A stretch of DNA of 64,000 bases, from contig NZ_JADBDT010000001.1 in the NCBI RefSeq assembly GCF_014873485.1, forward strand, positions 4,272,501-4,336,500, read 5' to 3'. This document shows, one piece after another, positions 1 to 64,000 of this stretch. This DNA comes from Sphingopyxis sp. OAS728. GTDB taxonomy: Bacteria; Pseudomonadota; Alphaproteobacteria; Sphingomonadales; Sphingomonadaceae. The position numbers were made by a program, and so were the translations under genes. The notes beneath the pieces are model-generated. The model worked only from the letters and a program-made list of their open reading frames with translations, ran no database searches and had not been told where the DNA came from. The number at the start of each line of letters is the position of its first letter. Position 1 is the stretch's first letter.

Positions 1-2
1 TC

Positions 3-3000
3 GGCGGCACGAGCACGGCGAATAATATCCTGGGCGCACAGCTTACTAACAACGGCATCGGCGTTACGAACCTGACCAAGACCGATGCGGGCATCTGGAT
101 TCTGACTAACGCGGGCAGCACCTATACCGGCGTCACGACGATCAGCGGCGGCGTTCTCGGCGTCGACAAGCTTACCGACGGCGGTCTGGCAAGCAGCATC
201 GGCGCGTCGTCGAAACTGGCATCCAACCTTATCATCGGCAATGGTTCGACGCTGCGCTATACCGGTAGCGGCGATACAACGAACCGCCTGTTTACCCTGT
301 CGCAGGGCGTCACCTTCATCGAATCGTCGGGCACGGGGGCTATCGTCTTCACCGATACCGGACCGGTGACGCTGCAGGGCAGCAACCAGGCACGCACTAT
401 CGCACTGGGCGGCACCAACACGGGTAATAACACGCTGGCCGGCTCGATCGGCAACGCCGGCACTGGCGTTACGACGCTCGCGAAAAACGACAGCGGCACC
501 TGGGTCCTCACCGGCAATCACAGCTATACCGGATCGACCAACGTCAACGCTGGAACGCTGTTCATCGGCGGCGGCGGTGCCACAGGTTCGATCGCGAGTG
601 CGCTCGTCAACAATTTCGGCACGCTCGGCTTCAATCGCAGCGACCTGCTCGCCTATGGCGGGCAGATTGTCGGCACCGGATCGCTGCGGCAGACGGGGGC
701 GGGGACGACGGTCCTCACCGGCACCAACAGCTACACCGGCGGCACGACGATCGACGCGGGCACGCTCCAGCTCGGCAATGGCGGGACGACGGGCAGCATC
801 GTCGGCGACATCGTCGACAACGGGCTGCTGGTCTTCAATCGTTCGGACCTCGTCAATTTCAACGGCCTCATCTCCGGCAGCGGCGCGGTGCGCCAGTTCG
901 GCAGCGGCACGACGGTGCTATCGGGCATCAACAGCTACGCCGGCGGCACCTCTATCCTCGGCGGTACCTTGCAGGTGTCGGCCGACGCCAATCTCGGCGC
1001 GGCGACGGGCGGCCTTGCCTTCTCTGGCGGCACCCTTCGAACGACCGCATCCTTTGCCAGTGCGCGGAACACCAACCTCACCGGCGGCGGCACGTTACTG
1101 ACCGATGCCGGAACGAACTTTGCGCTCGGCGGCCTGATCTCGGGCGCGGGCAGTCTCGGCAAAACGGGCACGGGCATCCTGACGCTCAGCGGCAACAACA
1201 GCTATGCCGGCGCGACCAACGTCAACGCCGGGACGCTTCGCATCAACGGCGATCAGTCGGCGGCGACGGGCCTCGTGACCGTTGCGTCAGGCGCGACGCT
1301 TGGGGGCAGCGGGACGATCGGCGGCAGCGTCAATGTGCTGAACGGCGGCATCCTTGCGCCGGGCAACAGCCCTGGCACGCTCAACATCAATGGCGATCTG
1401 TCTCTCACGGCCGGTTCGGTGCTGAACTTCGAATTCGGTCAGGCCGATGTCGCGGGTGGTCCGCTCAACGATCTGATCAATGTGGGCGGCAACCTGACGC
1501 TCGACGGCACGATCAACGTCAATGTGTCAACCGGCGGCAATTTCGGCGGCGGCCTCTATCGCGTGTTCAACTATGCCGGCTCGCTCACCGACAACGGGCT
1601 CGCGCTGGGCTCGATGCCGCCGGGAAGCAATGTCACTGTTCAGACCTCGGTCGCGGGGCAGGTGAACCTGATCAATAGCGACGGCCTGTCGCTCAGCTTC
1701 TGGGACGGCGCCGGCGGACCCAAGTTCAACAATGTGGTCAACGGCGGTAACGGCAGCTGGCACCTCGGCGGTGCCGACAACAACTGGACGGGCGCCGATG
1801 GCGCGGTCAACGCGGCCTATGCCGACGGGACCTTCGCGATTTTCGCGGGAGCGCCGGGCACGGTAACGGTCGACAACAGCGGCGGCGCGGTCACCGCGGC
1901 GGGCATGCAATTTGCGACGGGTGGTTATCTGGTGGGTGGCGGACCGATCACGCTGGTCGATCCCGATGCGATCATCCGCGTTGGCGATGGCACGGCAGCG
2001 GGCGCGGGTTATGTCGCGACGATCAATGCCAATCTCACCGGCGCGAGCCGACTGGTCAAGACCGACGCGGGCACGCTGGCCCTGAACGGCACCAACAGCT
2101 ACACCGGCGGCACCGCGATCAACGGCGGTCTTCTCCAGATCACGAGCGATGTCAATCTGGGCGATGCGGCAGGCGACATCAGCTTCGATGGCGGCACGTT
2201 GCAAGTGATCGCCCCGATCGTCACGAACCGCGATATCGACTTCACCGGCAGCGGCACGATCGACGTCGCGACCGCCTTCAATGCGGGTACGACGCTGACG
2301 CTCGCAGGCGACACCAGCGGTGCGGGCGCGCTGACCAAGACCGGGATCGGCATGCTGATCATCACCGGCGATGCGGCGCACACGGGGCTCACGACAATCG
2401 CGCAGGGCGGAATGCGGATCGGCGATGGCGCCACCAGCGGCTCGATCGCCGGCGATATCGCGCTCGATGCCGGCACCGCGGTCAGCTTTGACAGGTCCGA
2501 CAGCCATAGCTATGGCGGCGCCTTCTCCGGCTCGGGCTCGGTTTCTGTCGACGGCGGGATATTGACGCTCACCGGCAACAGCAATTTCGGCGGAAATATC
2601 ACCGCCCAGCCCGACAGCGAGCTTCGCATCAATGCGGGAAATACGGTCGCGACCACCGGAACCGTGACCGCCCAGGGCAGTGTGTTAGCCGTTTCGGGCA
2701 TCGGTTCGACACTCATCACGACACGAGTTAACGGCGTGGTGACGAGCGCGAATGGCGCCACGATCAATGTAACGAACGGCGGGGTCATCCGGACCACCAG
2801 CGGTATCGGCATGCAGCTTCGTACCCTGACCGGCACCGGATCGGCGGACCTCAATATTTCCGGCGCCGGATCGCTCGTCGATCTTGGCGGCGGCCATTTG
2901 CAGGCGGCAACCGGCACGGCGTCGCGCTCGACGATCACGATCAGCAACGGCGGCAGCTTGCGTTCGGGGCAGCTTGCCGTGATCGGCTCGCTCTCGGGTA

Positions 3001-6000
3001 ACACGACCCCCTCGATCGTTACCATCACCGGTGCCGGATCGAACTGGACCGGCAGCGGCATTTTCATCATGCGCAACGGCCAGTTCTCGGTACTCGACGG
3101 CGGCGCTGCGAGCTTTGCTACGGCGAGCATCGGAACGGTCGCGCAGGGCGCGAACGCGCTCGTCTCGGGCACGGGATCGAGCTTCGCGACCACGGGCCTC
3201 CTTTCGGTCGGCACGACCACCGGCAACGGAATCCTGACGATCGCCGACGGCGCGCAAGTAACCGGCGGCACGGGCATTTCGATTGCCGAAGATGCGGGGA
3301 CGAGCGGCACGATCAATATCGGCGGGGTTGAGGGCGGCGCTGCGGCGGCTGCGGGCTTCCTGAATGGCGGCATCACCTTCGGGCCCGGCGCCGGCGAGCT
3401 GAACTTCAATCACACCGGCACTGACCATGGTTTCGCTAACGCCATCTCGGGGGCTGGCACGATCAAGCATGCGGCAGGCACGACGCGCCTGACCGGCGAC
3501 AGCTCAGCCTATACCGGCACGACCTCGGTCGCGGGCGGCACGTTGTTGGTCGACGGTATCCTCGGCGACGCGGTGAGCCTCGTCAACGTCGCGACGGGCG
3601 GTACGCTGGGCGGCACCGGCACGATCGGCGGCAATTTCGCGCTTCTCGATGGCAACCTCAATCCCGGCGATATCGGTGGGATTCCGGGCCAGCTGACAAT
3701 CGCGGGCAATCTCAGCCTGGCACCGGCGGCGACGCTCAACGTCGACTTCGGTCAGGCGAATGTCGTGGGCGGCGCGCTCAACGATCTGATCGAGGTCGGC
3801 GGCGACCTGACGCTCGACGGTACGCTCAATGTGTCAGTGACCTCGGGGGGCAGTTTCGATCCGGGCGTCTACCGTGTCATCAACTATGGCGGCACGCTGA
3901 CCAACAACGGACTCACGGCCGATCCGGCTTATTTTGTTCAGACTTCGGTTGCGAACCAGGTCAATCTGGTGAACACGACCGGCCTCACGATGCGCTTCTG
4001 GGATGGCGTCAACGGGGGCAAGAATGACGGCGTGATCACCGGCGGAGACGGCTTGTGGCAGGCCAGCGGCGGAAACGACAACTGGACCGAATTTGACGGT
4101 TCGGCCAATGCGCCCTTCACCGATGATGCCTTTGCTGTCTTCTCCGGCGTCGGCGGCACGGTTACCGTCGATACCACTCTCGGGACCGTCACAGCGTCGG
4201 GGATGCAATTCGCTAGCGACGACTATATCATCACCGGGGAAGACATCGCCCTGGTCGCACCGGAATCGATCATTCGTGTCGGCGACGGGACTATGAACGG
4301 GGCGGCCTATACGGCGACAATCGCATCGAACCTGACGGGCGTGGGCGACTTCGTAAAGACGGACCTTGGCACCCTCATACTCACCGGTGCAAACAGCATC
4401 GCGGGCGACGTCTATGCTCGCGACGGGGACCTGCGGCTTGCCGATGGCGGCACGCTGACCAGCGCGAACGGATTTATTGGACCCGATGCGGGCAACGAAG
4501 GGAGCGTCACAGTCACCGGCAGCGACGGCGGCGGCAATGCCTCGACCTGGACGGTCGGCGATCTGATCGTTGGTTACAGCGGCACCGGCACGCTGAACAT
4601 CGCCGATGGCGGCAAAGTATTCAGCACCGGTGGTTCCATCGGTCTCGACGATGGCAGCGTCGGCGAGGTTCTGGTGACGGGCCCGGGCTCGTCGTGGGAA
4701 AGCAGCGGACGTATCAATGTCGGCCAGTCCGGCACCGGCACCGGCAGCTTGCGGATCGAGGGCGGCGCCATGGTGAGGAGCAACGACGGGGTTGTTGGTG
4801 CTTCCGGACAGGGCGACGTCGTCGTTTCGGGTCGAGGCAGTTCCTGGATCAATGACGTGCAGCTGAGTGTCGGCAGCTTCGGCGCCGGCACGATGCGGAT
4901 CGAAAACGGCGCGAGCGTCACGAGCAACCAAGGCTATATCGGCGCGAACAACACCGGCAGTGTCACAGTTACCGGCGCGGGTTCGAACTGGCTGATCACC
5001 GACTTTTCGATGACCGTCGGCAACGACGGCGCCGGCTCGCTCACGATCGAAAACGGCGGGCTCGTCCGGGCCGAGGGCGGCTTCGCGCTCGGCGTCGCTG
5101 CGGGTTCCAGCGGAACCGTCACCATTACGGGAACGGCGGGCAATCGCGGCGTTGTCGAAACCAGCCAGATCGGTGGCGGTCTCGGCACCGTCAACTTCTC
5201 GCTCGACGGCGGCGCGCTGCGCGCGACGGACGATAATGACAACTTCTTCACCGGCTTTGGCGTACGCGATATTGCGCTCGGCGCGAACGGCGGCTTCATC
5301 GACACCGACGGCCATGACATCGGCATTTCGCCGCGCTTCGCCGGCGCAGGCGGTCTGACCAAGGATGGCCTCGGCACGCTGACGCTGACCGGCGCCAGCA
5401 GCTATGCCGGTGCAACCCTCGTCAACGCAGGCACGCTGCTCGTCAGCGGCGACCAGTCGGCCGCCACCGGCCTGACGACGGTCTTCTCGGGCGCCACGCT
5501 TGGCGGCAACGGGATCATCGGCGGCGATGTCGATGTGCAGAATGGTGCTACGCTTGCGCCCGGCGAAAGCGTCGGCACGCTGACGATCAACGGCAATCTG
5601 TCGCTCGCCAGCGGTTCGATCCTGAACTACGAGTTCGGTCAGGCCGATGTCCCGGGCGGCGCGCTCAACGATCTGGTCGATGTCGGCGGCGACCTGACGC
5701 TCGACGGTACGATCAATGTCACGGTTCCGGCGGGGGGCAGCTTTGGCCCCGGCGTCTACCGCGTGTTCAACTATGGCGGCGCGCTGGTCGACAATGGGCT
5801 GACGCTGGGCACGCTTCCCGGCGGCACGGCCGGCGTCGAGGTCCAGACGTCGGTCGCCGGACAGGTGAACCTCGTCAATTCGATGGGGTTGGCGTTCAGC
5901 TTCTGGGATGGCGCCGCTGGACCCAAGCATAATGGCGCGCTCAATGGCGGCGATGGCGTGTGGCGCGTCGCGGGCGGCGCGAACAACTGGACCGATGCGA

Positions 6001-9000
6001 ACGGCACGATTAATGCCGATTATGCGCAGGACAGCTTCGCGGTCTTCGCGGCGGCACCGGGCACAGTCACGATCGACAACAGCGGCGGTGCGGTTCTCGC
6101 CTCGGGCATGCAATTCGCCAGCGACGGCTATATTGTCACCGGCGACGCGCTGACGCTGACGGGGGCGCAGGCGCTCGTCCGGGTCGGCGACGGCAGCTCC
6201 GCGAGTGCGGGCTATACCGCGACCATCGGCGCCGACCTGACGGGTACGGCGATGCTGGTCAAAACCGATGCGGGCACGCTCGTCCTGTCGGGCACCAACA
6301 GCTATGCCGGCGGCACCGCGATCAACGGCGGCACCCTCCGCATTTCGTCCGACGCCAACCTTGGCGATGCGGCGGGCGGACTGTCGTTCGGCGGCGGCAC
6401 GCTGCACACGACCGCCGCAATCGTTTCGAACCGCACGGTCGACCTCGCCGGCGATGCGACCTTCCTGACCGATGCAGGCCTGACGCTCGCGGGTGTCGTT
6501 TCGGGCGCGGGCAGCCTGACCAAAGATGGCGCGGGCACGCTCGTCCTGACGGCGGACAATGTCTACGCCGGCGATACGGTGATCCGCGCCGGACGCCTCG
6601 AGATCGGCGGCGGCGGGACCAGCGGTGCGATCGCCGGCGATGTCGTCAACGACGGCGTCCTGGCGTTCAGCCGGTCGGACGATGTGGTCTTTGCCGGACT
6701 GATTTCGGGCGGCGGTTCGCTCGAGCAAATGGGTCCGGGAAGGACGATCCTCACCGGCGACCATCTCTTCACGGGCGGCACGACCATCTCGGCGGGTACG
6801 CTGCAACTCGGCGATGGAGGCGCCTCGGGCTCGATCGCCGGCGACGTCGTCAACAATGGCCTGCTCGTCTTCAGCCGCGCCGACACCCATACTTTCGGGG
6901 GCGTGATTTCGGGCAGCGGTGCGGTCGACCAAAATGGTTCGGGCACCACGATCCTGACCGGCAGCAACAGCTATAGCGGGACGACCAGCGTCAGTGCCGG
7001 CACCTTGCTCGTCAATGGAGACCAGTCGGCTGCGACGGGCGCGACCAACGTCGGCGCAGGCGCGACGCTGGGCGGGACGGGCATCATCGGCGGCAATGTG
7101 TTGGTCAACAGCGGCGCCACGCTCGCCCCGGGCGCGGGTGCTCCGGGTACGCTGACGATCAACGGCAATCTCTCGCTCGCTGCCGGCGCGGAGCTCGGCT
7201 TCGAGTTCGGCCGCGCGAACGATGTTGGCGGTCCGCTCAACGACGTCGTCAACGTCGGCGGCGACCTTGTTCTCGACGGCACGCTCGACGTGGCGGTGCC
7301 CGCGGGTGGCGCATTCGACATCGGCCTCTATCGCATCATCAACTATGATGGGTCGCTGACCGATAACGGCCTCACCCTCGGGACGATGCCCACGGGCGCC
7401 AATGCGCAGGTGCAGACGTCGATCGCCGGCGAAGTGAACCTGATCAACACCGGGTCTGCGACGCTCAACTTCTGGGACGGCGCGGCCGGGCCGAAGTTCG
7501 ACAATGTGGTGAACGGCGGCGACGGCGTCTGGCAGAACAGCACGGGCAACGACAATTGGGCCGACATCACGGGTGCGGTCAACGCGGGCTACGATGACGG
7601 CGCTTTTGCCATCTTCTCAGGCACCGCCGGAACGGTGACGATCGACAACAGCCTTGGCGCGATATCGGCGTCGGGCATGCAGTTCGCCTCGGACGGTTAC
7701 CGTATCATCGGCAATGCGCTGACGCTGGATGGCGCGCAGGCGGTGATCCGTGTCGGTGACGGCACCGCGGCGGGCGCGGCCTACGTCGCGACGATCGATG
7801 CCGAACTGGGGGGCGCAGCGGGGCTGGTCAAGACCGATGCGGGGACGCTCGTCCTCACGGGCAGCAACAGCTACACCGGCGGCACGTCAATCAATGGCGG
7901 CAAGCTGCAGATCGGCACCGACGCCAATCTCGGTGCGGCGGTCGGGGCGATCCGTTTCGATGGTGGTACGCTGCATACGACGGCGAGCTTCTCATCGGCG
8001 CGCGACGTCGCGCTGATTGGCGCCGGCGGATTTAGCACCGATGCGGGCACGACGTTGACGCTCGCCGGCGCGCTGTCGGGCACCGGCAGCCTCTCCAAGA
8101 GCGGTGCGGGCACGTTGGTGCTCGGTGGCAGCGGCACCTTCGGCGGCGCCACGGTCGCCAACGGCACGATGTTCGTGAACGGCAATTACGCGGGAGCCGC
8201 CGGGTCTACAAGCGTCCTGGCAGGGGCGACGCTGGGCGGTACGGGTACGATCGGCGGCAACGTCACGATCGGCAATGACGCCACGCTCGCGCCCGGCGCG
8301 GGCTCGGCGGGAACGCTGACGATCGGTGGCAATCTGTCGCTGTCGGCGACGTCGCAGCTCGACTTCGAGTTCGGCGCCGCCGGCGTCGTTGGCGGCGCGC
8401 TCAACGATCTCGTCAACGTCGGCGGCAATCTGGTGCTCGACGGCGTGCTCAACGTCGGGGTGCCGGCGGGCGGCGCGTTCGACGTCGGTGTCTACCGCAT
8501 TTTCAACTATGGCGGTGCGCTCACCAACAACGGCGTCACGCTCGGCACGCTGCCGGCGGGCGCCAACGCGAATGTGCAGACGTCGATTGCGGGGCAGGTC
8601 AATCTGGTCAATTCGGCGGGGCTGACGCTCAATTTCTGGGACGGCGCTGGCGGCCCGAAGAATAATGGCGTGATCAACGGCGGCACCGGCGTGTGGCAGG
8701 CTAGTCCGGGCAACGACAATTGGACCGGCGAGAATGGCGCGGTGAACGCAGGCTATACCGACGGCGCCTTCGCGATCTTCGGCGGCACCGGCGGCACGGT
8801 CACGGTCGACAACAGCCTCGGCGCGGTGTCGGCTTCAGGGATGCAGTTCGCAGCGAACGATTATGTGATCACCGGCGGGGGCATTGCCCTGACCGATGCG
8901 ACCGCGACGATCCGCGTCGGCGACGGCAGCACTGCGGGTGCCGGCTTCACCGCGACGATCAATTCGGCGCTCAGCGGCGCGGCGCAGCTCGTTAAGTCGG

Positions 9001-10790
9001 ACGCGGGCACGCTCGTGCTCGGCGGCACGAACAGCTACACCGGCGGCACGCAGATCGTCGGCGGTACGCTGCGCATCTCGAGCGACGCCAATCTCGGCAC
9101 GGCGAGCGGCGACGTGACGCTCGACGGCGGCGCACTCGAGACGAGCGCCAACGTCACCAGCGTGCGCGACATTGTGGTGGCCAGCGGCGGCGCGATCGCG
9201 ACCGCCGCCGATACGGTCTTTACGTACAATGGCCTGTTCTCGGGCACCGGCGCGCTGACCAAAAATGGCGCGGGCACCTTGCTTGTCACCGGCGACAACA
9301 GCGGCTTCGGCGGTAGTGCGACGGTCGCGGGCGGCACGCTTGCCGTTCAGGGCAGCCTCGGCGGCGCAGTGACCGTCGGCGCGGCGGGCCGTCTCGAAGG
9401 CGCGGGCCGCGTCGGGAGCCTCGCCAATGCGGGCGTCGTCGCACCGGGTAGCGGCATCGGTTCGCTGACCGTCGCGGGCGATTATGCCGGCAATGGCGGC
9501 GTGCTCGAAATCGAGGCCGCACTCGGCGGCGATGCCTCGTCCGCCGACCGTCTGATCGTGAATGGCGCCACGTCGGGCAACACACGCGTCACCGTAATCA
9601 ACCGCGGCGGTTTGGGCGACCAGACGATCGAGGGGATCAAGATCGTCGACGTCGCCGGCGCATCGAACGGCAACTTCACGCTTGAGGGCGACTATCTGTT
9701 CGATGGCGAACAGGCGGTGGTTGTCGGCGCCTATGGCTATCGTCTGTACAAGAATGGCGTTTCGACGCCGCAGGACGGCGACTGGTATCTGCGCTCCGCG
9801 CTTCTCGCCGGCGAGAATCCGCAAGGCCCGCTCTATCAGCCGGGTGTCCCCGTTTACGAGGCCTATGTCGGCGCTCTCCATTCGCTGAACCGTCTTCCGA
9901 CGCTGCAGCAGCGTGTGGGCAACCGGTCGTGGGCGGCGTCGCCGATCGACGGTGCGGGCCTGTGGGGACGGTTCGAATCCGAACGCCAGCGTCCTGAAGC
10001 ACTGGCTTCGACCAGCGGCGCCGACCGCAAGGTCGACCAGTGGCAGGCGCAGCTCGGGCTCGACGCGGTGCTGACGACGCGCAGCGACGGCGCCGCGCTC
10101 GTCGGCGGGCTGACCGCGCATTATGGCAAGGCGGACAGCGCGGTGACGTCGGTCTTCGGCAATGGCACGATCGACACGCAGGGCTATGGCGTCGGTGCGA
10201 CGATGACCTGGTACGGGCCGAAGGGCTTTTACGTCGACGGTCAGGTCAAGCTCAGCTGGTTCGACAGCGATCTGGCCTCGAACATCCTCGGGTCGCTCGC
10301 ACTGGGTAACAAGGGTGATGGCCAGGCATTCAGCCTCGAACTCGGCAAGCAGACGTCGATCGGGCGGAATCTTTCGGTCACGCCGCAGATTCAGATGAGC
10401 TATGCCAAGGTCGATTTCGACCGCTTCGCCGATCCGTCCGATGCGTCGGTATCGGCGGCGAACGGCGAGAGCCTGAAGACACGCTGGGGCGTGGCGATCG
10501 ATCATCAGACGAGCTGGAAGGGCCGATCGGGCGATACCCGCCGCACGCGCCTCTACACGGTGATGAACCTCAGCTACGAATGGCTCGACGGCGCTGTCGC
10601 CGACGTGTCGGGAACGCCGATCGTCAATCGCGACCACCGCCTGTCGGGCGAACTGGGGCTCGGCGGCAGCTACAGCTGGGGCGACGACCGGTTCACCCTC
10701 TATACCGAGGTGTCGGGCGACACGGCGATCGCCGACTTCGGCGCGGGCTATAATCTGAAGGGCACGGCGGGGTTCCGCGTGCGTTTCTGA
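3..10790 (+). CDS. Giant autotransporter (type Va secretion), 5' end outside window
   Basis: The reading frame is open from the first bases, so the gene starts upstream; about 3,595 residues are visible. The passenger is Gly/Thr/Asn-rich beta-helix made of passenger-associated repeats of the form GGT-L-NSYTGGT. Five longer modules each contain an FWDG motif followed by a conserved stretch (codons at 1698, 3996, 5901, 7470 and 8634). Two stretches, about 2640-3300 and 4400-5150, carry the GAGSxW / GxGTLxIxNGG pattern of the T5SS/PEP-CTERM-associated repeat. The last ~280 residues look like an autotransporter beta-barrel ending in the typical terminal Phe (FRVRF). The family exports its passenger across the outer membrane through this barrel, usually for adhesion or aggregation; that role is inferred here. 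The neighbour downstream is an unrelated uptake operon. Confidence 0.9.
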   Translation, partial: GGTSTANNILGAQLTNNGIGVTNLTKTDAGIWILTNAGSTYTGVTTISGGVLGVDKLTDGGLASSIGASSKLASNLIIGNGSTLRYTGSGDTTNRLFTLSQGVTFIESSGTGAIVFTDTGPVTLQGSNQARTIALGGTNTGNNTLAGSIGNAGTGVTTLAKNDSGTWVLTGNHSYTGSTNVNAGTLFIGGGGATGSIASALVNNFGTLGFNRSDLLAYGGQIVGTGSLRQTGAGTTVLTGTNSYTGGTTIDAGTLQLGNGGTTGSIVGDIVDNGLLVFNRSDLVNFNGLISGSGAVRQFGSGTTVLSGINSYAGGTSILGGTLQVSADANLGAATGGLAFSGGTLRTTASFASARNTNLTGGGTLLTDAGTNFALGGLISGAGSLGKTGTGILTLSGNNSYAGATNVNAGTLRINGDQSAATGLVTVASGATLGGSGTIGGSVNVLNGGILAPGNSPGTLNINGDLSLTAGSVLNFEFGQADVAGGPLNDLINVGGNLTLDGTINVNVSTGGNFGGGLYRVFNYAGSLTDNGLALGSMPPGSNVTVQTSVAGQVNLINSDGLSLSFWDGAGGPKFNNVVNGGNGSWHLGGADNNWTGADGAVNAAYADGTFAIFAGAPGTVTVDNSGGAVTAAGMQFATGGYLVGGGPITLVDPDAIIRVGDGTAAGAGYVATINANLTGASRLVKTDAGTLALNGTNSYTGGTAINGGLLQITSDVNLGDAAGDISFDGGTLQVIAPIVTNRDIDFTGSGTIDVATAFNAGTTLTLAGDTSGAGALTKTGIGMLIITGDAAHTGLTTIAQGGMRIGDGATSGSIAGDIALDAGTAVSFDRSDSHSYGGAFSGSGSVSVDGGILTLTGNSNFGGNITAQPDSELRINAGNTVATTGTVTAQGSVLAVSGIGSTLITTRVNGVVTSANGATINVTNGGVIRTTSGIGMQLRTLTGTGSADLNISGAGSLVDLGGGHLQAATGTASRSTITISNGGSLRSGQLAVIGSLSGNTTPSIVTITGAGSNWTGSGIFIMRNGQFSVLDGGAASFATASIGTVAQGANALVSGTGSSFATTGLLSVGTTTGNGILTIADGAQVTGGTGISIAEDAGTSGTINIGGVEGGAAAAAGFLNGGITFGPGAGELNFNHTGTDHGFANAISGAGTIKHAAGTTRLTGDSSAYTGTTSVAGGTLLVDGILGDAVSLVNVATGGTLGGTGTIGGNFALLDGNLNPGDIGGIPGQLTIAGNLSLAPAATLNVDFGQANVVGGALNDLIEVGGDLTLDGTLNVSVTSGGSFDPGVYRVINYGGTLTNNGLTADPAYFVQTSVANQVNLVNTTGLTMRFWDGVNGGKNDGVITGGDGLWQASGGNDNWTEFDGSANAPFTDDAFAVFSGVGGTVTVDTTLGTVTASGMQFASDDYIITGEDIALVAPESIIRVGDGTMNGAAYTATIASNLTGVGDFVKTDLGTLILTGANSIAGDVYARDGDLRLADGGTLTSANGFIGPDAGNEGSVTVTGSDGGGNASTWTVGDLIVGYSGTGTLNIADGGKVFSTGGSIGLDDGSVGEVLVTGPGSSWESSGRINVGQSGTGTGSLRIEGGAMVRSNDGVVGASGQGDVVVSGRGSSWINDVQLSVGSFGAGTMRIENGASVTSNQGYIGANNTGSVTVTGAGSNWLITDFSMTVGNDGAGSLTIENGGLVRAEGGFALGVAAGSSGTVTITGTAGNRGVVETSQIGGGLGTVNFSLDGGALRATDDNDNFFTGFGVRDIALGANGGFIDTDGHDIGISPRFAGAGGLTKDGLGTLTLTGASSYAGATLVNAGTLLVSGDQSAATGLTTVFSGATLGGNGIIGGDVDVQNGATLAPGESVGTLTINGNLSLASGSILNYEFGQADVPGGALNDLVDVGGDLTLDGTINVTVPAGGSFGPGVYRVFNYGGALVDNGLTLGTLPGGTAGVEVQTSVAGQVNLVNSMGLAFSFWDGAAGPKHNGALNGGDGVWRVAGGANNWTDANGTINADYAQDSFAVFAAAPGTVTIDNSGGAVLASGMQFASDGYIVTGDALTLTGAQALVRVGDGSSASAGYTATIGADLTGTAMLVKTDAGTLVLSGTNSYAGGTAINGGTLRISSDANLGDAAGGLSFGGGTLHTTAAIVSNRTVDLAGDATFLTDAGLTLAGVVSGAGSLTKDGAGTLVLTADNVYAGDTVIRAGRLEIGGGGTSGAIAGDVVNDGVLAFSRSDDVVFAGLISGGGSLEQMGPGRTILTGDHLFTGGTTISAGTLQLGDGGASGSIAGDVVNNGLLVFSRADTHTFGGVISGSGAVDQNGSGTTILTGSNSYSGTTSVSAGTLLVNGDQSAATGATNVGAGATLGGTGIIGGNVLVNSGATLAPGAGAPGTLTINGNLSLAAGAELGFEFGRANDVGGPLNDVVNVGGDLVLDGTLDVAVPAGGAFDIGLYRIINYDGSLTDNGLTLGTMPTGANAQVQTSIAGEVNLINTGSATLNFWDGAAGPKFDNVVNGGDGVWQNSTGNDNWADITGAVNAGYDDGAFAIFSGTAGTVTIDNSLGAISASGMQFASDGYRIIGNALTLDGAQAVIRVGDGTAAGAAYVATIDAELGGAAGLVKTDAGTLVLTGSNSYTGGTSINGGKLQIGTDANLGAAVGAIRFDGGTLHTTASFSSARDVALIGAGGFSTDAGTTLTLAGALSGTGSLSKSGAGTLVLGGSGTFGGATVANGTMFVNGNYAGAAGSTSVLAGATLGGTGTIGGNVTIGNDATLAPGAGSAGTLTIGGNLSLSATSQLDFEFGAAGVVGGALNDLVNVGGNLVLDGVLNVGVPAGGAFDVGVYRIFNYGGALTNNGVTLGTLPAGANANVQTSIAGQVNLVNSAGLTLNFWDGAGGPKNNGVINGGTGVWQASPGNDNWTGENGAVNAGYTDGAFAIFGGTGGTVTVDNSLGAVSASGMQFAANDYVITGGGIALTDATATIRVGDGSTAGAGFTATINSALSGAAQLVKSDAGTLVLGGTNSYTGGTQIVGGTLRISSDANLGTASGDVTLDGGALETSANVTSVRDIVVASGGAIATAADTVFTYNGLFSGTGALTKNGAGTLLVTGDNSGFGGSATVAGGTLAVQGSLGGAVTVGAAGRLEGAGRVGSLANAGVVAPGSGIGSLTVAGDYAGNGGVLEIEAALGGDASSADRLIVNGATSGNTRVTVINRGGLGDQTIEGIKIVDVAGASNGNFTLEGDYLFDGEQAVVVGAYGYRLYKNGVSTPQDGDWYLRSALLAGENPQGPLYQPGVPVYEAYVGALHSLNRLPTLQQRVGNRSWAASPIDGAGLWGRFESERQRPEALASTSGADRKVDQWQAQLGLDAVLTTRSDGAALVGGLTAHYGKADSAVTSVFGNGTIDTQGYGVGATMTWYGPKGFYVDGQVKLSWFDSDLASNILGSLALGNKGDGQAFSLELGKQTSIGRNLSVTPQIQMSYAKVDFDRFADPSDASVSAANGESLKTRWGVAIDHQTSWKGRSGDTRRTRLYTVMNLSYEWLDGAVADVSGTPIVNRDHRLSGELGLGGSYSWGDDRFTLYTEVSGDTAIADFGAGYNLKGTAGFRVRF

Positions 10791-10866
10791 TCGCTGTCGA
10801 TCCGGCGGCGGAAAGCGCGCGAGCCCTTGAGAGATTGTGAGGGGCGTCAGGTCAATTTGCGTCTGA

Positions 10867-10917
10867 CGTCCGCTTCTTGCAAGTTGTCGTCAGAAGCTGA
10901 CTGACCGCAAGCGGCCA
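10867..10917 (+). repeat. 51-nt intergenic repeat, copy A
   Basis: This copy runs from cgtccgctt to aagcggcca, so the ends form an imperfect inverted repeat. It lies between the autotransporter gene and the TonB receptor operon. The family is described in the findings. Confidence 0.8.
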
Positions 10918-10993
10918 TGTTGAGCCTCCGAGGAAATGTCTGTCGCTATCCGCGAAGCCCTCTGGACAACCGAGTCGAAGTTCAGCAATGAGA

Positions 10994-11008
10994 TGATATT
11001 ATGTATCA
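10994..11008. promoter_or_regulatory. Possible operator before the iron-uptake operon
   Basis: TGATA-N5-TATCA is a 5+5 bp inverted repeat 53 bp before the TonB receptor start, in an AT-rich patch within GC-rich DNA. It could be a repressor site, for example of a Fur or Rrf2-type iron regulator, but it does not match a full classical Fur box. The assignment is tentative. Confidence 0.35.
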
Positions 11009-11061
11009 CGATTCGGCCGTCCCGGGTAGTGGGTGGCGCGAAGTGGCTGATGGGGGAATGA

Positions 11062-13152
11062 ATGTTTCGAATGGTTATCGCCGCTGGTGCCGCGGTCGCG
11101 GCGCCGGCGGCCGCTTTCGCGCAAGCAGAGGTCGACAGCGAAATCGTGGTGCTCGGCACGCGCGAGCAAGGCTATCGCGCCACCGTCGCGCCGCAGACCA
11201 ACAAATCCGACACCCCGATCAAGGAGACGCCCTATTCGGTGCAGGTGGTGACGCGCGAACTCATCCGCGACCGCGGCATCACCACCATCGGCGAGGCGCT
11301 GCGCTATGTCCCGGGGTTCAGTCCGCAGGTCGGCTTCGGCGCGAGCAACGACCGCTTCTATGTCCGCGGCTTCATCACCCCCTATAATCTGAAGAACGGC
11401 CTGCGCCGTTCAGCCTATGCGCCCGACGAGCAACTCCAGAATGTCGAACAAGTCGAGGTGCTGAAGGGCCCCGCATCGGCGCTCTATGGTCGTTTCGAGC
11501 CGGGCGGCGTCGTCAACTTCGTCACCAAGAAACCGCTCAACGAGCCTCTTGCCGAGGTGAGCGCGCTCTACGGCTCGTTCGACCAACTGCGGCTGACGGG
11601 CGATTTCTCGGTTCCGCTGTCCGATACGCTGGGCCTCCGCGTCAACATCTCGCACGACGATCGCGATGGCTTTCGCGATTTCACTTTCTCGCGCGGCACC
11701 TTCATCGCGCCCGTCGTCCAATGGAAGCCGTCGGACGCGACCAGCGTGACCCTCGAAGGCGAATATGCGCGCAAGCGCGGCTATTTCGACCGCGGCTTCG
11801 CCAACGACCCGCTGTTCCTCGAAGCGCCGCGCGAACGGCAGTTCGGCGAGGCGGACGCGCGCTACACCAACAAGGGCGGCGTCGCGAGTCTATTCGTCGA
11901 TCATCGCTTCTCGGATGCGCTCTCGGGGCGCGTGGCCTTCGGCTATTCGGACTTCAGCAAGGACAGCTATTATTACGCCTTCGGCTTTCCGCCGGTCAGC
12001 CGCGCCGATCCTGCCGACCCGAAGATCAACCGCCGCACCAGCCTCGCTTATGACCGCCAGACCGATCTGACCGCGCAGGCCGAACTCTACGGGCGCTTCA
12101 CGACCGGCACCATCGAACACAAGGCGCTGGTCGGCCTGGAATATGGCTATGATCACTGGCGGTTCGATGTCCGCAATCCCCCCTTCGGCGTCAACATCCC
12201 GATCGACTTCGATAATCCGGTCTATGGGCAGCGCGTCGAGCCGACGGTGCTGGTCTCCGACGGCGCATGGAATAGCGATTCCACGGCTATCTATGCGCAG
12301 GACGAGTTGAAGCTCGGCAACTGGCGCCTACTCGTCGGTGGCCGCTACGACTGGAACGAACTTCGCAATCGCGATTATCTGGCCGAAACGGGAGAGGGAG
12401 GGACGAAGCGCGGGGCCTTCTCGCCGCGCGCGGGTCTTACCTGGACGCCGGTGCCAGCGCTCTCGCTCTACGGGAGCTGGGCGCGATCGTTTCGGGCGCA
12501 GGTCGACGTCGGGCGCCTTCGCGACGGTTCGCTGCCCAAGCCGCTCATCGGCGAAAGCTGGGAGGTCGGCGCCAAGGCCGAGCTTTTCGGCGGGAAGCTC
12601 ACGCCGACGCTCGCGCTCTTCGACATCACCCGTCGTAACGTTGCGGTATCCGACCCCGTCGACTTCGATCTCGTGATCCAGATCGGCAAGTCGCGCTCGC
12701 GCGGGATTGAGGTCGAAGTTCCAGCCGTGCTGACTCCGCAGTGGCGGCTCATCGCCAATTATACCTATCTCGATGCGAAGATTCTCGAGGACAGCTTTGC
12801 TACGCCGGGCGCGCGGCTCGTCAATGCGCCGCGGCATTCGGCGAGCCTGTGGACGACATATGACTTCACGGGTCCCTTGAAGGGAGCGAGCGCCGGCTTC
12901 GGTATCCAGCATATCGGGAGCCGCGCGGGCAACACCGACAATAGTATCCTGCTGCCCGCCTACACGCGCGTCGATGCGAACCTCGCCTATGAGTTCGATG
13001 CCGGGTTCGGTCCGCTTCGTGCACATCTCAATGTGCTCAACCTCTTCGACAAATTCTATTATGACAGCGGCGGCGCCTTCATTCCGCTCTATCCCGGCGC
13101 GCCGCGCACCGTCACGGCGAGCCTCTCCTACCGCTTCGGGGGAGGTCGGTGA
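11062..13152 (+). CDS. TonB-dependent siderophore receptor
   Basis: This 696-residue outer-membrane receptor has a signal peptide (MFRMVIAAGAAVAAPAAAFA). A plug domain follows, with the family's hallmarks IKETPYSVQVV, VEVLKGPASALYGRFEPGG and VNFVTKKP. A beta-barrel ends in LSYRF near the C-terminus. The length and plug motifs fit the FhuA/FpvA-like siderophore receptor group, which takes up ferric-siderophore using energy from TonB-ExbBD. The start has a G-rich ribosome-binding site (gggggaatga) just upstream. The stop codon overlaps the GTG start of the next gene, so the five genes to 18.4 kb very probably form one operon for uptake of one iron complex. The exact ligand cannot be read from sequence; cobalamin is a less likely alternative. 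Confidence 0.9.
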   Translation: MFRMVIAAGAAVAAPAAAFAQAEVDSEIVVLGTREQGYRATVAPQTNKSDTPIKETPYSVQVVTRELIRDRGITTIGEALRYVPGFSPQVGFGASNDRFYVRGFITPYNLKNGLRRSAYAPDEQLQNVEQVEVLKGPASALYGRFEPGGVVNFVTKKPLNEPLAEVSALYGSFDQLRLTGDFSVPLSDTLGLRVNISHDDRDGFRDFTFSRGTFIAPVVQWKPSDATSVTLEGEYARKRGYFDRGFANDPLFLEAPRERQFGEADARYTNKGGVASLFVDHRFSDALSGRVAFGYSDFSKDSYYYAFGFPPVSRADPADPKINRRTSLAYDRQTDLTAQAELYGRFTTGTIEHKALVGLEYGYDHWRFDVRNPPFGVNIPIDFDNPVYGQRVEPTVLVSDGAWNSDSTAIYAQDELKLGNWRLLVGGRYDWNELRNRDYLAETGEGGTKRGAFSPRAGLTWTPVPALSLYGSWARSFRAQVDVGRLRDGSLPKPLIGESWEVGAKAELFGGKLTPTLALFDITRRNVAVSDPVDFDLVIQIGKSRSRGIEVEVPAVLTPQWRLIANYTYLDAKILEDSFATPGARLVNAPRHSASLWTTYDFTGPLKGASAGFGIQHIGSRAGNTDNSILLPAYTRVDANLAYEFDAGFGPLRAHLNVLNLFDKFYYDSGGAFIPLYPGAPRTVTASLSYRFGGGR

Positions 13153-14384
13153 GACTGCTGCTCGCGCTCGGGTTGCTCGCGGCGCTCGCCGCCTGTGCGC
13201 CGATTCCGATGCGCGAGCCGCCCGCGCGCAACGCCATCGCGGTCGGCCCGCAGCCCGCGGCGAATCTATCCGAGGGCTGCGTGGCCGACTATCGGCCGGG
13301 CGCAGACTATTTTCCCGACAAGGCGGCCTTCCAGCACTCGGCGCAACTCAAGGTCGAATATCACAAGAACTGGAAGCGCGTGACCTTCACGCCGTCGGTC
13401 GATACGCGCGAGACGCTACGCCTGGTTCTCGTCCAGTGCGGCACGCCGCCGCCGAAGCTCGGCGCGCGCGACTCACTCGTCGAGGTTCCGGTGCGCGACT
13501 TCGCAACCGCCAATGTGTCACTGCTTGGAGCCGCGCATCTGCTCGGTATCGACGACCGGCTGAAGGGCGTGCCGACGCGGGACGTCTCGATCCCGGCGAT
13601 CGCGGCGCGGATCGAGCGCGGTGAGACGATCCCAATCTACGCAGCGCAGCACGGGAATGGCGAGCAAGCGGCGGCGCTTGGTGCCGACCTCTTCTTCACC
13701 TTCTATTCGGCCTATCCCGACGCCAATATCCACCCGCTGTTGAAGCGTCTGGGCGTCGTCTCGGCGCCGCAGTCGGACCATACCGAGCCGACCCCGCTCG
13801 GGCGCGCCGAATGGATCAAATATATCGCGCTCTTCTTCAATCTGGAAGCGCGCGCCAACGGGCTCTTCGAGGAGCGCGCGGCGCGCTATGAGGCGTTGCG
13901 CGTGCTCGCTGCCGGTGTCGAGGCACGCCCGCTCGTCCAGCTCGGCTATCCCGAGAGCCGCGACGAATGGAGCCAAGCGGGAGGCCGCAACCAGCTCTAC
14001 CGCCTGGTCGAGGATGCCGGCGGCCGCCATGCGTGGCAGGACAACCCTATTGCGGGGAGCCTCACCTACGCGCCGATGGAAAAGCTGTTCGATCGCGCCG
14101 CAAGTGCGGACGTGTGGCTCGGCAATTTCATGCCGGGGGCGGCCGACATAGCGGCGCTGCGCCGCGATCATCCGCGGCTCGAATGGCTTCGCGCCGTGCG
14201 TAACAGCCAAGTCTACTGGTTTGACGCCGGCAAGGTCGGGCCGTTCGCGAACAGCTGGTCGGACCAGGGCATGACCGAACCGCAGGATGCGCTCGCCGAG
14301 TTGATCGCGATATTGCATCCCGAATTGCTCGCGGCGCCGGCGCGTCCGCGCTTCATCCGCAAAATCCCCGGAGGCCCGGCATGA
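13149..14384 (+). CDS. ABC transporter substrate-binding lipoprotein (iron-complex type)
   Basis: This 411-residue protein starts at a GTG that overlaps the upstream stop (GTGA). It has a lipoprotein signal peptide with a lipobox LAAC, cysteine at residue 16. The body resembles the FecB/BtuF-like TroA fold: a first lobe with ATANVSLLGAAHLLGIDD-like sequence, a long linker helix around YIALFFNLEARANGLFEERA, and a second lobe with VWLGNFMPGAADIAALRRD. It would bind the iron complex in the periplasm and hand it to the permease encoded next. Lipid anchoring to the inner membrane is inferred from the lipobox. It is longer than typical FecB proteins because of about 100 extra residues before the first lobe. 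Confidence 0.82.
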   Translation: MRLLLALGLLAALAACAPIPMREPPARNAIAVGPQPAANLSEGCVADYRPGADYFPDKAAFQHSAQLKVEYHKNWKRVTFTPSVDTRETLRLVLVQCGTPPPKLGARDSLVEVPVRDFATANVSLLGAAHLLGIDDRLKGVPTRDVSIPAIAARIERGETIPIYAAQHGNGEQAAALGADLFFTFYSAYPDANIHPLLKRLGVVSAPQSDHTEPTPLGRAEWIKYIALFFNLEARANGLFEERAARYEALRVLAAGVEARPLVQLGYPESRDEWSQAGGRNQLYRLVEDAGGRHAWQDNPIAGSLTYAPMEKLFDRAASADVWLGNFMPGAADIAALRRDHPRLEWLRAVRNSQVYWFDAGKVGPFANSWSDQGMTEPQDALAELIAILHPELLAAPARPRFIRKIPGGPA

Positions 14385-15415
14385 TCAAGCCGCTTCCTTT
14401 TACTATCGTGATCGGCGGACTCATCGCCGCGCTTTTCCTTGCCGAACTGGCGCTCGGCGTCGTCGATATCCCAGTCGATGCAATTACCGCGAGCCTGACC
14501 GGCGGCCCTATTGCGCAGGAAGGCTGGGGCCATATCGTCCGTGAATATCGGCTGCCGCGTGCGCTGGCCGCGCTCGTCGGGGGCGCCAGCCTCGGCGCTT
14601 GCGGGCTGATGCTCCAGACGCTGTTCCGCAATCCGCTCGCCGATCCCTTCGTCCTTGGTATTGCGCATGGGGCCCGTTTCGGCGTGGCGCTGCTCGTCGT
14701 AGCCACCGGCCTGGCCGGTCCTGCCTTTGCCGAAAGTTACGGCCTCGTTGGCGATGTCGGCCTCGCGGTCGCGGCGTCGGCCGGCACGATCCTCGTCATG
14801 GGCTTGCTCACCTTGCTGGCGCGCCGCGTCGATAATGTCACGCTGCTGCTCTCGGGGTTGATGCTCGGCTATATTGCCGCGGGTCTGATCAGTCTCTCGC
14901 TCCATCTTATCGATGAAACACAGGCATCGGCCTTCAAGGGCTGGGACGATGCGAGCTTCGCCGGCGTGACCTGGGCGCAGCATATTCTTCTGCTTCCGGC
15001 CTGCGGTCTCGGGCTTCTTCTTCTGATGGCGCTCGCCAAGCCGCTGAACATCCTGATGCTCGGTGACACTTATGCGCAGAGCCTCGGCGTGCCGTTGAAG
15101 GCGCTGCGCTACGCTTGCTTCGGCGTCGTGGCGTTGCTTGTCGGCACCGTTACCGCCTTTTGCGGAGCGATCAATTTTCTGGGGCTGATCGCCGGCCATG
15201 CTGCGCGCGGGGTGCTACAGACCGAGGATCACCGGATACTGCTTCCGGCGGCGGCGCTCGCTGGCGCCGCGCTCGCGCTCGCCACCGATCTCATCACCCA
15301 TCTCCCATGGGCGCGCCACCTCTTACACCTTAACGCGGTGAACGGGCTGATCGGCGGCCCGATTGTTCTCTGGGTGCTCTTGCGGCGCCATGCCCGCTTC
15401 GGAGCCGCGGCATGA
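14381..15415 (+). CDS. FecCD-family ABC permease
   Basis: This 344-residue inner-membrane protein has about nine to ten hydrophobic segments. The family signature GGASLGACGLMLQTLFRNPL, followed by ADPFVLGIAHGA, lies at about residues 66-98. The later GAINFLGLIAGHAARG segment is the permease loop that contacts the ATPase. It forms the membrane channel for ferric-siderophore or related iron complexes. The ATG overlaps the binding-protein stop (ATGA), and its own stop overlaps the ATPase start in the same way, which indicates translational coupling. The usual family form is a dimer of one or two such subunits; only one permease gene is present here. Confidence 0.92.
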   Translation: MIKPLPFTIVIGGLIAALFLAELALGVVDIPVDAITASLTGGPIAQEGWGHIVREYRLPRALAALVGGASLGACGLMLQTLFRNPLADPFVLGIAHGARFGVALLVVATGLAGPAFAESYGLVGDVGLAVAASAGTILVMGLLTLLARRVDNVTLLLSGLMLGYIAAGLISLSLHLIDETQASAFKGWDDASFAGVTWAQHILLLPACGLGLLLLMALAKPLNILMLGDTYAQSLGVPLKALRYACFGVVALLVGTVTAFCGAINFLGLIAGHAARGVLQTEDHRILLPAAALAGAALALATDLITHLPWARHLLHLNAVNGLIGGPIVLWVLLRRHARFGAAA

Positions 15416-16368
15416 GTGCGGTGTTCTCCACTGACGGTCTTGCAATCGGCTATCCAGGCCGCCTCGTTGCCGAGCACCTCTCTCTCGACCTCCATCCGGG
15501 CGATGTCGTCGCGCTGGTCGGGCCGAACGGGACGGGCAAAACGACCCTGCTGCGCACACTCGCTGGTCTTCTCGCGCCGCTGGCCGGTTCGATCCGGCTC
15601 GGGGGCGACCCGCTCGCTGGACTTTCAGCGCGCGAGAAGGCGCAGCGGCTCGGGGTCGTTCTGACGGAGAGGCCGCAGACGGGCTATCTGACGGGGTTCG
15701 AACTCGCGGCAGCGGGCCGCTATCCGCATACGGGCTGGCAGGGGAAGCTCGCGGAGGAGGATGTCGCGATTGTCGACGAGGCGCTTGGGCTCGTCGGTGC
15801 AGCTGCGTTTCGCGACCGCATGGTCGCGAGCCTTTCCGACGGCGAGCGGCAGCGCATCATGGTTGCGCGCGCGCTCGCCCAGCAGCCGCGCCTGCTCCTC
15901 CTCGACGAGGTGACGTCCTTTCTGGATGTGCCGCGCCGCGTCGCTTTTTTCGCCCTGCTCGGCGAACTTGCGGGGCAAAGGGGGTATGCAATCGTCATCT
16001 CGACCCACGAGCTCGAACTAGCCCTGCGTTGCGCGAACCGGCTGTGGCTCTACGACGGCACGAAGCTTCTCGACGGCGCCCCCGAGGACCTTATTCTGTC
16101 TGGTGACTTCGCGCGCATATTCGCGGCCGACGGGGTGAGTTTCGACGAGGACGCAGGTCATTTCGAGCTGCAACGCCCGGCAAGCCGGCGCGTCGCGCTG
16201 GAGGGCGAGGGTGTTCGGGCCGCATGGACGCGCCGCGCTCTCGAGCGCGCCGGATATGCGGTCGACACGGCTTCGCCCGTCCGCGTCTCGGTCGATGCTG
16301 CCGGATGGTCGATCGGCGCGGAGCGTGCAGGCAGTGTTGCCGAGATGCTACGGCTGTTGGACCGTTGA
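15412..16368 (+). CDS. Iron-complex ABC transporter ATPase with C-terminal extension
   Basis: This 318-residue ATPase has Walker A GPNGTGKT (residues 37-44), signature LSDGERQR near residue 143, Walker B LLLLDEVTSF and the switch His in ISTHELE. It powers the permease encoded just upstream. FecE/FhuC-type ATPases are normally about 255-270 residues. This one carries about 65 extra residues after the core (from about LEGEGVRAAW to the end), with an alternating helix/strand look; its role is unknown. The gene overlaps the permease by ATGA. The next gene starts 2 bp after its stop, so the operon continues. Confidence 0.92.
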   Translation: MSAVFSTDGLAIGYPGRLVAEHLSLDLHPGDVVALVGPNGTGKTTLLRTLAGLLAPLAGSIRLGGDPLAGLSAREKAQRLGVVLTERPQTGYLTGFELAAAGRYPHTGWQGKLAEEDVAIVDEALGLVGAAAFRDRMVASLSDGERQRIMVARALAQQPRLLLLDEVTSFLDVPRRVAFFALLGELAGQRGYAIVISTHELELALRCANRLWLYDGTKLLDGAPEDLILSGDFARIFAADGVSFDEDAGHFELQRPASRRVALEGEGVRAAWTRRALERAGYAVDTASPVRVSVDAAGWSIGAERAGSVAEMLRLLDR

Positions 16369-16370
16369 CG

Positions 16371-18377
16371 ATGCGGGTCGGCCTGCTTTTCTCTTTCTTG
16401 CTGGTCTCGGCCTCCGCCGCCGGTGCGGAGGGCGCGATCGTTCCGGTTGGCGCGGCCGAGGATATCCCGCCCCTCGCGGAGCCAAAGAAGATGCCCGTTG
16501 GTGTCGCACCGGCCGCGTCGGGAAGGGCTTCGGAAAATGTCGTCACCGAAGCCGAGGATGCGTTTGGCTTCAGTGTCGGGCGTGAATCGATCGGGCTCTA
16601 TTCGTCGAGCAATGTACGGGGCTTTTCGCCTCTTGCTGCGGGCAACGTTCGCATCGAAGGTCTCTATTTCGATCCCTATTTGACGCTGATGTCGCGGTTG
16701 CGCCGGTCGACGACGATCCGCGTCGGCCTTTCAGCGCAGGGATTCCCCTTTCCCTCGCCGACCGGCATCGTCGATTACAGTTTCCGCAAGCCGGGGGAGT
16801 CGGCTTCACTTTCAGCCTCGGTCGGCGGCGACAGCTACGGCAATGCGTCGCTCGAACTCGATACGGCGTTGCCGCTCGCGGGCAAGCGGTTGAGCCTCGC
16901 CGCCGGAGCGCAGTTTTCGCGCAACAGCTACGTCGATGGTATCTCTTCTTGGTCGCATAATGAGGCTCTCGCACTTCGCTGGCGCCCAAGCGATGCGGTC
17001 GAGATCATCCCCTTCTGGCAGCGTAGCGAGGTGACCGACGACGAAGCGGCACCGGTTTACATCCCTGCGGGCGACTTCCTGCCGCCGCAGCCCGAGCGCC
17101 GACACTACCGCGGTCCGCGCTGGAGCGATTATGACAGTGTCGCGGGTCTTCAGGGCATCCTCGCCAATATCGCCCCGGCACCTGACTGGCTGCTCCGCGC
17201 CGGCGTTTTCCGGTCGCTCTACGACGATCGTTCGACCTTCGCGCACCTCCTCACCGATGTCACGGCCGAGGGTACGGCCAACCGCCTCATCATTGCCGAT
17301 CCGCGCAGCCGGTTCGTATCGCTGTCTGGAGAGTTGCGGGTCACGAAAAGCTTTGCGGACGGGGACCGCCTGCACGTCGTGCACGCCTCCTTTCGCGCGC
17401 GCGATCGCCGCCAGCGCTATGGCGGGAGCGCCTTTCGCGAATATGGGCCGACGCGTGTCGATGCGGATTTCGCCGCGCCCGAGCCGGACTTCGATTTCGG
17501 CGTGCAGGACTTTGACCGGGTGCGGCAATGGACCGCCGGCCTGGCCTATGAAGGTCGCTGGCGCGGCGTTGGCGAACTGAGCTTCGGGCTGTCGCGGAGC
17601 GATTATCGCAAGTCAGTGGAACTCCCGCGTCTCGCGCCCGCGGCGACGCGCAGACGGCCATGGCTCTATAACGCGACCGCGGCCCTTTATCTCGGCCCCA
17701 GCCTCACGGCCTTTGCCGGCTATGCGCGAGGTCTTGAGGAAAGCGGCATCGCGCCGGTCAATGCCACCAACCGCAATCAACCGCTGCCCGCGATCCTCAC
17801 GCGTCAGGTCGATGCAGGTCTCCGCTACAAGCCGGCCGACAGCGTGACGCTGATCGCCGGCATCTTCGACCTGCGCAAGCCATACCACGACCTCGACACT
17901 AGCGGCCGCTTCGACCTGCTCGGCGACGTGGTCAACCGCGGCGTTGAAATCTCGATCAGCGGCAAGATCACCTCGCGACTGAGTCTCGTCGCCGGCGGGG
18001 TTTTTCTGCGGCCGCTCGTAACGGGCGACGGTGCCGCGCTTGGCCGCGTCGGTCGCCGTCCCGTCGGCGTCGCGGACAGTTTTATCGATCTCAATGTCGA
18101 CTGGCAGGTACCTTGGAGTTCAGCGCTCTCGCTCGATTTCGGTGTCGCTCGGATCGGTGCCATACCGGCGACGCGCAATGGGCTCGTTCGCCTGCCCGCA
18201 CGCACGACCGTCGATCTGGGCGGGCGCTATCGGTTTAAGCTCAGCGGCAGGGCGGCGGTGCTTCGCCTGTCAGTGAGCAACCTGACTGACGAGGATGGTT
18301 TTGAACTCCGCGGCGCCGGTTCCTACGCCCTCGCCGCCGGCCGCATCGTATCGGCTTATTTGACCGCCGACTTCTAG
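16371..18377 (+). CDS. Second TonB-dependent receptor of the iron-uptake operon
   Basis: This is a 668-residue outer-membrane receptor. The start chosen is the ATG 2 bp after the ATPase stop, because a signal peptide (MRVGLLFSFLLVSASAAGAE) begins exactly there; upstream in-frame ATGs lie inside the ATPase gene. A short plug domain (GLYSSSNVRGFSPLAAGNVR, IEGLYFDP) is followed by a barrel with periodic aromatic strands. The end reads NLTDEDGFELRG and later YLTADF. The plug is divergent: the usual VEVLRGP is replaced by a TTIRVGLSAQGFPFPSPTG stretch. Having two receptors around one transporter suggests related ligands, or one receptor assisting the other. This is inference. Confidence 0.85.
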   Translation: MRVGLLFSFLLVSASAAGAEGAIVPVGAAEDIPPLAEPKKMPVGVAPAASGRASENVVTEAEDAFGFSVGRESIGLYSSSNVRGFSPLAAGNVRIEGLYFDPYLTLMSRLRRSTTIRVGLSAQGFPFPSPTGIVDYSFRKPGESASLSASVGGDSYGNASLELDTALPLAGKRLSLAAGAQFSRNSYVDGISSWSHNEALALRWRPSDAVEIIPFWQRSEVTDDEAAPVYIPAGDFLPPQPERRHYRGPRWSDYDSVAGLQGILANIAPAPDWLLRAGVFRSLYDDRSTFAHLLTDVTAEGTANRLIIADPRSRFVSLSGELRVTKSFADGDRLHVVHASFRARDRRQRYGGSAFREYGPTRVDADFAAPEPDFDFGVQDFDRVRQWTAGLAYEGRWRGVGELSFGLSRSDYRKSVELPRLAPAATRRRPWLYNATAALYLGPSLTAFAGYARGLEESGIAPVNATNRNQPLPAILTRQVDAGLRYKPADSVTLIAGIFDLRKPYHDLDTSGRFDLLGDVVNRGVEISISGKITSRLSLVAGGVFLRPLVTGDGAALGRVGRRPVGVADSFIDLNVDWQVPWSSALSLDFGVARIGAIPATRNGLVRLPARTTVDLGGRYRFKLSGRAAVLRLSVSNLTDEDGFELRGAGSYALAAGRIVSAYLTADF

Positions 18378-18408
18378 TCAGGTTCAAGCTGCTTCATCGG
18401 TCCTGGGA

Positions 18409-18459
18409 TGTCCGCTATTTTGGCTGCGGATCTGAAAGCTGCCCGGCTGCTAGCGGCCA
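18409..18459 (+). repeat. 51-nt intergenic repeat, copy B
   Basis: The ends tgtccgcta and tagcggcca are inverted repeats with one mismatch. The copy lies between the convergent iron operon and the glycosyltransferase gene, directly before the terminator block. Confidence 0.85.
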
Positions 18460-18475
18460 TTTGCCGAAAGAGAAC

Positions 18476-18503
18476 CGCCCGCCCGATCGACATCGGACGG
18501 GCG
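18476..18503 (-). terminator. Rho-independent terminator after the GT14 gene
   Basis: The stem CGCCCGcCCGAT pairs with ATCGGaCGGGCG across a 4-nt loop, with one C-A mismatch. Read leftward, it is followed by a U-rich tract (TTCTCTTT). Nearly identical terminators follow both AhpD-like genes at 51.4 and 59.5 kb. Confidence 0.75.
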
Positions 18504-18560
18504 TAAGATGAAGAGCCGGGCTAATTGAAGTGAAGAGCGCTCCAGAGTCGCATGGCGCGG

Positions 18561-19532
18561 CTATCGCCTTAGTCGGGCCGCTTTCCGTCCTGCAGGCGAG
18601 GGCGTGTGCGGCTCGGCCGCGTTGTCGGTCATGCATGCGTCTTCGCCCACGGACCGGGGTGGAGGTGGCGCCGCTCGATCGCTCGCGTAGATGTTCGCTG
18701 CAGGGGTTTCCAGATGGGCTTCCAGCAGGTCGAAGATCGCTGGATCTTCTTCCGCATCGAACTTGCGGGCGAAAAGGTCGGGACTCAGCGTCAGCCGCAA
18801 CGCGTCTGCCGTGACGAAGGTGCGGGGCCGCAATTTGATGTCGCCGTCGGGAACCCAGTCGATCGTGCGCAAATCGTCGTTCACGACCTCGCCAAGCCCG
18901 CGGCTGTTCATCAGCAGCGTCTGGAAAAAGGCTTCATCCGGGATGAAACTTCGCCGGTAGAATATCTTGAATCGCTCAGCGCTCGGATGATGGACCGCGA
19001 AATGGCAGAAGCTGCGCGTCACGGCCTTCCACTGGGTGCCGATATAGGGCGTCGCATCCTTCAGGAAAGCGCGGGGGAGGTTTGTCCGAAACATGCGTCC
19101 CAGCGCTTCGACGAATATATGGCTGACGCGGTTCATCGTATCGGGCCGCATCGTCCGCTGGTCGAGAGCGCGGATAAACTGGCGGCGGGGATGGGCGCGC
19201 AGGAAGGACCGGATATAGGCTTGGGACTTCAGCGGAAAATCCTGCCCGCTGAGGTTGATGTAGTGCGTCCAGTCCCGGTTCATTTTCAGCAGCTGCTTCA
19301 TTCCGCGCAGCTCCGCGTCGACGAGGCTGTAGCCACCCCAAAGCGCTTGCTTCGATTCGATCATCGCAACGCCTTCGTAGGGCTTCAGGAAAGCAGCGAT
19401 GTCTGCAGCAAAATCGGGTCCCGATCCTTTGTCGACATGGATCACATAGCTGTTTCCGGGGGCGTAGATCGCGCGGAACATCCGTTTGAACTGTTCGGGA
19501 AAGCGGTGAAGGAGAATGAAATAGCCGATCAT
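18561..19532 (-). CDS. GT14-like glycosyltransferase (Core-2/I-branching family)
   Basis: This 323-residue protein opens with IGYFILLHRFPEQFKRMFRA. It then has VIHVDKGSG, IESKQALWGGYSLVDAELRG and HYINLSGQDFPLKS, all typical of the Core-2/I-branching N-acetylglucosaminyltransferase family. These transfer a sugar (GlcNAc or xylose in characterised members) to a polysaccharide or glycan. There is no signal peptide, so it probably acts in the cytoplasm on an exopolysaccharide or LPS precursor. The last ~60 residues (PPPPRS... and PAGRKAARLRR) are low-complexity and basic. It stands alone, divergent from the response regulator gene, and ends in a good terminator. Confidence 0.82.
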   Translation of the reverse strand: MIGYFILLHRFPEQFKRMFRAIYAPGNSYVIHVDKGSGPDFAADIAAFLKPYEGVAMIESKQALWGGYSLVDAELRGMKQLLKMNRDWTHYINLSGQDFPLKSQAYIRSFLRAHPRRQFIRALDQRTMRPDTMNRVSHIFVEALGRMFRTNLPRAFLKDATPYIGTQWKAVTRSFCHFAVHHPSAERFKIFYRRSFIPDEAFFQTLLMNSRGLGEVVNDDLRTIDWVPDGDIKLRPRTFVTADALRLTLSPDLFARKFDAEEDPAIFDLLEAHLETPAANIYASDRAAPPPPRSVGEDACMTDNAAEPHTPSPAGRKAARLRR

Positions 19533-19841
19533 GAGAGCATGCCTTTCGGATCGCCGATCCGGGCTGTCAGCTCACCGGAATCGCGATCCATTTCCTGTCC
19601 CGGAAAACCCAACCAAAGTCGTTTTGATCGATAGGAGACAATGCCCGACAGGTGGCCGGCCGCGTTGCGCCGCGGCGTGATCCAGTAGCACGGGACTGAT
19701 ATGGGGGATCGCGACGCCAATGTAAGTGGCCGGGGCACTAACATGCGCTTTTGCTACGTGCCTGAATGGAAATCGGACCGTTCGCGATCTGTCGGTCATC
19801 GTGAGCACCCCGACCTATCAGCCCCGCCGTCCTATCGCCTC

Positions 19842-19866
19842 GGAACTTGTGTCACCCGGCTTCGTT
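19842..19866 (+). promoter_or_regulatory. EcfG-type (general stress) promoter
   Basis: GGAAC - 16 nt - CGTT matches the alphaproteobacterial EcfG consensus exactly. It lies about 80 bp before the response regulator start, leaving a 5' UTR that contains the shared leader. Control by the PhyR/NepR/EcfG general stress response is inferred. Confidence 0.7.
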
Positions 19867-19902
19867 GCCTCGTCACCGTCGTCACGCATGGGCAAGCGAT
19901 GG

Positions 19903-19936
19903 CTGAGAGACATGTTGCGCTCCCGCTCGAAGGAGG
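19903..19936 (+). promoter_or_regulatory. Shared SD-pairing 5' leader, copy 1
   Basis: The leader runs CTGAGAGA ... GCGCTCCCGCT ... GAAGGAGG. GCTCC can pair with the GGAG of the ribosome-binding site. The same leader precedes three other genes in the window (28.2, 21.2 and 37.9 kb). Confidence 0.6.
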
Positions 19937-19944
19937 CGCGCGCG

Positions 19945-20325
19945 ATGTTCAATTCCCGGAGAATTTTGATTGTAGAAGACGAGCCGTTCGTCGTGATCGA
20001 ACTCGTTGAGGCGGTCGAGCGATCGGGAGGCGCGGTCGTCGGCCCCGTTCCAACCGTTGCCGAAGCGCTGGCGCTGCTCGATCAGCACAAGATCGACGCG
20101 GCCATCCTCGACGTCCAGTTGCTCGACGGCGAAATCTCGCCCGTTGCTCTCCGGCTCATCGAGCAGGGCATACCGCTCGTATTTCAGACCGGAACGGGTC
20201 TTCCGGTCGTGCTCGTCGAACTCGATATTGAGTTGGCCGTCGTCCTGAAGCCGGTAGCTCCGATGATCATACTCGAATTGCTGTTGGCCGAGATCATGAG
20301 GCAAACCGCCCGGCAGGTGGGTTAG
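19945..20325 (+). CDS. Single-domain response regulator (CheY-like, stress-associated)
   Basis: This 126-residue receiver domain has no output domain. Residues visible are the acidic pair in ILIVEDEPF, the phospho-acceptor Asp in AAILDVQLLDGE, the Thr in VFQTGTGLP and the Lys in VVLKPVAP. The TG...KP layout resembles the FAT-GUY receivers (SdrG type) that feed the alphaproteobacterial general stress response. The start chosen is the ATG 8 nt after AGGAGG; longer in-frame starts would run through the promoter and leader. It likely passes phosphate between a stress histidine kinase and PhyR, or acts by protein contact; this is inference. An EcfG-type promoter and a shared leader lie upstream. 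Confidence 0.82.
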   Translation: MFNSRRILIVEDEPFVVIELVEAVERSGGAVVGPVPTVAEALALLDQHKIDAAILDVQLLDGEISPVALRLIEQGIPLVFQTGTGLPVVLVELDIELAVVLKPVAPMIILELLLAEIMRQTARQVG

Positions 20326-20400
20326 CGAGATACAAGCGCTATCACGGCGTCAGATTTGCACAGCCGCATCGGACGCGCCATGCTCGCGCGGATTTTGTGG

Positions 20401-20535
20401 TCAGCCATTATCTTTCGGCTTGGCAGTCAACTTCACGGGGGAAGCCTCCCTGGCTGCGAGCGCGGTCGTCGGTTTGGCCTTGGCGGCTTTGGGCTTGCGG
20501 ATCTCGCGATTGCTGCGCTTTTGCGATTTGGCCAT
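20401..20535 (-). CDS. 44-aa basic small protein, copy 1
   Basis: This short gene begins MAKSQKRSNREIRKPKAAK and ends AKPKDNG. It is highly basic (many Lys and Arg) with a conserved N-terminal third, and no signal peptide or membrane segment. A purine-rich AAAGAGAGAAACC precedes the ATG. A paralogue of the same length lies at 36.9 kb, also downstream of the paired 102/75-77-aa genes, so it is a real gene and not chance. The function is unknown; small proteins of this charge often bind RNA, DNA or ribosomes (inference). Confidence 0.75.
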   Translation of the reverse strand: MAKSQKRSNREIRKPKAAKAKPTTALAAREASPVKLTAKPKDNG

Positions 20536-20653
20536 GATGGTTTCTCTCTTTTTGCGGTTGCTGGACGGGAAGACGGGAGGCGGCAGGTCGCGCTGGGAAA
20601 CGCTTTCAGGGGCCGGCTAGTGGCTTCTGCGCGAAGGAGTGCGCGGACACGCG

Positions 20654-20881
20654 TCAATTTTCGTTCGCGGACGGACGATAGAAGCGGTGGCGCACGACGC
20701 TGCCTTCGATCAGGTGACCGCGAAGCCGCAGTCGCATCTCCTCGGCGCCCGCACTCGATGTGCAGACGAGGCGCGTGCCGCCGGACTGAAGCGGTTCGAT
20801 CGCGCTGATGCTGACGCCCTGCGCCAGGCAGACGCGCCTGACCTCCTTTTCGGGCAGAGACAGGTTCATGGCGCGGCTCAT
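20654..20881 (-). CDS. 75-aa unknown protein of small-protein module, copy 1
   Basis: The start MSRAMNLSLPEKEV overlaps the stop of the preceding 102-aa gene (ATGA), and the paralogue at 37.4 kb starts the same way. The sequence holds SISAIEPLQSGGTRLVCTS and a C-terminal EEMRLRLRGHLIEG...HRFYRP. Both paralogues conserve these parts, which looks like a small alpha+beta fold. No known family was recognised. Its fixed coupling to an MbcA/ParS-like gene makes it a candidate functional partner, but it lacks the RES or COG5654 toxin signature. Confidence 0.72.
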   Translation of the reverse strand: MSRAMNLSLPEKEVRRVCLAQGVSISAIEPLQSGGTRLVCTSSAGAEEMRLRLRGHLIEGSVVRHRFYRPSANEN

Positions 20882-21186
20882 TTGGACCGCCGCGTGCTTT
20901 CCCACGCCCGTATAGCGGCCGCCACATGCTCATAACCTTCGGCACTGGCGGTCGCCAGCGCGATCGGGCGGCCTCCCAGTTCCTCATTCTCGGCGTTTAG
21001 AAACGCGATCGCTGCGTCGCGGCCACCCATGACAAAGTAAGCGAGCTGACTGATATCGCCTTGCCGCCGTGCATCCTCAAGTGCGAAGGGCACCCGACTC
21101 TTGCGAAAAAAGCTGTTCGACCGCCCTTTGGTCGGCGCCGGCTCGGCCAGGCCTAGAGTCTCGGCGTTCTGTATGCGTGAAGTCAT
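20878..21186 (-). CDS. 102-aa MbcA/ParS-like (DUF2384-type) protein, copy 1
   Basis: The N-terminal ~35 residues are variable. Then comes FFRKSRVPFALEDARRQGDI, and a C-terminal part with GGRDAAIAFLNAENEELGGR and GYEHVAAAIRAW. That second part matches the pattern of the toxin-binding C-terminal domain of Xre/MbcA/ParS antitoxins (xxAxxFLNxxNxxLGGRP...GxExV). The usual N-terminal Xre helix-turn-helix is not evident. It is translationally coupled to the 75-aa gene and carries the shared SD-pairing leader. An antitoxin-like role is possible but unproven, since no RES toxin is adjacent. Confidence 0.72.
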   Translation of the reverse strand: MTSRIQNAETLGLAEPAPTKGRSNSFFRKSRVPFALEDARRQGDISQLAYFVMGGRDAAIAFLNAENEELGGRPIALATASAEGYEHVAAAIRAWESTRRSK

Positions 21187-21193
21187 GACGCGG

Positions 21194-21226
21194 CTCCTTC
21201 GTAAGCGGGAGCGCGATGTCTCTCAG
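21194..21226 (-). promoter_or_regulatory. Shared SD-pairing 5' leader, copy 3
   Basis: Read leftward: CTGAGAGACAT, CGCGCTCCCGCTTACGAAG, then GAG. A GCTCC/GGAGC stem would cover the ribosome-binding site of the 102-aa gene. Confidence 0.6.
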
Positions 21227-21308
21227 CCGCGACGGCCTACAATGTCCGGTGCCGCGATCTTATGAAGATGGGGGCGATGTCCGAAGATGTAAGATGCAAT
21301 CGGTCCGT

Positions 21309-21359
21309 TGTCCGCTTTTCTTCGTCTGGTCCCCGAAGCGGTCTGACTGCAATCGGCCA
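21309..21359 (+). repeat. 51-nt intergenic repeat, copy C
   Basis: The copy runs from tgtccgctt to aatcggcca. It lies between the DUF2798 gene and the leader of the small-protein module. Confidence 0.85.
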
Positions 21360-21455
21360 ATCGCTGCCCACTTCATTGCCCGCGACGACTTAACGTTCAT
21401 GCTGCTCTTCCGAAATGATGAGATCGCACTTGGCCCACGGCGGACCGAGCTTGAA

Positions 21456-21677
21456 TCAGGTGATAAGCCGGTCGACCTGCGCCTGCAGGCGAGGGCTTAT
21501 CAGCAGGATGGCGGGTATGACGATCGCATAGGCTGTCGCCCAGGAGCGCAACCAGATCGCCACAAAGTCGCTAGAAAGGCCGAGGTTGATCGCGACGAGT
21601 GAGAAGGAGATAATTCCGGTCGTCACTATGCCCATCAGGAGGGCGAACGCGATCTTGCGTTTCATCTGAAGGCTCAT
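21456..21677 (-). CDS. DUF2798 small membrane protein
   Basis: This 73-residue protein has two predicted transmembrane helices: IAFALLMGIVTTGIISFSLV and an AYAIVIPAILLIS segment. The sequence MKRKIAFALLMGIVTTGIISF and the IWLRSWATAYAIVIPA core match the DUF2798 family of small inner-membrane proteins of unknown function. Its ATG overlaps the stop of the upstream hydrolase (ATGA), so it is the last gene of the leftward operon. Confidence 0.78.
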   Translation of the reverse strand: MSLQMKRKIAFALLMGIVTTGIISFSLVAINLGLSSDFVAIWLRSWATAYAIVIPAILLISPRLQAQVDRLIT

Positions 21678-22711
21678 TGTCCGGCTCCCCGAAAATTGGC
21701 AGGCGCGACGTCAATCACCGCCTGGGCAAAGGCTTTGGGAGCCTCCTGCGGCAAGTTGTGGCCGATACCGCCGCTGATATTGCGGTGCGCATAGGGTCCG
21801 GAAAATCTCTTTGCGTAGACCGCCGGCTCGGGATGCGGGGCGCCGTTAGCGTCACCCTCAAGCGTGATTGTCGGTATGGTAATTGCCGGGAACTTAGCAA
21901 GCCTTGCCTCCAGCGCATCATAGGCAGGTTCGCCCTTGCTCAGTCCCAAGCGCCAGCGATAATTGTCGATGACGATTGCGACATGATCCGGATTGTCGAG
22001 CGCGCGGGCCGTCCGGGCGAATGTGGCGTCGTCAAATTGCCAGGTTGGCGAAGCCGTCCGCCAGATCAACTTTGCGAATTCGGCGCGATTAGCGTCGTAT
22101 CCGACGCGACCCCGTTCGGTGGCGAAATAAAATTGGTACCACCAGGAAAGTTCGGCGGCGGGAGGCAGCGGCATCCTGTTGGCCTCCTGGCTGCCGATGA
22201 GATAACCGCTCACCGAGACGAGCGCTGCGCAGCGCTCTGGCCAAAGCGCCGCAACGATGCACGCGGTGCGGGCACCCCAGTCGCAGCCGGCAACGATGGC
22301 CTTGTCGATGCCGAGCGCGTCGAGCAACGCGATCGCATCTGCGGCAAAAGCGGATTGCTGGCCATTACGAGCCTCGTCCTGCGACAGGAAAGTCGTCGTG
22401 CTGAACCCGCGCAAGTAGGGGACGATCACGCGGTAGCCGGAAGCGGCCAGCAGCGGGGTGACCCCCTCATAGCTGTGAATATCGTACGGCCATCCGTGCA
22501 GGAGGAGGACCGGAGGCCCGTGTTTTGGACCCTGCTCGACGAAGCCGATGTCGAGTTTGCCGGCACGGATTTGCTTGACCAGGCCGAATTCGGTCGAGCC
22601 CGCAAAGGGCCGGGCCGGCATGTGTGCCCGGCTGGACCCCCATGCCATTCCGGTGGCGGCGATGGCGAAGCCGAGGAAGTTTCGCCGATTATGTGCGTCC
22701 AGATATGGCAT
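21674..22711 (-). CDS. Alpha/beta hydrolase with Tat signal (epoxide hydrolase-like)
   Basis: This 345-residue protein has an N-terminal twin-arginine motif (NRRNFLGFAIAATG), so folded export to the periplasm is likely. The core has HGWPYDIHSYEGV (oxyanion-hole HGxP), VAGCDWGARTACI with a nucleophile Asp, and a late His in GGIGHNLPQEAP. Asp rather than Ser at the nucleophile elbow points to the epoxide hydrolase/haloalkane dehalogenase branch. It lies between Ohr and DUF2798 in a leftward run, suggesting a role in detoxifying reactive organics. The substrate is unknown. Confidence 0.8.
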   Translation of the reverse strand: MPYLDAHNRRNFLGFAIAATGMAWGSSRAHMPARPFAGSTEFGLVKQIRAGKLDIGFVEQGPKHGPPVLLLHGWPYDIHSYEGVTPLLAASGYRVIVPYLRGFSTTTFLSQDEARNGQQSAFAADAIALLDALGIDKAIVAGCDWGARTACIVAALWPERCAALVSVSGYLIGSQEANRMPLPPAAELSWWYQFYFATERGRVGYDANRAEFAKLIWRTASPTWQFDDATFARTARALDNPDHVAIVIDNYRWRLGLSKGEPAYDALEARLAKFPAITIPTITLEGDANGAPHPEPAVYAKRFSGPYAHRNISGGIGHNLPQEAPKAFAQAVIDVAPANFRGAGQ

Positions 22712-22735
22712 GGGAGGTCTCCTTACATTTCGGGA

Positions 22736-23152
22736 TCAGACGAGGTTGATCTCGACATCGATATTGCCGCGGGTCGCTTTCGAATAGGGGCAGGTCTGGT
22801 GCGCCATATCGACGATAGCCTGCGCCGCCTTGCGCTCGACGCCAGGCAAGCTGACATTGAGGCGTGCTTGGAGCAGATAGGCATCGCCAGCCATTCCAAG
22901 ATCGACCTCGGCATCGATCGCAAGATCGGCGGGGAGTTTTACATCGAGCTTCTTGGCGGCGAGACCCATGGCGCCTTCGAAGCAGGCGGACCAACCTGCG
23001 GCGAACAATTGCTCGGGATTGGTGCCGCTGCCCGGCCCGCCGGGGCTCGACAGCTTCACATCGAGCCTGCCGTCCGAGCTTGCCGACTTGCCATCGCGGC
23101 CTCCGGTGGTGTGGGTCTTGGCGGTGTAGAGAATTTTATCAGGCTTGTTCAT
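22736..23152 (-). CDS. ohr: Organic hydroperoxide resistance protein (Ohr, OsmC family)
   Basis: This is about 138 residues long with the two catalytic cysteines of Ohr: one in AGWSACFEGAMG and one in HQTCPYSKATRGN, the signature that separates Ohr from OsmC. It reduces organic hydroperoxides using lipoylated proteins as electron donor, in the cytosol. The ATG at MNKPDK is preferred because AAAGGA lies 8 nt before it; a second ATG two codons upstream is nearly on top of that site. The usual neighbour OhrR is not adjacent, although a MarR protein with an OhrR-like cysteine lies 24 kb away. Confidence 0.92.
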   Translation of the reverse strand: MNKPDKILYTAKTHTTGGRDGKSASSDGRLDVKLSSPGGPGSGTNPEQLFAAGWSACFEGAMGLAAKKLDVKLPADLAIDAEVDLGMAGDAYLLQARLNVSLPGVERKAAQAIVDMAHQTCPYSKATRGNIDVEINLV

Positions 23153-23188
23153 GATCATATTCCTTTGATGAGGTGGTGGGGCGTTCGT

Positions 23189-24538
23189 TCACTTCCTCTC
23201 GCGCAGGAGACGAAAAGCGGCGCGGATTTCGGCAGCGAACAGCTCGGGCTGTTCCCAGGCGGCGAAATGACCGCCCTTCTCGACCTCGTTCCAGTAGATC
23301 AGCTTCTTGAAGCTCTTCTCGCCCCAGCTGCGCGGCGCGCGATAGATTTCGCCGGGGAAGACGGTGACTGCGACCGGCACCTTGCTAATCTCGATCGCAT
23401 TGAACGGACCGCCGGGGCCTTGGGCTGCGTCCCAATAGCTGCGCGATGACGAGGTTCCTGTGTTGGTCAGCCAGTAAAGGGTGATGTTGTCGAGGATCTC
23501 GTCGCGCGTCAGCACGCTTTCGGGATTGCCGCCGCTGTGCGTCCAGGTGGCGATCTTCTCGTAGAGGAACGCGGCAAGACCGACCGGCGAGTCCGACAGA
23601 CCATAGCCGAGCGTCTGCGGCCGCGTGTTCATCATCTCGGCATATCCGAAGCCTTTGCCGTAAAAGGTTTCGAGACCGGCATAGGCAATCTTCTCCTCAG
23701 CCGAGTAGCTTTCGGGAACCGGCTGTTTGGCACGGACGAGCTTGAGAACGTCCGGCGGCACGGTGCCGGGCATATTCGTGTGGATGCCCAGCAGGCCTTC
23801 AGGGGCCTGAACCGCCAACACCTGCGAAATGATCGCACCCCAGTCACCGCCCTGCGATACATAATTCTTGTACCCAAGGCGCTTCATGAGCACGTCCCAG
23901 GCGCGAGCCACTCGCGCTGGATCCCAGGCCTCGTTCGGCTTTCCCGAAAATCCGTAGCCCGGATAGGTCGGCATGATCAGGTCGAAGGCGTCTTCGGCCT
24001 TGCCGCCATGCGCGGTTGGATCGGTGAGCGGTCCGACGGTTTTGAGGAGCTCGAACGGCGAGCCGGGCCAGCCGTGCGTCATCAGCAGCGGCATTGCCCC
24101 CTTATGCTTCGAGCGGATGTGGATAAACTGGATGTCGACACCGTCGATCGTCGTGATGAACTGGGGCACGGCGTTGAGACGGGCCTCGCCCTTGCGCCAG
24201 TCATAGTCGGTGCCCCAATAGCGCACGAGCGGTTCGAGACGGTCAAGTTGCACACCCTGCGATGCGTCTGCGACCTTTTCGCGGTCAGGCCAGCGCGTCT
24301 CCGCGATGCGCCGACGAAGGTCGGTCAGCGCTTCTTCAGGGATGGCCACGTGGAACGGTCGGATGGACTCATCCTGTGGCGCCGCGGCGACCGCAGCGGT
24401 CGTGGCCGCGATCGGAGTTGCCGAACTGGCGGTGTTGGCGAAGCTCGGGCTCGCCTGAAGCGACATGCCGAGCGCAGCTGCTGAAAGGGCTGTTGCGGAT
24501 AGCAAGCGGCGCAGTGACGTTGAGTTTTTGGGGGACAT
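23189..24538 (-). CDS. Exported epoxide hydrolase (EHN + alpha/beta hydrolase)
   Basis: This 449-residue protein has a cleavable signal peptide (LRRLLSATALSAAALGMSLQ...). The epoxide hydrolase N-terminal domain follows (IRPFHVAIPEEALTDLRRRI, RYWGTDYDWRKGEARLN), then the hydrolase core with HGWPGSPFE (oxyanion hole), SQGGDWGAI (nucleophile Asp), and a terminal WNEVEKGGHFAAWEQPE carrying the general-base His. It resembles bacterial homologues of microsomal and juvenile-hormone epoxide hydrolases, but here targeted to the periplasm. It is upstream of Ohr in the same leftward run. Confidence 0.87.
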   Translation of the reverse strand: MSPKNSTSLRRLLSATALSAAALGMSLQASPSFANTASSATPIAATTAAVAAAPQDESIRPFHVAIPEEALTDLRRRIAETRWPDREKVADASQGVQLDRLEPLVRYWGTDYDWRKGEARLNAVPQFITTIDGVDIQFIHIRSKHKGAMPLLMTHGWPGSPFELLKTVGPLTDPTAHGGKAEDAFDLIMPTYPGYGFSGKPNEAWDPARVARAWDVLMKRLGYKNYVSQGGDWGAIISQVLAVQAPEGLLGIHTNMPGTVPPDVLKLVRAKQPVPESYSAEEKIAYAGLETFYGKGFGYAEMMNTRPQTLGYGLSDSPVGLAAFLYEKIATWTHSGGNPESVLTRDEILDNITLYWLTNTGTSSSRSYWDAAQGPGGPFNAIEISKVPVAVTVFPGEIYRAPRSWGEKSFKKLIYWNEVEKGGHFAAWEQPELFAAEIRAAFRLLRERK

Positions 24539-24572
24539 GATATTTCTCCTGTTTTGATATGAAGGGGGACGC

Positions 24573-25382
24573 TCAGGCGCCTATGGTGGCGGGCCGATAA
24601 CGGTCGGCCGGATGGGTCAGCGACAGATTGGGGAGCATGGCGATCCGTGCCGCTTCGAAAGCATCCCAGGCGGACGTGTCCGGAAGGGCGGGGATCGTGA
24701 CGGTTTCACCGAGATCGAGACCGGCGAGAGCGGCATCGACCATCGCATCGGCCGACATCACGATCTCCGCGGGAACGCCGGAAAGCGGCACACCCGACAG
24801 ATCCCAGAACTCGGTCGCGGTGGCGCCGGGCAGGACGACCTGGACACGTACGCCCTTGTCGGCGAGTTCGGCTTGCAGCGATGCCGTCAGCGCAACCACG
24901 AATGCCTTTGTCGCGCCATAGACCCCGTTGAGCAGAAACTCGGGCGCGATAGCGACGGTCGAGGCGATGTTGATAATCGTGCCGCTGCCCACCGCAGCAA
25001 ATCGCTGCGCAACGGCGTAAGTCAGCCGAGCGAGTGCGGTGGCGTTGATGTCGATCATCGCCTCCATTTGGTCGACATCGGCCTGCCACGTCGGGACGGG
25101 CGCGCCGATGCCGGCGTTGTTCACGAGCATCGTGATGCGGCGGTCATTGATGAGGCGCGCCTCGATTAGCCGCAGCTCGCCCGGATTGGACAAATCGGCC
25201 GATAGCGTTTCGACGCTGCGGCCGGTCGCTTCGCGGATTGCTTTCGAGACCTTGTCGAGATTGGCGGCGCTGCGCGCCACCAGGAGCAGATCATAGCCAC
25301 GACGGGCCAGACGGTCGGCATAGATCGCACCGATACCGGCGGAGGCGCCGGTGATGAGCGCAGTGCCCTTTACTTCGTTCAT
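24573..25382 (-). CDS. Short-chain dehydrogenase/reductase
   Basis: This classical SDR of 269 residues has the Rossmann motif TGASAGIGA at about residues 9-17, NNAGIG, a Ser in NIASTVAI, and the catalytic YGATK. The start is the ATG at MNEVKG; an upstream ATG five codons earlier is less well placed. It probably reduces or oxidises a small carbonyl or alcohol with NAD(P)H. It lies immediately after the LysR gene and before the epoxide hydrolase, a common pairing of LysR with its target SDR. Confidence 0.87.
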   Translation of the reverse strand: MNEVKGTALITGASAGIGAIYADRLARRGYDLLLVARSAANLDKVSKAIREATGRSVETLSADLSNPGELRLIEARLINDRRITMLVNNAGIGAPVPTWQADVDQMEAMIDINATALARLTYAVAQRFAAVGSGTIINIASTVAIAPEFLLNGVYGATKAFVVALTASLQAELADKGVRVQVVLPGATATEFWDLSGVPLSGVPAEIVMSADAMVDAALAGLDLGETVTIPALPDTSAWDAFEAARIAMLPNLSLTHPADRYRPATIGA

Positions 25383-25514
25383 CGCTCTTCCTTTCAAGAA
25401 GGTTGGGATGCCGACCGACCGACGTGATCGGGGCGACCAGAACGATTTAGAGGGTTGGGAGAATGCCGGTAGAAAGGGAAACCGAGAGCAAGCCTCTCAT
25501 TTCCGCCATGTTGG

Positions 25515-26417
25515 TCAGGCGCAGTCGAGTCCCGTACATGCGACGCGAAGGCGTGGTGCGGCCCAGTCGATGAAGGCGCGCACCTTGAGCGGAAGCAGGC
25601 CTTGGCGCGGATAAACGATATGGACGGGACGGAGCTCGCCATCGGCATCGGGAAAGAGCCGCACCAGCGTGCCCGACCGGATATGCTCCGATACCTGATA
25701 ATCGAAGAGGCGCGCGACCCCCACGCCGCCGAGCGCGGCCGCGAGATTTCCAGCGGCGCTGTTGACCGTCACTCGTGCGCGCGGCAAGCACATCACGTCC
25801 TCGTCTTCGACGCGATAACCCCAGAACATCGGCAGCGGTCCGAACAGGATTCCGTCATGTTGAGGAAGGTCGCGCGGGCCGGACGGTGTCCCGCACCGTT
25901 CCAGATAGGCCGGGCTGGCGCAGGTGATCAGTCGAAATTCTCCCGCCTTGACTGCAAAGAGCGCGCTGTCCGGTAGATGACCGAGCCGGATCGCGACATC
26001 GACATGCTCATCGACCATATGCACCAGCCGGTCGGAGGTGACGAGTTTGAGGGTGACCTCGGGATATTCCTCGATGAAGGCGAGCGCGATCGGGATGACG
26101 TGCCGCACGCCGAACTCGATCGGCATGGTGATCGACAACTCGCCGCGGGGCGTCTGATACTCTCCCGAGGCCCGTCGTTCGGTTTCTTCCAAGTCCGCAA
26201 TGATACGTCGTGCTGCCTCGACATAGTCGCGGCCCGCATCGGTCAACTGAATGTTGCGGCTCGTCCTGACGAACAGATTGGTTCCAAGATACCGCTCGAG
26301 TTCAGCGACCTTGCGACTGACGCTGGGCAACGGAGACCCAAGGGCGCGGCTACCCGCTGACAGGCTGCCGGCATCGACGACCGCCAGAATGACCCGCATG
26401 GCGTCCAGCCGATCCAT
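25515..26417 (-). CDS. LysR-family transcriptional regulator
   Basis: This 300-residue protein has an N-terminal winged helix-turn-helix (MDRLDAMRVILAVVDAGSLS, RALGSPLPSVSRKVAELERY) and a C-terminal periplasmic-binding-like effector domain (GELSITMPIEFGVRHVI onward). It is the first gene of the leftward cluster, so it is likely the regulator of the downstream SDR/epoxide hydrolase/Ohr genes. The effector is unknown. Some sphingomonad relatives sit next to SDR genes they control, which fits. Confidence 0.88.
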   Translation of the reverse strand: MDRLDAMRVILAVVDAGSLSAGSRALGSPLPSVSRKVAELERYLGTNLFVRTSRNIQLTDAGRDYVEAARRIIADLEETERRASGEYQTPRGELSITMPIEFGVRHVIPIALAFIEEYPEVTLKLVTSDRLVHMVDEHVDVAIRLGHLPDSALFAVKAGEFRLITCASPAYLERCGTPSGPRDLPQHDGILFGPLPMFWGYRVEDEDVMCLPRARVTVNSAAGNLAAALGGVGVARLFDYQVSEHIRSGTLVRLFPDADGELRPVHIVYPRQGLLPLKVRAFIDWAAPRLRVACTGLDCA

Positions 26418-26545
26418 TTGCTCCTTCTCCCGCCCCGAGCAGAGGTGAATAGCCGACTTCGGGAGATCAACATAGCTTCATGCGCGGCGCCAAATTGATA
26501 CGCGCCCGCGTATATGTCCGCCCTTGAGCTGCGCGGCTTGCTCGA

Positions 26546-26596
26546 TGTCCGCTTTTGCCGACTTCGCGCCCAAAGCCGCCAGTCCGCAAGCGGCCA
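26546..26596 (+). repeat. 51-nt intergenic repeat, copy D
   Basis: The copy runs from tgtccgctt to aagcggcca, 178 bp before the Mrr-like nuclease gene. With copy E it brackets that gene. Confidence 0.88.
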
Positions 26597-26774
26597 AAAG
26601 GGATGATCGACCGGCAGCCGGTGTCCGCCTGCGAACGAAACAACCTAGGCGTCAGCTGCTATCCAGATGGCTCTCGTTGGCGGAGCGTGCAGGTCAACGT
26701 CGATCGCTGGGTGACTCGAGGCCAATCTGCCGTCATGGAACGTTGTTGACACGAATTGCGCATCGGGCGACGCA

Positions 26775-27761
26775 GTGGCTATGCTCGACTTTAAGGAACT
26801 TCCATCGGACGGTGTCCGCTTCGAACAGCTTATCCGGGAGATGCTCATCCGGAGCGGGTTTGAGGTGCATTGGACCGGTGTGGGGCCTGACGGTGGGCGC
26901 GACCTCGTCGCGACCGAGCGGGCAACGGGGATGCTCGCATCCTTCTCCCGCAAGTGGCTGGTGAGCTGCAAGCACAAGGCGCATGGGGGCGGTTCGGTCG
27001 GCCTTCCCGACGTCATCGACATCGTCGATGCATGCGGTGCTGTGGATGCAGAGGGTTATCTTCTAGCATGTTCAACCCAGCCGTCGTCTGGCGTCGTGAA
27101 GCGGCTCGAGGAACTGCAACGGAGCGGCAAGATCCTCACTACGTTTTGGGACGGCGTAGAGATCGAGAAGCGCCTCAATATCCCAGAGCTTTTCCCGCTG
27201 GTCCACCAATTCATGCCTGAGAGCGCGAAAGCGCAGCCTTGGAAGATCTATGCAACTCAGGCGCCGTCGGTGTGGGCGGCCAACTACAAGGATTATTTCC
27301 TCTACATGAGCTGCCGGATCGGGCACTCCTTTCCTGCCCTTACCGAAGTAGAGGCAATTGCGGCCAAGCTCGAATCTATCGCGTTACCAGGTAATGGCTG
27401 GACCAAGCACCATCTCCGCCTTCGCGCTGTATTTTACGACGACAAGCATGAGCAGTTCAGTGTCTTCGTCGATTACCTATATCCCAAAACTGACATGAAG
27501 ACGGTATTATCGCCTAGTGCGATTGATGCTGTCCTTAAAACCGGGCGAGGTCTCCACTCGGATGGTACGGGCGAATGGTATCAGACACATTGGGACGTTC
27601 GGTACGTAGCCACCGATCCCTACAGCGACCGGTTCCAAGTCGACAGCGCCGAATATTATGAAAACTCGATGTCGAGCTTCACGGTTGGATCTTCCAGGGA
27701 GGGCTGGATCGATGAGATTGATGACCCCAACGATCCTGACAACATATTTCTGGAGTTTTAG
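26775..27761 (+). CDS. Stand-alone restriction-endonuclease-fold (Mrr-like) protein
   Basis: This 328-residue protein has an N-terminal PD-(D/E)XK-type domain: FEQLIREMLIRSGFEVHWTG, then GPDGGRDLVA with the catalytic Asp, then WLVSCKHKAHGG with the Lys. Mrr enzymes usually have Q-x-K at the last motif; here Ser replaces Gln. The rest of the domain (VDAEGYLLACSTQPSSGVVK, FWDGVEIEKRL) matches nuclease-like proteins that act alone. The C-terminal ~170 residues are unrecognised. The GTG start is followed two codons later by an ATG that may be the true start. No methyltransferase is adjacent, so it could be a methyl-dependent nuclease or phage-defence protein (inference). It is bracketed by two 51-nt repeats. 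Confidence 0.72.
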   Translation: MAMLDFKELPSDGVRFEQLIREMLIRSGFEVHWTGVGPDGGRDLVATERATGMLASFSRKWLVSCKHKAHGGGSVGLPDVIDIVDACGAVDAEGYLLACSTQPSSGVVKRLEELQRSGKILTTFWDGVEIEKRLNIPELFPLVHQFMPESAKAQPWKIYATQAPSVWAANYKDYFLYMSCRIGHSFPALTEVEAIAAKLESIALPGNGWTKHHLRLRAVFYDDKHEQFSVFVDYLYPKTDMKTVLSPSAIDAVLKTGRGLHSDGTGEWYQTHWDVRYVATDPYSDRFQVDSAEYYENSMSSFTVGSSREGWIDEIDDPNDPDNIFLEF

Positions 27762-27905
27762 ACTGATTGGCAACAGAAGCGGATACTGCCGGGCGGCTTC
27801 GCGCCGCAGCGATGACAGGTTTCGGGAGAGGCGGCCGTCCAAATCGCTGCTGGAGAACGACGGGCTCTGGTCGCGAGCTGTCATTCTCGCTCCACAGGTT
27901 GCGAA

Positions 27906-27957
27906 CGTCCGCTTCTCGAGGCCTCCCGCCTAGAAGCTGTCAGTCCGCAACCGGCCA
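27906..27957 (+). repeat. 51-nt intergenic repeat, copy E (52 nt)
   Basis: The copy runs from cgtccgctt to aaccggcca. It carries one extra base relative to most copies and lies just past the nuclease gene. Confidence 0.85.
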
Positions 27958-27990
27958 ATGTTTGTGATGACGCTCCAGCAACATGGGCAA

Positions 27991-28016
27991 AAGGGCTTCG
28001 CTACCGCGAAGCCCTT
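27991..28016. terminator. Perfect 11-bp stem-loop
   Basis: AAGGGCTTCGC and GCGAAGCCCTT pair around a TACC loop. Read leftward the stem ends in TTTT, so it could terminate leftward transcription. Read rightward there is no U-tract. Confidence 0.55.
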
Positions 28017-28052
28017 CCATCCTCTGCGTTCGTGACCAAAGGAAAGCCCCAT

Positions 28053-28079
28053 CGACTTTCCGGGTCGCGTGGAAAGTCG
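28053..28079. other. 9-bp stem-loop in gene-free stretch
   Basis: CGACTTTCC pairs with GGAAAGTCG across a 9-nt loop. Together with the stem at 27991 and repeat E, it is the only structure seen in the ~510 bp between the nuclease gene and the 203-aa gene. A small structured RNA is possible. Confidence 0.4.
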
Positions 28080-28232
28080 CTGCCGGTCCAACGCTAGGCC
28101 TATTCCGAAGGAAGTCGAGACATATGACTTGGCTCTCGTCGGTCGGCTACAATTATAAATGTCTGCTCATTGCAATCGGAAGCCTGTGACCCCACTTCCA
28201 TAGCATCGCCCGCTTCCACCGCGTGCTGGCGA

Positions 28233-28263
28233 CTGAGAGACCATTGCGCTCCCGCTGAAGGAG
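28233..28263 (+). promoter_or_regulatory. Shared SD-pairing 5' leader, copy 2
   Basis: CTGAGAGACCATTGCGCTCC followed by CGCTGAAGGAG. GCTCC can pair with GGAGC around the ribosome-binding site of the 203-aa gene. Confidence 0.6.
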
Positions 28264-28271
28264 CAAAGATC

Positions 28272-28883
28272 ATGGACCTCAACCAACTTCTCCACCACCA
28301 TCAGATGGCGTTGATGGCCGTGAGCCAGGCGCGACGCGATGGGCAGGCGATGCCAAACTTTGACCTGCCGCGCTATTATGCCAAACGGATCAACGAATAT
28401 CGCGAGCGGCGCGGCTTGAGCGGCGATGCCGAGGCTATCGCCGATCTCGCCGTATCAACTGCGGGTGCCTTTGAAGCGCCGGACGATCTGGTCAGTGACG
28501 TACTGATCGCCGAATTGCTCATGGCGAAGGCCTTCGAAAAGGCGACACACCAACATCGGGCTGCCGGAAGCGACGGAGCTGACGATCCGGTCGTCGATAT
28601 TCGCGCCACCCTTCTGGCCGTCGGGCGCGACTTTTATCGCTCGCTGGGCGTGGAGGACGGCCCTCTCGCCGCCGCGATCGATGAAGCTGCGTCACGCTCG
28701 GCGTGGGAAGGCGAAGGCGGAGGCCTGCGTCCACCGGGCGACGAGGAGGATGGCATCATCCGGACCTATGTCGAACAATTCGCGGTGGGCGACTATCGCT
28801 ATTCGAACCTTGCCGATGCCAAAGCCGCCGCGCGGCGGCAGCGGGACGCGGCGAGCGACGGGCGCGGAGCGACGCCTGCATGA
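28272..28883 (+). CDS. 203-aa protein of unknown function
   Basis: The start is the ATG 8 nt after AAGGAG. The protein is soluble and acidic, with an N-terminal helix (MDLNQLLHHHQMALMAVSQA), a central helical part (DAEAIADLAVSTAGAF) and a C-terminal QFAVGDYRYSNLADAKAAAR. No signal peptide, membrane segment or known family was recognised. It is translationally coupled (ATGA) to the HAD phosphatase. It carries the same leader as the response regulator and the two MbcA/ParS-like genes, so it is probably induced with them under stress (inference). Confidence 0.75.
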   Translation: MDLNQLLHHHQMALMAVSQARRDGQAMPNFDLPRYYAKRINEYRERRGLSGDAEAIADLAVSTAGAFEAPDDLVSDVLIAELLMAKAFEKATHQHRAAGSDGADDPVVDIRATLLAVGRDFYRSLGVEDGPLAAAIDEAASRSAWEGEGGGLRPPGDEEDGIIRTYVEQFAVGDYRYSNLADAKAAARRQRDAASDGRGATPA

Positions 28884-29626
28884 AACGGCTGATTGTCTTC
28901 GATCTTGATGGAACGCTTGCCGAAAGCAAGCAGCCGATGGAACCCGCGATGGGTGAGGCGCTTGCCAATCTCCTCGGCGTGGCAGATGTTGCGGTGATAT
29001 CCGGTGGCGACTGGCCGCAGTTCGAAAAACAGGTGGCGACGCGCCTTCCCGAGCGCGCGGACCTTTCCCGGCTCTGGCTCATGCCGACGACCGGCACAAA
29101 GCTTTACACTTTCCGTTCGGGCGCGTGGCAGGCGCGCTATGCCGAAATCTTCGCCGACGAAGAGAAGCAGCGCATATTCGAAGCCTTCGATGCGGCGCTT
29201 CGGGCGACCGGGTTCGTTCCCGAAGCGGTCTGGGGAGCACGGGTCGAGGACCGGGGAAGCCAGATCACATTCTCGGCATTGGGTCAGGAAGCGCCGATCG
29301 ATGCCAAGGAAAAATGGGATCCCGATTTCGCGAAGCGCAAGGTGATCCAGGCCGACCTTCGCCAACGTCTGCCGGGCCTGTCGATCAATATGGGCGGCGC
29401 TACGTCGATCGATGTCACGCGCGAAGGCGTCGACAAGGCCTATGGCCTTACGAAGCTGAGCGACGAAAGCGGTATTGAACTGCGTGCAATGCTGTTCATC
29501 GGCGATGCGATATTCCCGGGCGGCAATGACTATCCAGCCAAGGCGCTGGGACTGGACACGATCGCCGTTCGCGATCCGGGAGAAACGCTTGCCATCATCG
29601 AAATCATCGTTGCCTGTTTGAAGTGA
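28880..29626 (+). CDS. HAD-superfamily phosphatase, phosphomannomutase-like
   Basis: This 248-residue protein has the HAD motif I DLDGTL in MKRLIVFDLDGTLAESKQP, a Ser/Gly-rich motif II (VISGGDW), a Lys in DKAYGLTKL and motif IV in FIGDAIFPGGNDYPAKA. The layout fits HAD subfamily IIB (sugar-phosphate phosphatases and eukaryote-type phosphomannomutases). With the GT4 and GH130 genes downstream, it probably supplies or removes a mannose or glucose phosphate (inference). Its ATG overlaps the previous stop. Confidence 0.85.
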   Translation: MKRLIVFDLDGTLAESKQPMEPAMGEALANLLGVADVAVISGGDWPQFEKQVATRLPERADLSRLWLMPTTGTKLYTFRSGAWQARYAEIFADEEKQRIFEAFDAALRATGFVPEAVWGARVEDRGSQITFSALGQEAPIDAKEKWDPDFAKRKVIQADLRQRLPGLSINMGGATSIDVTREGVDKAYGLTKLSDESGIELRAMLFIGDAIFPGGNDYPAKALGLDTIAVRDPGETLAIIEIIVACLK

Positions 29627-29699
29627 AAATGCGGTGGCGATGTTCGGTCGGTGTTACCGAGATTGCCCCTTACGACTCCCGGCGAGGCGCGTGCCAAGG

Positions 29700-29724
29700 G
29701 GAACAAATGCGCCGCTGAGCTGTT
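29700..29724 (+). promoter_or_regulatory. Possible EcfG-like promoter, one mismatch
   Basis: GGAAC - 16 nt - TGTT differs from the consensus CGTT at one base. It lies ~95-120 bp before the glycosyltransferase. Tentative. Confidence 0.3.
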
Positions 29725-29816
29725 CTGTTTTCTGATGCTCCGAGGCCGACTGCGGGCTTCGAAACAAGCGACAAAATACTGGGTGAGGCCTTCTGTCGCA
29801 TCATTTTTTGGAAGGT

Positions 29817-32093
29817 ATGCCTGTGTACGAAACGCTTGACCGTAGATCGTTCGATGAAGGTTTGGAGGCGTGCCAAACGCTTCGGCCAAAAACTTCGGAT
29901 ACTGCCCGGATCGCACTGATCGGTGGTTTCCTTCCGCGGCGCTGCGGCATCGCGACCTTCACCGCCGATATCCACGCGTCGCTTGCAGTGGCCGCGCCGG
30001 AGATTGCCGTCGACGTCTATGCGATCGCGCCGGCCGCCGTTCCCACGATATTCGACCCCGTTGTTTGCGGCGTCATAACCGAGGGTGACGCCGGTAGCTT
30101 TATCGAGGCGGCGCGGCAAATCGAGGCGAGCTGTGCCGAAATTATATGGCTGCAGCACGAGTTCGGCCTCTTCGGCGGCTTGGCGGGCGATATGATCCTG
30201 GAACTGGTGGATCGTGTTTCCGCACCGCTGATCGTCACGCTTCATACGGTGCTCGCCGAACCTGACGCCGATCAGCGCCGCGTGATGGAGCGGTTGATCG
30301 CGCGCGCGACGAAGCTGGTCGTCATGTCCGAGCGCTCGCACGATCTGCTGCGAAGCGTCTATCATGCCGACGACGACCAGATCGCCATGATCGCCCATGG
30401 TGTCCCCGACCGCCCGTTCGGCCGCGCGTCGCAGTTCAAGCCGCAGTTCGGCTTTGCTGGCAAACAGGTCGCGCTGACCTTCGGTCTTTTGTCGCCGGGC
30501 AAGGGGATCGAGGCGGTCATCGAGGCATTGCCCGCGATCATCGAAGATCACCCCGACTTCCTTTACTGCATTGCTGGCGCGACGCATCCCAATCTGCTGG
30601 CGCTTGAAGGCGAGGCCTATCGCGACCGGCTCCAAGCGCTCGCTGTCTCGCTCGGGGTCGATGCGCATATCCGCTGGATCAATGCGTTCATGGACACCGA
30701 CGATCTGCTCGATCTTCTCGAGGCGGCGGACATCTATGTGACGCCTTATACCGGTGCGCAGCAATCGACGTCGGGCACGCTTTCCTACGCGATGGCGCTG
30801 GGCAAGGCTGTGATCTCCACGCCTTACGTGCATGCGGTCGAGCTCCTCGCCGACGATCATGGTGTGCTGGTTCCCTTCAACGACATCGAAGCGATCGCGA
30901 ACGAAATCCAGTATCTGCTCGGCGATGCCGACCGGCTGCTCACGCTGCAGCGTCGCGCCTATGACCGCAGTCGCGACATGATCTGGCCGGTGTTCGCCGA
31001 GCGAAGCTGCGCGCTGATCGCGGAGAGCGGCGTCGTGCCGAAGGACGCGCCTATTCCCGACCGGATCGGCATTGACGGGTTCCTGCGCATTTGCGACGAC
31101 ACCGGCATCCTCCAGCACAGCGTTCATATGGTCCCCGATCGCGCGCACGGCTATTGCGTCGATGACAATGCGCGCGCGCTGATGCTGATGCATCGGCTCG
31201 ACGACGATGCGCTAGGCAAGTGCGGACAACTGACCCCGGTCTTTGCGGCGTTCGTGCAGCATGCCTGGAACCCCGACCACGGCGAGTTTCGCAACTTCAT
31301 GGGATTCGCACGCAACTGGCTCGAGGATGTGGGGTCCGAAGACAGCTGCGGCCGAACCCTCTGGGCGCTCGGTGCGACGGCGCAGGGCGCGCGCGAGCCC
31401 GGTCTGCGGCAATGGGCGCATGAATTGTTCGAGCGTACCGCGGCGTCCGCGCTGGATTTCGAGTCACCGCGCGCGATTGCTTTCGCGATGCTCGGCGCCG
31501 ACTTCGTGCTCGCGGCGCATCCCGAGCATGATCTGGCGGACCGGATATTGCGCAGCGGCGCTGACCGGCTGATCACGCTCTATCAGGCCGCGGCGCGACC
31601 GGACTGGCGATGGTTCGAGCCGATACTCGCCTATGACAATTGCCGCCTGCCCGAAGCGATGCTGCGCGCGGGCGTACGACTTGAGCGCGCGGATGTTACC
31701 GCGTGCGGAGTCGAGACGTTGCGGTGGATCAACGATGCGCAGATTTCGCCTCATGGTCATTATCGCCCCGTCGGGTCCGACAGCTTCGGCCATGCCCATG
31801 AGCTGCCGCGGCCATTCGATCAGCAGCCGCTCGAGATTTGGGCCGCGATCGATGCCGCTTCGGCCGCCTATGATGTGACCGGCGACGATATCTGGCTGGC
31901 ACACGCGCGGCGCGCTTACGACTGGTTCTCCGGGCGTAACGACCGCGGCGTGATCGTTGGCGATCCGCTGACCGGGAGCAGCAAGGATGGCATTAACCCG
32001 CGCGGCCTGAACCTCAACGAAGGGGCGGAGTCGGTTCTTGCCTACCAGCACGCGACTTACACGATCCGGGATTTTATCCGCAAAGCCGGCTGA
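29817..32093 (+). CDS. GT4 glycosyltransferase fused to a six-hairpin-like domain
   Basis: This is a protein of about 758 residues. The N-terminal half is a GT-B glycosyltransferase: GGFLPRRCGIATFTADIHAS, WLQHEFGLFGG, LTFGLLSPGKGIEAVIEALP, and the donor-site E in TPYTGAQQSTSGTLSYAMAL. From about residue 420 a second part begins (GYCVDDNARALMLMHRL, NWLEDVGSEDSCGRTLWALG, WRWFEPILAYDNCRLPEAML), which looks like the alpha-alpha barrel seen in several glycosidases. This architecture is found beside GH130 genes. The exact start is uncertain: the ATG has GGAAGG only 1 nt before it, so a GTG two codons later, or a TTG three codons earlier, is possible. It probably makes a mannose-containing oligosaccharide (inference). 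Confidence 0.82.
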   Translation: MPVYETLDRRSFDEGLEACQTLRPKTSDTARIALIGGFLPRRCGIATFTADIHASLAVAAPEIAVDVYAIAPAAVPTIFDPVVCGVITEGDAGSFIEAARQIEASCAEIIWLQHEFGLFGGLAGDMILELVDRVSAPLIVTLHTVLAEPDADQRRVMERLIARATKLVVMSERSHDLLRSVYHADDDQIAMIAHGVPDRPFGRASQFKPQFGFAGKQVALTFGLLSPGKGIEAVIEALPAIIEDHPDFLYCIAGATHPNLLALEGEAYRDRLQALAVSLGVDAHIRWINAFMDTDDLLDLLEAADIYVTPYTGAQQSTSGTLSYAMALGKAVISTPYVHAVELLADDHGVLVPFNDIEAIANEIQYLLGDADRLLTLQRRAYDRSRDMIWPVFAERSCALIAESGVVPKDAPIPDRIGIDGFLRICDDTGILQHSVHMVPDRAHGYCVDDNARALMLMHRLDDDALGKCGQLTPVFAAFVQHAWNPDHGEFRNFMGFARNWLEDVGSEDSCGRTLWALGATAQGAREPGLRQWAHELFERTAASALDFESPRAIAFAMLGADFVLAAHPEHDLADRILRSGADRLITLYQAAARPDWRWFEPILAYDNCRLPEAMLRAGVRLERADVTACGVETLRWINDAQISPHGHYRPVGSDSFGHAHELPRPFDQQPLEIWAAIDAASAAYDVTGDDIWLAHARRAYDWFSGRNDRGVIVGDPLTGSSKDGINPRGLNLNEGAESVLAYQHATYTIRDFIRKAG

Positions 32094-32100
32094 GGGGAAT

Positions 32101-33384
32101 ATGGTGCATCTGGTACAGGATGAATTGCGGCTCCATGCCGACCCGACGCGCGTCGTCGTGCGGCCCTTTCACCTCGCATGGCAAGCATCGGGTCCCGATC
32201 TCGAGCGCGTACAGCGGTTGGCCCGCGAAATCGTGACGCTCGACACGCGCACCGTGCGCGCCGAGCTCAGCGTGGTGCTGCGCGATTTCGCCGACCGGCA
32301 CTGGCAGATCGAGAAGGTGTTCGAGGATCGCTTCGAGCAGATCGAACCCAAACTTGGTCTCGAAGGCCTCACATTGAAGCGCGAGATGCGCCTCTTGATC
32401 GGCGCCTATTTCTGTCACGAATATAGCTATGCCGCGGCGGCGCTGATGAACCCCAGCGTCGTTCGTCATCCCGACCAGACCGGGCTGGAGGAAGGATGCA
32501 TCCGCATCCTCCTGTCGCTGCGCGCTGTCGGCGAGGGTCATATTTCGACGATCGCCTTTCGCGAGGGAATCATTACCTGCGACCGCGAACTGACGCTGCT
32601 GCCGCAGCCCGCCTTCGCTACGGCGGCGATGCTTGGTCCGCACCGCGACGACAAGCCCGACGATGTTGTCTCGCTCTATCGGCAGAAGGACAGCACTCTT
32701 TCGGGCACGGTGATCTTCCCGATCACCGAGGCGCAGCGCAACGGGCTCGAGGATCTGCGGCTGCTCGAGTTCGAGCGCGATAGCGGCAAAAGCGAATGGA
32801 TCGGGACCTACACCGCCTATAGCGGGCGAGACATCCAGTCCGAGCTGCTACGGACGCGCGATTTCAGGGATTTCACGCTGAGCCCGATCAAGGGAAAGGC
32901 GGGACGCAACAAGGGCATGGCGTTGTTCCCGCGCAAGATCGACGGGCAATTCTGCATGATCGGTCGGCAGGATGGCAAGAATCTCTATCTGCTGCGCTCG
33001 GACACGGTCGATCAGTGGGAGGACGGCGAATTATTGCTGGAGCCGCGCTTTCCATGGGAACTCATCCAGATCGGCAATTGCGGCGCGCCGATCGAACTCG
33101 ACGAGGGCTGGCTGGTGTTGACCCATGGGGTCGGCGCGATGCGCAAATATGCGATCGGTGCTGTACTGCTCGACAAGGACGATCCCTCGAAGGTGATCGG
33201 CCGGACGCCCAATCCGATCCTGTCCGCCGCCGACGAGGACCGCGAAGGCTATGTTCCCAATGTCGTCTACACCTGTGGAGCGATCCGCGTCGGCGACGAT
33301 ATTTTCCTGCCCTACGGGGTGGCCGACAGTTCGGTCTGCTTTGCGTTCGTCGCGATCAAGGAGATTCTGGCCGCCATGGCCTAG
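32101..33384 (+). CDS. GH130-family glycosidase / phosphorylase
   Basis: This 427-residue five-bladed beta-propeller enzyme has GLEDLRLLEFE (cf. G-E-D-P-R of the family), GNCGAPIELDEGWLVLTHG and a terminal NVVYTCGAIRVGDDIFLPYG with VADSSVCFAF. GH130 members phosphorolyse or hydrolyse beta-mannosides. Here the usual Pro after ED is Leu, so the substrate may differ. The gene starts 7 bp after the GT4 fusion stop and is co-transcribed with it. It has no signal peptide, so it acts in the cytoplasm, probably on the oligosaccharide made by its neighbour. Confidence 0.85.
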   Translation: MVHLVQDELRLHADPTRVVVRPFHLAWQASGPDLERVQRLAREIVTLDTRTVRAELSVVLRDFADRHWQIEKVFEDRFEQIEPKLGLEGLTLKREMRLLIGAYFCHEYSYAAAALMNPSVVRHPDQTGLEEGCIRILLSLRAVGEGHISTIAFREGIITCDRELTLLPQPAFATAAMLGPHRDDKPDDVVSLYRQKDSTLSGTVIFPITEAQRNGLEDLRLLEFERDSGKSEWIGTYTAYSGRDIQSELLRTRDFRDFTLSPIKGKAGRNKGMALFPRKIDGQFCMIGRQDGKNLYLLRSDTVDQWEDGELLLEPRFPWELIQIGNCGAPIELDEGWLVLTHGVGAMRKYAIGAVLLDKDDPSKVIGRTPNPILSAADEDREGYVPNVVYTCGAIRVGDDIFLPYGVADSSVCFAFVAIKEILAAMA

Positions 33385-33452
33385 CGGCACGCAACATAAG
33401 GCGAAGCGGCGGATTGTAGGAGTGTCGCCTTCCGCGGCAGAAGGAATGACCG

Positions 33453-35603
33453 ATGCCGAAATCTCCGCCGCCGTCGCCCGCGAACGACCAGGCCCTTCGC
33501 GAACACCAGCCGGGCGGAGGTCAGCCGAAGATCGAGGTGAGCCGCGGCAATGGTGGCGAGCTGCACCAGAATCTGGCATCGGGCGACAAATCGGCCGATG
33601 CGGCGTTCCTGACCGACAATTTCGGCCACCGGATTTCGGACAACCAGAATTCGCTGCGCGCCGGCGAACGCGGGCCGACGCTGCTCGAGGACTTTGTCCT
33701 TCGCGAGAAAATCTTCCACTTCGACCATGAGCGTATTCCCGAACGCATCGTCCACGCCCGCGGTTCGGGCGCGCATGGTGTGTTCGAATGCACCAAGGCG
33801 ATCCCCGGGCTGACCAAGGCGTCGATCCTGCAGAAGGAGGGCGCGACTTGTCCGGTCTTCGTCCGCTTCTCGACGGTCGCGGGCGGCGCCGGATCGGTCG
33901 ACACCCCGCGCGATGTGCGTGGCTTCGCGGTCAAGCTCTACACCGACAGCGGCAACTGGGACCTTGTCGGCAACAATATTCCGGTCTTCTTCATCCAGGA
34001 CGCGATGAAATTCCCCGACCTCGTTCACAGCGTCAAGATGGAAGCCGACCGCGGTTATCCGCAGGCGGCGAGCGCGCATGACACCTTCTGGGACTTCATC
34101 GGGCTGATGCCCGAGGCGATGCACATGATCATGTGGGCGATGTCCGACCGCACGATCCCGCGGAGCCTGCGCATGATCGAGGGTTTCGGCGTCCACGCCT
34201 TCCGCTTCGTCAACGAAAAGGGCGAAGGCAAATTCGTCAAATTCCACTGGAAACCCGTGCTCGGCATCCAGTCGACGACATGGGACGAGGCGGTCAAGAT
34301 CGCCGGCGCCGATCCCGATTTCCATCGCCGCGACCTGTTCGAGGCGATCGATGCGGGCGACTTCCCGGCATGGGATCTCGGCGTGCAGGTGTTCGACGAA
34401 GCTTTCGCCGAGAAGCAGCCTTATGACGTGCTCGACGCGACCAAGCTGATCCCGGAGGAGGATGTTCCGGTCGAGATCGTCGGCCGCATGACGCTCAACC
34501 GCAACGTCGACAATTTCTTTGCCGAGACCGAACAGGTCGCCTTTCTGCCGTCGAACATCATTCCGGGCATCGATTTCAGCAACGACCCACTCCTTCAGGG
34601 CCGGCTCTTTTCCTATCTTGACACGCAGAAGTCGCGGCTGGGCACGACCAATTTCCACCAGATCCCGATCAATGCGCCGAAATGCCCGTTCCACAATTTC
34701 CAGCGCGACGGGATGATGCAGACGCTCGTGCCAACGGGGCGCGCCAATTACGAGCCGAACAGCCTGGCCGAGGCCGGCGAGAATGGCGGTCCGCGCGCAA
34801 GCGCCGATACGGGTTTCAAGAGCTTTGCCGCCAATGACGAACGCAACGATCCCGCGCAGAAGCTGCGCATTCGCGCGGCGCTTTTCGCCGATCATTTCAG
34901 CCAGGCGCGCATGTTCTACCTGTCGCAGACCGAGAATGAGCAGGCGCATATCGCCTCGGCGCTGGTGTTCGAATTGTCGAAGGTCACGCTCGATCATATC
35001 CGCGCCCGCGTCGTCGGCCAGCTTCGCAACATCGATGAGGATCTCGCGACGCGTGTCGCCATGGGGCTCGCCATCGATCTGCCGGCGAAGGAAAAGGCTG
35101 CGCGGGCGCCGGTCGATCTCAAAACGTCCGACGCGCTGTCGATCCAGAAGAATGCCGACGATACGATGGAGGGCCGCAAGGTCGCGATCCTCTTTGCCGA
35201 AGGATCGGACAAGGCGGTGATCGACAAGCTGAAGGGCGACATCGAAAGCGCCGGCGGCACCGCCTTCCTCGTCGCGCCGAAGGTCGGCGGGATCAAGGTT
35301 AAGGGCGGCACGCTCAAGGCCGACGGCCAGCTGGCAGGCTCGCCCTCGGTGCTGTTCGACGCCGTGGCTTCGATCCTGACCGAAGAACAGGCCAAGGCGC
35401 TGTCGGGGCAGGGCGCGGCGGTCCAGTGGTTCATGGACGCTTATGGCCATTGCAAGACGATCGCGCATGACGAGGCGACGCAGTTGCTGCTCGACAAGGC
35501 AGGGGTGGAAAAGGACGGCGGGGTCGTTGCGATCGACGAGTTCGAAAGCGTCGGCACCCGGCGCCATTGGGCCCGCGAAGCCAAGGTGCGCGATCTTGCC
35601 TGA
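33453..35603 (+). CDS. katE: Large-subunit catalase, HPII/KatE type
   Basis: This 716-residue haem catalase belongs to clade II. Visible are the catalytic His in [13 protein letters not shown], the Asn in [19 protein letters not shown], the proximal haem Tyr in [14 protein letters not shown], and the C-terminal flavodoxin/DJ-1-like domain ([20 protein letters not shown] ...) that distinguishes large-subunit catalases from the ~480-residue small ones. It breaks hydrogen peroxide to water and oxygen in the cytosol, typically in stationary phase or stress. It follows GH130 in the same direction, supporting a stress-island reading of this block. Confidence 0.95.
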
Positions 35604-35612
35604 TCGCCCGTC

Positions 35613-36848
35613 ATGGTGAGCCGCGCATCGGCGACCCATCATCGCGATCTCCGGACCGGCCAGTCGATCTGGTCGGCTCGGCGTCGTCCGTCCATCGAGG
35701 AAAAACCGCTGACCGGCGATGTCGCGTGCGACATTGTGGTGGTCGGCGCTGGAATATCGGGTGCGCTGATCGCCGAGCAGTTGTCCGACGCGGGGTTCGA
35801 TGTCCTCATCGTCGACCGCCGCGGCCCCACGGACGGGTCGACCGCGGCCTCGACCGCTATGTTGCAATATGAGATCGACATGCCGCTCCATCGAATGGCC
35901 GACCGGATCGGTCGCGACAAAGCCGAACGCATGTGGCGCCGCTCGCGCCAGTCGGTCGACGCGCTGCGCGAACGGACCGAAAGGCTCGGCCTCGATGTCG
36001 ATGGCGCGACGCGCGGCTCGATCTATCTCGATGGCAATGTGCTCGACGCGGCGGGGCTTGCGCGCGAAGCCGAGGCGCGGCGCCGGGCCGGATTTGAAAT
36101 CGAATTGCTCAAACCCGCACAAGTCGAGGATCGCTACGGCATCAAGGGCCGGCATGCGATCATCGGCTACGGCAATTATTCGGCCGATCCACGCCGCCTC
36201 GCCGCAGGCTATCTGAACGTTGCGATTTCGCGCGGTGCACGGCTCTACGCCCCGGTCGATATTTGCGACGTCGCTCCCTCCGAGGCGGTCGTCACGCTCC
36301 GTTCCAAAAACGGACCTGCCATCCGCGCCAAACATCTCGTCGTGGCGACGGGCTATGAGATGATGAAGGGCATTCCGCGCAAGGGAAACAGGATCATCTC
36401 GAGCTGGTCGATCGCCACGCGCCCGCAGCCCCGCGCCATCTGGCCGACCGCGGCGATGATATGGGAAGCGGCCGACCCCTATCTCTACATCCGGACCACC
36501 CCGCGCGGAGAAATCATCTGCGGCGGCGAGGATGAGGAAATAGCCGATGCGGCGCTCCGCGACGCCAAGCTCCTCGACAAGGCGACGACGCTGTCGCGAA
36601 AGCTTGCTGCCCTGCTGCCAGGAGTGGACGCGACGCCCGCGTATAGCTGGGCCGGCAGTTTCGGCGACAGCCCGGTCGGGACACCGACCATCGGCCGCAT
36701 TCCCGGCATGCCGAACTGCTATGCGGCGATGGGATATGGCGGAAACGGGATCACCTTCTCGATGATGGCGGCGCAGATGCTGCGCGGCGTGATTTGCGGT
36801 TATGGCGATCCCGACGCCGATCTGGTCAGCTTTCACCGCAGTTTTTGA
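35613..36848 (+). CDS. FAD-dependent oxidoreductase (DAO family)
   Basis: This 411-residue enzyme has a dinucleotide-binding motif VVVGAGISGALIAEQLSDAG near residue 42, GSTAASTAMLQYEID, and a C-terminal GYGGNGITFSMMAAQMLRG that closes on FAD. It belongs to the D-amino-acid oxidase/GlpD-like family; the substrate cannot be told. Such genes often lie beside katE, which would remove the hydrogen peroxide they make. The start codon is 9 bp after the catalase stop. Confidence 0.87.
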   Translation: MVSRASATHHRDLRTGQSIWSARRRPSIEEKPLTGDVACDIVVVGAGISGALIAEQLSDAGFDVLIVDRRGPTDGSTAASTAMLQYEIDMPLHRMADRIGRDKAERMWRRSRQSVDALRERTERLGLDVDGATRGSIYLDGNVLDAAGLAREAEARRRAGFEIELLKPAQVEDRYGIKGRHAIIGYGNYSADPRRLAAGYLNVAISRGARLYAPVDICDVAPSEAVVTLRSKNGPAIRAKHLVVATGYEMMKGIPRKGNRIISSWSIATRPQPRAIWPTAAMIWEAADPYLYIRTTPRGEIICGGEDEEIADAALRDAKLLDKATTLSRKLAALLPGVDATPAYSWAGSFGDSPVGTPTIGRIPGMPNCYAAMGYGGNGITFSMMAAQMLRGVICGYGDPDADLVSFHRSF

Positions 36849-36855
36849 CGGCGCG

Positions 36856-36990
36856 TCAGCGATTGCCTTTCGGCTTGGCGGTCATCTGCACGGCAGACGC
36901 CTCTTGGGCTGCGAGCGCGGTTGGCGGCTTCGCCTTGGCGGCCTTGGGTTTGCGAATCTCGCGATTGCTGCGTTTTTGCGATTTGGCCAT
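36856..36990 (-). CDS. 44-aa basic small protein, copy 2
   Basis: It begins MAKSQKRSNREIRKPKAAK, identical to copy 1 over this part, and ends TAKPKGNR. The two 44-aa proteins differ at about nine positions, all in the second half. Same strand and same relative place downstream of the 77/102-aa pair. Function unknown. Confidence 0.78.
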   Translation of the reverse strand: MAKSQKRSNREIRKPKAAKAKPPTALAAQEASAVQMTAKPKGNR

Positions 36991-37037
36991 GTCAGATATC
37001 TTTCTTCGGTTTCAGGATGCGCGTGTTCGCGAACGTG

Positions 37038-37226
37038 CTAGCGAGCCGTTTGCGTCCGCAATCTGTTGAGCGGAAAATAAGGGCGATGCTGATAGGGAAA
37101 GGCCTTCAGACGCCGACGGATATCTTCGATCAGGCGCCCATGTCGGTCGATCGCCGAAGGATTTGTCGCGGCGGCGTATCGTACGAGCGCAATCTGCTCG
37201 TCTTCGAGCAATTGAATGAGGCACAT
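37038..37226 (-). CDS. 62-aa hypothetical protein within the second module
   Basis: The ATG (MCLIQLLEDEQIALVRYAAA) has a strong AGGAG 8 nt upstream. The C-terminal half is basic (IRRRLKAFPYQHRPYFPLNR). It lies between the 44-aa and 77-aa genes and has no counterpart in the first module. No family was recognised. A short amphipathic N-terminal helix is likely. Confidence 0.55.
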   Translation of the reverse strand: MCLIQLLEDEQIALVRYAAATNPSAIDRHGRLIEDIRRRLKAFPYQHRPYFPLNRLRTQTAR

Positions 37227-37399
37227 CGTGTGTGCTCCTGCATCAAGCGAGAGCACGGATCGTCCCTCTGTCACATGGAGCTTGTTCGATTTCAGGTGAT
37301 GGGATGACTATAGCACATCCCGAGAAATGTGCGGCACGAATACCGATATTATTCGAGTTCGGCAGAGACGTTCGCACACCGCGGAATCTCGCTCCGGCC

Positions 37400-37633
37400 T
37401 CATGGCCATTCCTGCGTGGCCGGAGGGCGATAGAAGCGGTAACGGAGGACATTGCCATCGATCAGGTGACCGCGGAGCCGAAGGCGCATTTCCTCGGCGC
37501 CGGAGCCGGATGTGCAGACAAGGCGGGTACCGCCCGACTGAAGCGGCTCGATCGCACTGATGCTGACACCTTGCAGAAGACATAGGCGCTTAACCTCGTC
37601 CTCCGGTAGCGAAATGTTCATCGCGCGGCTCAT
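37400..37633 (-). CDS. 77-aa unknown protein of small-protein module, copy 2
   Basis: It starts MSRAMNISLPEDEVKRLCLL and holds SISAIEPLQSGGTRLVCTSG and RLRLRGHLIDGNVLRYRFYR. It is clearly paralogous to the 75-aa protein at 20.7 kb. The ATG overlaps the stop of the 102-aa gene (ATGA), the same coupling as in copy 1. Confidence 0.75.
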   Translation of the reverse strand: MSRAMNISLPEDEVKRLCLLQGVSISAIEPLQSGGTRLVCTSGSGAEEMRLRLRGHLIDGNVLRYRFYRPPATQEWP

Positions 37634-37938
37634 TTGAATCCTGGGCCGCTCGGCCAGCGGCGGATCGCTGCCGCAACCCGTTCATATCCCTCGGGGCTCG
37701 CGGTCGCGACTGTAAGCGGGCGGCCGCCGAGCGCGGCGTTGTCGGTGTTCAGGAAGGCTATCGCCGGATCCCGTCCGCCCATCGTCAAGAAGGCGAGCTG
37801 ACTGATGTCCCCTTGGCGCCGTGCGTCATCAAGGGGGAATGGACTGCGGCTCTTGCGGAAAAATCGGCTCGATTGCGGTCTCAATCGGACAGGCACGTCC
37901 GGGGTGGCCGACTGGGATTGATCTGGATCGGGGGGCAT
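37630..37938 (-). CDS. 102-aa MbcA/ParS-like (DUF2384-type) protein, copy 2
   Basis: It has the same length as copy 1. The N-terminal ~30 residues differ (MPPDPDQSQSATPDVPVRLR). FFRKSRSPFPLDDARRQGDI and GGRDPAIAFLNTDNAALGGR plus GYERVAAAIRRW are conserved. The conserved part fits the toxin-binding domain of Xre/MbcA/ParS antitoxins; no RES toxin is near. It has the shared leader and a tandem partner gene. Confidence 0.74.
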   Translation of the reverse strand: MPPDPDQSQSATPDVPVRLRPQSSRFFRKSRSPFPLDDARRQGDISQLAFLTMGGRDPAIAFLNTDNAALGGRPLTVATASPEGYERVAAAIRRWPSGPGFK

Positions 37939-37946
37939 GGGCGCGG

Positions 37947-37981
37947 CTCCTGCTTGTAAGCGGGAGCACGAGGTCTCTCAG
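37947..37981 (-). promoter_or_regulatory. Shared SD-pairing 5' leader, copy 4
   Basis: Read leftward: CTGAGAGACCTCGTGCTCCC then GCTTACAAGCAGGAG. Here GCTCC can pair with GGAGC as in the other copies. Confidence 0.6.
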
Positions 37982-38189
37982 CCGCGGCCGCCTACGATGA
38001 ACGTGTGCCACGATGATTGTTATATGGGAGCTCCGGCCAAGATTATAAGATGTCGCGCCGATCATCTAACGGATATCGGGAATCTGGGCCTTCAGCGTCT
38101 ATTCGGTTCCTGCGGAACGTGGTTGCGCCTCGATTGCACGAGCCAGTACGGAGGTGACCTTTCAAGCGAACGCCAGGCAATACTTGGAG

Positions 38190-38240
38190 CGTCCGCTAAT
38201 TTCGTTCCACCGCCCAAAGCTGCCAATACGCAATCGGCCA
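38190..38240 (+). repeat. 51-nt intergenic repeat, copy F
   Basis: The copy runs from cgtccgcta to aatcggcca. It ends 55 bp before the tyrosine recombinase start. Confidence 0.85.
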
Positions 38241-38295
38241 ATCGGCCTGACCCATGCGTTTCCCTTTTTGGCCATTTTGGTGCAGGAGAATTATC

Positions 38296-38925
38296 ATGGG
38301 TAGATCAGAATTCGACTATTTGCCTCCACGACCGGCGTGGAATGCCGGTCGAAAGGTAGGTGCAAAGCGGCCGCTAAAACCACGGCAGATATGGGCAATT
38401 CGCTTCCACTTGGATCGAGAGCACCGGCTTCGAGACCGGGCGCTGTTCGATCTCGCAATCGACAGCAAGTTGCGAGGCTGCGATCTTGTGAAGATCAAGA
38501 TCGGCGATCTCGTCGCCGGCGGTGAGTTGAGAACGCGGGCAATGGTGATCCAGCAAAAGACCAATCGACCAGTTCAATTCGAAATCATGTCGGATGCTCG
38601 CGGAAGCCTCTTGGCATGGCTTGAGCGGCGCGGTGGATCAATCGAGGATTTTGCGTTCCCCAGCCGGGTCGACCACTCTGCTCATATGAGCACGCGTCAA
38701 TATGCGCGTCTCGTCGATGAATGGGTAACGGCCGTTGGACTTCGAAGCGAAGACTACGGGACGCATTCGTTGCGCAGAACAAAAGCGTCGATCATTTACA
38801 AGGCGACCGGGAACTTGCGAGCTGTGCAGATTCTGCTCGGCCACACCAAGATTGAAAATACGGTGCGATACCTCGGCGTCGATGTTGAAGATGCGTTGAC
38901 GCTGGCAGAAGGCATCGAAGTCTAA
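38296..38925 (+). CDS. Tyrosine recombinase, catalytic domain only
   Basis: This 209-residue protein has the full active-site set: Arg60 (SKLRGCDL), Lys88 (IQQKTNRP), His157 and Arg160 (THSLRRTKAS), His183 (LLGHTKIENT) and the nucleophile Tyr192 (VRYLG). Normal phage or XerC/D-type integrases add ~100 residues of N-terminal DNA-binding domain; here only a ~25-residue tail precedes the catalytic part. The start follows AGGAGA with 6 nt spacing. It cuts and rejoins DNA at specific sites in characterised relatives. It is flanked on both sides by 51-nt repeats in direct orientation, ~785 bp apart, so those repeats may be its sites (inference). Confidence 0.85.
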   Translation: MGRSEFDYLPPRPAWNAGRKVGAKRPLKPRQIWAIRFHLDREHRLRDRALFDLAIDSKLRGCDLVKIKIGDLVAGGELRTRAMVIQQKTNRPVQFEIMSDARGSLLAWLERRGGSIEDFAFPSRVDHSAHMSTRQYARLVDEWVTAVGLRSEDYGTHSLRRTKASIIYKATGNLRAVQILLGHTKIENTVRYLGVDVEDALTLAEGIEV

Positions 38926-39321
38926 CCAGCAAATCGCGTATTCTGGAGAGCGAGCGTTCTAGCTCGTGGTAGAACGTCCGCTCTCTTTGTTTGACACCTA
39001 AAAGCGGACTGTCTCCAAGCGGCCATTCGGATCGACGCCGTGGCGCCGGGTCCCCCTAAAAAATCACCTGCCATCGCCTAATTTTTAGTCGGCTCGACCC
39101 GAGGGCTATGAGGAAATGCGTCGGCGCGTTCCGATGGATTGCCTAAGCTGTGGAACGGATCCGAGTTAGGGCTTTCCTCGCTTCCGAAGATGCCGGTTTG
39201 TGAAGGGCAAATGCTTATTGCGGATGGCAGGCGTCAACCCAAGGTCTCGCAATTGAAACGTTGCCTATATCGCATGAAACCCGGTTGCGCTTGTGCGCTT
39301 CGTGAACGCGCAGCAGAAGGC
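38926..39321. other. Stretch without recognisable gene
   Basis: Apart from repeat G, nothing coding is convincing here: short frames have no good ribosome-binding site and no family. The segment is the downstream flank of the recombinase gene and the tail of the leftward LysR gene. Confidence 0.5.
38975..39025 (+). repeat. 51-nt intergenic repeat, copy G
   Basis: cgtccgct at the start is an exact reverse complement of agcggac inside the repeat. The end is aagcggcca. It brackets the recombinase gene with copy F. Confidence 0.85.
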
Positions 39322-40221
39322 TCAGGATTGTGCGGCGAAGTTGCGCGCGAGCGCGATAAAGGCCTGAAAGGCCGCCGAGGGGTTGCGGCGATTGGAATAA
39401 TAGAGGCAGAGCGGCACTAGCGGCGGGGTCCAGTCGTCCAAGATACGCACGAGCCTTCCCGCCGCGATGTCGTCACGTACGTCGGTTTCCATGAAATATC
39501 CGATACCCACGCCGCTCATGACCGCGATCCGGGTCAGGGAGGCCTCGTCGAGGGTGATCGGGCCCTCGACGTCAAGCTGTAATTCTTCGCCGCCCTTCTC
39601 GAACCGCCACCGGAACAATGCGCCGTTTGGAAGCCGGACGCGCACGCAGGGATAAGTGAGCAGCTCCTGCGGCACCTGTGGGATAGCCCTATTATCGAAA
39701 AAGGCGGGGGATGCGGCAACCGCCATGCGTCGCATCTGCCCCAGAGGTATGGCGATCGCGTCGCTTGGCACCAGATCGGCGCTGCGCACGCCCAGATCGA
39801 AACCCGCCGCCACGACATCGACAAGCCGGCCTTCGGTGACGAGGTCGATGTGAACCTGCGGGTAGCGCTCCATATAGTTCAGGACCAACGGCGCCATGAT
39901 CTCGCGCGCCGCCGTTGCGAAGGCATTGATGCGCAGCGTGCCGGACGGCGTCTCCTGCTGAGAGCGCGCCGTATTCATAGCTTTTTGAATGTCCTCGAGA
40001 GCCGGCTTGATCTGCTTGACGAAGATACGCCCCGCATAGGTGAGCGAGACACTGCGCGTCGTTCGATTGAATAGCCTCACGGCAAGCTCCCGCTCGAGCT
40101 TGCCCACCGCGGCGCTAATCGCTGTGGTCGACATGCCGAGATCGACTGCCGCGGCCCGAAATGAGCCGCATCGCACGATGGCGAGAACCGCCTCGAGCTC
40201 AATCAGTGAATGGCGAACCAT
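39322..40221 (-). CDS. LysR-family transcriptional regulator
   Basis: About 299 residues from the ATG at [12 protein letters not shown]; an ATG 21 codons upstream is in frame but less likely, as the helix-turn-helix ([40 protein letters not shown]) should start close to the N-terminus. The C-terminal effector domain follows ([20 protein letters not shown]). It is divergent from the SnoaL/SDR/MDR operon, the classic position for a LysR regulator of the adjacent genes. Confidence 0.87.
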
Positions 40222-40317
40222 TGTCCCGTTCTTCGTGACACCCCATGCCGAATTATCGCGATTATCAGGCGAGAAGTCCATCATTAAATCAGTCTCGTCA
40301 CGAATGAGGAGATGAAG

Positions 40318-40647
40318 ATGTCAATGGACCTACCCAAGCCCATCGCCGACTATGTCGAGGCAAATGCCCGTCTCGATATCGACGGTATGTTGAAGCCTTT
40401 CCTGCCCGACGCGAGCTTCATCGACAACGGCAAGCATTTCGAAGGGCAGTCGGCAATCCGGCAATTGTTCGAAGAAGAAGTGATCCCGGTGAAAGCCATC
40501 TTCGTGCCCGATGCGGTGCGGGAAGAAAGCGGCGATGTCATCGTCGAGGGACCCGCACATGGTGACTTCCCGGGCAGCCCGCTGCGCTTCACCTATCGTT
40601 TCACGCTCGTGGATGGCGCCATCAAGACCCTGGAGACAACGGTATGA
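40318..40647 (+). CDS. NTF2/SnoaL-like small protein
   Basis: The protein is 109 residues if started at the ATG 8 nt after GAGG; an ATG two codons earlier is right on that site. [20 protein letters not shown] and [20 protein letters not shown] match the cone-shaped NTF2-like/SnoaL fold used by small isomerases and cyclases, or as binding proteins. Its stop overlaps the SDR start (ATGA), so both are translated together. The substrate is unknown. Confidence 0.78.
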
Positions 40648-41432
40648 GCATCAAGGCAGATCCCACCGAGTTCGCCGGCAAGCGCGTCCTCGTCAGCGGT
40701 GGAACCAAGGGTTTGGGCCGCGCCACGGTCGAGCGCTTCCTCGCCGGCGGAGCCCGTGTCGTCACGGCCGCCCGCGCGATCAAGGATCCGATCGAGGGCG
40801 TTGAATATGTCCAGGCGGACCTGGCGACCGCGGAGGGCGGCGAAGCGCTGGCCAAGGCGGCGCTCGAGCGGCTGGGCGGCATCGATATTCTTGCCCATGT
40901 CGTGGGTGGTTCGGCGTCGCCGGCCGGCGGTTTCGCCGCGCTGACGGACGATCACTGGCTCGCCGAGCTAAACCTGAACTTGTTGGCTACCGTTCGGCTC
41001 GATCGGCTGCTTATCCCGCAGATGCTCGGGCGGGGCACGGGCACCGTGGTGCACGTCACCTCGATCCAGTCTGTCCTGCCGCTGCCCGAGTCCACCACCG
41101 GCTATGCCGCTGCGAAGGCCGCGCTGCGGACCTACAGCAAGTCGATATCGAAGGAGCTCGGTCCCAAGGGTGTTCGGGTCAACATCGTCTCGCCTGGCTG
41201 GATCATGACCGAGGCTACCGGCGACTTTCTCGAAATGCTTCGGGCTGCCAACGGCGGCACGATCGAGGACGCGCGTCAGTCCGTGCTCGATGCCTTGGGC
41301 GGAATCTCGATCGGGCGGGGCGCAGAGCCCGAAGAAGTGGCCGACCTCATCGCCTATCTCGCCTCGGAACGTGCCGCTGCGATCCACGGCGCCGAGTTCG
41401 TCATCGATGGCGGGACCATCAGCACCGTCTGA
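40644..41432 (+). CDS. Short-chain dehydrogenase/reductase
   Basis: This 262-residue SDR has VSGGTKGLGRATVERF (nucleotide site), VVGGSASPA replacing the usual NNAG, a Ser at VTSIQSVLPLPE, and the catalytic YAAAKAALRTYSKS. It ends in EFVIDGGTIST, typical of the family. The absence of NNAG is common in some subfamilies. It is coupled to the SnoaL-like gene and followed by a medium-chain dehydrogenase. Confidence 0.88.
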   Translation: MSIKADPTEFAGKRVLVSGGTKGLGRATVERFLAGGARVVTAARAIKDPIEGVEYVQADLATAEGGEALAKAALERLGGIDILAHVVGGSASPAGGFAALTDDHWLAELNLNLLATVRLDRLLIPQMLGRGTGTVVHVTSIQSVLPLPESTTGYAAAKAALRTYSKSISKELGPKGVRVNIVSPGWIMTEATGDFLEMLRAANGGTIEDARQSVLDALGGISIGRGAEPEEVADLIAYLASERAAAIHGAEFVIDGGTISTV

Positions 41433-41550
41433 GGGTCGCGCCCAGCGCTCGCCACCTTCGGGAGGGCGGGCGTCGGCATGCCGACGGCGGCAATCGATCG
41501 ATGCCAAGGCGCAGCACCAACCTCCCAATCCGTCCTGAAAGGAACGGCCC

Positions 41551-42522
41551 ATGTTCGCTGTCTATGCAAAAGAAGCAAATCTCGAAGATCCTCTCGCTTC
41601 CCTTGTCATCGGCGAGCGCCCTGATCCGATTGTCAAGGAAGGCTGGGTTCGCGTGAAGGTGACCCACGCCAGCCTCAATCGGCATGACATTTTCACCCTG
41701 CGCGGGCTCACGGCACAGGAAGAGCCGATCCCCTTTCCGATGATCCTGGGCAATGACGGCGCCGGCCTCCTCGACGACGGAACGCCCGTCGTACTCTATC
41801 CGGTCATGGGGACGGACAGCTGGAAGGGTGACGAGACGATCGACCCACACTGGCACGTCCTGAGCGAACTCGTACCCGGGACGATGGCGGATTATGTCGC
41901 TGTTCCAAAGCGCAACGCGGTGCCGATTCCGGAAGGACTGTCCGCGCTCCATGCATCGCTGCTCGGCACGGCCTGGCTCACGGCCTATCGCGCGCTCTTC
42001 GCCAAATCGCGACTGATTCCCGGCCAGACCTTGCTCGTGCAGGGCGCGTCGGGCGGCATGTCGACGGCGCTGATCCAGATGGGCCGCGCGGCCGGATTCG
42101 AAGTGTGGGCCACGACCCGCAATGACGAAGGGGCAGCGATCGCCGAACGTCTCGGCGCCAACCGCATATTCCGGCATGGCGACCCACTGCCACGCCGCGT
42201 CGACGCGGTTGTCGACAGCATCGGCGCCGCGACATGGGCTGACAGCCTGAAGGCCGTCAAACGCGGCGGGGTCCTGGTGATAAACGGGATCACGACGGGC
42301 CACGCCGCCGAGACCGATCTGCTGCGGATATTCGTCGAACAGATCGATATCCGCGGCACCATCATGGGCACGCTCGAGGAGATGACCGCCATGATGCAGT
42401 TCGTCATCCGGAACAACATCGAGCCCGAGGTCGGGGCGGTGGTACCGATGACCGAAGCGGGCGAGGCGATCCGCGACATGATCGAAGGCCGCACCCGGGG
42501 AAAGACGGTGTTCACGCGGTGA
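41551..42522 (+). CDS. Medium-chain dehydrogenase/quinone-oxidoreductase-like
   Basis: This 323-residue MDR has an N-terminal GroES-like domain (PMILGNDGAGLL) and a cofactor domain with LLVQGASGGMSTALIQMGRA. The structural-zinc four-Cys cluster and Cys/His catalytic-zinc ligands are not evident, so it belongs to the zinc-free quinone oxidoreductase-type branch. It would reduce a carbonyl or enone with NADPH. It is co-directional with the SDR (about 120 bp gap). Confidence 0.87.
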   Translation: MFAVYAKEANLEDPLASLVIGERPDPIVKEGWVRVKVTHASLNRHDIFTLRGLTAQEEPIPFPMILGNDGAGLLDDGTPVVLYPVMGTDSWKGDETIDPHWHVLSELVPGTMADYVAVPKRNAVPIPEGLSALHASLLGTAWLTAYRALFAKSRLIPGQTLLVQGASGGMSTALIQMGRAAGFEVWATTRNDEGAAIAERLGANRIFRHGDPLPRRVDAVVDSIGAATWADSLKAVKRGGVLVINGITTGHAAETDLLRIFVEQIDIRGTIMGTLEEMTAMMQFVIRNNIEPEVGAVVPMTEAGEAIRDMIEGRTRGKTVFTR

Positions 42523-42687
42523 CATGATCGACACAGCGCTGTCGGTTTTCGTCCAAAAAATCAGAGACCTGATTCCAGGCAATGATGAAGTGGAAATTGA
42601 AGAATTCCACATTGTTCGCCGTGGGATTCAGAATTCATTGCGACCGTAATGGATGGATTTAATCGACTCTAAACGATGGAGAATAAA

Positions 42688-43095
42688 ATGGCAGATCAAA
42701 CTAGTTTTGCTGTGGTAAAACATTTCTACGACAGTTTCGTCCGCGGCGATATCGAGGCCGTGATCGCCACCCTGAGTGATAATCTGGACTGGCGTGAATC
42801 GGAAAATTTCTTACTTGGTGATCGCAATCCATACTTGACGCCCGCTTCCGTGGTGGACGGCGTTTTCAACCGCATCGCCAAGGAATTTCAGGATTATCAG
42901 GCCGGGCCTACCGAGTTGATCGACGGCGGCGATGTCGTCGTGGCCGTTGGCCGATCGAAAGGCATTATGGCTTCGACCGGAAAGCCGTTCGACGCGCAAT
43001 ATATGCATGTCGTGCGCGTTTCTGACGGCAAGATCGTGAGCTTTCACCAACTGATCGACACATTTGAGGTTTGGCGTTCGCAGCAAGCCGATTAG
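42688..43095 (+). CDS. NTF2-like protein
   Basis: This 135-residue protein starts at the ATG preceded by GGAGA with good spacing. FAVVKHFYDSFVRGDIEAVI, LSDNLDWRESENFLLG and HVVRVSDGKIVSFHQLIDTF fit the ketosteroid isomerase-like/NTF2 fold. The substrate is unknown. It is a single-gene unit ahead of an SDR. Confidence 0.8.
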   Translation: MADQTSFAVVKHFYDSFVRGDIEAVIATLSDNLDWRESENFLLGDRNPYLTPASVVDGVFNRIAKEFQDYQAGPTELIDGGDVVVAVGRSKGIMASTGKPFDAQYMHVVRVSDGKIVSFHQLIDTFEVWRSQQAD

Positions 43096-43365
43096 GTGCA
43101 AATCTCGGACGGCAGCGTAAGTGACGACGATCTCTTTCGTTGCCGCCGATCTTTCGTCGCCTCCGCACTTTTGCTGCCGCCCATTCGCACGCTGCAGTGC
43201 CCCCCCCATGCATACCCCCCACTACCCTGTGCGTTGCCCGTGAGCGCCAAGCGACTTGGTAGAGGCAGTGGCGTTGGGGCGAACCGGCACGTGCCAGAGC
43301 CAAGTCGTTGGCAGGTCGGACCGCGAGAAGAGCGACATTACGTCGAACGTCAAATGGAGTTTTCG

Positions 43366-44103
43366 ATGACGCTTGCAGGCAAGAAGGCGCTCGTGACCGG
43401 CGGTAGCCGGGGCATTGGCGCGGCAATCGCGAAGACGCTCGCAGCCGAAGGCGCTGATGTCGCGATCACGTATGAGAAGTCAAAGGACTTAGCCGACGCG
43501 GTGGTGTCCGGGATCAAGGCCCTTGGCCGCTTCGCCGTGGCAATCCAGGCCGACAGCTCCGACATCGCGGCAATTGCGGCATCGGTCGACAGGGCAGCAG
43601 CAGAACTCGGCGGCCTCGACATCCTCGTCAACAATGCCGGGATTATTCGGATGAACAATCTCGCCGATATCGCCATCGACGATATTCAGGCACTCCTCGA
43701 TATCAACGTGCGCGGACCGATCGTCACGAGCAAGTTGGCCTTATCCCATCTGAAGGAGGGCGGCAGCATCATTACAGTCGGCAGCTTCTTTGCGGATCGC
43801 GTGCCGTATGGCGGCTTGGGCGTCTACGCAGCTACAAAGTCGGCTCTTACTGCCTTCAGTCAGGGCCTTGCACGCGAACTTGGACCTAAGGGCATAACCG
43901 CGAACATCGTCCAGCCTGGCTCGATCGACACGGACATGAACCCGGCCCACGGACCCTTTGGCGATCCGATGCGCCAGCTGACCGCTTCGGGCCGCTTTGG
44001 TGCGGGTACTGAGATCGGGCATGCCGTCGCCTATCTGGCCGGTGACAAGGCTCGATACGTTACCGGCACTACGCTTACGGTGGATGGAGGCGCTAACGCT
44101 TGA
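43366..44103 (+). CDS. Short-chain dehydrogenase/reductase
   Basis: This 245-residue classical SDR has VTGGSRGIGAAIAKTLAAEG, NNAGIIRMNN, a Ser in VGSFFADRVPYGG and the catalytic YAATKSALTAFSQG. It ends in TTLTVDGGANA. The ATG chosen has GGAG 6 nt upstream; a second ATG four codons earlier lacks one. About 270 bp of gene-free DNA precede it. Confidence 0.9.
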   Translation: MTLAGKKALVTGGSRGIGAAIAKTLAAEGADVAITYEKSKDLADAVVSGIKALGRFAVAIQADSSDIAAIAASVDRAAAELGGLDILVNNAGIIRMNNLADIAIDDIQALLDINVRGPIVTSKLALSHLKEGGSIITVGSFFADRVPYGGLGVYAATKSALTAFSQGLARELGPKGITANIVQPGSIDTDMNPAHGPFGDPMRQLTASGRFGAGTEIGHAVAYLAGDKARYVTGTTLTVDGGANA

Positions 44104-44209
44104 GCGGGATAAGACGCCCGGCGGCTCCGGCTCACCGCTGCGAGAGGCCTGAGCATCTCCGGCCTTCGGCCCGAAAAATCGGACCGAAGGCCTTTGGATG
44201 AGGGCGGCC

Positions 44210-45832
44210 CTAGAGACCGTGCGCTGCGCGTAGGCGCGTCGCGGCCTGTTCGCCAATGACTGCGCAGGGAGCCTGCGTATTGCCGGTTGTTACCCGCGGC
44301 ATGATGGAGCCATCGGCGATGCGCAGGCCTTCGATCCCGTAAACGGTGAGCGAGGCATCGACGACCGACATGTCGTCCTGTCCCATCTTGGCGGTACCGC
44401 ATTGGTGCCAATAGGTGACCGCGGAATCGCGAATGAACGCATCGAGTCCGGCGACGTCGCGGTCTCTCGGCATGACCTCGGTCTTGACGAAAGGCTTGAA
44501 CGCCTCGCCATTGCCAAGCTCGCGACAAAGCTTGACGCATTCGCGCGCGGCTTCGAGGTCAATCGGATCCGAAAGCATGTTGGTATTGATCGCCAATGGC
44601 TTCGCCGGGTCGGCATCACGCAGGAGAAGGCGTCCCCGGCTCTTTGGTTGTGCGAGCCCCGCAAACATCGTCCAGCCATGCTCGGGAACACCGAGAGCCG
44701 CCGTACGCTCGCTCGGCACGGGAAACTCGACTTGGCAAAAGAGCAGGTCGGGTGCGTCGAGATCGGCACGACTTTTCCAATAGAGCGTCGCCTCGCTTCC
44801 GCTGTTTCGCGGCGCCATCGGCCCTGAAAGCTCCCACATGCAGCCGAACGATACATGATCCTGCATGTTGCGCCCGACACCGGGCAGATGCTGGACGACG
44901 GGGATCGAATGTCGGTCAAGTTCGGCGCGGTCGCCGATGCCCGAGAGCATCAACAGCTTGGGGGTGTTAATCGCGCCGGTCGACAAGATCACCTCGCTTC
45001 GCGCGCCGATTGAAAAGATGCGGCCGTCCTTCTCGATTTCGACGCCAGTCGCGCGGCGCCGATCGAAGAGGATGCAACGGACGTGCGCGCCGGTCACGAT
45101 CGTCAGATTGGGTCGGTCCGAAACGGGATGCACATAGGCGCGGTACAGCGACTGGCGCCGGCCGCCGCGAACGATCATGTCGGTGATCGCGGCGCCGCCC
45201 GTCCCTTCCATCATCGCGCCGTTCGGGCTCGCGAATGTCGGGATGCCTTGCTCGCGCGCAGCGCCGAGCAGAGCGTGTGCGAGCGGACTCGGGTCGTGAG
45301 CCGGCTGTACCCAGACCGGACCGTCGGTGCCACGGAACCGCGCATCGGGCGCGCCCTGCCAGTTTTCGATGCGACGATAGATGTCGAGCACCGATTCATA
45401 ACCCCAGGCAGCGTCGCCCGCCTCGGCTGCAAAATGATCCCAATCGCTTTTGTGACCCCGTGCCCAGACCATGACGTTGATGCTGGATCCTCCGCCTAGA
45501 CCCTTGCCCATCGCCATCGACAGTTCGCGGCCGCCGAGATGCGGATTGGGTTCGGCCTGAAAGCCCCAGTCGCGTTCGCTCCCAAGGTTCGTCGGCCAGA
45601 GCGCGGGGACGATGACCGAGTCTGCTTCGTCGCCGCCGCCCGCCTCGATCAACAGAACCTCAGCGCTGCCGTTCTCGGCAAGGCGACGGGCTACGACGGA
45701 ACCCGATGAGCCTGCACCGCAGACAATGAAGTCATAGCTGTGCTTGATGTCTGCATTGAGCCTCGTCTGGTTCTCGCGGGCGCGTCGGGCAAAATCGGAG
45801 TCCTGGCCGGGGGAAGCCTCGGTGATCATCAT
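44210..45832 (-). CDS. GMC-family FAD oxidoreductase
   Basis: This 540-residue flavoenzyme has the FAD motif FIVCGAGSSGSVVARRLAEN, the GMC signatures ELSMAMGKGLGGGSSINVMV and LSTGAINTPKLLMLSG, and the C-terminal catalytic His with TGNTQAPCAVIGEQAA. GMC enzymes oxidise alcohols, including choline. The start MMITEASPG follows AAGGAAA. It is transcribed leftward; a hydrolase gene points the same way upstream. Confidence 0.92.
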   Translation of the reverse strand: MMITEASPGQDSDFARRARENQTRLNADIKHSYDFIVCGAGSSGSVVARRLAENGSAEVLLIEAGGGDEADSVIVPALWPTNLGSERDWGFQAEPNPHLGGRELSMAMGKGLGGGSSINVMVWARGHKSDWDHFAAEAGDAAWGYESVLDIYRRIENWQGAPDARFRGTDGPVWVQPAHDPSPLAHALLGAAREQGIPTFASPNGAMMEGTGGAAITDMIVRGGRRQSLYRAYVHPVSDRPNLTIVTGAHVRCILFDRRRATGVEIEKDGRIFSIGARSEVILSTGAINTPKLLMLSGIGDRAELDRHSIPVVQHLPGVGRNMQDHVSFGCMWELSGPMAPRNSGSEATLYWKSRADLDAPDLLFCQVEFPVPSERTAALGVPEHGWTMFAGLAQPKSRGRLLLRDADPAKPLAINTNMLSDPIDLEAARECVKLCRELGNGEAFKPFVKTEVMPRDRDVAGLDAFIRDSAVTYWHQCGTAKMGQDDMSVVDASLTVYGIEGLRIADGSIMPRVTTGNTQAPCAVIGEQAATRLRAAHGL

Positions 45833-45989
45833 GTTTTCCTTATACGTTGGGGAGGAGTGGGGACGGACGGTCCCCGGTTCGTAGGCCGTGCCGAACAGGC
45901 ACGACGGGGTACAGCGGCGTCGCAGCCTGGCCGCCACGTCCGCTGTTAATCCGGCCGGGAAATCCGGCCGAAGACTGGCAATATTGGAA

Positions 45990-46051
45990 GGTAGGCGAGA
46001 CCTACCGGTCCCGCCTACCGGCGCCCTGCCGTCGGGGGAGAGGCAGGGCGC
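45990..46051. other. Two adjacent stem-loops
   Basis: GGTAGGCG pairs with CGCCTACC (45990-46019), and GCGCCCTGCC with GGCAGGGCGC (46021-46051; 10-bp perfect stem). They lie just past the stop of the leftward hydrolase gene and may end its transcription; no U-tract follows. Confidence 0.5.
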
Positions 46052-46058
46052 TAGTCCG

Positions 46059-46868
46059 TCATTTGGAGCTGCGCGAGGCGGCCTGCGCCGCCTGGTCGAT
46101 CACGTCCGCCACGACTTTGGGCTGAGTCATGAAGACGGCATGGCTCGCGGGCACTTCGGTGACCTTCGCACCGATGCGCTTCGCCATATGCTGGCGCATG
46201 CGCTGGTCGAATGCCTTGTCGTCGGTCGCGATCACCGCCCAGCTCGGCTTGCTGCGCCATGCGGCCTGGGTCAGCTTCGTGCCGAAGGCCGACATGTTGA
46301 TCGGGACCTGCGAGTCGCGCATGAACGCGGCATCGCTATCGGTCGTATCCGCCGCGAACCCGGCCTTGAACTTCTCAAGATCGATGAAGCCGAACCCGTC
46401 GCTCTGGGTGTCGAGAACGAACTCGGGCGGCGTGACGAAACCCTGATATTGCTGCGCCGTCGTCTCGCCGGCATCGGGGGAGAGCGCGGACACATAGACG
46501 AGGCCCGCGACCTTCGGGTCGACCCCGGCTTCGGTGATGACGGTCCCGCCCCAGCTATGGCCGACGAGGATGGCCGGGCCGTCCAGCCGGGCGATCGCGC
46601 GCTTCGTCGCCGCGACGTCATCGGCGAGCGAGGTCAGCGGGTTCTGGACGATCGTGACGCGATAGCCACGGCCCGTCAGCTCGTCATAGACGCCGCGCCA
46701 GCCCGACCCGTCGGCGAAGGCGCCATGGACGAGGACGACATTGCGCACCGGCTGGGTTGCGGCGATGTGACCGTTATGATCCGCCGTCTGCGCCAACGCG
46801 GCGAGGGGGAAAGAAGCGGCAACGGCGGCGGCGGCGAGGACGGTGCGGACATTGCTGAACAGGGACAT
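46059..46868 (-). CDS. Exported alpha/beta hydrolase
   Basis: The protein is about 269 residues from the ATG with AGGAGA upstream. It has a signal peptide (LFSNVRTVLAAAAVAASFPL). VVLVHGAFADGSGWRGVYDE and the Ser elbow AILVGHSWGGTVITEAG mark the RsbQ/haloperoxidase-like hydrolases; the catalytic His is in PASHAVFMTQP. It acts in the periplasm. It is divergent from a MarR-type regulator with operator-like repeats between them. Confidence 0.87.
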   Translation of the reverse strand: MSLFSNVRTVLAAAAVAASFPLAALAQTADHNGHIAATQPVRNVVLVHGAFADGSGWRGVYDELTGRGYRVTIVQNPLTSLADDVAATKRAIARLDGPAILVGHSWGGTVITEAGVDPKVAGLVYVSALSPDAGETTAQQYQGFVTPPEFVLDTQSDGFGFIDLEKFKAGFAADTTDSDAAFMRDSQVPINMSAFGTKLTQAAWRSKPSWAVIATDDKAFDQRMRQHMAKRIGAKVTEVPASHAVFMTQPKVVADVIDQAAQAASRSSK

Positions 46869-46881
46869 GCGATCTCTCCTA

Positions 46882-46961
46882 TATTGCGACAACAGTTATT
46901 GCGATAAGTGATGAGATAGGGTGATTCGGATGGCTTGTCCAGCAGAAATATATCGCGATAT
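46882..46961. promoter_or_regulatory. Operator-like repeats between hydrolase and MarR genes
   Basis: Three similar elements occur: TATTGCGACA (46882), TTATTGCGATAA (46896-46907) and the perfect 12-bp palindrome ATATCGCGATAT (46950-46961). They are AT-rich islands between two divergent genes and fit a MarR dimer site. The MarR protein is the natural candidate to bind. Confidence 0.65.
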
Positions 46962-46997
46962 TTATTTTTGTGATTCAGGCGCTATATTGGGCAGGAA

Positions 46998-47486
46998 ATG
47001 GAGCTCATGATGACCACCGACAATCCGCCTGTGCCGCTCGACGATCAGCTCTGCTACGCCATCTACTCCGCCGGCATTGCCGTTCAGCGTGCCTACAAAC
47101 CTCTGCTCGACGAACTTGGGCTGACCTATTCTCAATATCTGGTGCTCAACATATTGTGGCGCGAAGACGGGCAGCCGATCGGACGCATCGCCGACCAACT
47201 CGCCCTCGAATCGAGCACGCTGACGCCCTTACTCAAGCGGCTCGAAGCGGCGGGCTTCGTGAGCCGAACCCGCAATCCGTCGAACGAACGCCAGGTCGTT
47301 GTTGCACTCACGCAAACCGGGCGAGCGCTTCAGGCGAGGGCAGGCTGTCTCGGTGATGCCCTGCTGGAGGCGTCCGGCCAGTCGGCTGCGGCCCTTGCAA
47401 ATCTCAACAAGGACATCAAGGCCTTGCGCGATGCCGTCTATGCCAATGTCGGCGGCTGGAACCTGACGGACAAGCCTGGCGCCTGA
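46998..47486 (+). CDS. MarR-family regulator with OhrR-like cysteine
   Basis: About 162 residues; the start may instead be the ATG at MMTTDN three codons downstream. The wHTH part is ILWREDGQPIGRIADQLALE with LTPLLKRLEAAGFVSRTRN. The N-terminal part has DDQLCYAIYSAGIAVQRAYK; a single Cys (residue 19) at this place is the peroxide-sensing residue of OhrR regulators. It likely represses the divergent hydrolase gene. It is not next to ohr, so the name OhrR is not used. Confidence 0.85.
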   Translation: MELMMTTDNPPVPLDDQLCYAIYSAGIAVQRAYKPLLDELGLTYSQYLVLNILWREDGQPIGRIADQLALESSTLTPLLKRLEAAGFVSRTRNPSNERQVVVALTQTGRALQARAGCLGDALLEASGQSAAALANLNKDIKALRDAVYANVGGWNLTDKPGA

Positions 47487-47598
47487 TCGATTGCGCGATG
47501 GTTCAGAATGATGCGGCACCGCCCGGGCGAAAGATTTGCAAGCGTGCGAAGTCATCGGCGGGGGACGTGGCGCGGCTGTCGACGGCGGTCGTGTGGCA

Positions 47599-48225
47599 TC
47601 AGATAGTCGCACCTGCGACCCACCCAAGGCGTTTCGGGTCATCCACCATCGATCGAACCGAGAGCGCCGCATTCCTCGCGGCGGCGACGAGACGATTGGT
47701 TGACCAGCCCTGACGGGCGAGTGCGGAGAGCCCATGCATTATCGACGCTACCAAGTCGCTGATAGGTTCCGCCAGATCCGGTCGCGACTCGGCTATACGT
47801 TCGCGCATGCGCAAACGCCCGTCCTCGGCGATCTGCTCGGCGGCGGCTGATGCACATGCATCGCTGCAGTTGCGCGTAGCGTCCAGAACGAGGCAGCCTT
47901 TCGCCTCGGCACTCTCACTGTAAGTGACAGCGCGAGCGACCAGAAACTGCTCGATGGCTGCCGCCAGCGGGCGCCCCTCGACCAGGAATTCATCGATCGG
48001 CAGTGCGGCGTTCGCATGACGGTTTAGGATCTGTTGGAAGAAGGCCGCCTTGCTGCCAAACGCGGCGTAGAAACTGGGTGCAGCGATGCCCAGTGCGCGT
48101 GTCAGATCTGACAGCGATACCCCGTCATAACCGCGCTCATGAAAGAGCTGCTGCCCCACCCCAAGCGCAGCATCAATGTCAAACGAACGTGGCCGGCCGC
48201 CTCTTCCTAGTTTTTTATCGCGCAC
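47599..48225 (-). CDS. TetR-family transcriptional regulator
   Basis: About 208 residues from a GTG (VRDKKLGRGGRPRSF) with AAGGG 7 nt upstream. The helix-turn-helix DIDAALGVGQQLFHERGYDG, LSDLTRALGIAAPSFYAAFG is typical. The rest is a helical ligand-binding domain with TRNCSDACASAAAEQIAE. It is divergent from the MFS gene and overlaps its own operator, so autoregulation is likely. Confidence 0.85.
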   Translation of the reverse strand: MRDKKLGRGGRPRSFDIDAALGVGQQLFHERGYDGVSLSDLTRALGIAAPSFYAAFGSKAAFFQQILNRHANAALPIDEFLVEGRPLAAAIEQFLVARAVTYSESAEAKGCLVLDATRNCSDACASAAAEQIAEDGRLRMRERIAESRPDLAEPISDLVASIMHGLSALARQGWSTNRLVAAARNAALSVRSMVDDPKRLGWVAGATI

Positions 48226-48275
48226 TAAAAAACCCTTGCACCATTTCGAATTCAAGTTATTTAGCGCGCACTAAA
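48214..48275. promoter_or_regulatory. Two TetR operator copies
   Basis: TTTATCGCGCACTAAA (48214-48229) and TTTAGCGCGCACTAAA (48260-48275) are near-palindromes differing by one base, 46 bp apart centre to centre. One covers the GTG start of the TetR gene, the other lies in the promoter region shared with the MFS gene. Confidence 0.75.
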
Positions 48276-48363
48276 GTATTTGCAAGGTCTGGCGACGATT
48301 CCACGACGGGCTCGAGTCTCTGAGCCCGCGCAGCGGATTCCAGCGGCCATTCAAGGAGCTTTC

Positions 48364-49899
48364 ATGACAAACAAATCTTCAGAATGGCGTTCGATAGCCG
48401 TGCTTGTGGCGGTGTGCCTGGCATCCGCGTCGATGCCGCTGGCCTTTACCGGCCCGACCGTAGCCTTGCCGAGCATAGGCGCGGCGCTCGGTGGATCGCC
48501 TGTGTCCATCAGCTGGGCAACAAACGCCTACCTGCTAACCTTCGGGAGCCTGCTTCTCGCCGCTGGCACGCTAGCCGACCGATACGGTCGAAAGCGGGTT
48601 TTCGCTATCGGAACAGGCGGGTTCGGCATACTTTCTTTGGTGCTCGCAGTCGTGCCCGACATGATGAGCTTCAACATGATCCGCGCGGCGGAGGGTGTCA
48701 CGGCTGCTGCCGTTATGTCGGCCGGAATGGCGGTTTTGGCACAAGAGTTCGACGGTCCTGGCCGGCTACGGGCCTTTAGTTTTGTGGGAACGAGCTTCGG
48801 GATCGGCCTCGCGGTTGCGCCGATCGCGTCTGCTTACCTGTTCGAGCTATTTGGTTGGCGAAGCATCTTCGCTCTGGTCGTCGCGTTCGATGTTGCCGCT
48901 TTCGTCATCGGCATGATCGCCATGACAGAGACACGTGATCCGGATGCAACCCAAGTCGATTGGCCCGGCTGCGTCAGCTTCACACTGGCGCTTGCGGCCT
49001 TAACTTGGGCAATCCTCGACGGTCCTGGCCGCGGCTGGTCAAATCCGGTGGTGCTCACCTTGTTCGGGTTGGCTCTTGCGCTATTTATCGCCTTCGCTGT
49101 GATTGAAACCCGTGTCGCCAGGCCGATGCTAGACCTCGGCCTGTTTCGCTATCGGCAATTTGTTGGTGTCCAACTCCTCGCCACAGCTCCCGCTTACGGC
49201 TTCGTAGTGCTTGTGATCCTGCTCCCGATCCGCCTCGTCGGAATTGATGGAATGTCCGCCTCGGAAGCAGGCCAGACCATGCTCGCCATGTCGGCGCCGC
49301 TGCTCGTCCTGCCTCTCCTCGCGGGATCGCTGACCCGATGGCTGTCACCTGCGATACTCAGCGGCTTCGGCCTCTTGATCACTAGTGTGGGCCTCTTTTG
49401 GCTTGGTCAAATTCCGATCGGTGCCGGGATCGCCGCAATCGCACCGGCCCTCATTGTTATCGGCGTTGGCATGAGCCTCCCGTGGGGACTGATGGACGGG
49501 CTCGCGGTCAGCGTAGTGCCAACGGAACGAGCTGGTATGGCTGCAGGCATCTTCGGGACCGTTCGCGTCGCCGGCGAGGGCATTGCGCTGGCGCTGGTCA
49601 CGGCTCTCCTCACCTCCCTAGCGCAATCGCAGGTCTCCGAGCTCGTACCGCAGAGCACGAGTTCTTCTGCCATTGCACAGCGGCTTGCGGCGGGCGATCT
49701 GAGGGGCGCCTTCGCGCTCGCTCCTCAGGTCTCGCCGCCGACATTGCTCGCAGGCTACAGCGATGCGTTCGGCACGCTCACGCTGTGCCTCGCCATTGTT
49801 ACGCTAGCTACGGCGGTAGTCGTGTTCCTCTCGTTGAGGACACCGGCTGCCAGACCGGACCAAGTGACACGGCTTGAGGGGGCGCTAGGTGCTGAGTAG
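48364..49899 (+). CDS. MFS transporter, DHA2-like (drug/efflux)
   Basis: This 511-residue membrane protein has about 14 hydrophobic helices. The family motif A is GTLADRYGRKRVFAIG, and another family stretch is WATNAYLLTFGSLLLAAGTL. It exports small molecules using the proton gradient. It starts after AAGGAGCTTTC and has a TetR gene divergently transcribed, which is the usual repressor-efflux pump pair. Confidence 0.88.
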   Translation: MTNKSSEWRSIAVLVAVCLASASMPLAFTGPTVALPSIGAALGGSPVSISWATNAYLLTFGSLLLAAGTLADRYGRKRVFAIGTGGFGILSLVLAVVPDMMSFNMIRAAEGVTAAAVMSAGMAVLAQEFDGPGRLRAFSFVGTSFGIGLAVAPIASAYLFELFGWRSIFALVVAFDVAAFVIGMIAMTETRDPDATQVDWPGCVSFTLALAALTWAILDGPGRGWSNPVVLTLFGLALALFIAFAVIETRVARPMLDLGLFRYRQFVGVQLLATAPAYGFVVLVILLPIRLVGIDGMSASEAGQTMLAMSAPLLVLPLLAGSLTRWLSPAILSGFGLLITSVGLFWLGQIPIGAGIAAIAPALIVIGVGMSLPWGLMDGLAVSVVPTERAGMAAGIFGTVRVAGEGIALALVTALLTSLAQSQVSELVPQSTSSSAIAQRLAAGDLRGAFALAPQVSPPTLLAGYSDAFGTLTLCLAIVTLATAVVVFLSLRTPAARPDQVTRLEGALGAE

Positions 49900-49981
49900 C
49901 CCCTACTGGAGAATCTAATTGGCCGCTTTTAGATGGCTGGAATCTGTCGCGAGTTGTCAACTTCGCCCAACCTGGGTCGAA

Positions 49982-50023
49982 CGTCTGCTTCTCTAGTTTC
50001 GTCGGCTGGAAGCTGCCAGTCCG
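49982..50023 (+). repeat. 51-nt intergenic repeat, copy H, left part (disrupted)
   Basis: cgtctgctt and ctggaagctgccagtccg match the first 42 nt of the repeat; the remaining 9 nt reappear at 51391-51399 on the other side of the IS element. The split copy is described in the findings. Confidence 0.65.
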
Positions 50024-50034
50024 AAATTGATGAC

Positions 50035-50048
50035 GTGGACGGCTCTCC
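50035..50048. repeat. IS110 subterminal inverted repeat, left
   Basis: GTGGACGGCTCTCC. It matches the reverse complement of the right repeat (51377-51390) at 13 of 14 positions. Confidence 0.7.
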
Positions 50049-50053
50049 AACCT

Positions 50054-50073
50054 CCCGCGGTATGATCCGCGGG
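50054..50073. other. Hairpin before the transposase gene
   Basis: CCCGCGG-tatgat-CCGCGGG, a perfect 7-bp stem 22 nt before the start, in the left non-coding end of the IS element. Confidence 0.5.
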
Positions 50074-50095
50074 ATGAGCTGGAAGGAGAGCTACG

Positions 50096-51124
50096 ATGGA
50101 GAAGATTGCAACAGTCGGGTTGGATATCGCGAAGTCGGTGTTTCAGGTCCACGGCGTTGATGCTGCAGGCGAAGTCGTGGTGCGCAAGCGCCTGAGCCGG
50201 GCGCGGGTTGTTCCATTCTTTGCGAAGCTGCCGCGGTGCCTGGTCGGTATCGAGGCTTGCAGTACATCGCATCATTGGGCCCGTGAGCTGATCGCGTTGG
50301 GGCATGATGTTCGGCTGATGCCGGCGCAATATGTGAAGCCGTACGTGAAGCGCGGCAAGAATGATGCTTCCGATGCCGAGGCGATCTGCGAGGCGGTGAC
50401 GCGGCCAACGATGCGGTTCGTCGCAGTAAAGACCCCGGAGCAGCAGAGCGTGATGATGCTTCACCGGGTCCGCCTGATGCTCAACCGCCAGCGCACTCAG
50501 CTGTCGAACGCGACGCGGGCGCATATGTCGGAGTTTGGGATCGTGGCGCCGGTAGGTCGCATTGGGCTCGACCGCCTGCTGGCGATAGTCGCCGACAAAG
50601 ATGACGAGAGCATCCCACCCGATGCCCGGCTCTGCCTGGAGATGCTCGGGGCGCAGCTCGCCATCGTGAAGGAACAGATCCTCGAGAACGACCGGCGCAT
50701 CCGGGCGAGTGCGCGCGATACGGAAGTCGGGCGGCGGCTGATGGAGATCCCAGGCGTCGGCCCGCTGCTTGCGAGCGCGTTCGTCGCCAGCGTCGCTGAT
50801 CCCCAGGTATTTAAGACAGGCCGTGACCTTGCTGCATGGATCGGCCTGGTCCCCCGACAGAACTCCAGCGGCGGGAAGGAGCGGCTCGGCGGCATATCGC
50901 GTGCGGGCAACCAATATCTGCGCCAGATGCTCGTTGTTGGGGCGATGGCGGTAATCCGTCACGCAGAACGACACGGGACAAAGCGGGTCTGGCTTATCGA
51001 GCTGATGAAGAGGCGCGCCACGAAGGTCGCGGCCGTCGCGCTCGCGAACAAGACCGCGCGCATGGTCTGGGCCCTGATGACGAGCGGCGAGCACTACCGC
51101 GAACCGCAGGTCGCGCACGCATAG
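50096..51124 (+). CDS. IS110-family transposase
   Basis: This 342-residue DEDD transposase has Asp10 in TVGLDIAKSVFQVHG, Glu in LVGIEACSTSHHW, Asp in RGKNDASDAEAICEA, and the C-terminal IS116/IS110/IS902 domain (IPGVGPLLASAFVASVADPQ, WIGLVPRQNSSGGKERLGGI). It uses a RuvC-like N-terminal domain with a C-terminal Ser domain and a non-coding RNA guide in characterised IS110 members. The gene is intact, so the element may be active. Confidence 0.93.
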   Translation: MEKIATVGLDIAKSVFQVHGVDAAGEVVVRKRLSRARVVPFFAKLPRCLVGIEACSTSHHWARELIALGHDVRLMPAQYVKPYVKRGKNDASDAEAICEAVTRPTMRFVAVKTPEQQSVMMLHRVRLMLNRQRTQLSNATRAHMSEFGIVAPVGRIGLDRLLAIVADKDDESIPPDARLCLEMLGAQLAIVKEQILENDRRIRASARDTEVGRRLMEIPGVGPLLASAFVASVADPQVFKTGRDLAAWIGLVPRQNSSGGKERLGGISRAGNQYLRQMLVVGAMAVIRHAERHGTKRVWLIELMKRRATKVAAVALANKTARMVWALMTSGEHYREPQVAHA

Positions 51125-51376
51125 GAGATCAGGCGCCGGGCAAGAAGGCGCCGCCGAGGTTGGGAAGGGCAGACAGGAGCTGATGCACAAAGCCGGTTGA
51201 AACCGCCGGATCAGGAAAACCCATTTTGGCCGGTGCACTCCGAGTGCGAGAAATTGGTCGGGACCCGATCCGCGCGAAAGGCATCATGGCCAGCGGCGCA
51301 TGACAAGGCCGCATCACAGGCCGGACACATGGCTGCACCAACCAGCAACTGCATCATCCAGAAACCGCTTGCCAAC
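51125..51376 (+). ncRNA. Candidate guide (bridge) RNA region of the IS element
   Basis: The longer non-coding end follows the transposase gene, which is where IS1111-type elements would be expected to encode the bridge RNA. There are several short inverted repeats, for example around ggcgccgggcaagaaggcgcc. This is inference from family knowledge; no folding was computed. Confidence 0.35.
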
Positions 51377-51390
51377 GGAGGGCCGTCCAC
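51377..51390. repeat. IS110 subterminal inverted repeat, right
   Basis: GGAGGGCCGTCCAC, the reverse complement of the left repeat except for one base. Confidence 0.7.
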
Positions 51391-51399
51391 ACACGGCCA
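51391..51399 (+). repeat. 51-nt repeat, copy H, right part
   Basis: acacggcca, the last 9 nt of the disrupted repeat. Together with 49982-50023 it restores a 51-nt unit. Confidence 0.55.
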
Positions 51400-51424
51400 T
51401 AAGCGACGATTTCCCGAAAAAGAA

Positions 51425-51452
51425 CGCCCGCCCGATCAAAATCGGACGGGCG
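51425..51452 (-). terminator. Rho-independent terminator after AhpD-like gene 1
   Basis: CGCCCGcCCGAT pairs with ATCGGaCGGGCG with a caaa loop, followed leftward by TTCTTTTT. Confidence 0.78.
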
Positions 51453-51569
51453 TAAGATGAAGAGCCGTGTTTCCTGAAAGGAAGAGCCCTCCTGGGTCGC
51501 GCGGCGCAATTAGCCTCGCTGGTAGACCTGATATTGTACCGCGACGCCAAAAAGAGCAGCGCTGACACC

Positions 51570-52016
51570 TCAGGGCTTGGCTGCAACCGGAAGACGGAAT
51601 GGTGCGCCCAGCCTGTTGAAGGCGTTCATCGCCGCAATCGCGATCGTCAGATCCACGAGGTCTTTCGGCTCGAATGCCTCGGCTGCTGCTGCATAGGCCT
51701 CGTCGGAAGCATGGGTCTCGCTGACGCGCGTGACCTCCTCGGCCCAAGCCAAAGCCGCGCGATATTGGTCTGGGAACAGATGCGGGACTTCATGCCACAC
51801 CGGAAGCAGCGCGATCTTGTCGATCGGCATGGTCTTGAGAAGGTCCCGGGTGTGCAGGTCGATACAGTGAGCGCATCCGTTGATCTGGGAGACCCGGAGG
51901 AAGACGAGATGAACCAGTTCTTCAGGGAGGGCCGTGCTGTTGGTGACATAATGGTGCACACCGTACAGCGCCTTCGCTCCGGCGGGAGCGACTTCGGACC
52001 AATTCAACCGATTCAT
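51570..52016 (-). CDS. AhpD-like carboxymuconolactone decarboxylase-family protein 1
   Basis: This 148-residue protein starts at the ATG of MNRLNWSEVAPAGAKALYGV, preceded by AAGGAAGATCAG; the longer frame upstream has no coding look. The CxxC redox site is in INGCAHCIDLHTRDLLKTMP, and the core VHLVFLRVSQ and IAIAAMNAFNRLGAPFR match the AhpD-like subfamily that reduces peroxides or acts on gamma-carboxymuconolactone. It is ~96% identical to a second copy at 59.6 kb. No partner reductase lies beside it. Confidence 0.87.
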   Translation of the reverse strand: MNRLNWSEVAPAGAKALYGVHHYVTNSTALPEELVHLVFLRVSQINGCAHCIDLHTRDLLKTMPIDKIALLPVWHEVPHLFPDQYRAALAWAEEVTRVSETHASDEAYAAAAEAFEPKDLVDLTIAIAAMNAFNRLGAPFRLPVAAKP

Positions 52017-52066
52017 CTGATCTTCCTTTCTTCCTGAGCCAAAATCGGCGTCAACATGCCTGACGA

Positions 52067-52078
52067 GCGGGATCCCGC
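52067..52078. promoter_or_regulatory. Perfect palindrome in the AhpD-like gene promoter region
   Basis: GCGGGATCCCGC lies 51 bp before the gene start and is exactly conserved in the duplicate (60121-60132). It could be a regulator site. Confidence 0.5.
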
Positions 52079-52228
52079 CGCTGTGACATCCCGAGCAAAT
52101 AAAATGCCGGTTCGACCAGATGTTGGCGAATGGGATCGGAAGAAAGGTCCGAGATTGATCTAGCGCAGTGTACCGATCAGGCCGCGCTAAGAAACGAGGG
52201 GCCAAGGCATTGTCGTACCGCTACAGAA

Positions 52229-52278
52229 TGTCGCTTATCTGGAATCAGAGTTGAAAGCCGCCTGGCCCCAATCGGCCA
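52229..52278 (+). repeat. 51-nt intergenic repeat, copy I (50 nt)
   Basis: tgtcgctt (one C missing) to aatcggcca. It marks the right end of the first duplicated block. Confidence 0.82.
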
Positions 52279-52461
52279 AGTTGCGACTACGCGATCTTTG
52301 GAGCTTTTGCTGGTACCGCTAAGTCGTTCTCACCTGCAACCGGCGAAGCCGGTGAACGCGTCCTTCGCAATCTTGTTATCCCCGGCGTTCAGGCTCTGAC
52401 AATCTGCGCGATGCCAATGCGAGGCGCTGGCCTGCCGGGGAGCCGGGCAAAGGAGGATTTC

Positions 52462-53001
52462 ATGAAAATCTGTTCGCATCACGCGGTTCTGGTCCTGGCG
52501 ATTCTGGGCTTGCCGGCCTGTGCATCGACAGCGCGTGTCTCTCCGGTCAGCGCGCAGGCGAGCGGTGCGGCGCCGCTACCCGTGCTGATCCGGCAGACCA
52601 TACGCACCGAAATGACGATGCAGGCGCTTTTCATGGGGCGGCTGCACCTCGATCCTCACGGATGCCTACGGGGCGACAGCGACGAAGGCCCGATCATCGT
52701 CTGGCACCACGATACCGGCATCGAGAGGACGCCCGACGGTCGTACCCGCATCACAGACAGCACGACGGGGAATGCCGTCCATGTCGGCGACGAAATCGCG
52801 CTGAGCGGCGGCTATAGGGCAGGGCCTCTGAGCAATGTCACCGAATCGGTGCCAGAGCCCTTTCGCACGCCAAAGCGCTTTTTTATCGCGGGGCGCGTGA
52901 TGAGCGAGGCGCAGCGGCAGGACATACTTGCACGCCAGCGCCGCCAGCCGGCGGCGCCGTTGCCCGTCGGCGCACCGCCCGCGCCAACGGTTCGGCGCTG
53001 A
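52462..53001 (+). CDS. Putative lipoprotein of unknown function
   Basis: The 179-residue protein starts at the ATG after AAAGGAGGATTTC. A signal peptide ends in a lipobox-like LPAC (residues ~17-20). The body (TIRTEMTMQALFMGRLHLDP, VWHHDTGIERTPDGRTRITD) is not recognised but resembles the small beta-barrel proteins that carry a DUF in sphingomonads. The tail is Pro/Arg-rich. It is likely anchored at the envelope. It stands alone, followed by another exported protein. Confidence 0.72.
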   Translation: MKICSHHAVLVLAILGLPACASTARVSPVSAQASGAAPLPVLIRQTIRTEMTMQALFMGRLHLDPHGCLRGDSDEGPIIVWHHDTGIERTPDGRTRITDSTTGNAVHVGDEIALSGGYRAGPLSNVTESVPEPFRTPKRFFIAGRVMSEAQRQDILARQRRQPAAPLPVGAPPAPTVRR

Positions 53002-53077
53002 GATCGCACCACTGGAAGGCGTGGCGATTACTCACCGCACCTCTCGGGCTATATGTTGCATGGATGCAGGGATAGGT

Positions 53078-53368
53078 GTGACTACCAAGCGATGGGCGGT
53101 CCTCGCCGCACTGATCTTCACGGCGCCCGTCGCCGCTCAGGATCTCCCCACCGATCAGCTGGAGCGGCACGCCGATGTGGTGCGCCAGGACATGCTCCTG
53201 AAATCGACAATGGGGAACGGCCCGGCGCACCGGAATGATCGCGCACGCCGCGCGACACCGCAACAGGTTGCCGCTTGTTCAAATAAAGCGCGGTTCCGCA
53301 GCGAATATGGCGTGAACCATCCCAAGGTGCGAAAGCTCTACGAACTGTGTCGCAGCATCGGTCGCTGA
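53078..53368 (+). CDS. Small exported protein, unknown
   Basis: About 96 residues from a GTG (VTTKRWAVLAALIFTAPVAA), or 102 from the ATG at 53060. The signal peptide ends around PVAAQ. The mature part has MLLKSTMGNGPAHRNDRARR and two Cys (AACSNKARF, YELCRSIGR) that may form a disulfide in the periplasm. No family recognised. Confidence 0.6.
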   Translation: MTTKRWAVLAALIFTAPVAAQDLPTDQLERHADVVRQDMLLKSTMGNGPAHRNDRARRATPQQVAACSNKARFRSEYGVNHPKVRKLYELCRSIGR

Positions 53369-53430
53369 ACGCCTTCGTGCGCTAAACGACGACTGAAGGG
53401 GAGCGGCGCGCAGGCGCCGCTCCCCGACGG

Positions 53431-53991
53431 TCATGTCGTTTGCAGGGGTTTGCCGACATTCTCGGCCGCACTCGCTTCGCCGCCCGGCGCCTTGGCCGCG
53501 TGGCCGCAGTCGCCCGAACTCTTGGACATGACCTTGGGCTGCTGCCCCGCCCCGAGGGAGGTGACCTGAACGCTGCGGCTGCATGTTCCATTGCCGATGC
53601 TGGTGGAAGAGAAGCGATAACTCACCGTCCCCGCGGGTAGCGAGCCGAAGCCGGCAAGGTTCATCATGCCAAGCGCGTTCGGTTCGCGCTGCAGCGTATG
53701 CACCTGCTGCATCATCATCTCGGTTTGACGGTGCATTGTCGCTACGATCCGGTCGAACATGGCGAAGGGGGCGGCTTCGAAAGGATCGGTCCACTGGACC
53801 GGAATGAGCCTCACCGCCGGTGCCACGATCACCTTCGGTGCGACTTCGCCTTGATATTCGATCCGGGCGACCGAACCGTCGGGCAGGCCGACTTTCATCA
53901 CCCGGGTATCTGCGGTTGCCGCTACCGCCGTGCCTGCGGCTGCCAACGCCGCGATGCTGGCGAAGACGGCCGTACGGATTTTACGCATCAA
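53431..53991 (-). CDS. Exported protein of unknown function
   Basis: This 186-residue protein has a cleavable signal peptide (MRKIRTAVFASIAALAAAGT). The mature part holds VMKVGLPDGSVARIEYQGEV, a Met-rich helix (MHRQTEMMMQQVHTLQREPN) and two Cys in GNGTCSRSVQV and SSGDCGHAAK. Periplasmic location is inferred; function unknown. It is convergent with the preceding small exported protein. Confidence 0.72.
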   Translation of the reverse strand: MMRKIRTAVFASIAALAAAGTAVAATADTRVMKVGLPDGSVARIEYQGEVAPKVIVAPAVRLIPVQWTDPFEAAPFAMFDRIVATMHRQTEMMMQQVHTLQREPNALGMMNLAGFGSLPAGTVSYRFSSTSIGNGTCSRSVQVTSLGAGQQPKVMSKSSGDCGHAAKAPGGEASAAENVGKPLQTT

Positions 53992-54024
53992 TCGTCCTCC
54001 TGTGTTGATGGTGGAAACGGAAAT

Positions 54025-54576
54025 CTATCCGGCGAAACTGAACGCAGAATGACTCGGCGGGTCCGAGTTGAGTCGCTCCTTACCCTGCGCGCCGATCGGA
54101 TAATTGCCGCAGCAGAGCGCGTGCGGACCGGTTGGCGAGCAGCAAAGCCGGGGCGGGGCTTCGCCGATCAGGCAGGGCAAATCTGACCTGCGTTTCCCGG
54201 CGGGGTCCCGGATCTCGAACGGGATGCCTTCGCTCCGGCAATAGCGCTCGGCGGCACCGGGGGTCGCAAACCGAAGCTGCACTTGCGCTAGCGGATCGCC
54301 ACCCCCGGCCCAGCCGGTGAGAGGATCCGCTCTGGGACGCCAGCGCGGAGCAAAACGCAATCGCCACCGGCTCGCCTGCGCGCGGCCCGCACGGTTGGTG
54401 CCGATGGGCAGAGGCTCGATAATCGCCCGGGCGTCGGGCGGCAGCGCGCAAATGCGATGTTCGGCTGGCCATTGATTATCGTTGGCTGCCACCGCCGGCA
54501 CGACTTGTACTGTGGCGCCCGGCAGGCTCGGCCCGGGACCGAAGTCCCGGGCCTGCCCGTCAAGCCGCCCGCGCAT
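54025..54576 (-). CDS. NDUFS4-like (ETC complex I subunit) family protein
   Basis: In 183 residues the core WRLRFAPRWRPRADPLTGWA, GGGDPLAQVQLRFATPGAAE and RYCRSEGIPFEIRDP matches the NDUFS4/ETC_C1 pattern (W-L-F ... DPLxGW ... L-F). In alphaproteobacteria this family is an accessory subunit of respiratory complex I. The first ~60 residues are poorly conserved and the last ~35 look unstructured. It overlaps the hsp20 stop by 17 nt, so both are probably translated from one message. Confidence 0.6.
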   Translation of the reverse strand: MRGRLDGQARDFGPGPSLPGATVQVVPAVAANDNQWPAEHRICALPPDARAIIEPLPIGTNRAGRAQASRWRLRFAPRWRPRADPLTGWAGGGDPLAQVQLRFATPGAAERYCRSEGIPFEIRDPAGKRRSDLPCLIGEAPPRLCCSPTGPHALCCGNYPIGAQGKERLNSDPPSHSAFSFAG

Positions 54577-55075
54577 TGACCGGAATGCGGCGGACGTTCT
54601 CGTTCACCGCCTCCGACTTGGGCAGGGTGATGGTGAGCACGCCATTCTGGAACGTCGCGCTCGCCTTGTCGCGTTCGACACCGCGCGGCAGGCCGATCCG
54701 CCGTTCGAAGCGGCCGTAGCTGCGTTCGGTGTAGCCGCGGTCCTTGTCCTCGACCTCGGACTTCTTCTCGCCGCGGAGCGTCAGAACGCCTTCCTCGACG
54801 GTGATTTCGACATCCTTCTCATCAAGACCGGGAAGCTCGGCAATCACCCGAACTTCGGTGTCGGTCTCGCCGAACTCGAGGTTCGGCCACGACGGCTCGC
54901 GGCTGAAGCCACCGAACGTCGGCATACCGAACCCGCGGAAGACATCGTCGAACAGGCGATTGACGTCGCGGTGAAGCGACACAAGCGGATGATCGCCCCG
55001 TTCACGTTCGGCGCTCACCGGAACAGGGAGCCGGTTCTCCTGCCGGCTCCAGGGGATCAGATCACGAATAGCCAT
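54560..55075 (-). CDS. Small heat-shock protein Hsp20 (1)
   Basis: This 171-residue alpha-crystallin chaperone has NLEFGETDTEVRVIAELPGL, the GVLTLRGEKK strand, ERSYGRFERRIGLP (typical of Hsp20), and the I-x-V tail motif in RRIPVNARAA. It prevents aggregation of unfolded proteins. The start follows AAGGAGAT. It is downstream of the second hsp20 gene and a strong stem-loop. Confidence 0.94.
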   Translation of the reverse strand: MAIRDLIPWSRQENRLPVPVSAERERGDHPLVSLHRDVNRLFDDVFRGFGMPTFGGFSREPSWPNLEFGETDTEVRVIAELPGLDEKDVEITVEEGVLTLRGEKKSEVEDKDRGYTERSYGRFERRIGLPRGVERDKASATFQNGVLTITLPKSEAVNENVRRIPVNARAA

Positions 55076-55111
55076 GATAGCATCTCCTTTCTGGCTAGAG
55101 AGTTTCAGCGT

Positions 55112-55139
55112 GGCTCGCCGCCGCTGCGGGCGGCGAGCC
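55112..55139. other. 11-bp perfect stem-loop between the two hsp20 genes
   Basis: GGCTCGCCGCC and GGCGGCGAGCC around a 6-nt loop. Without a U-tract it is probably an mRNA processing or stability element. Confidence 0.5.
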
Positions 55140-55149
55140 GGTGCCCCGA

Positions 55150-55629
55150 TCAGGCCGCTTCGAGGTCTTTCTTCTTCGGCGCTTCCAGGCGATCATTGGC
55201 AGGGGAACTGCCGCCGATCTCGATCTTGCGCGGCTTCATTGCCTCGGGGACGACGCGCCGCAGATCGATTTTCAGCAAACCATTATCGAAGTCGGCGGAG
55301 GCGACTTCGACATAGTCGGCAAGCTGGAAGCGCCGTTCGAAGGCGCGGGCCGCAATGCCGCGGTGCAGATACTGCCCCTCGTCATTATCCTCGCCGCGCT
55401 TGCCGCTGATGATGAGTTGGTTCTGCTGGGCCACCACCTCGATATCCCCGGGACGGAAGCCCGCCACCGCAAGCGTGATGCGGTAACTGTCCTCGCCCTG
55501 TCGCGAAAGATCGAAAGGCGGATAGCTTTCGCCGGCGTCGCCGCGAAGATCGGTCTCGAGGAGATCGAACAAGCGATCAAAGCCAACCGTGGAGCGCCGA
55601 TAGGGCGCAAAATCAAAACTGCTTCTCAT
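55150..55629 (-). CDS. Small heat-shock protein Hsp20 (2), IbpA-like
   Basis: This 159-residue protein starts MRSSFDFAPYRRSTVGFDRL, after GGAGG. It has the crystallin core IAARAFERRFQLADYVEVAS and FDNGLLKIDLRRVVPE. The IbpA-type sequence (FAPYRRSTVGFDRLFD) is the class A Hsp20. It has an RpoH-type promoter and a ROSE-like 5' UTR. Confidence 0.94.
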   Translation of the reverse strand: MRSSFDFAPYRRSTVGFDRLFDLLETDLRGDAGESYPPFDLSRQGEDSYRITLAVAGFRPGDIEVVAQQNQLIISGKRGEDNDEGQYLHRGIAARAFERRFQLADYVEVASADFDNGLLKIDLRRVVPEAMKPRKIEIGGSSPANDRLEAPKKKDLEAA

Positions 55630-55727
55630 TTTCCAAATCCTCCAAAATTGAGCAATTTGGGCGTGAGAAACGCCGGAGAGAGCCGGCGCTCTCATTTGAC
55701 CCACCGGGCCCGGCTTCGGCACCCGGC
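55630..55727 (-). ncRNA. ROSE-like RNA thermometer in the hsp20 5' UTR
   Basis: Read leftward, the UTR ends CCAAATTGCTCAATTTTGGAG, followed by GATTTGGAAA and the ATG. The TTGCT... opposite TTGGAGGAT pattern with SD pairing is the ROSE signature known before alphaproteobacterial hsp20 genes. Two upstream stems (GCCGGCTCTC... and CGGGTGCCG...) fit the multi-hairpin ROSE. Folding was not computed. Confidence 0.7.
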
Positions 55728-55734
55728 GATAAAA

Positions 55735-55762
55735 AGTTAGGAAGCGGAAAATCGCTTTCAAG
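55735..55762 (-). promoter_or_regulatory. RpoH (sigma-32-like) promoter of hsp20
   Basis: CTTGAAA and, 14 nt after its last A, CCTAACT fit the alphaproteobacterial RpoH pattern. It precedes a ~98-nt ROSE-like leader, so heat shock acts at both transcription and translation. Confidence 0.65.
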
Positions 55763-55814
55763 AGATTTTTTGCGATCGGACTCCGCTCAGACGGATTGAC
55801 GCGCGGGCGACGAA

Positions 55815-55865
55815 TGGCCGCTATATGCGATTGGTACCAAAAAGCTGCCTGACGGCAATCGGCCA
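55815..55865 (+). repeat. 51-nt intergenic repeat, copy K
   Basis: tggccgcta to aatcggcca. It lies between the hsp20 promoter and the tail of a LysR gene. Confidence 0.85.
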
Positions 55866-55882
55866 GAACTCACGCCACAATA

Positions 55883-56782
55883 TCAGCGGCTTTCCCAATG
55901 CGGAGGATCGCCGAAGCTCCGTCGCAAGCTGTCTACGAGCGCCTGTATTCTCGCCGCTGCGCCATGATCTCTTGCATATGCGAGGTACAATTCAGCGCCC
56001 TCGGCCTCTACGGTAACGTCGAGCGGCACGAGCATCCCGCTGGCAATGCTGTCGTGGACGAAGAATGTCGGGAGGAGGGCAATTCCGATCCCTGTCAGCG
56101 CCGCATCTTTCATGATCATGCCGTTATTCACGCGAAGCGCAGGTTTCGGCCTCACGACCGACCATCCGCCGGGCGTTCTGAAACGCCAGTCGCTTTCCCG
56201 GTTCGAATAAAGGATACCGGGATGGTCGGCCAGTTCGGCCAGTGAGGTCGGCTGACCGAACCTTTTCAGATACGCAGGCGACGCAACGAGCAGGCGTCGG
56301 CTGACGGCCAAGCGCTTTGCGATGAGCCGTGTGTCCCCCACGGGCCCGTGGCGCAGGACCGCATCATATCCATCGGCCGCTATGTCGACGAACCTGTCGT
56401 CGAGGTCCAGCGAGACGTCGATTTCAGGATGCTCGACCAAAAACCTGCAAAGCGCGGAGCCAAGGTGCAATATTCCAAAGCTCACCGGCGCCGATATCCG
56501 GAGCGGACCCGCGAGCGTCCCGCTTTGCGCAGCAAGCTCGGCCTCGGCTTCGTCGGCCTCCCGCAGTATGCGCTGCGCGCGAGGGAGAAAGCTTCGCCCG
56601 CTCTCGGTGAGCGACAATTTGCGCGTCGTGCGCTGGATCAATTTCGCGCCGAGCGTTTTTTCGAGATCGGCGAGACGTTCACTGACGACCGACGTCGCCA
56701 ATCCGAGGCGTTTGGAGGCGGCGCTGATCGAGCCCGCTTCGGCTGTCGCAAGAAAGGCTGCTATTCCGGAGAGCTTCATCAT
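55883..56782 (-). CDS. LysR-family transcriptional regulator
   Basis: 299 residues: HTH MMKLSGIAAFLATAEAGSIS, KRLGLATSVVSERLADLEKT; the C-terminal effector domain has LRISAPVSFGILHLGSALCR and SGMLVPLDVTVEAEGAELYL. It is divergent from the hydrolase-cupin operon and is a good candidate to regulate it. Confidence 0.88.
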   Translation of the reverse strand: MMKLSGIAAFLATAEAGSISAASKRLGLATSVVSERLADLEKTLGAKLIQRTTRKLSLTESGRSFLPRAQRILREADEAEAELAAQSGTLAGPLRISAPVSFGILHLGSALCRFLVEHPEIDVSLDLDDRFVDIAADGYDAVLRHGPVGDTRLIAKRLAVSRRLLVASPAYLKRFGQPTSLAELADHPGILYSNRESDWRFRTPGGWSVVRPKPALRVNNGMIMKDAALTGIGIALLPTFFVHDSIASGMLVPLDVTVEAEGAELYLAYARDHGAAARIQALVDSLRRSFGDPPHWESR

Positions 56783-56903
56783 CTTTCGGGAATCCCGGCG
56801 TCTCGTTTCGGATTTATCCGGCTAGTCCGGAGAGTGCCCGAGGCGCATGATCTTGTCCAGCTGGCGGCAGCTGTGGGGGCGGCGCCATGATCTGGAGAAA
56901 GGC

Positions 56904-57827
56904 ATGTCTTCCCGTCTGACCATTATCGCAGCCGTTCTATTGACCCTGATCTCGCCCGCGGTGGCACAGGTCGAGCCCTTCCCGAGCAGCTTCCAGACTG
57001 CCAAGATTCCGGCGGGCGATGCCACGATCCATGTCCGCGTCGGTGGCAAAGGCCCCGCCGTCGTCCTGCTCCACGGCTACGGGGAGACTGGAGATATGTG
57101 GGCGCCGATGGCTGCCGATCTCGCGCGCGATCATCTCGTGATCGTTCCCGATCTTCGCGGCCTTGGCCTTTCCTCAAAACCCGCGAGCGGTTACGACAAG
57201 AAGACGCAGGCAAGCGATCTGTCCGCCGTCCTTGCCCATTATAAGGTAAAACAGGTCGATCTCGTCACGCACGACATCGGCAACATGGTCGGCTTCGCCT
57301 TTGCTGCCCAGAACCGCAATCTTGTTCGGCGCTTCGTTCTGATCGATGCGCCGGTTCCCGGCGTGGGGCCTTGGGAAGAGGTCCTCAAGAACCCGCTATT
57401 GTGGCACTTCCGCTTCGGCGGACCCGATATGGAGCGTCTCGTTGCCGGCCGCGAGCGTATTTACCTCGATCGCTTCTGGAACGAGTTCTCCGCAACCCCC
57501 GCAAGGTTCACCGAGGCATCGCGCGAACATTATGCTCGCCTTTACGCACTTCCGGGCGCGATGCATTCAGGGTTTGCCCAATTCGCCGCGTTCGATCAGG
57601 ATGCTGCCGATAATCAAGCTTTCCTGGCTGAGGGCGGCAAGCTCAAGATGCCGGTCTATGCGGTCGGCGGTGGAAAATCCTTTGGTCCGATGATGGCAAC
57701 CGTCATGCGCGCTGCCGCCGAGAATGTCGAAGAGGGCATCGTCCCCGATTCCGGGCACTGGATCATGGAGGAAAATCCCGCGGCGACGATCAAGCTCGTG
57801 CGCGCCTTCCTGGACAAGGGCAAATGA
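56904..57827 (+). CDS. Exported alpha/beta hydrolase, epoxide hydrolase/dehalogenase-like
   Basis: This 307-residue protein has a signal peptide (SSRLTIIAAVLLTLISPAVA) and HGYGETGDMW (oxyanion hole), DLVTHDIGNMVGFAFA with a nucleophile Asp, and a late His in PDSGHWIMEENP. The Asp nucleophile suggests fluoroacetate dehalogenase or epoxide hydrolase. It is coupled to the cupin gene (ATGA) and starts after GGAGAAAGGC. Confidence 0.87.
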   Translation: MSSRLTIIAAVLLTLISPAVAQVEPFPSSFQTAKIPAGDATIHVRVGGKGPAVVLLHGYGETGDMWAPMAADLARDHLVIVPDLRGLGLSSKPASGYDKKTQASDLSAVLAHYKVKQVDLVTHDIGNMVGFAFAAQNRNLVRRFVLIDAPVPGVGPWEEVLKNPLLWHFRFGGPDMERLVAGRERIYLDRFWNEFSATPARFTEASREHYARLYALPGAMHSGFAQFAAFDQDAADNQAFLAEGGKLKMPVYAVGGGKSFGPMMATVMRAAAENVEEGIVPDSGHWIMEENPAATIKLVRAFLDKGK

Positions 57828-58300
57828 CCGGCAGAAGTGCGGCCCTGCTCCTGCTTGGAGCGGCACCAGCCGCGATGGCATCAGCTGCCTTGCAACCGGA
57901 GCGACTCACGCAAGCAGAGATTGCTCAGCTTCCTTCGACGGGCGCCGGTAGCGGAACGTCGGGCGTCGAAGGCATACGCACCCACATATTGTCCGGCGAT
58001 CCTTCTGAGAGCGGACCCTACACCATCATGCTCAACGTTCCCGCCAATACGTGGATCGCGGCGCACACGCACAAGGACGACCGCGTGGCGACGATCGTCT
58101 CAGGTATCTGGAATTTTGGCTATGGTCCTGTCGCCGGCGGCGACACCAAGGCGTTAGGTCCCGGCAGCTTCTATACCGAGCCTGCCGGCGTCAGCCATTT
58201 TGCGCGGACGGGGGCTGATCCGGTCGTTCTTTTCATCCACGGTAACGGACCTACCGATACCCTCTATGTCGCAGCGTCGGAATCTCCGCACTCCCGATGA
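57824..58300 (+). CDS. Cupin-domain protein, exported
   Basis: 158 residues with a signal-like N-terminus (SAALLLLGAAPAAMASAALQ). HTHKDDRVATIVSG and GSFYTEPAGVSHFA carry the cupin His residues for metal. It is translated with the hydrolase upstream. It could be a metal-dependent isomerase or dioxygenase, or a sugar-binding protein. Confidence 0.82.
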   Translation: MTGRSAALLLLGAAPAAMASAALQPERLTQAEIAQLPSTGAGSGTSGVEGIRTHILSGDPSESGPYTIMLNVPANTWIAAHTHKDDRVATIVSGIWNFGYGPVAGGDTKALGPGSFYTEPAGVSHFARTGADPVVLFIHGNGPTDTLYVAASESPHSR

Positions 58301-58426
58301 TCGGGGAGCTTCGCATCAGCGGCTTTCCCCAAGAGAGCCGCTCGATCTTCATGATAGGCCGGTGCAGGCACAGCCATCGCTTCGGCGCGGCGCTGCTCGA
58401 CCTCATTGGCTGCGCTGAGCGCAGAA

Positions 58427-58476
58427 AGTCCGCAATTCAGGACTCCGCTGAGAATCAGGCGGTCCGCGACCGGCCA
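58427..58476 (+). repeat. 51-nt intergenic repeat, copy M (50 nt)
   Basis: agtccgcaa to gaccggcca, more divergent than the others, just beyond the cupin gene. Confidence 0.7.
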
Positions 58477-58477
58477 A

Positions 58478-59305
58478 TCACGCCGGCGAGGCGGCCTCCG
58501 TAGAAGGGCGGAGGGGTACCGCGCGCCAAGCCCACCAGAGCGCCACCGCCGCGACGACTGCTGCGCCCGCGGCATGAATCGAGGGCGAGACACCGGCGAA
58601 TGCCGTGAATGCACTATTCCAGATTGTCGAAAACCCTACCGTCTCGAAAGTGAGGGATTGCAGCACGATGATGGCGGCGACGATCAGCCAGGGCTGTCCG
58701 TCGCGGCGGTGGCGCGACCAGAGCCAGAGCCCGATAACGACGCCAGTGAGCCCGCCGAGATGGACGCTCCAGCGGAAAAGCGGGAAGTCCTGCGGTCCGT
58801 TGATGATGAGGCCTGGAAGATGCGCGTTGTAGACGCGGGCCAGTGCGGGGGGGATCAGGAGCAACGGGGTCGCAAGCAGCCAGGCGGCGTGCCGGGCGAC
58901 ATTGCGGCGTTCCTTGAGAGCCATCGCTGCAAACAGAAGAAATGCCGCCGAACCGATTAGGTCGACGAAACCGAGCGCGGCCCCCCAGAGTTTGTAAAAG
59001 CGATCTTGCCCTGAAGCGGTCGCGATCGCCATGCTGTGCTCGACGCCCGCCGCCCCGACCATGAACAGCGGTACCAATATGAAAATGGCGAGGCCGAGAC
59101 TTCGGTGCCGTGCGCGTTCCCCGCGGTCGATCGACCAGCTTTGGGCTGCGAGCAGCAACATCCAGGCGGTAGCGGTGACCGCGTGGATATGCCAGGCGAT
59201 TTTCGCGGTGCCGAGCCGGGAGAAATAGCCGGGCCAGAAAGCCAGAATGGTCATCGCGATCATCGCGAGACAGTAAACCCACGCATTGCGATACGGCATG
59301 TTCAT
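58478..59305 (-). CDS. Polytopic membrane protein, unknown
   Basis: About 275 residues with 7-8 hydrophobic helices (e.g. VYCLAMIAMTILAFWPGYFS, LVPLFMVGAAGVEHSMAIAT). The start at MNMPYRN follows GGGGG; a longer in-frame ATG seven codons upstream has no site. The His-containing KIAWHIHAVTATAWMLLLAA segment resembles membrane proteins of unknown function. It stands alone, bracketed by repeats M and N. Confidence 0.72.
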   Translation of the reverse strand: MNMPYRNAWVYCLAMIAMTILAFWPGYFSRLGTAKIAWHIHAVTATAWMLLLAAQSWSIDRGERARHRSLGLAIFILVPLFMVGAAGVEHSMAIATASGQDRFYKLWGAALGFVDLIGSAAFLLFAAMALKERRNVARHAAWLLATPLLLIPPALARVYNAHLPGLIINGPQDFPLFRWSVHLGGLTGVVIGLWLWSRHRRDGQPWLIVAAIIVLQSLTFETVGFSTIWNSAFTAFAGVSPSIHAAGAAVVAAVALWWAWRAVPLRPSTEAASPA

Positions 59306-59403
59306 GGCCCCCAAGATTTTGGCCAATGGTTCATGACCACCGCCTAGGTCCCCGTTTCAGGTCACCACAATAGCTTGATCGGAGCAAGCGGTAGTAAACC
59401 CAT

Positions 59404-59454
59404 TGCCCGCTTTTCTCGGTCCGGGCCTCAAAGTGGGCCTTATTCTAACGGCCA
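59404..59454 (+). repeat. 51-nt intergenic repeat, copy N
   Basis: tgcccgctt to taacggcca, immediately before the second copy of the duplicated block. Confidence 0.75.
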
Positions 59455-59479
59455 CCAAGGACGATTTGCCGAAAAAGAG

Positions 59480-59507
59480 CGCCCGCCCGATCGAAATCGG
59501 ACGGGCG
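59480..59507 (-). terminator. Rho-independent terminator after AhpD-like gene 2
   Basis: CGCCCGcCCGAT pairs with ATCGGaCGGGCG, with the leftward U-tract CTCTTTTT. Confidence 0.78.
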
Positions 59508-59623
59508 TAAGATGAAGAGCCGTGTTTCCTGAAAGGAAGAGCTCTCCTGGGTCGCATGGCGCGATTAGAGGCGCGGGTAGGCCTGGTATTGTACCGCGAC
59601 GCCAAAACCGCAGCTCTTGCAGC

Positions 59624-60070
59624 TCAAGGCTTTGCCGCAACCGGGAGACGGAATGGTGCGCCCAGCCTGTTGAAGGCGTTCATCGCGGCAATCGCGATCG
59701 TCAGGTCCACAAGATCTTTCGGCTCGAATGCTTCGGCGGCGGCCGCATAGGCTTCGTCGGAAGCATGGGTTTCGCTGACGCGCGTGACTTCCTCCGCCCA
59801 AGCTAGAGCCGCGCGATATTGGTCGGGGAACAAATGCGGGACTTCTTCCCACACCGGAAGCAGCGCGACCTTGTCGATCGGCATGGTCTTGAGAAGGTCC
59901 CGGGTATGCAGATCGATGCAGTGAGCGCATCCGTTGATCTGGGAGACCCGGAGGAAGACGAGGTGAATGAGCTCTGCCGGGAGGGCCGTGCTTTGGGTGA
60001 CATAATGGTGCACACCATAAAGCGCCTTCGCTCCGGCGGGGGCGACTTCGGACCAATTCAACCGGTTCAT
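59624..60070 (-). CDS. AhpD-like carboxymuconolactone decarboxylase-family protein 2
   Basis: 148 residues, differing from the first copy at only a few positions (e.g. TQSTALPAELIHL for TNSTALPEELVHL). CxxC in INGCAHCIDLH is intact. Upstream AAGGAAGATCAG is kept. Both copies are presumably active. Confidence 0.87.
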   Translation of the reverse strand: MNRLNWSEVAPAGAKALYGVHHYVTQSTALPAELIHLVFLRVSQINGCAHCIDLHTRDLLKTMPIDKVALLPVWEEVPHLFPDQYRAALAWAEEVTRVSETHASDEAYAAAAEAFEPKDLVDLTIAIAAMNAFNRLGAPFRLPVAAKP

Positions 60071-60120
60071 CTGATCTTCCTTTCATCCTGAGCCAATATC
60101 GGCGTCACCATGCCTGACGA

Positions 60121-60132
60121 GCGGGATCCCGC
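60121..60132. promoter_or_regulatory. Perfect palindrome, second copy
   Basis: GCGGGATCCCGC, identical to that at 52067. Confidence 0.5.
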
Positions 60133-60283
60133 CGTTGTGACATCCCGCGCAAAAAAAAACGCCGGTGTGACGCGATGTTGGCGACAGGGATCGGAAGAAA
60201 GGCCCGAGATTGATCTAGTGCAGTGTACCGATAAGGCTGCGCCAGGAAGCGAGGGGCAACGGCATTGTCGCACCGCCACGGAA

Positions 60284-60334
60284 TGTCCGCTTATCTGGAA
60301 TCGGAACTGAAAGCCGCCTGACCCCAATCGGCCA
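60284..60334 (+). repeat. 51-nt intergenic repeat, copy J
   Basis: tgtccgctt to aatcggcca; the right border of the second duplicated block. Confidence 0.85.
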
Positions 60335-60459
60335 GAGCCTGCGGTTGCGCTGGCTGACGATGCCCAGCAGACCGTCGCGGCCGAAATGGGGTGGGAAGCG
60401 GACATTGCGGCTCGGCGAGGTTGCGCTAATGTGCGGCGTTGCTTTTGGAGCCTGATCCA

Positions 60460-60911
60460 ATGTCGCTGGTACTGTTCGTGGAGAAATGGACGATAGGTGA
60501 TTATCCACCCGATCCGGTTTCGGAGGAAGAACTGCGCGAGGTAGAAAAGACGCTGCGCTCACGCCTGCCGACAGATTATAAACAAGCAGTGCTGGAGGTT
60601 GGATTTCCGCGACCAACGATCGCCCTTTTGGACGCCATTGTAGATCAAGAATTAGATATAGACGCGATTGGAGATTTTTATCTGCCGTCTGAAATTATCG
60701 CCGAGACGCTAGACTGGCGAGAAATGGGGATGCCAGAAAATCTGATTGCCTTTGCGAGTGACGGATGCGGAAACCAGTTTTGCTTTGACACCGGGAACGG
60801 CAGCAAGAGATCTGGTTTTTCGACCATGATTTCGACACCGTCAAGTTGATCGCTGACAGCTTCGATGCATGGCTAACTGCATTGTGTGACATTGCACCCT
60901 CGACAGATTGA
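60460..60911 (+). pseudogene. SMI1/KNR4 (SUKH)-family immunity-like gene, frameshifted
   Basis: The first frame reads MSLVLFVEKWTIGDYPPDPV ... LPTDYKQAVLEVGFPRP and SDGCGNQFCFD, the SUKH pattern, then stops early after an unrelated tail. In another frame, from about 60795, the missing family C-terminus appears: EIWFFDHDFDTVKLIADSFD then AWLTALCDIAPSTD to a stop at 60911. A one-base frameshift near 60785-60800 therefore breaks the gene, or the sequence has an error. SUKH proteins are immunity factors against nuclease or other toxins; no toxin is near. Confidence 0.75.
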
Positions 60912-60959
60912 TATTCACAATCGGTCGCTTCCAGTCATGCTCAGGCATTTTGCCGCGAA

Positions 60960-61010
60960 CGGCCGCTCTCCGAGGTTTGCGCCCGAAACCGGCCTGACTG
61001 CAATCGGCCA
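60960..61010 (+). repeat. 51-nt intergenic repeat, copy L
   Basis: cggccgctc to aatcggcca, between the SUKH remnant and the AraC gene; with J it brackets the SUKH gene. Confidence 0.85.
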
Positions 61011-61076
61011 TTTGCCAACGATACTTGTGGATCTGAATAGCAATATGGACGACTTACGACCCAGGCCTGGTATTCG

Positions 61077-62180
61077 TCAGCAGAATTCCGTTTGACGATA
61101 TTCGCTCGCTGTTAGGCCGAAACGACGCTGGAAAGCGGCAGAAAAACTCGAAGGATGCTCATAACCAATTGCGTATCCGACTTCAGTAATGGTGAGTTGT
61201 GAAGACCGTAGCATCGCTAAGGCTTCCTGCATTTTCAGTTCGCCAACATAATCGTAGACTGACTGGCCGCAGAACTGCCGGAACATAGCGCACAGATTGC
61301 TTCGGCTCATGCCTACTTCACGAGCTAGATCGTCTAGCGAGGGAGGTTTAGCGAAATTTTCAGCAAGCACCCGCTGGGCTTTCAGCACGCCGGCGACCGC
61401 AGGGCTGGATGCACTCGGAAGAGCGGGATTGGCTTCGTCCTCAGCGAGCGCAGTCAGTGCATGGCACAGGATATCAATAGCCTTCGACCGAATAACGAGC
61501 GTTCGGCTATGCCCCTTCAGCGAGCACCCTTTCAAATCGTCCAGTAGACCTATGAGCTGCGGGGTAAAGGTGAGGCGCTGCGCGATAGTGTGGTTCAGGG
61601 CACCTTGGATGAAGGCTTGCACAACCGTAGGTAGCTCATGTTGATTGCCAGCATATAGCTGTGTCAGGACATCTTTGTGAACATGGACCTCGATGGCCGT
61701 GTGACGTCCGGCACAGACAAATTCGGCGGGTAATTGACCTGGAGGCTCTATGATGATCGAGGCGGACGGACCTCGGAGGTCCAGCCATCCTCCGTCTGCT
61801 TTCACATATTCGCCGTCGCCGTCACTGGCCACGCGCACGCGAAGCATATTTTCCGCGACAATCGGCACGGACAAGGGTTTGAGATAGGTAGCTTCGCAGA
61901 TTGCAATGGAGAAGCCCTCACTTAATCCGCAATATTCTATATGTCCCGATGCTTGGTGCACCGACGCTTGAACCCGGAAATGCCGCGGATCGCCAAGGGG
62001 CGTGAGCACATCGGCATCGCGCAACAAGGTGGCGTCATCTTCACCAATCTCGAAGTCGCCGGTTTTGCTGTCGAGGATGAAAGTCGGCAGGCTTGTCGCC
62101 ACTGAAGGGAACCGGCGAGGGCGCGAGATATTTGATCGACCAGCAGCCGGGCGCCGCATCCGAGTGTCTTTGACATTCAT
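61077..62180 (-). CDS. AraC-family transcriptional regulator
   Basis: 367 residues from the ATG at MNVKDTRMRRP; a longer start 10 codons earlier is possible. The C-terminal AraC helix-turn-helix pair is clear: DDLAREVGMSRSNLCAMFRQ and TITEVGYAIGYEHPSSFSAA. The N-terminal half is a sensing domain (PchR-like). It is divergent from the aminopeptidase/TonB receptor genes and likely controls them. Confidence 0.87.
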   Translation of the reverse strand: MNVKDTRMRRPAAGRSNISRPRRFPSVATSLPTFILDSKTGDFEIGEDDATLLRDADVLTPLGDPRHFRVQASVHQASGHIEYCGLSEGFSIAICEATYLKPLSVPIVAENMLRVRVASDGDGEYVKADGGWLDLRGPSASIIIEPPGQLPAEFVCAGRHTAIEVHVHKDVLTQLYAGNQHELPTVVQAFIQGALNHTIAQRLTFTPQLIGLLDDLKGCSLKGHSRTLVIRSKAIDILCHALTALAEDEANPALPSASSPAVAGVLKAQRVLAENFAKPPSLDDLAREVGMSRSNLCAMFRQFCGQSVYDYVGELKMQEALAMLRSSQLTITEVGYAIGYEHPSSFSAAFQRRFGLTASEYRQTEFC

Positions 62181-62488
62181 CACCGGGGCACTTTCCGAAA
62201 CTGAGCGCATTTGCCTGCTCCCTGCAAGTTCTGGCCGATATCTATACAGTTTCGTACGATATCGAATGGAGCTCGTCCAGACCGAGGACTAACCTTGCTT
62301 TCAACGAATAATGGAAGGGAAGAGGGCTTCGGATCGGCTTTCGTCAGGTAGCGCGAAAAGCCGGCGGCTCGGTTTCAAAGACGTCAATCAAGTTTGTCGC
62401 TGCGCACATGTTGGCGCGCGCTGTGCGACAACTTGTCCTCATGTCTTCGCCGGCCCGTCCTCTATCTTGCCACCTGTGGAGTTGGACG

Positions 62489-63322
62489 ATGGCGAAGTTG
62501 CTGATTTCAGTGGATATGGAAGGAGTTGCGGGAGTGGCGTCAGCGGCTTCACTAAAGCCTTCGGGATGGGAATATGGCGCCTACCGGCGCTGGATGACCA
62601 ATGAGCTCAATGCCGTTGCAGAGGCGGCTTTGGAGGCGGGCTATGATGAAGTGATTGCGGCTGATGGTCACGGCAACTCGCAAAATATCGATCCCGATCT
62701 TCTGATCGATCACGTGCGGCTCATCCGGTCTTGGCCGCGTCCCTTACTGCAAATGGAAGGCATTGATGATCCCGATGTCGATGCTTGCGCATTTGTCGGA
62801 TATCACGCTGCCGCCGGTACGGCCGACAGCATCTTTGCCCATAGCTTTTCCGGTGCTGCGCTCCGATCGGTCCGCCTGAACGGCGTGCCCGCTTCGGAAG
62901 GTTATTTCAACGCCGCCGTGGCGGGCGCGTATGACAAGCCGATCCTTTTCGTTTCGGGCGATCAGGCAACAATAGACGATGCTCAGCTTTATGCGGCCGG
63001 GGCGACATTCGCGGTAACGAAAGAGTCGATCGGGTTTCGCTCGCAGGCGTCTTTACCACCGGCACAGACGTGCCAACGCCTGAAAACGGCGGCTGCCGGA
63101 GCCTTCGCAAGGCGCACGGTTAAACCGTTCAAGCTCGACCCGCCATTTGTCGTGGATCTGGAAATGGTAAGCCTGACCGCCGCCGACCTGCTGAGCTATC
63201 TGCCTGGCATCGAACGGATCAGCCCCCTGACCGTAAGAGCGGAATTTCCGACCATGGATGGCGCCATGCGCTTCATATCCTTCGTCATAATGTACCAGCC
63301 CGACGGGCAAACGCCCTACTGA
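62489..63322 (+). CDS. D-aminopeptidase, DppA-like (M55)
   Basis: 277 residues. Metal ligands: Asp9 and Glu11 (SVDMEGVAG), His in AADGHGNSQ, GYHAAAG and AHSFSG, Glu in PASEGYFNA. This matches zinc-dependent M55 peptidases that release N-terminal D-amino acids. The start follows GGAG. It has no signal peptide, so it acts in the cytoplasm on imported peptides. Next is a TonB receptor, which may bring in the peptide. Confidence 0.88.
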   Translation: MAKLLISVDMEGVAGVASAASLKPSGWEYGAYRRWMTNELNAVAEAALEAGYDEVIAADGHGNSQNIDPDLLIDHVRLIRSWPRPLLQMEGIDDPDVDACAFVGYHAAAGTADSIFAHSFSGAALRSVRLNGVPASEGYFNAAVAGAYDKPILFVSGDQATIDDAQLYAAGATFAVTKESIGFRSQASLPPAQTCQRLKTAAAGAFARRTVKPFKLDPPFVVDLEMVSLTAADLLSYLPGIERISPLTVRAEFPTMDGAMRFISFVIMYQPDGQTPY

Positions 63323-63470
63323 AGCGGCGTTGCCTGCGGCGAATATCGCCGGTCCGCCGACGAAGCCAATCCGACAAGTTGGCCCCCTAACGGACGGGGC
63401 TGGCCGCGCGATCAAGCCAGCCGGACCAACCAAGACAATTTATAACTATTCATTGGGAGTGGATTTGACG

Positions 63471-64000
63471 ATGACCAAAATTCTGCAAACACTGCTGACT
63501 GCAACCGCACTGCTTCCAGCGGTCGCCCATGCGCAGTCGGATATGGGTTCGCAAACCAACGAGCCCGACGCCGCGAGCGCCGAAATTATCGTGACCGCAC
63601 AGCGCTATGAACAGCGGTTGCAGGATGTTCCCCTGTCGATAAGCGCGATCGGCACCGAGGAACTTCGCGCGCGCGGCACGACGGATCTCAAGGATCTGCA
63701 ATATTCGGTGCCGGGCCTCTCCACCTTCGAATATGGCGTCAGCCGTCAGTTTGTGCAGCTGCGTGGGATGGCGACGACGATCGGATCGTCGACCGTCGGC
63801 ATATATCTCGACGAAACTCCGCTCGGGCTCGATACGCAGGGCGACCCGATGAATGTCCGCCTTTACGACATGGAACGCGCGGAAGTGCTGCGCGGACCGC
63901 AAGCGACGCTTTACGGTCAAGGCTCCATGGGCGGTACGATCCGCTACATCCCAGCCGCTCCCCGACTGGATGTCGTCAGCGGATCGTTTGAGGGAGAATC
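63471..64000 (+). CDS. TonB-dependent receptor, 3' end outside window
   Basis: The first ~176 residues show a signal peptide (MTKILQTLLTATALLPAVAH), a TonB-box-like EIIVTAQRYEQRLQDVPLSI and the plug with QLRGMATTIGSSTVGIYLDE, VEVLRGPQATLYGQGSMGG-like sequence and IRYIPAAP. It is the sphingomonad-type (CirA/BtuB-like) receptor for uptake of peptides, sugars or aromatics. The gene leaves the window. Confidence 0.92.
   Translation, partial: MTKILQTLLTATALLPAVAHAQSDMGSQTNEPDAASAEIIVTAQRYEQRLQDVPLSISAIGTEELRARGTTDLKDLQYSVPGLSTFEYGVSRQFVQLRGMATTIGSSTVGIYLDETPLGLDTQGDPMNVRLYDMERAEVLRGPQATLYGQGSMGGTIRYIPAAPRLDVVSGSFEGE

Follow-up and report, generated by a model that had tools for sequence, protein, structure and literature searches.

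By sequence comparison, the same folded leader precedes many unrelated small genes in Alphaproteobacteria, and its first hairpin (P1), its location before start codons and its spread are established by this comparison. It is probably an undescribed cis-acting leader RNA of about 75 nt, which would control translation through P1, the junction word CUGAGAGAC, a second hairpin (P2) and kissing loops, with OFF as the default state. The window analysed here is a 64,000-nt stretch of Sphingopyxis sp. OAS728 (NZ_JADBDT010000001.1, positions 4,272,501-4,336,500), and the home genome comprises 4.92 Mb.

Leader copies in the window and the home genome

The original prediction held that four genes of the window share one leader. 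In a both-strand pattern search, CTGAGAGAC-N1-8-GCTCCCGCT was found at four window sites only (19903 +, 21226 -, 28233 +, 37981 -), which confirmed all four predicted sites, and the start codon of the gene named in the prediction lies immediately 3' of each. None of 100 dinucleotide-shuffled windows contained the pattern, and a reversed control gave 0 sites versus 81, which rules out a chance repeat. With one mismatch allowed, CTGAGAGAC or GCTCCCGCT singly occurred at chance-level frequency in the window; the significance lies in the joint pattern. When CTGAGAGAC-N1-10-GCTCCCGCT was searched in the whole home genome, no additional site was found beyond these four. A looser pattern recovered two more home-genome copies outside the window, and the covariance model found a weaker fifth copy (E) inside it. 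The set is larger than predicted, with five copies in the window and seven in the home genome when the covariance model and the patterns are combined. The features are as follows (R1, bit score of the covariance model).

19842..19866, + strand: EcfG-type promoter of copy A (GGAAC 19842-19846, 16-nt spacer, CGTT 19863-19866)
19874..19937, + strand: leader copy A, R1 36.6 bits; P1 strands about 19877-19882 and 19896-19901, CTGAGAGAC 19903-19911, GCTCC 19919-19923, GGAG 19932-19935; putative kissing contact of 5 pairs, short and G-U rich
19945..20325, + strand: 126-aa single-domain response regulator behind copy A (PF00072, 31.8 bits, cut-off 30.2)
20878..21186, - strand: 102-aa MbcA/ParS-like protein behind copy B (PF09722, 23.8 bits, marginally under the 24.5 cut-off)
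21192..21259, - strand: leader copy B, R1 57.4 bits; clear predicted kissing contact UUGUAGGC/GCUUACGA, 8 pairs including G-U
28204..28265, + strand: leader copy C, R1 45.0 bits; one P1 mismatch; possible kissing of 3 pairs, unconvincing
28272..28883, + strand: 203-aa MDLNQLL-type protein behind copy C
37038..37226, - strand: 62-aa ORF (MCLIQLLEDEQIALVRYAAA...) behind copy E, forming its own cluster
37233..37301, - strand: leader copy E with a CAGAGGGAC core and one P1 mismatch; R1 27.9 bits (E-value in the window 6.2e-6)
37630..37938, - strand: 102-aa MbcA/ParS-like protein behind copy D, paralogous to the one at 20878 (PF09722, 23.6 bits, under the 24.5 cut-off)
37945..38015, - strand: leader copy D, R1 74.5 bits, a score that is not independent, as copy D is one of the 18 sequences that built R1; clear predicted kissing contact GUAGGCG/CGCUUAC, 7 pairs
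55623..55726, - strand: ROSE element (RF00435)

The nearest NCBIfam models to the 126-aa response regulator were PRK13435 and the PhyR receiver, both far under cut-off. The 203-aa MDLNQLL-type protein had no Pfam or NCBIfam family match and fell into a cluster of 73, and the 62-aa ORF, which had no match in a Pfam search, resembles the MDLNQLL proteins by eye only.

Spread of the leader and the genes behind it

As expected from the original prediction, pattern scans and the covariance model found the leader before other genes in related genomes. Copies were present in 16 of the 39 home-family genomes, the home genome counted, and the covariance model detected 2-9 copies per genome in 19 genomes, all selected as leader carriers. 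Among 41 genomes of the class searched with strict filters, three had a match, and two of the three sites repeat sequences already found. The contig scan gave at least 120 stretches, so that counts outside the home family are lower bounds, and one multi-genome covariance scan applied strict filters with 20 candidates scored per genome.

The downstream ORFs formed 71 clusters with a median of 71 aa, in a set whose start codons were chosen with a preference for long ORFs and for a spacing of around 5 nt. Their products are mainly uncharacterised small proteins, together with Crp/Fnr regulators, response regulators, MbcA-like proteins and one cold-shock-domain protein. Without start-codon choice, ATG peaked 3-6 nt after the element (137 versus about 2-3 per position farther on; 212 elements). 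The claim that the leader is conserved as RNA before non-homologous genes is supported. The fixed distance from the element to the ATG and the covariation of P1 make a repeat or mobile element unlikely; leader D and its gene, used together as the query of a plasmid search, gave no match. The prediction of a non-coding leader also held, since the CTGAG-to-GGAG length modulo 3 was 0 in 43, 1 in 56 and 2 in 60 of 159 leaders, which together with the in-frame stop in copy C rules out a coding leader.

Structure of the leader

P1 extends from near the probable transcript start to just 5' of CUGAGAGAC and covaries strongly. In two alignments fitted to the model's own structure, two-sided-change cells numbered 161 versus 47.9 (sd 5.4) in shuffles for A6 (125 distinct rows) and 130 versus 30.5 for A7 (101 distinct rows), and the covariation scores were 0.392 versus 0.159 (slid controls 0.012-0.078) and 0.413 versus 0.154 (slid controls 0.009-0.073), respectively. 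The number of A6 pairs with any two-sided change was six, equalled in 57 of 500 shuffles. Independently of any model, a helix of at least 7 ending at -2 was found in 59 of 123 leaders versus 407 of 2435 swapped controls. Other sets comprised an A4 alignment from 78 leaders and a leader subset of 112.

Complementary sequences occupy the loops of P1 (often GUAGGC) and P2 (GCYUAC). From 231 model matches, 214 were unique, 196 were parseable and 195 were tested for kissing. The four variable pairs were complementary in 111, 109, 105 and 87 of 122 leaders versus 99.1, 100.1, 85.2 and 70.0 expected, values that none of 1000 shuffles reached; in 37 leaders with a shifted loop register, one of the four variable pairs beat the shuffles. 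A kissing contact between the P1 and P2 loops is likely, and the sequence comparison supports it well. Among the window copies, kissing is unclear in C and poor in A.

In P2, GCUCC is complementary to the Shine-Dalgarno GGAG in four of four originally predicted copies, with copy A lacking the fifth pair (the base after GGAG); in copy E, pairing around the Shine-Dalgarno is possible between GUGCUC and GAGCAC. GGAG followed GCTCC at 4-20 nt in 73 of 81 leaders found without a Shine-Dalgarno requirement, versus 385 of 3095 GCTCC words elsewhere. Two-sided changes in P2 amounted to four cells in A7 and none in A6, and the P2 of L028:6172, read in the model register, is a wobble plus a mismatch rather than a two-sided change. 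This covariation is thin because both P2 strands served as search bait; the conservation of the P2 words and the predicted Shine-Dalgarno masking are thus partly selected. The conserved-word signal is likewise partly bait, but 55 elements outside the bait pattern keep most of this conservation. Pairing in P2 is more weakly supported than either P1 or the kissing loops. Folded singly, the four originally predicted leaders were no stabler than shuffles (z -0.96 to 0.40), and some leaders favour alternative structures in such folding.

The proposal that GCTCC masks the Shine-Dalgarno by pairing with GGAGC stands as regards complementarity and predicted masking, but it captured only half of the structure and missed P1 and kissing. 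Covariation was to be sought in the P2 stem, which varies little and so could not have carried the case; it was found in P1, plus the loop-loop contact.

Promoters upstream of the leader

Promoter signals lie at a fixed distance from P1. EcfG-like boxes 30-34 nt 5' of P1 were present in 13 of 63 leaders from a set dominated by Hyphomicrobiales ("rhizo", chosen by record title and including L196, placed by guess, and the Armatimonadetes-labelled L026; one of the 13 boxes at -61), and in 4 of 149 others ("sphingo", all remaining leaders, including Caulobacter, Rubellimicrobium and the Chloroflexota-labelled L065), with 0-1 in controls. An earlier strict EcfG test gave 3 of 123 versus 1 in the control. 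The response-regulator copy does carry GGAAC-N16-CGTT, at the same position relative to P1 as the other EcfG-like boxes, so that the predicted link to EcfG holds for a minority of leaders only. EcfG was rejected as the whole explanation, as most leaders follow promoters that are not EcfG-like.

Proposed mechanism and alternative explanations

We propose that transcription starts at or near the conserved AUC, to judge from promoter position. P1 would fold at the 5' end, followed by single-stranded CUGAGAGAC, a 4-9-nt linker and P2, in which GCUCC(C) would pair with the Shine-Dalgarno GGAG(C). GUAGGC in the P1 loop would kiss GCYUAC in the P2 loop, which should lock P2 and leave CUGAGAGAC as an accessible junction. 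The default would be OFF, and a factor that recognises the junction, likely the sensing site, would open or tighten the lock and so set the translation of small proteins and a few regulators. As to this factor, a small molecule is a plausible though tentative candidate, and an RNA-binding protein seems somewhat unlikely. The leader contains a conserved core and an expression platform, as riboswitches do (junction word, covarying P1 and Shine-Dalgarno hairpin). It may, and we suggest this tentatively, represent a new alphaproteobacterial riboswitch class with kissing hairpins around a CUGAGAGAC core that senses a stress-linked small molecule or second messenger.

The fold might instead be a fixed brake, which holds translation low and protects the 5' end without any signal. 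The strong predicted masking (in a set selected for both strands), the position of P1 near the probable 5' end and the lack of a known regulator fit a brake, but the conserved unpaired core and the loop-loop contact would exceed what it needs, and we consider it unlikely. Pairing of a trans-acting small RNA with CUGAGAGAC or GCUCCCGC would account for a conserved single-stranded word adjoining the Shine-Dalgarno and for words common to unrelated genes. However, in the home genome the both-strand two-word pattern matched only the leaders and thus revealed no RNA able to pair with both words, and such pairing would not require co-conserved loops and P1; this explanation is a little less probable still than the brake.

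The original prediction also offered a thermosensor, in which P2, like ROSE or fourU elements, would open at higher temperature and expose the Shine-Dalgarno. The Shine-Dalgarno does sit in a hairpin, a ROSE element lies elsewhere in the window and one leader precedes a cold-shock-domain protein. The median predicted exposure of the Shine-Dalgarno in 159 leaders nevertheless stayed flat and near zero by nearest-neighbour folding with kissing left out (0.003 at 15 C, 0.007 at 37 C and 0.016 at 55 C), P2 taken alone has a mean of -9.0 kcal/mol, and the conserved CUGAGAGAC serves no purpose in simple melting, which makes a simple thermosensor very unlikely. A DNA element (operator or promoter part), to which the EcfG-like boxes before P1 might point, is highly improbable, as the conserved words come after the -10 signal, the linker (4-9 nt) and the P2 loop (7-18 nt) differ in length between leaders, P1 covaries and most promoters are not EcfG-like.

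If the riboswitch reading is true, it would add a translational layer over housekeeping and EcfG promoters for dispersed small proteins, single-domain response regulators and Crp/Fnr regulators. One RNA module before many unrelated small genes would define a regulon invisible to protein-based annotation in soil- and plant-associated bacteria, and could reveal that the stress response of Alphaproteobacteria has a translational branch. The signal, once found, would give the first functional handle on small-protein families of the MDLNxL, DUF6894 and DTFLGRK types together.

Comparison with known systems

The original prediction that no described RNA family has this pattern agreed with the Rfam results. 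A gathering cut-off search of Rfam 15 with the window and 17 loci gave no match at the leaders, and a search to E 10 around copies A, B, D and E and 11 more loci gave nothing overlapping the leader (for copy C, the gathering search alone applies). As it matched none of the RNA families searched, the leader looks like an undescribed RNA switch. In open-licence PMC text the element was not described, though subscription papers or preprints may hold it; for the 9-letter word, titles among the matches listed suggest unrelated primer or probe sequences.

Translational riboswitches such as guanidine-II likewise combine a masked ribosome site with two hairpins whose loops interact, whereas the leader has other conserved bases, no Rfam match and downstream genes without a common pathway. 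The TPP riboswitch contains CUGAGA, a word also in the leader, but no Rfam match to TPP was found at the leaders tested. Like ROSE (RF00435), the leader is an alphaproteobacterial 5' leader that would conceal the Shine-Dalgarno; unlike it, the leaders lack a ROSE match, are predicted not to melt, and have two putatively kissing hairpins and a conserved junction word. The odc1 motif is another leader of Alphaproteobacteria that has conserved bases and sequesters the ribosome site, but it has a single extended hairpin, an upstream ORF and a link to ornithine decarboxylase (PMC8632094). The downstream ORFs read included no ornithine decarboxylase gene. With the EcfG regulon of the general stress response, the leader shares EcfG-like boxes in a minority of cases, and single-domain response regulators, the type encoded behind copy A, feed this response (PMC5964349, PMC6599016). 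Most leaders differ from that regulon in using other promoters, and the leader itself would be a post-transcriptional feature.

Distribution of the leader in the window and home genome

The pattern CTGAGAGAC-N1-8-GCTCCCGCT was found at the four predicted places in the window, each with a start codon just 3' of it; 100 dinucleotide shuffles yielded no match. These results bear out the original prediction, which had placed leader copies before a response regulator gene (copy A), two 102-aa MbcA/ParS-like genes (B and D) and a 203-aa gene (C). With N1-10 as spacer, the pattern was confined to the same four places across the 4.92-Mb home genome, and a looser pattern gave two extra copies. A covariance model of the leader (R1; 71 positions and 11 pairs, built from 18 leaders) found seven copies in the home genome at E <= 0.001, one of which is a fifth copy (E) in the window.

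37233-37301 (window), minus strand: copy E, R1 match
C1:4494089 (home-genome contig), plus strand: extra copy, precedes a gene for 213 aa that is related to the 203-aa gene
C1:2287208, minus strand: extra copy, precedes a Crp/Fnr gene

The five window leaders lie inside 18 kb; comparable clustering, with 3-4 R1 matches per 8-kb locus, was seen in L040, L042, L028, L088, L070 and L106. A phage-integrase-family ORF (PF00589; 38254-38925, plus strand) adjoins leader D, an integrase-like ORF recognized by eye (L005:5303-5932) is near the seventh home-genome copy, and an ORF carrying a restriction endonuclease domain of Mrr type (PF04471; 26775-27761, plus strand) is located upstream of leader C.

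A first hairpin supported by covariation

A conserved AUC lies upstream of CUGAGAGAC; the stretch that follows it is complementary to one ending two bases before CUGAGAGAC. In a model-free scan, a helix of at least 7 was present at this site in 59 of 123 leaders, compared to 407 of 2435 swapped-upstream controls. The same helix, P1, was recovered in two leader alignments, A6 and A7, both fitted to R1 and so biased towards its structure: in A6, cells of P1 and the Shine-Dalgarno (SD) hairpin P2 with two-sided change numbered 161, all in P1, against 47.9 (sd 5.4) in shuffles, and the score was 0.392 against 0.159 (sd 0.009) shuffled and 0.012-0.078 with slid partners. A7, whose loci differ from those of A6 with some genomes overlapping or repeated, gave 130 two-sided cells against 30.5 and a score of 0.413 against 0.154. 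Six P1 pairs in A6 had some two-sided change, a count matched by 57 of 500 shuffles and weak alone. Judged from these sequence comparisons, P1 is a hairpin overlooked in the original prediction.

The predicted SD hairpin and a probable kissing contact

Complementarity joins the final six bases of the P1 loop (commonly GUAGGC) and the six that begin the P2 loop (GCYUAC); the probable kissing contact would thus engage the P2 loop. The loop complementarity score of 112 leaders was 12.7, against 10.7 (sd 0.22) with P2 loops redealt. The P1 loop ended in GC in 122 of 195 tested elements, and in these the four variable kissing pairs were formed in 111, 109, 105 and 87 elements against 99.1, 100.1, 85.2 and 70.0, values equalled by none of 1000 shuffles. 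For the 74 elements outside the rhizobial set (mostly Hyphomicrobiales leaders), 0-5 per 1000 shuffles matched the observed values; for the 48 within it, one pair was uninformative and the rest were matched by 25, 3 and 0 per 1000. With the register shifted by two (37 further elements), only one of four variable pairs beat shuffles (28/37 vs 15.0). In the window, the contact is clear in B (8 pairs) and D (7 pairs), and comprises five pairs in E, five including two G-U in A, and only three in C.

P2, a predicted pairing of GCUCC with GGAGC over the SD, is hardly provable by covariation because the leader set was selected for both words. A6 contained no two-sided change in P2. A7 had four such cells: two inner pairs contributed one apiece (L193:250, L199), and the closing pair the other two. 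When the SD was omitted from the search, GGAG followed GCTCC by 4-20 nt in 73 of 81 leaders, compared to 385 of 3095 GCTCC words outside elements, which is not independent proof since start codons are normally preceded by an SD; GGAG was absent from this range in the remaining eight leaders, several of which had GGGA, GGAA or AGGA. In folding predictions the SD was almost never free (median unpaired 0.007 at 37 °C; 0.256 with SD surroundings shuffled), partly through selection, as the folded set was chosen for both P2 words. P2 is thus supported by GGAG enrichment without the SD as bait, the A7 cells, the kissing contact and the predicted SD pairing; against it, single-sequence folds were no stabler than shuffles, and some window copies preferred other folds. 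A simple thermosensor-type switch, one of the proposed readings, is disfavoured by predicted SD exposure, which was flat from 15 to 55 °C.

The home-genome Crp/Fnr leader (L006:2671-2740 = C1:2287170-2287239, minus strand) has a T run directly after P2, GGGAGCTTTTTTTG, so a terminator role of this hairpin could also be conceived; the other Crp/Fnr leader copies inspected by eye had no such run.

Transcript start and promoters

P1-aligned leaders show a -35 signal (roughly -34 to -29) and a -10 signal (roughly -12 to -7); from these positions relative to P1, the RNA should start near AUC. Of 63 rhizobial-set leaders, 13 follow an EcfG-like box ([GT]GAAC-N15-18-GTT; 12 of the boxes at -32 to -30), as do 4 of 149 other leaders; controls had 0-1. 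The suggested EcfG link is partly supported, for copy A and a minority of leaders, and the leader is thus combined with more than one promoter type.

19842-19866, plus strand: EcfG-type box of copy A, GGAAC-N16-CGTT, from sequence reading

The copy A gene encodes a single-domain response regulator. In the general stress response, regulators of this type are described as hubs (PMC5964349, PMC6599016), and the copy A regulator may participate in it.

Downstream genes

Across 212 elements, an ATG was found 3-6 nt downstream 137 times, compared with about 2-3 times at each later position, and 207 of 214 unique R1 matches had a usable start codon nearby. The median length of complete downstream ORFs was 71 aa; 166 of 202 fell below 110 aa. 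Single linkage sorted the downstream ORFs into 71 clusters, many of them singletons, in line with the predicted placing of the leader before non-homologous genes.

Groups of downstream ORFs (Pfam assignment from some members of each cluster)
MDLNxLYxxHQ group: 73 members
DTFLGRK proteins: 13 members
Group with DUF6894 in its one Pfam-tested member: 13 members
Crp/Fnr regulators: clusters of 11 and 3
MbcA-like: 7 members
MSRAMN proteins: 7 members
Response regulators: 5 members
Cold-shock-domain protein: among other clusters

Each MbcA-like gene is followed by a small ORF, and the two ORFs (minus strand, 20654-20905 and 37308-37583) are paralogous; MSRAMN-type proteins, which resemble them in sequence, carry the leader directly in other genomes, e.g., in L066 and L081.

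Spread among genomes

A genome-contig scan with CTGAGAGACN{4,9}GCTCCCGCN{2,15}GGAG matched at least 120 stretches; among the matches listed, 116 of 120 were Alphaproteobacteria by record title, including Sphingomonas, Novosphingobium, Sphingopyxis, Sphingobium, Erythrobacter relatives, Bradyrhizobium, Methylobacterium, Microvirga, Rhodoplanes, Hyphomicrobium, Mesorhizobium, Caulobacter, Rubellimicrobium and others, two were MAGs labelled Armatimonadetes and Chloroflexota, and two had no label. The leaders in these MAGs scored 66.5 bits (L026, Armatimonadetes) and 23.3 bits (L065, Chloroflexota); both are likely mislabelled bins or, for L065, chance. Of 199 home-family genomes, 71 matched a less strict structural pattern, at 105 places in all (reversed control, 2 places); R1 copies occurred in 16 of 39 genomes drawn from this family, home genome included. 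Presence of the leader before other genes in related genomes is thus supported. Across the class, strict filters left R1 copies in 9 of 240 genomes, home genome included. At E up to 0.01, 19 genomes, each reached from a leader-bearing locus, had 2-9 copies.

Proposed mechanism and known elements

We propose that the leader would act as a translational lock, OFF by default as a guess for the direction of control, and that a factor acting at the CUGAGAGAC junction would open or tighten it. Among 55 R1 matches outside the bait (the word pattern with both P2 strands used to collect leaders), CTGAGAGAC was kept in 13 and CTGAGAGAT in 11, and the rest vary mostly at the second or last letters, a pattern that might fit a recognized core. 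A Bradyrhizobium subgroup (L062:2789-2860, L073:5576-5648, L106:1228-1304) has the junction word ATGAGAACG in place of CTGAGAGAC.

At 55623-55726, minus strand, a gene is preceded by a heat-shock thermometer of the ROSE family (RF00435; 45.6 bits, cut-off 45), which is unrelated to the leaders. Rfam 15 gave no family at the leaders tested, in agreement with the original prediction, and no account of this leader was found in open-licence PMC text. The nearest element found there is the odc1 motif (PMC8632094), which differs from the leader in both fold and gene.
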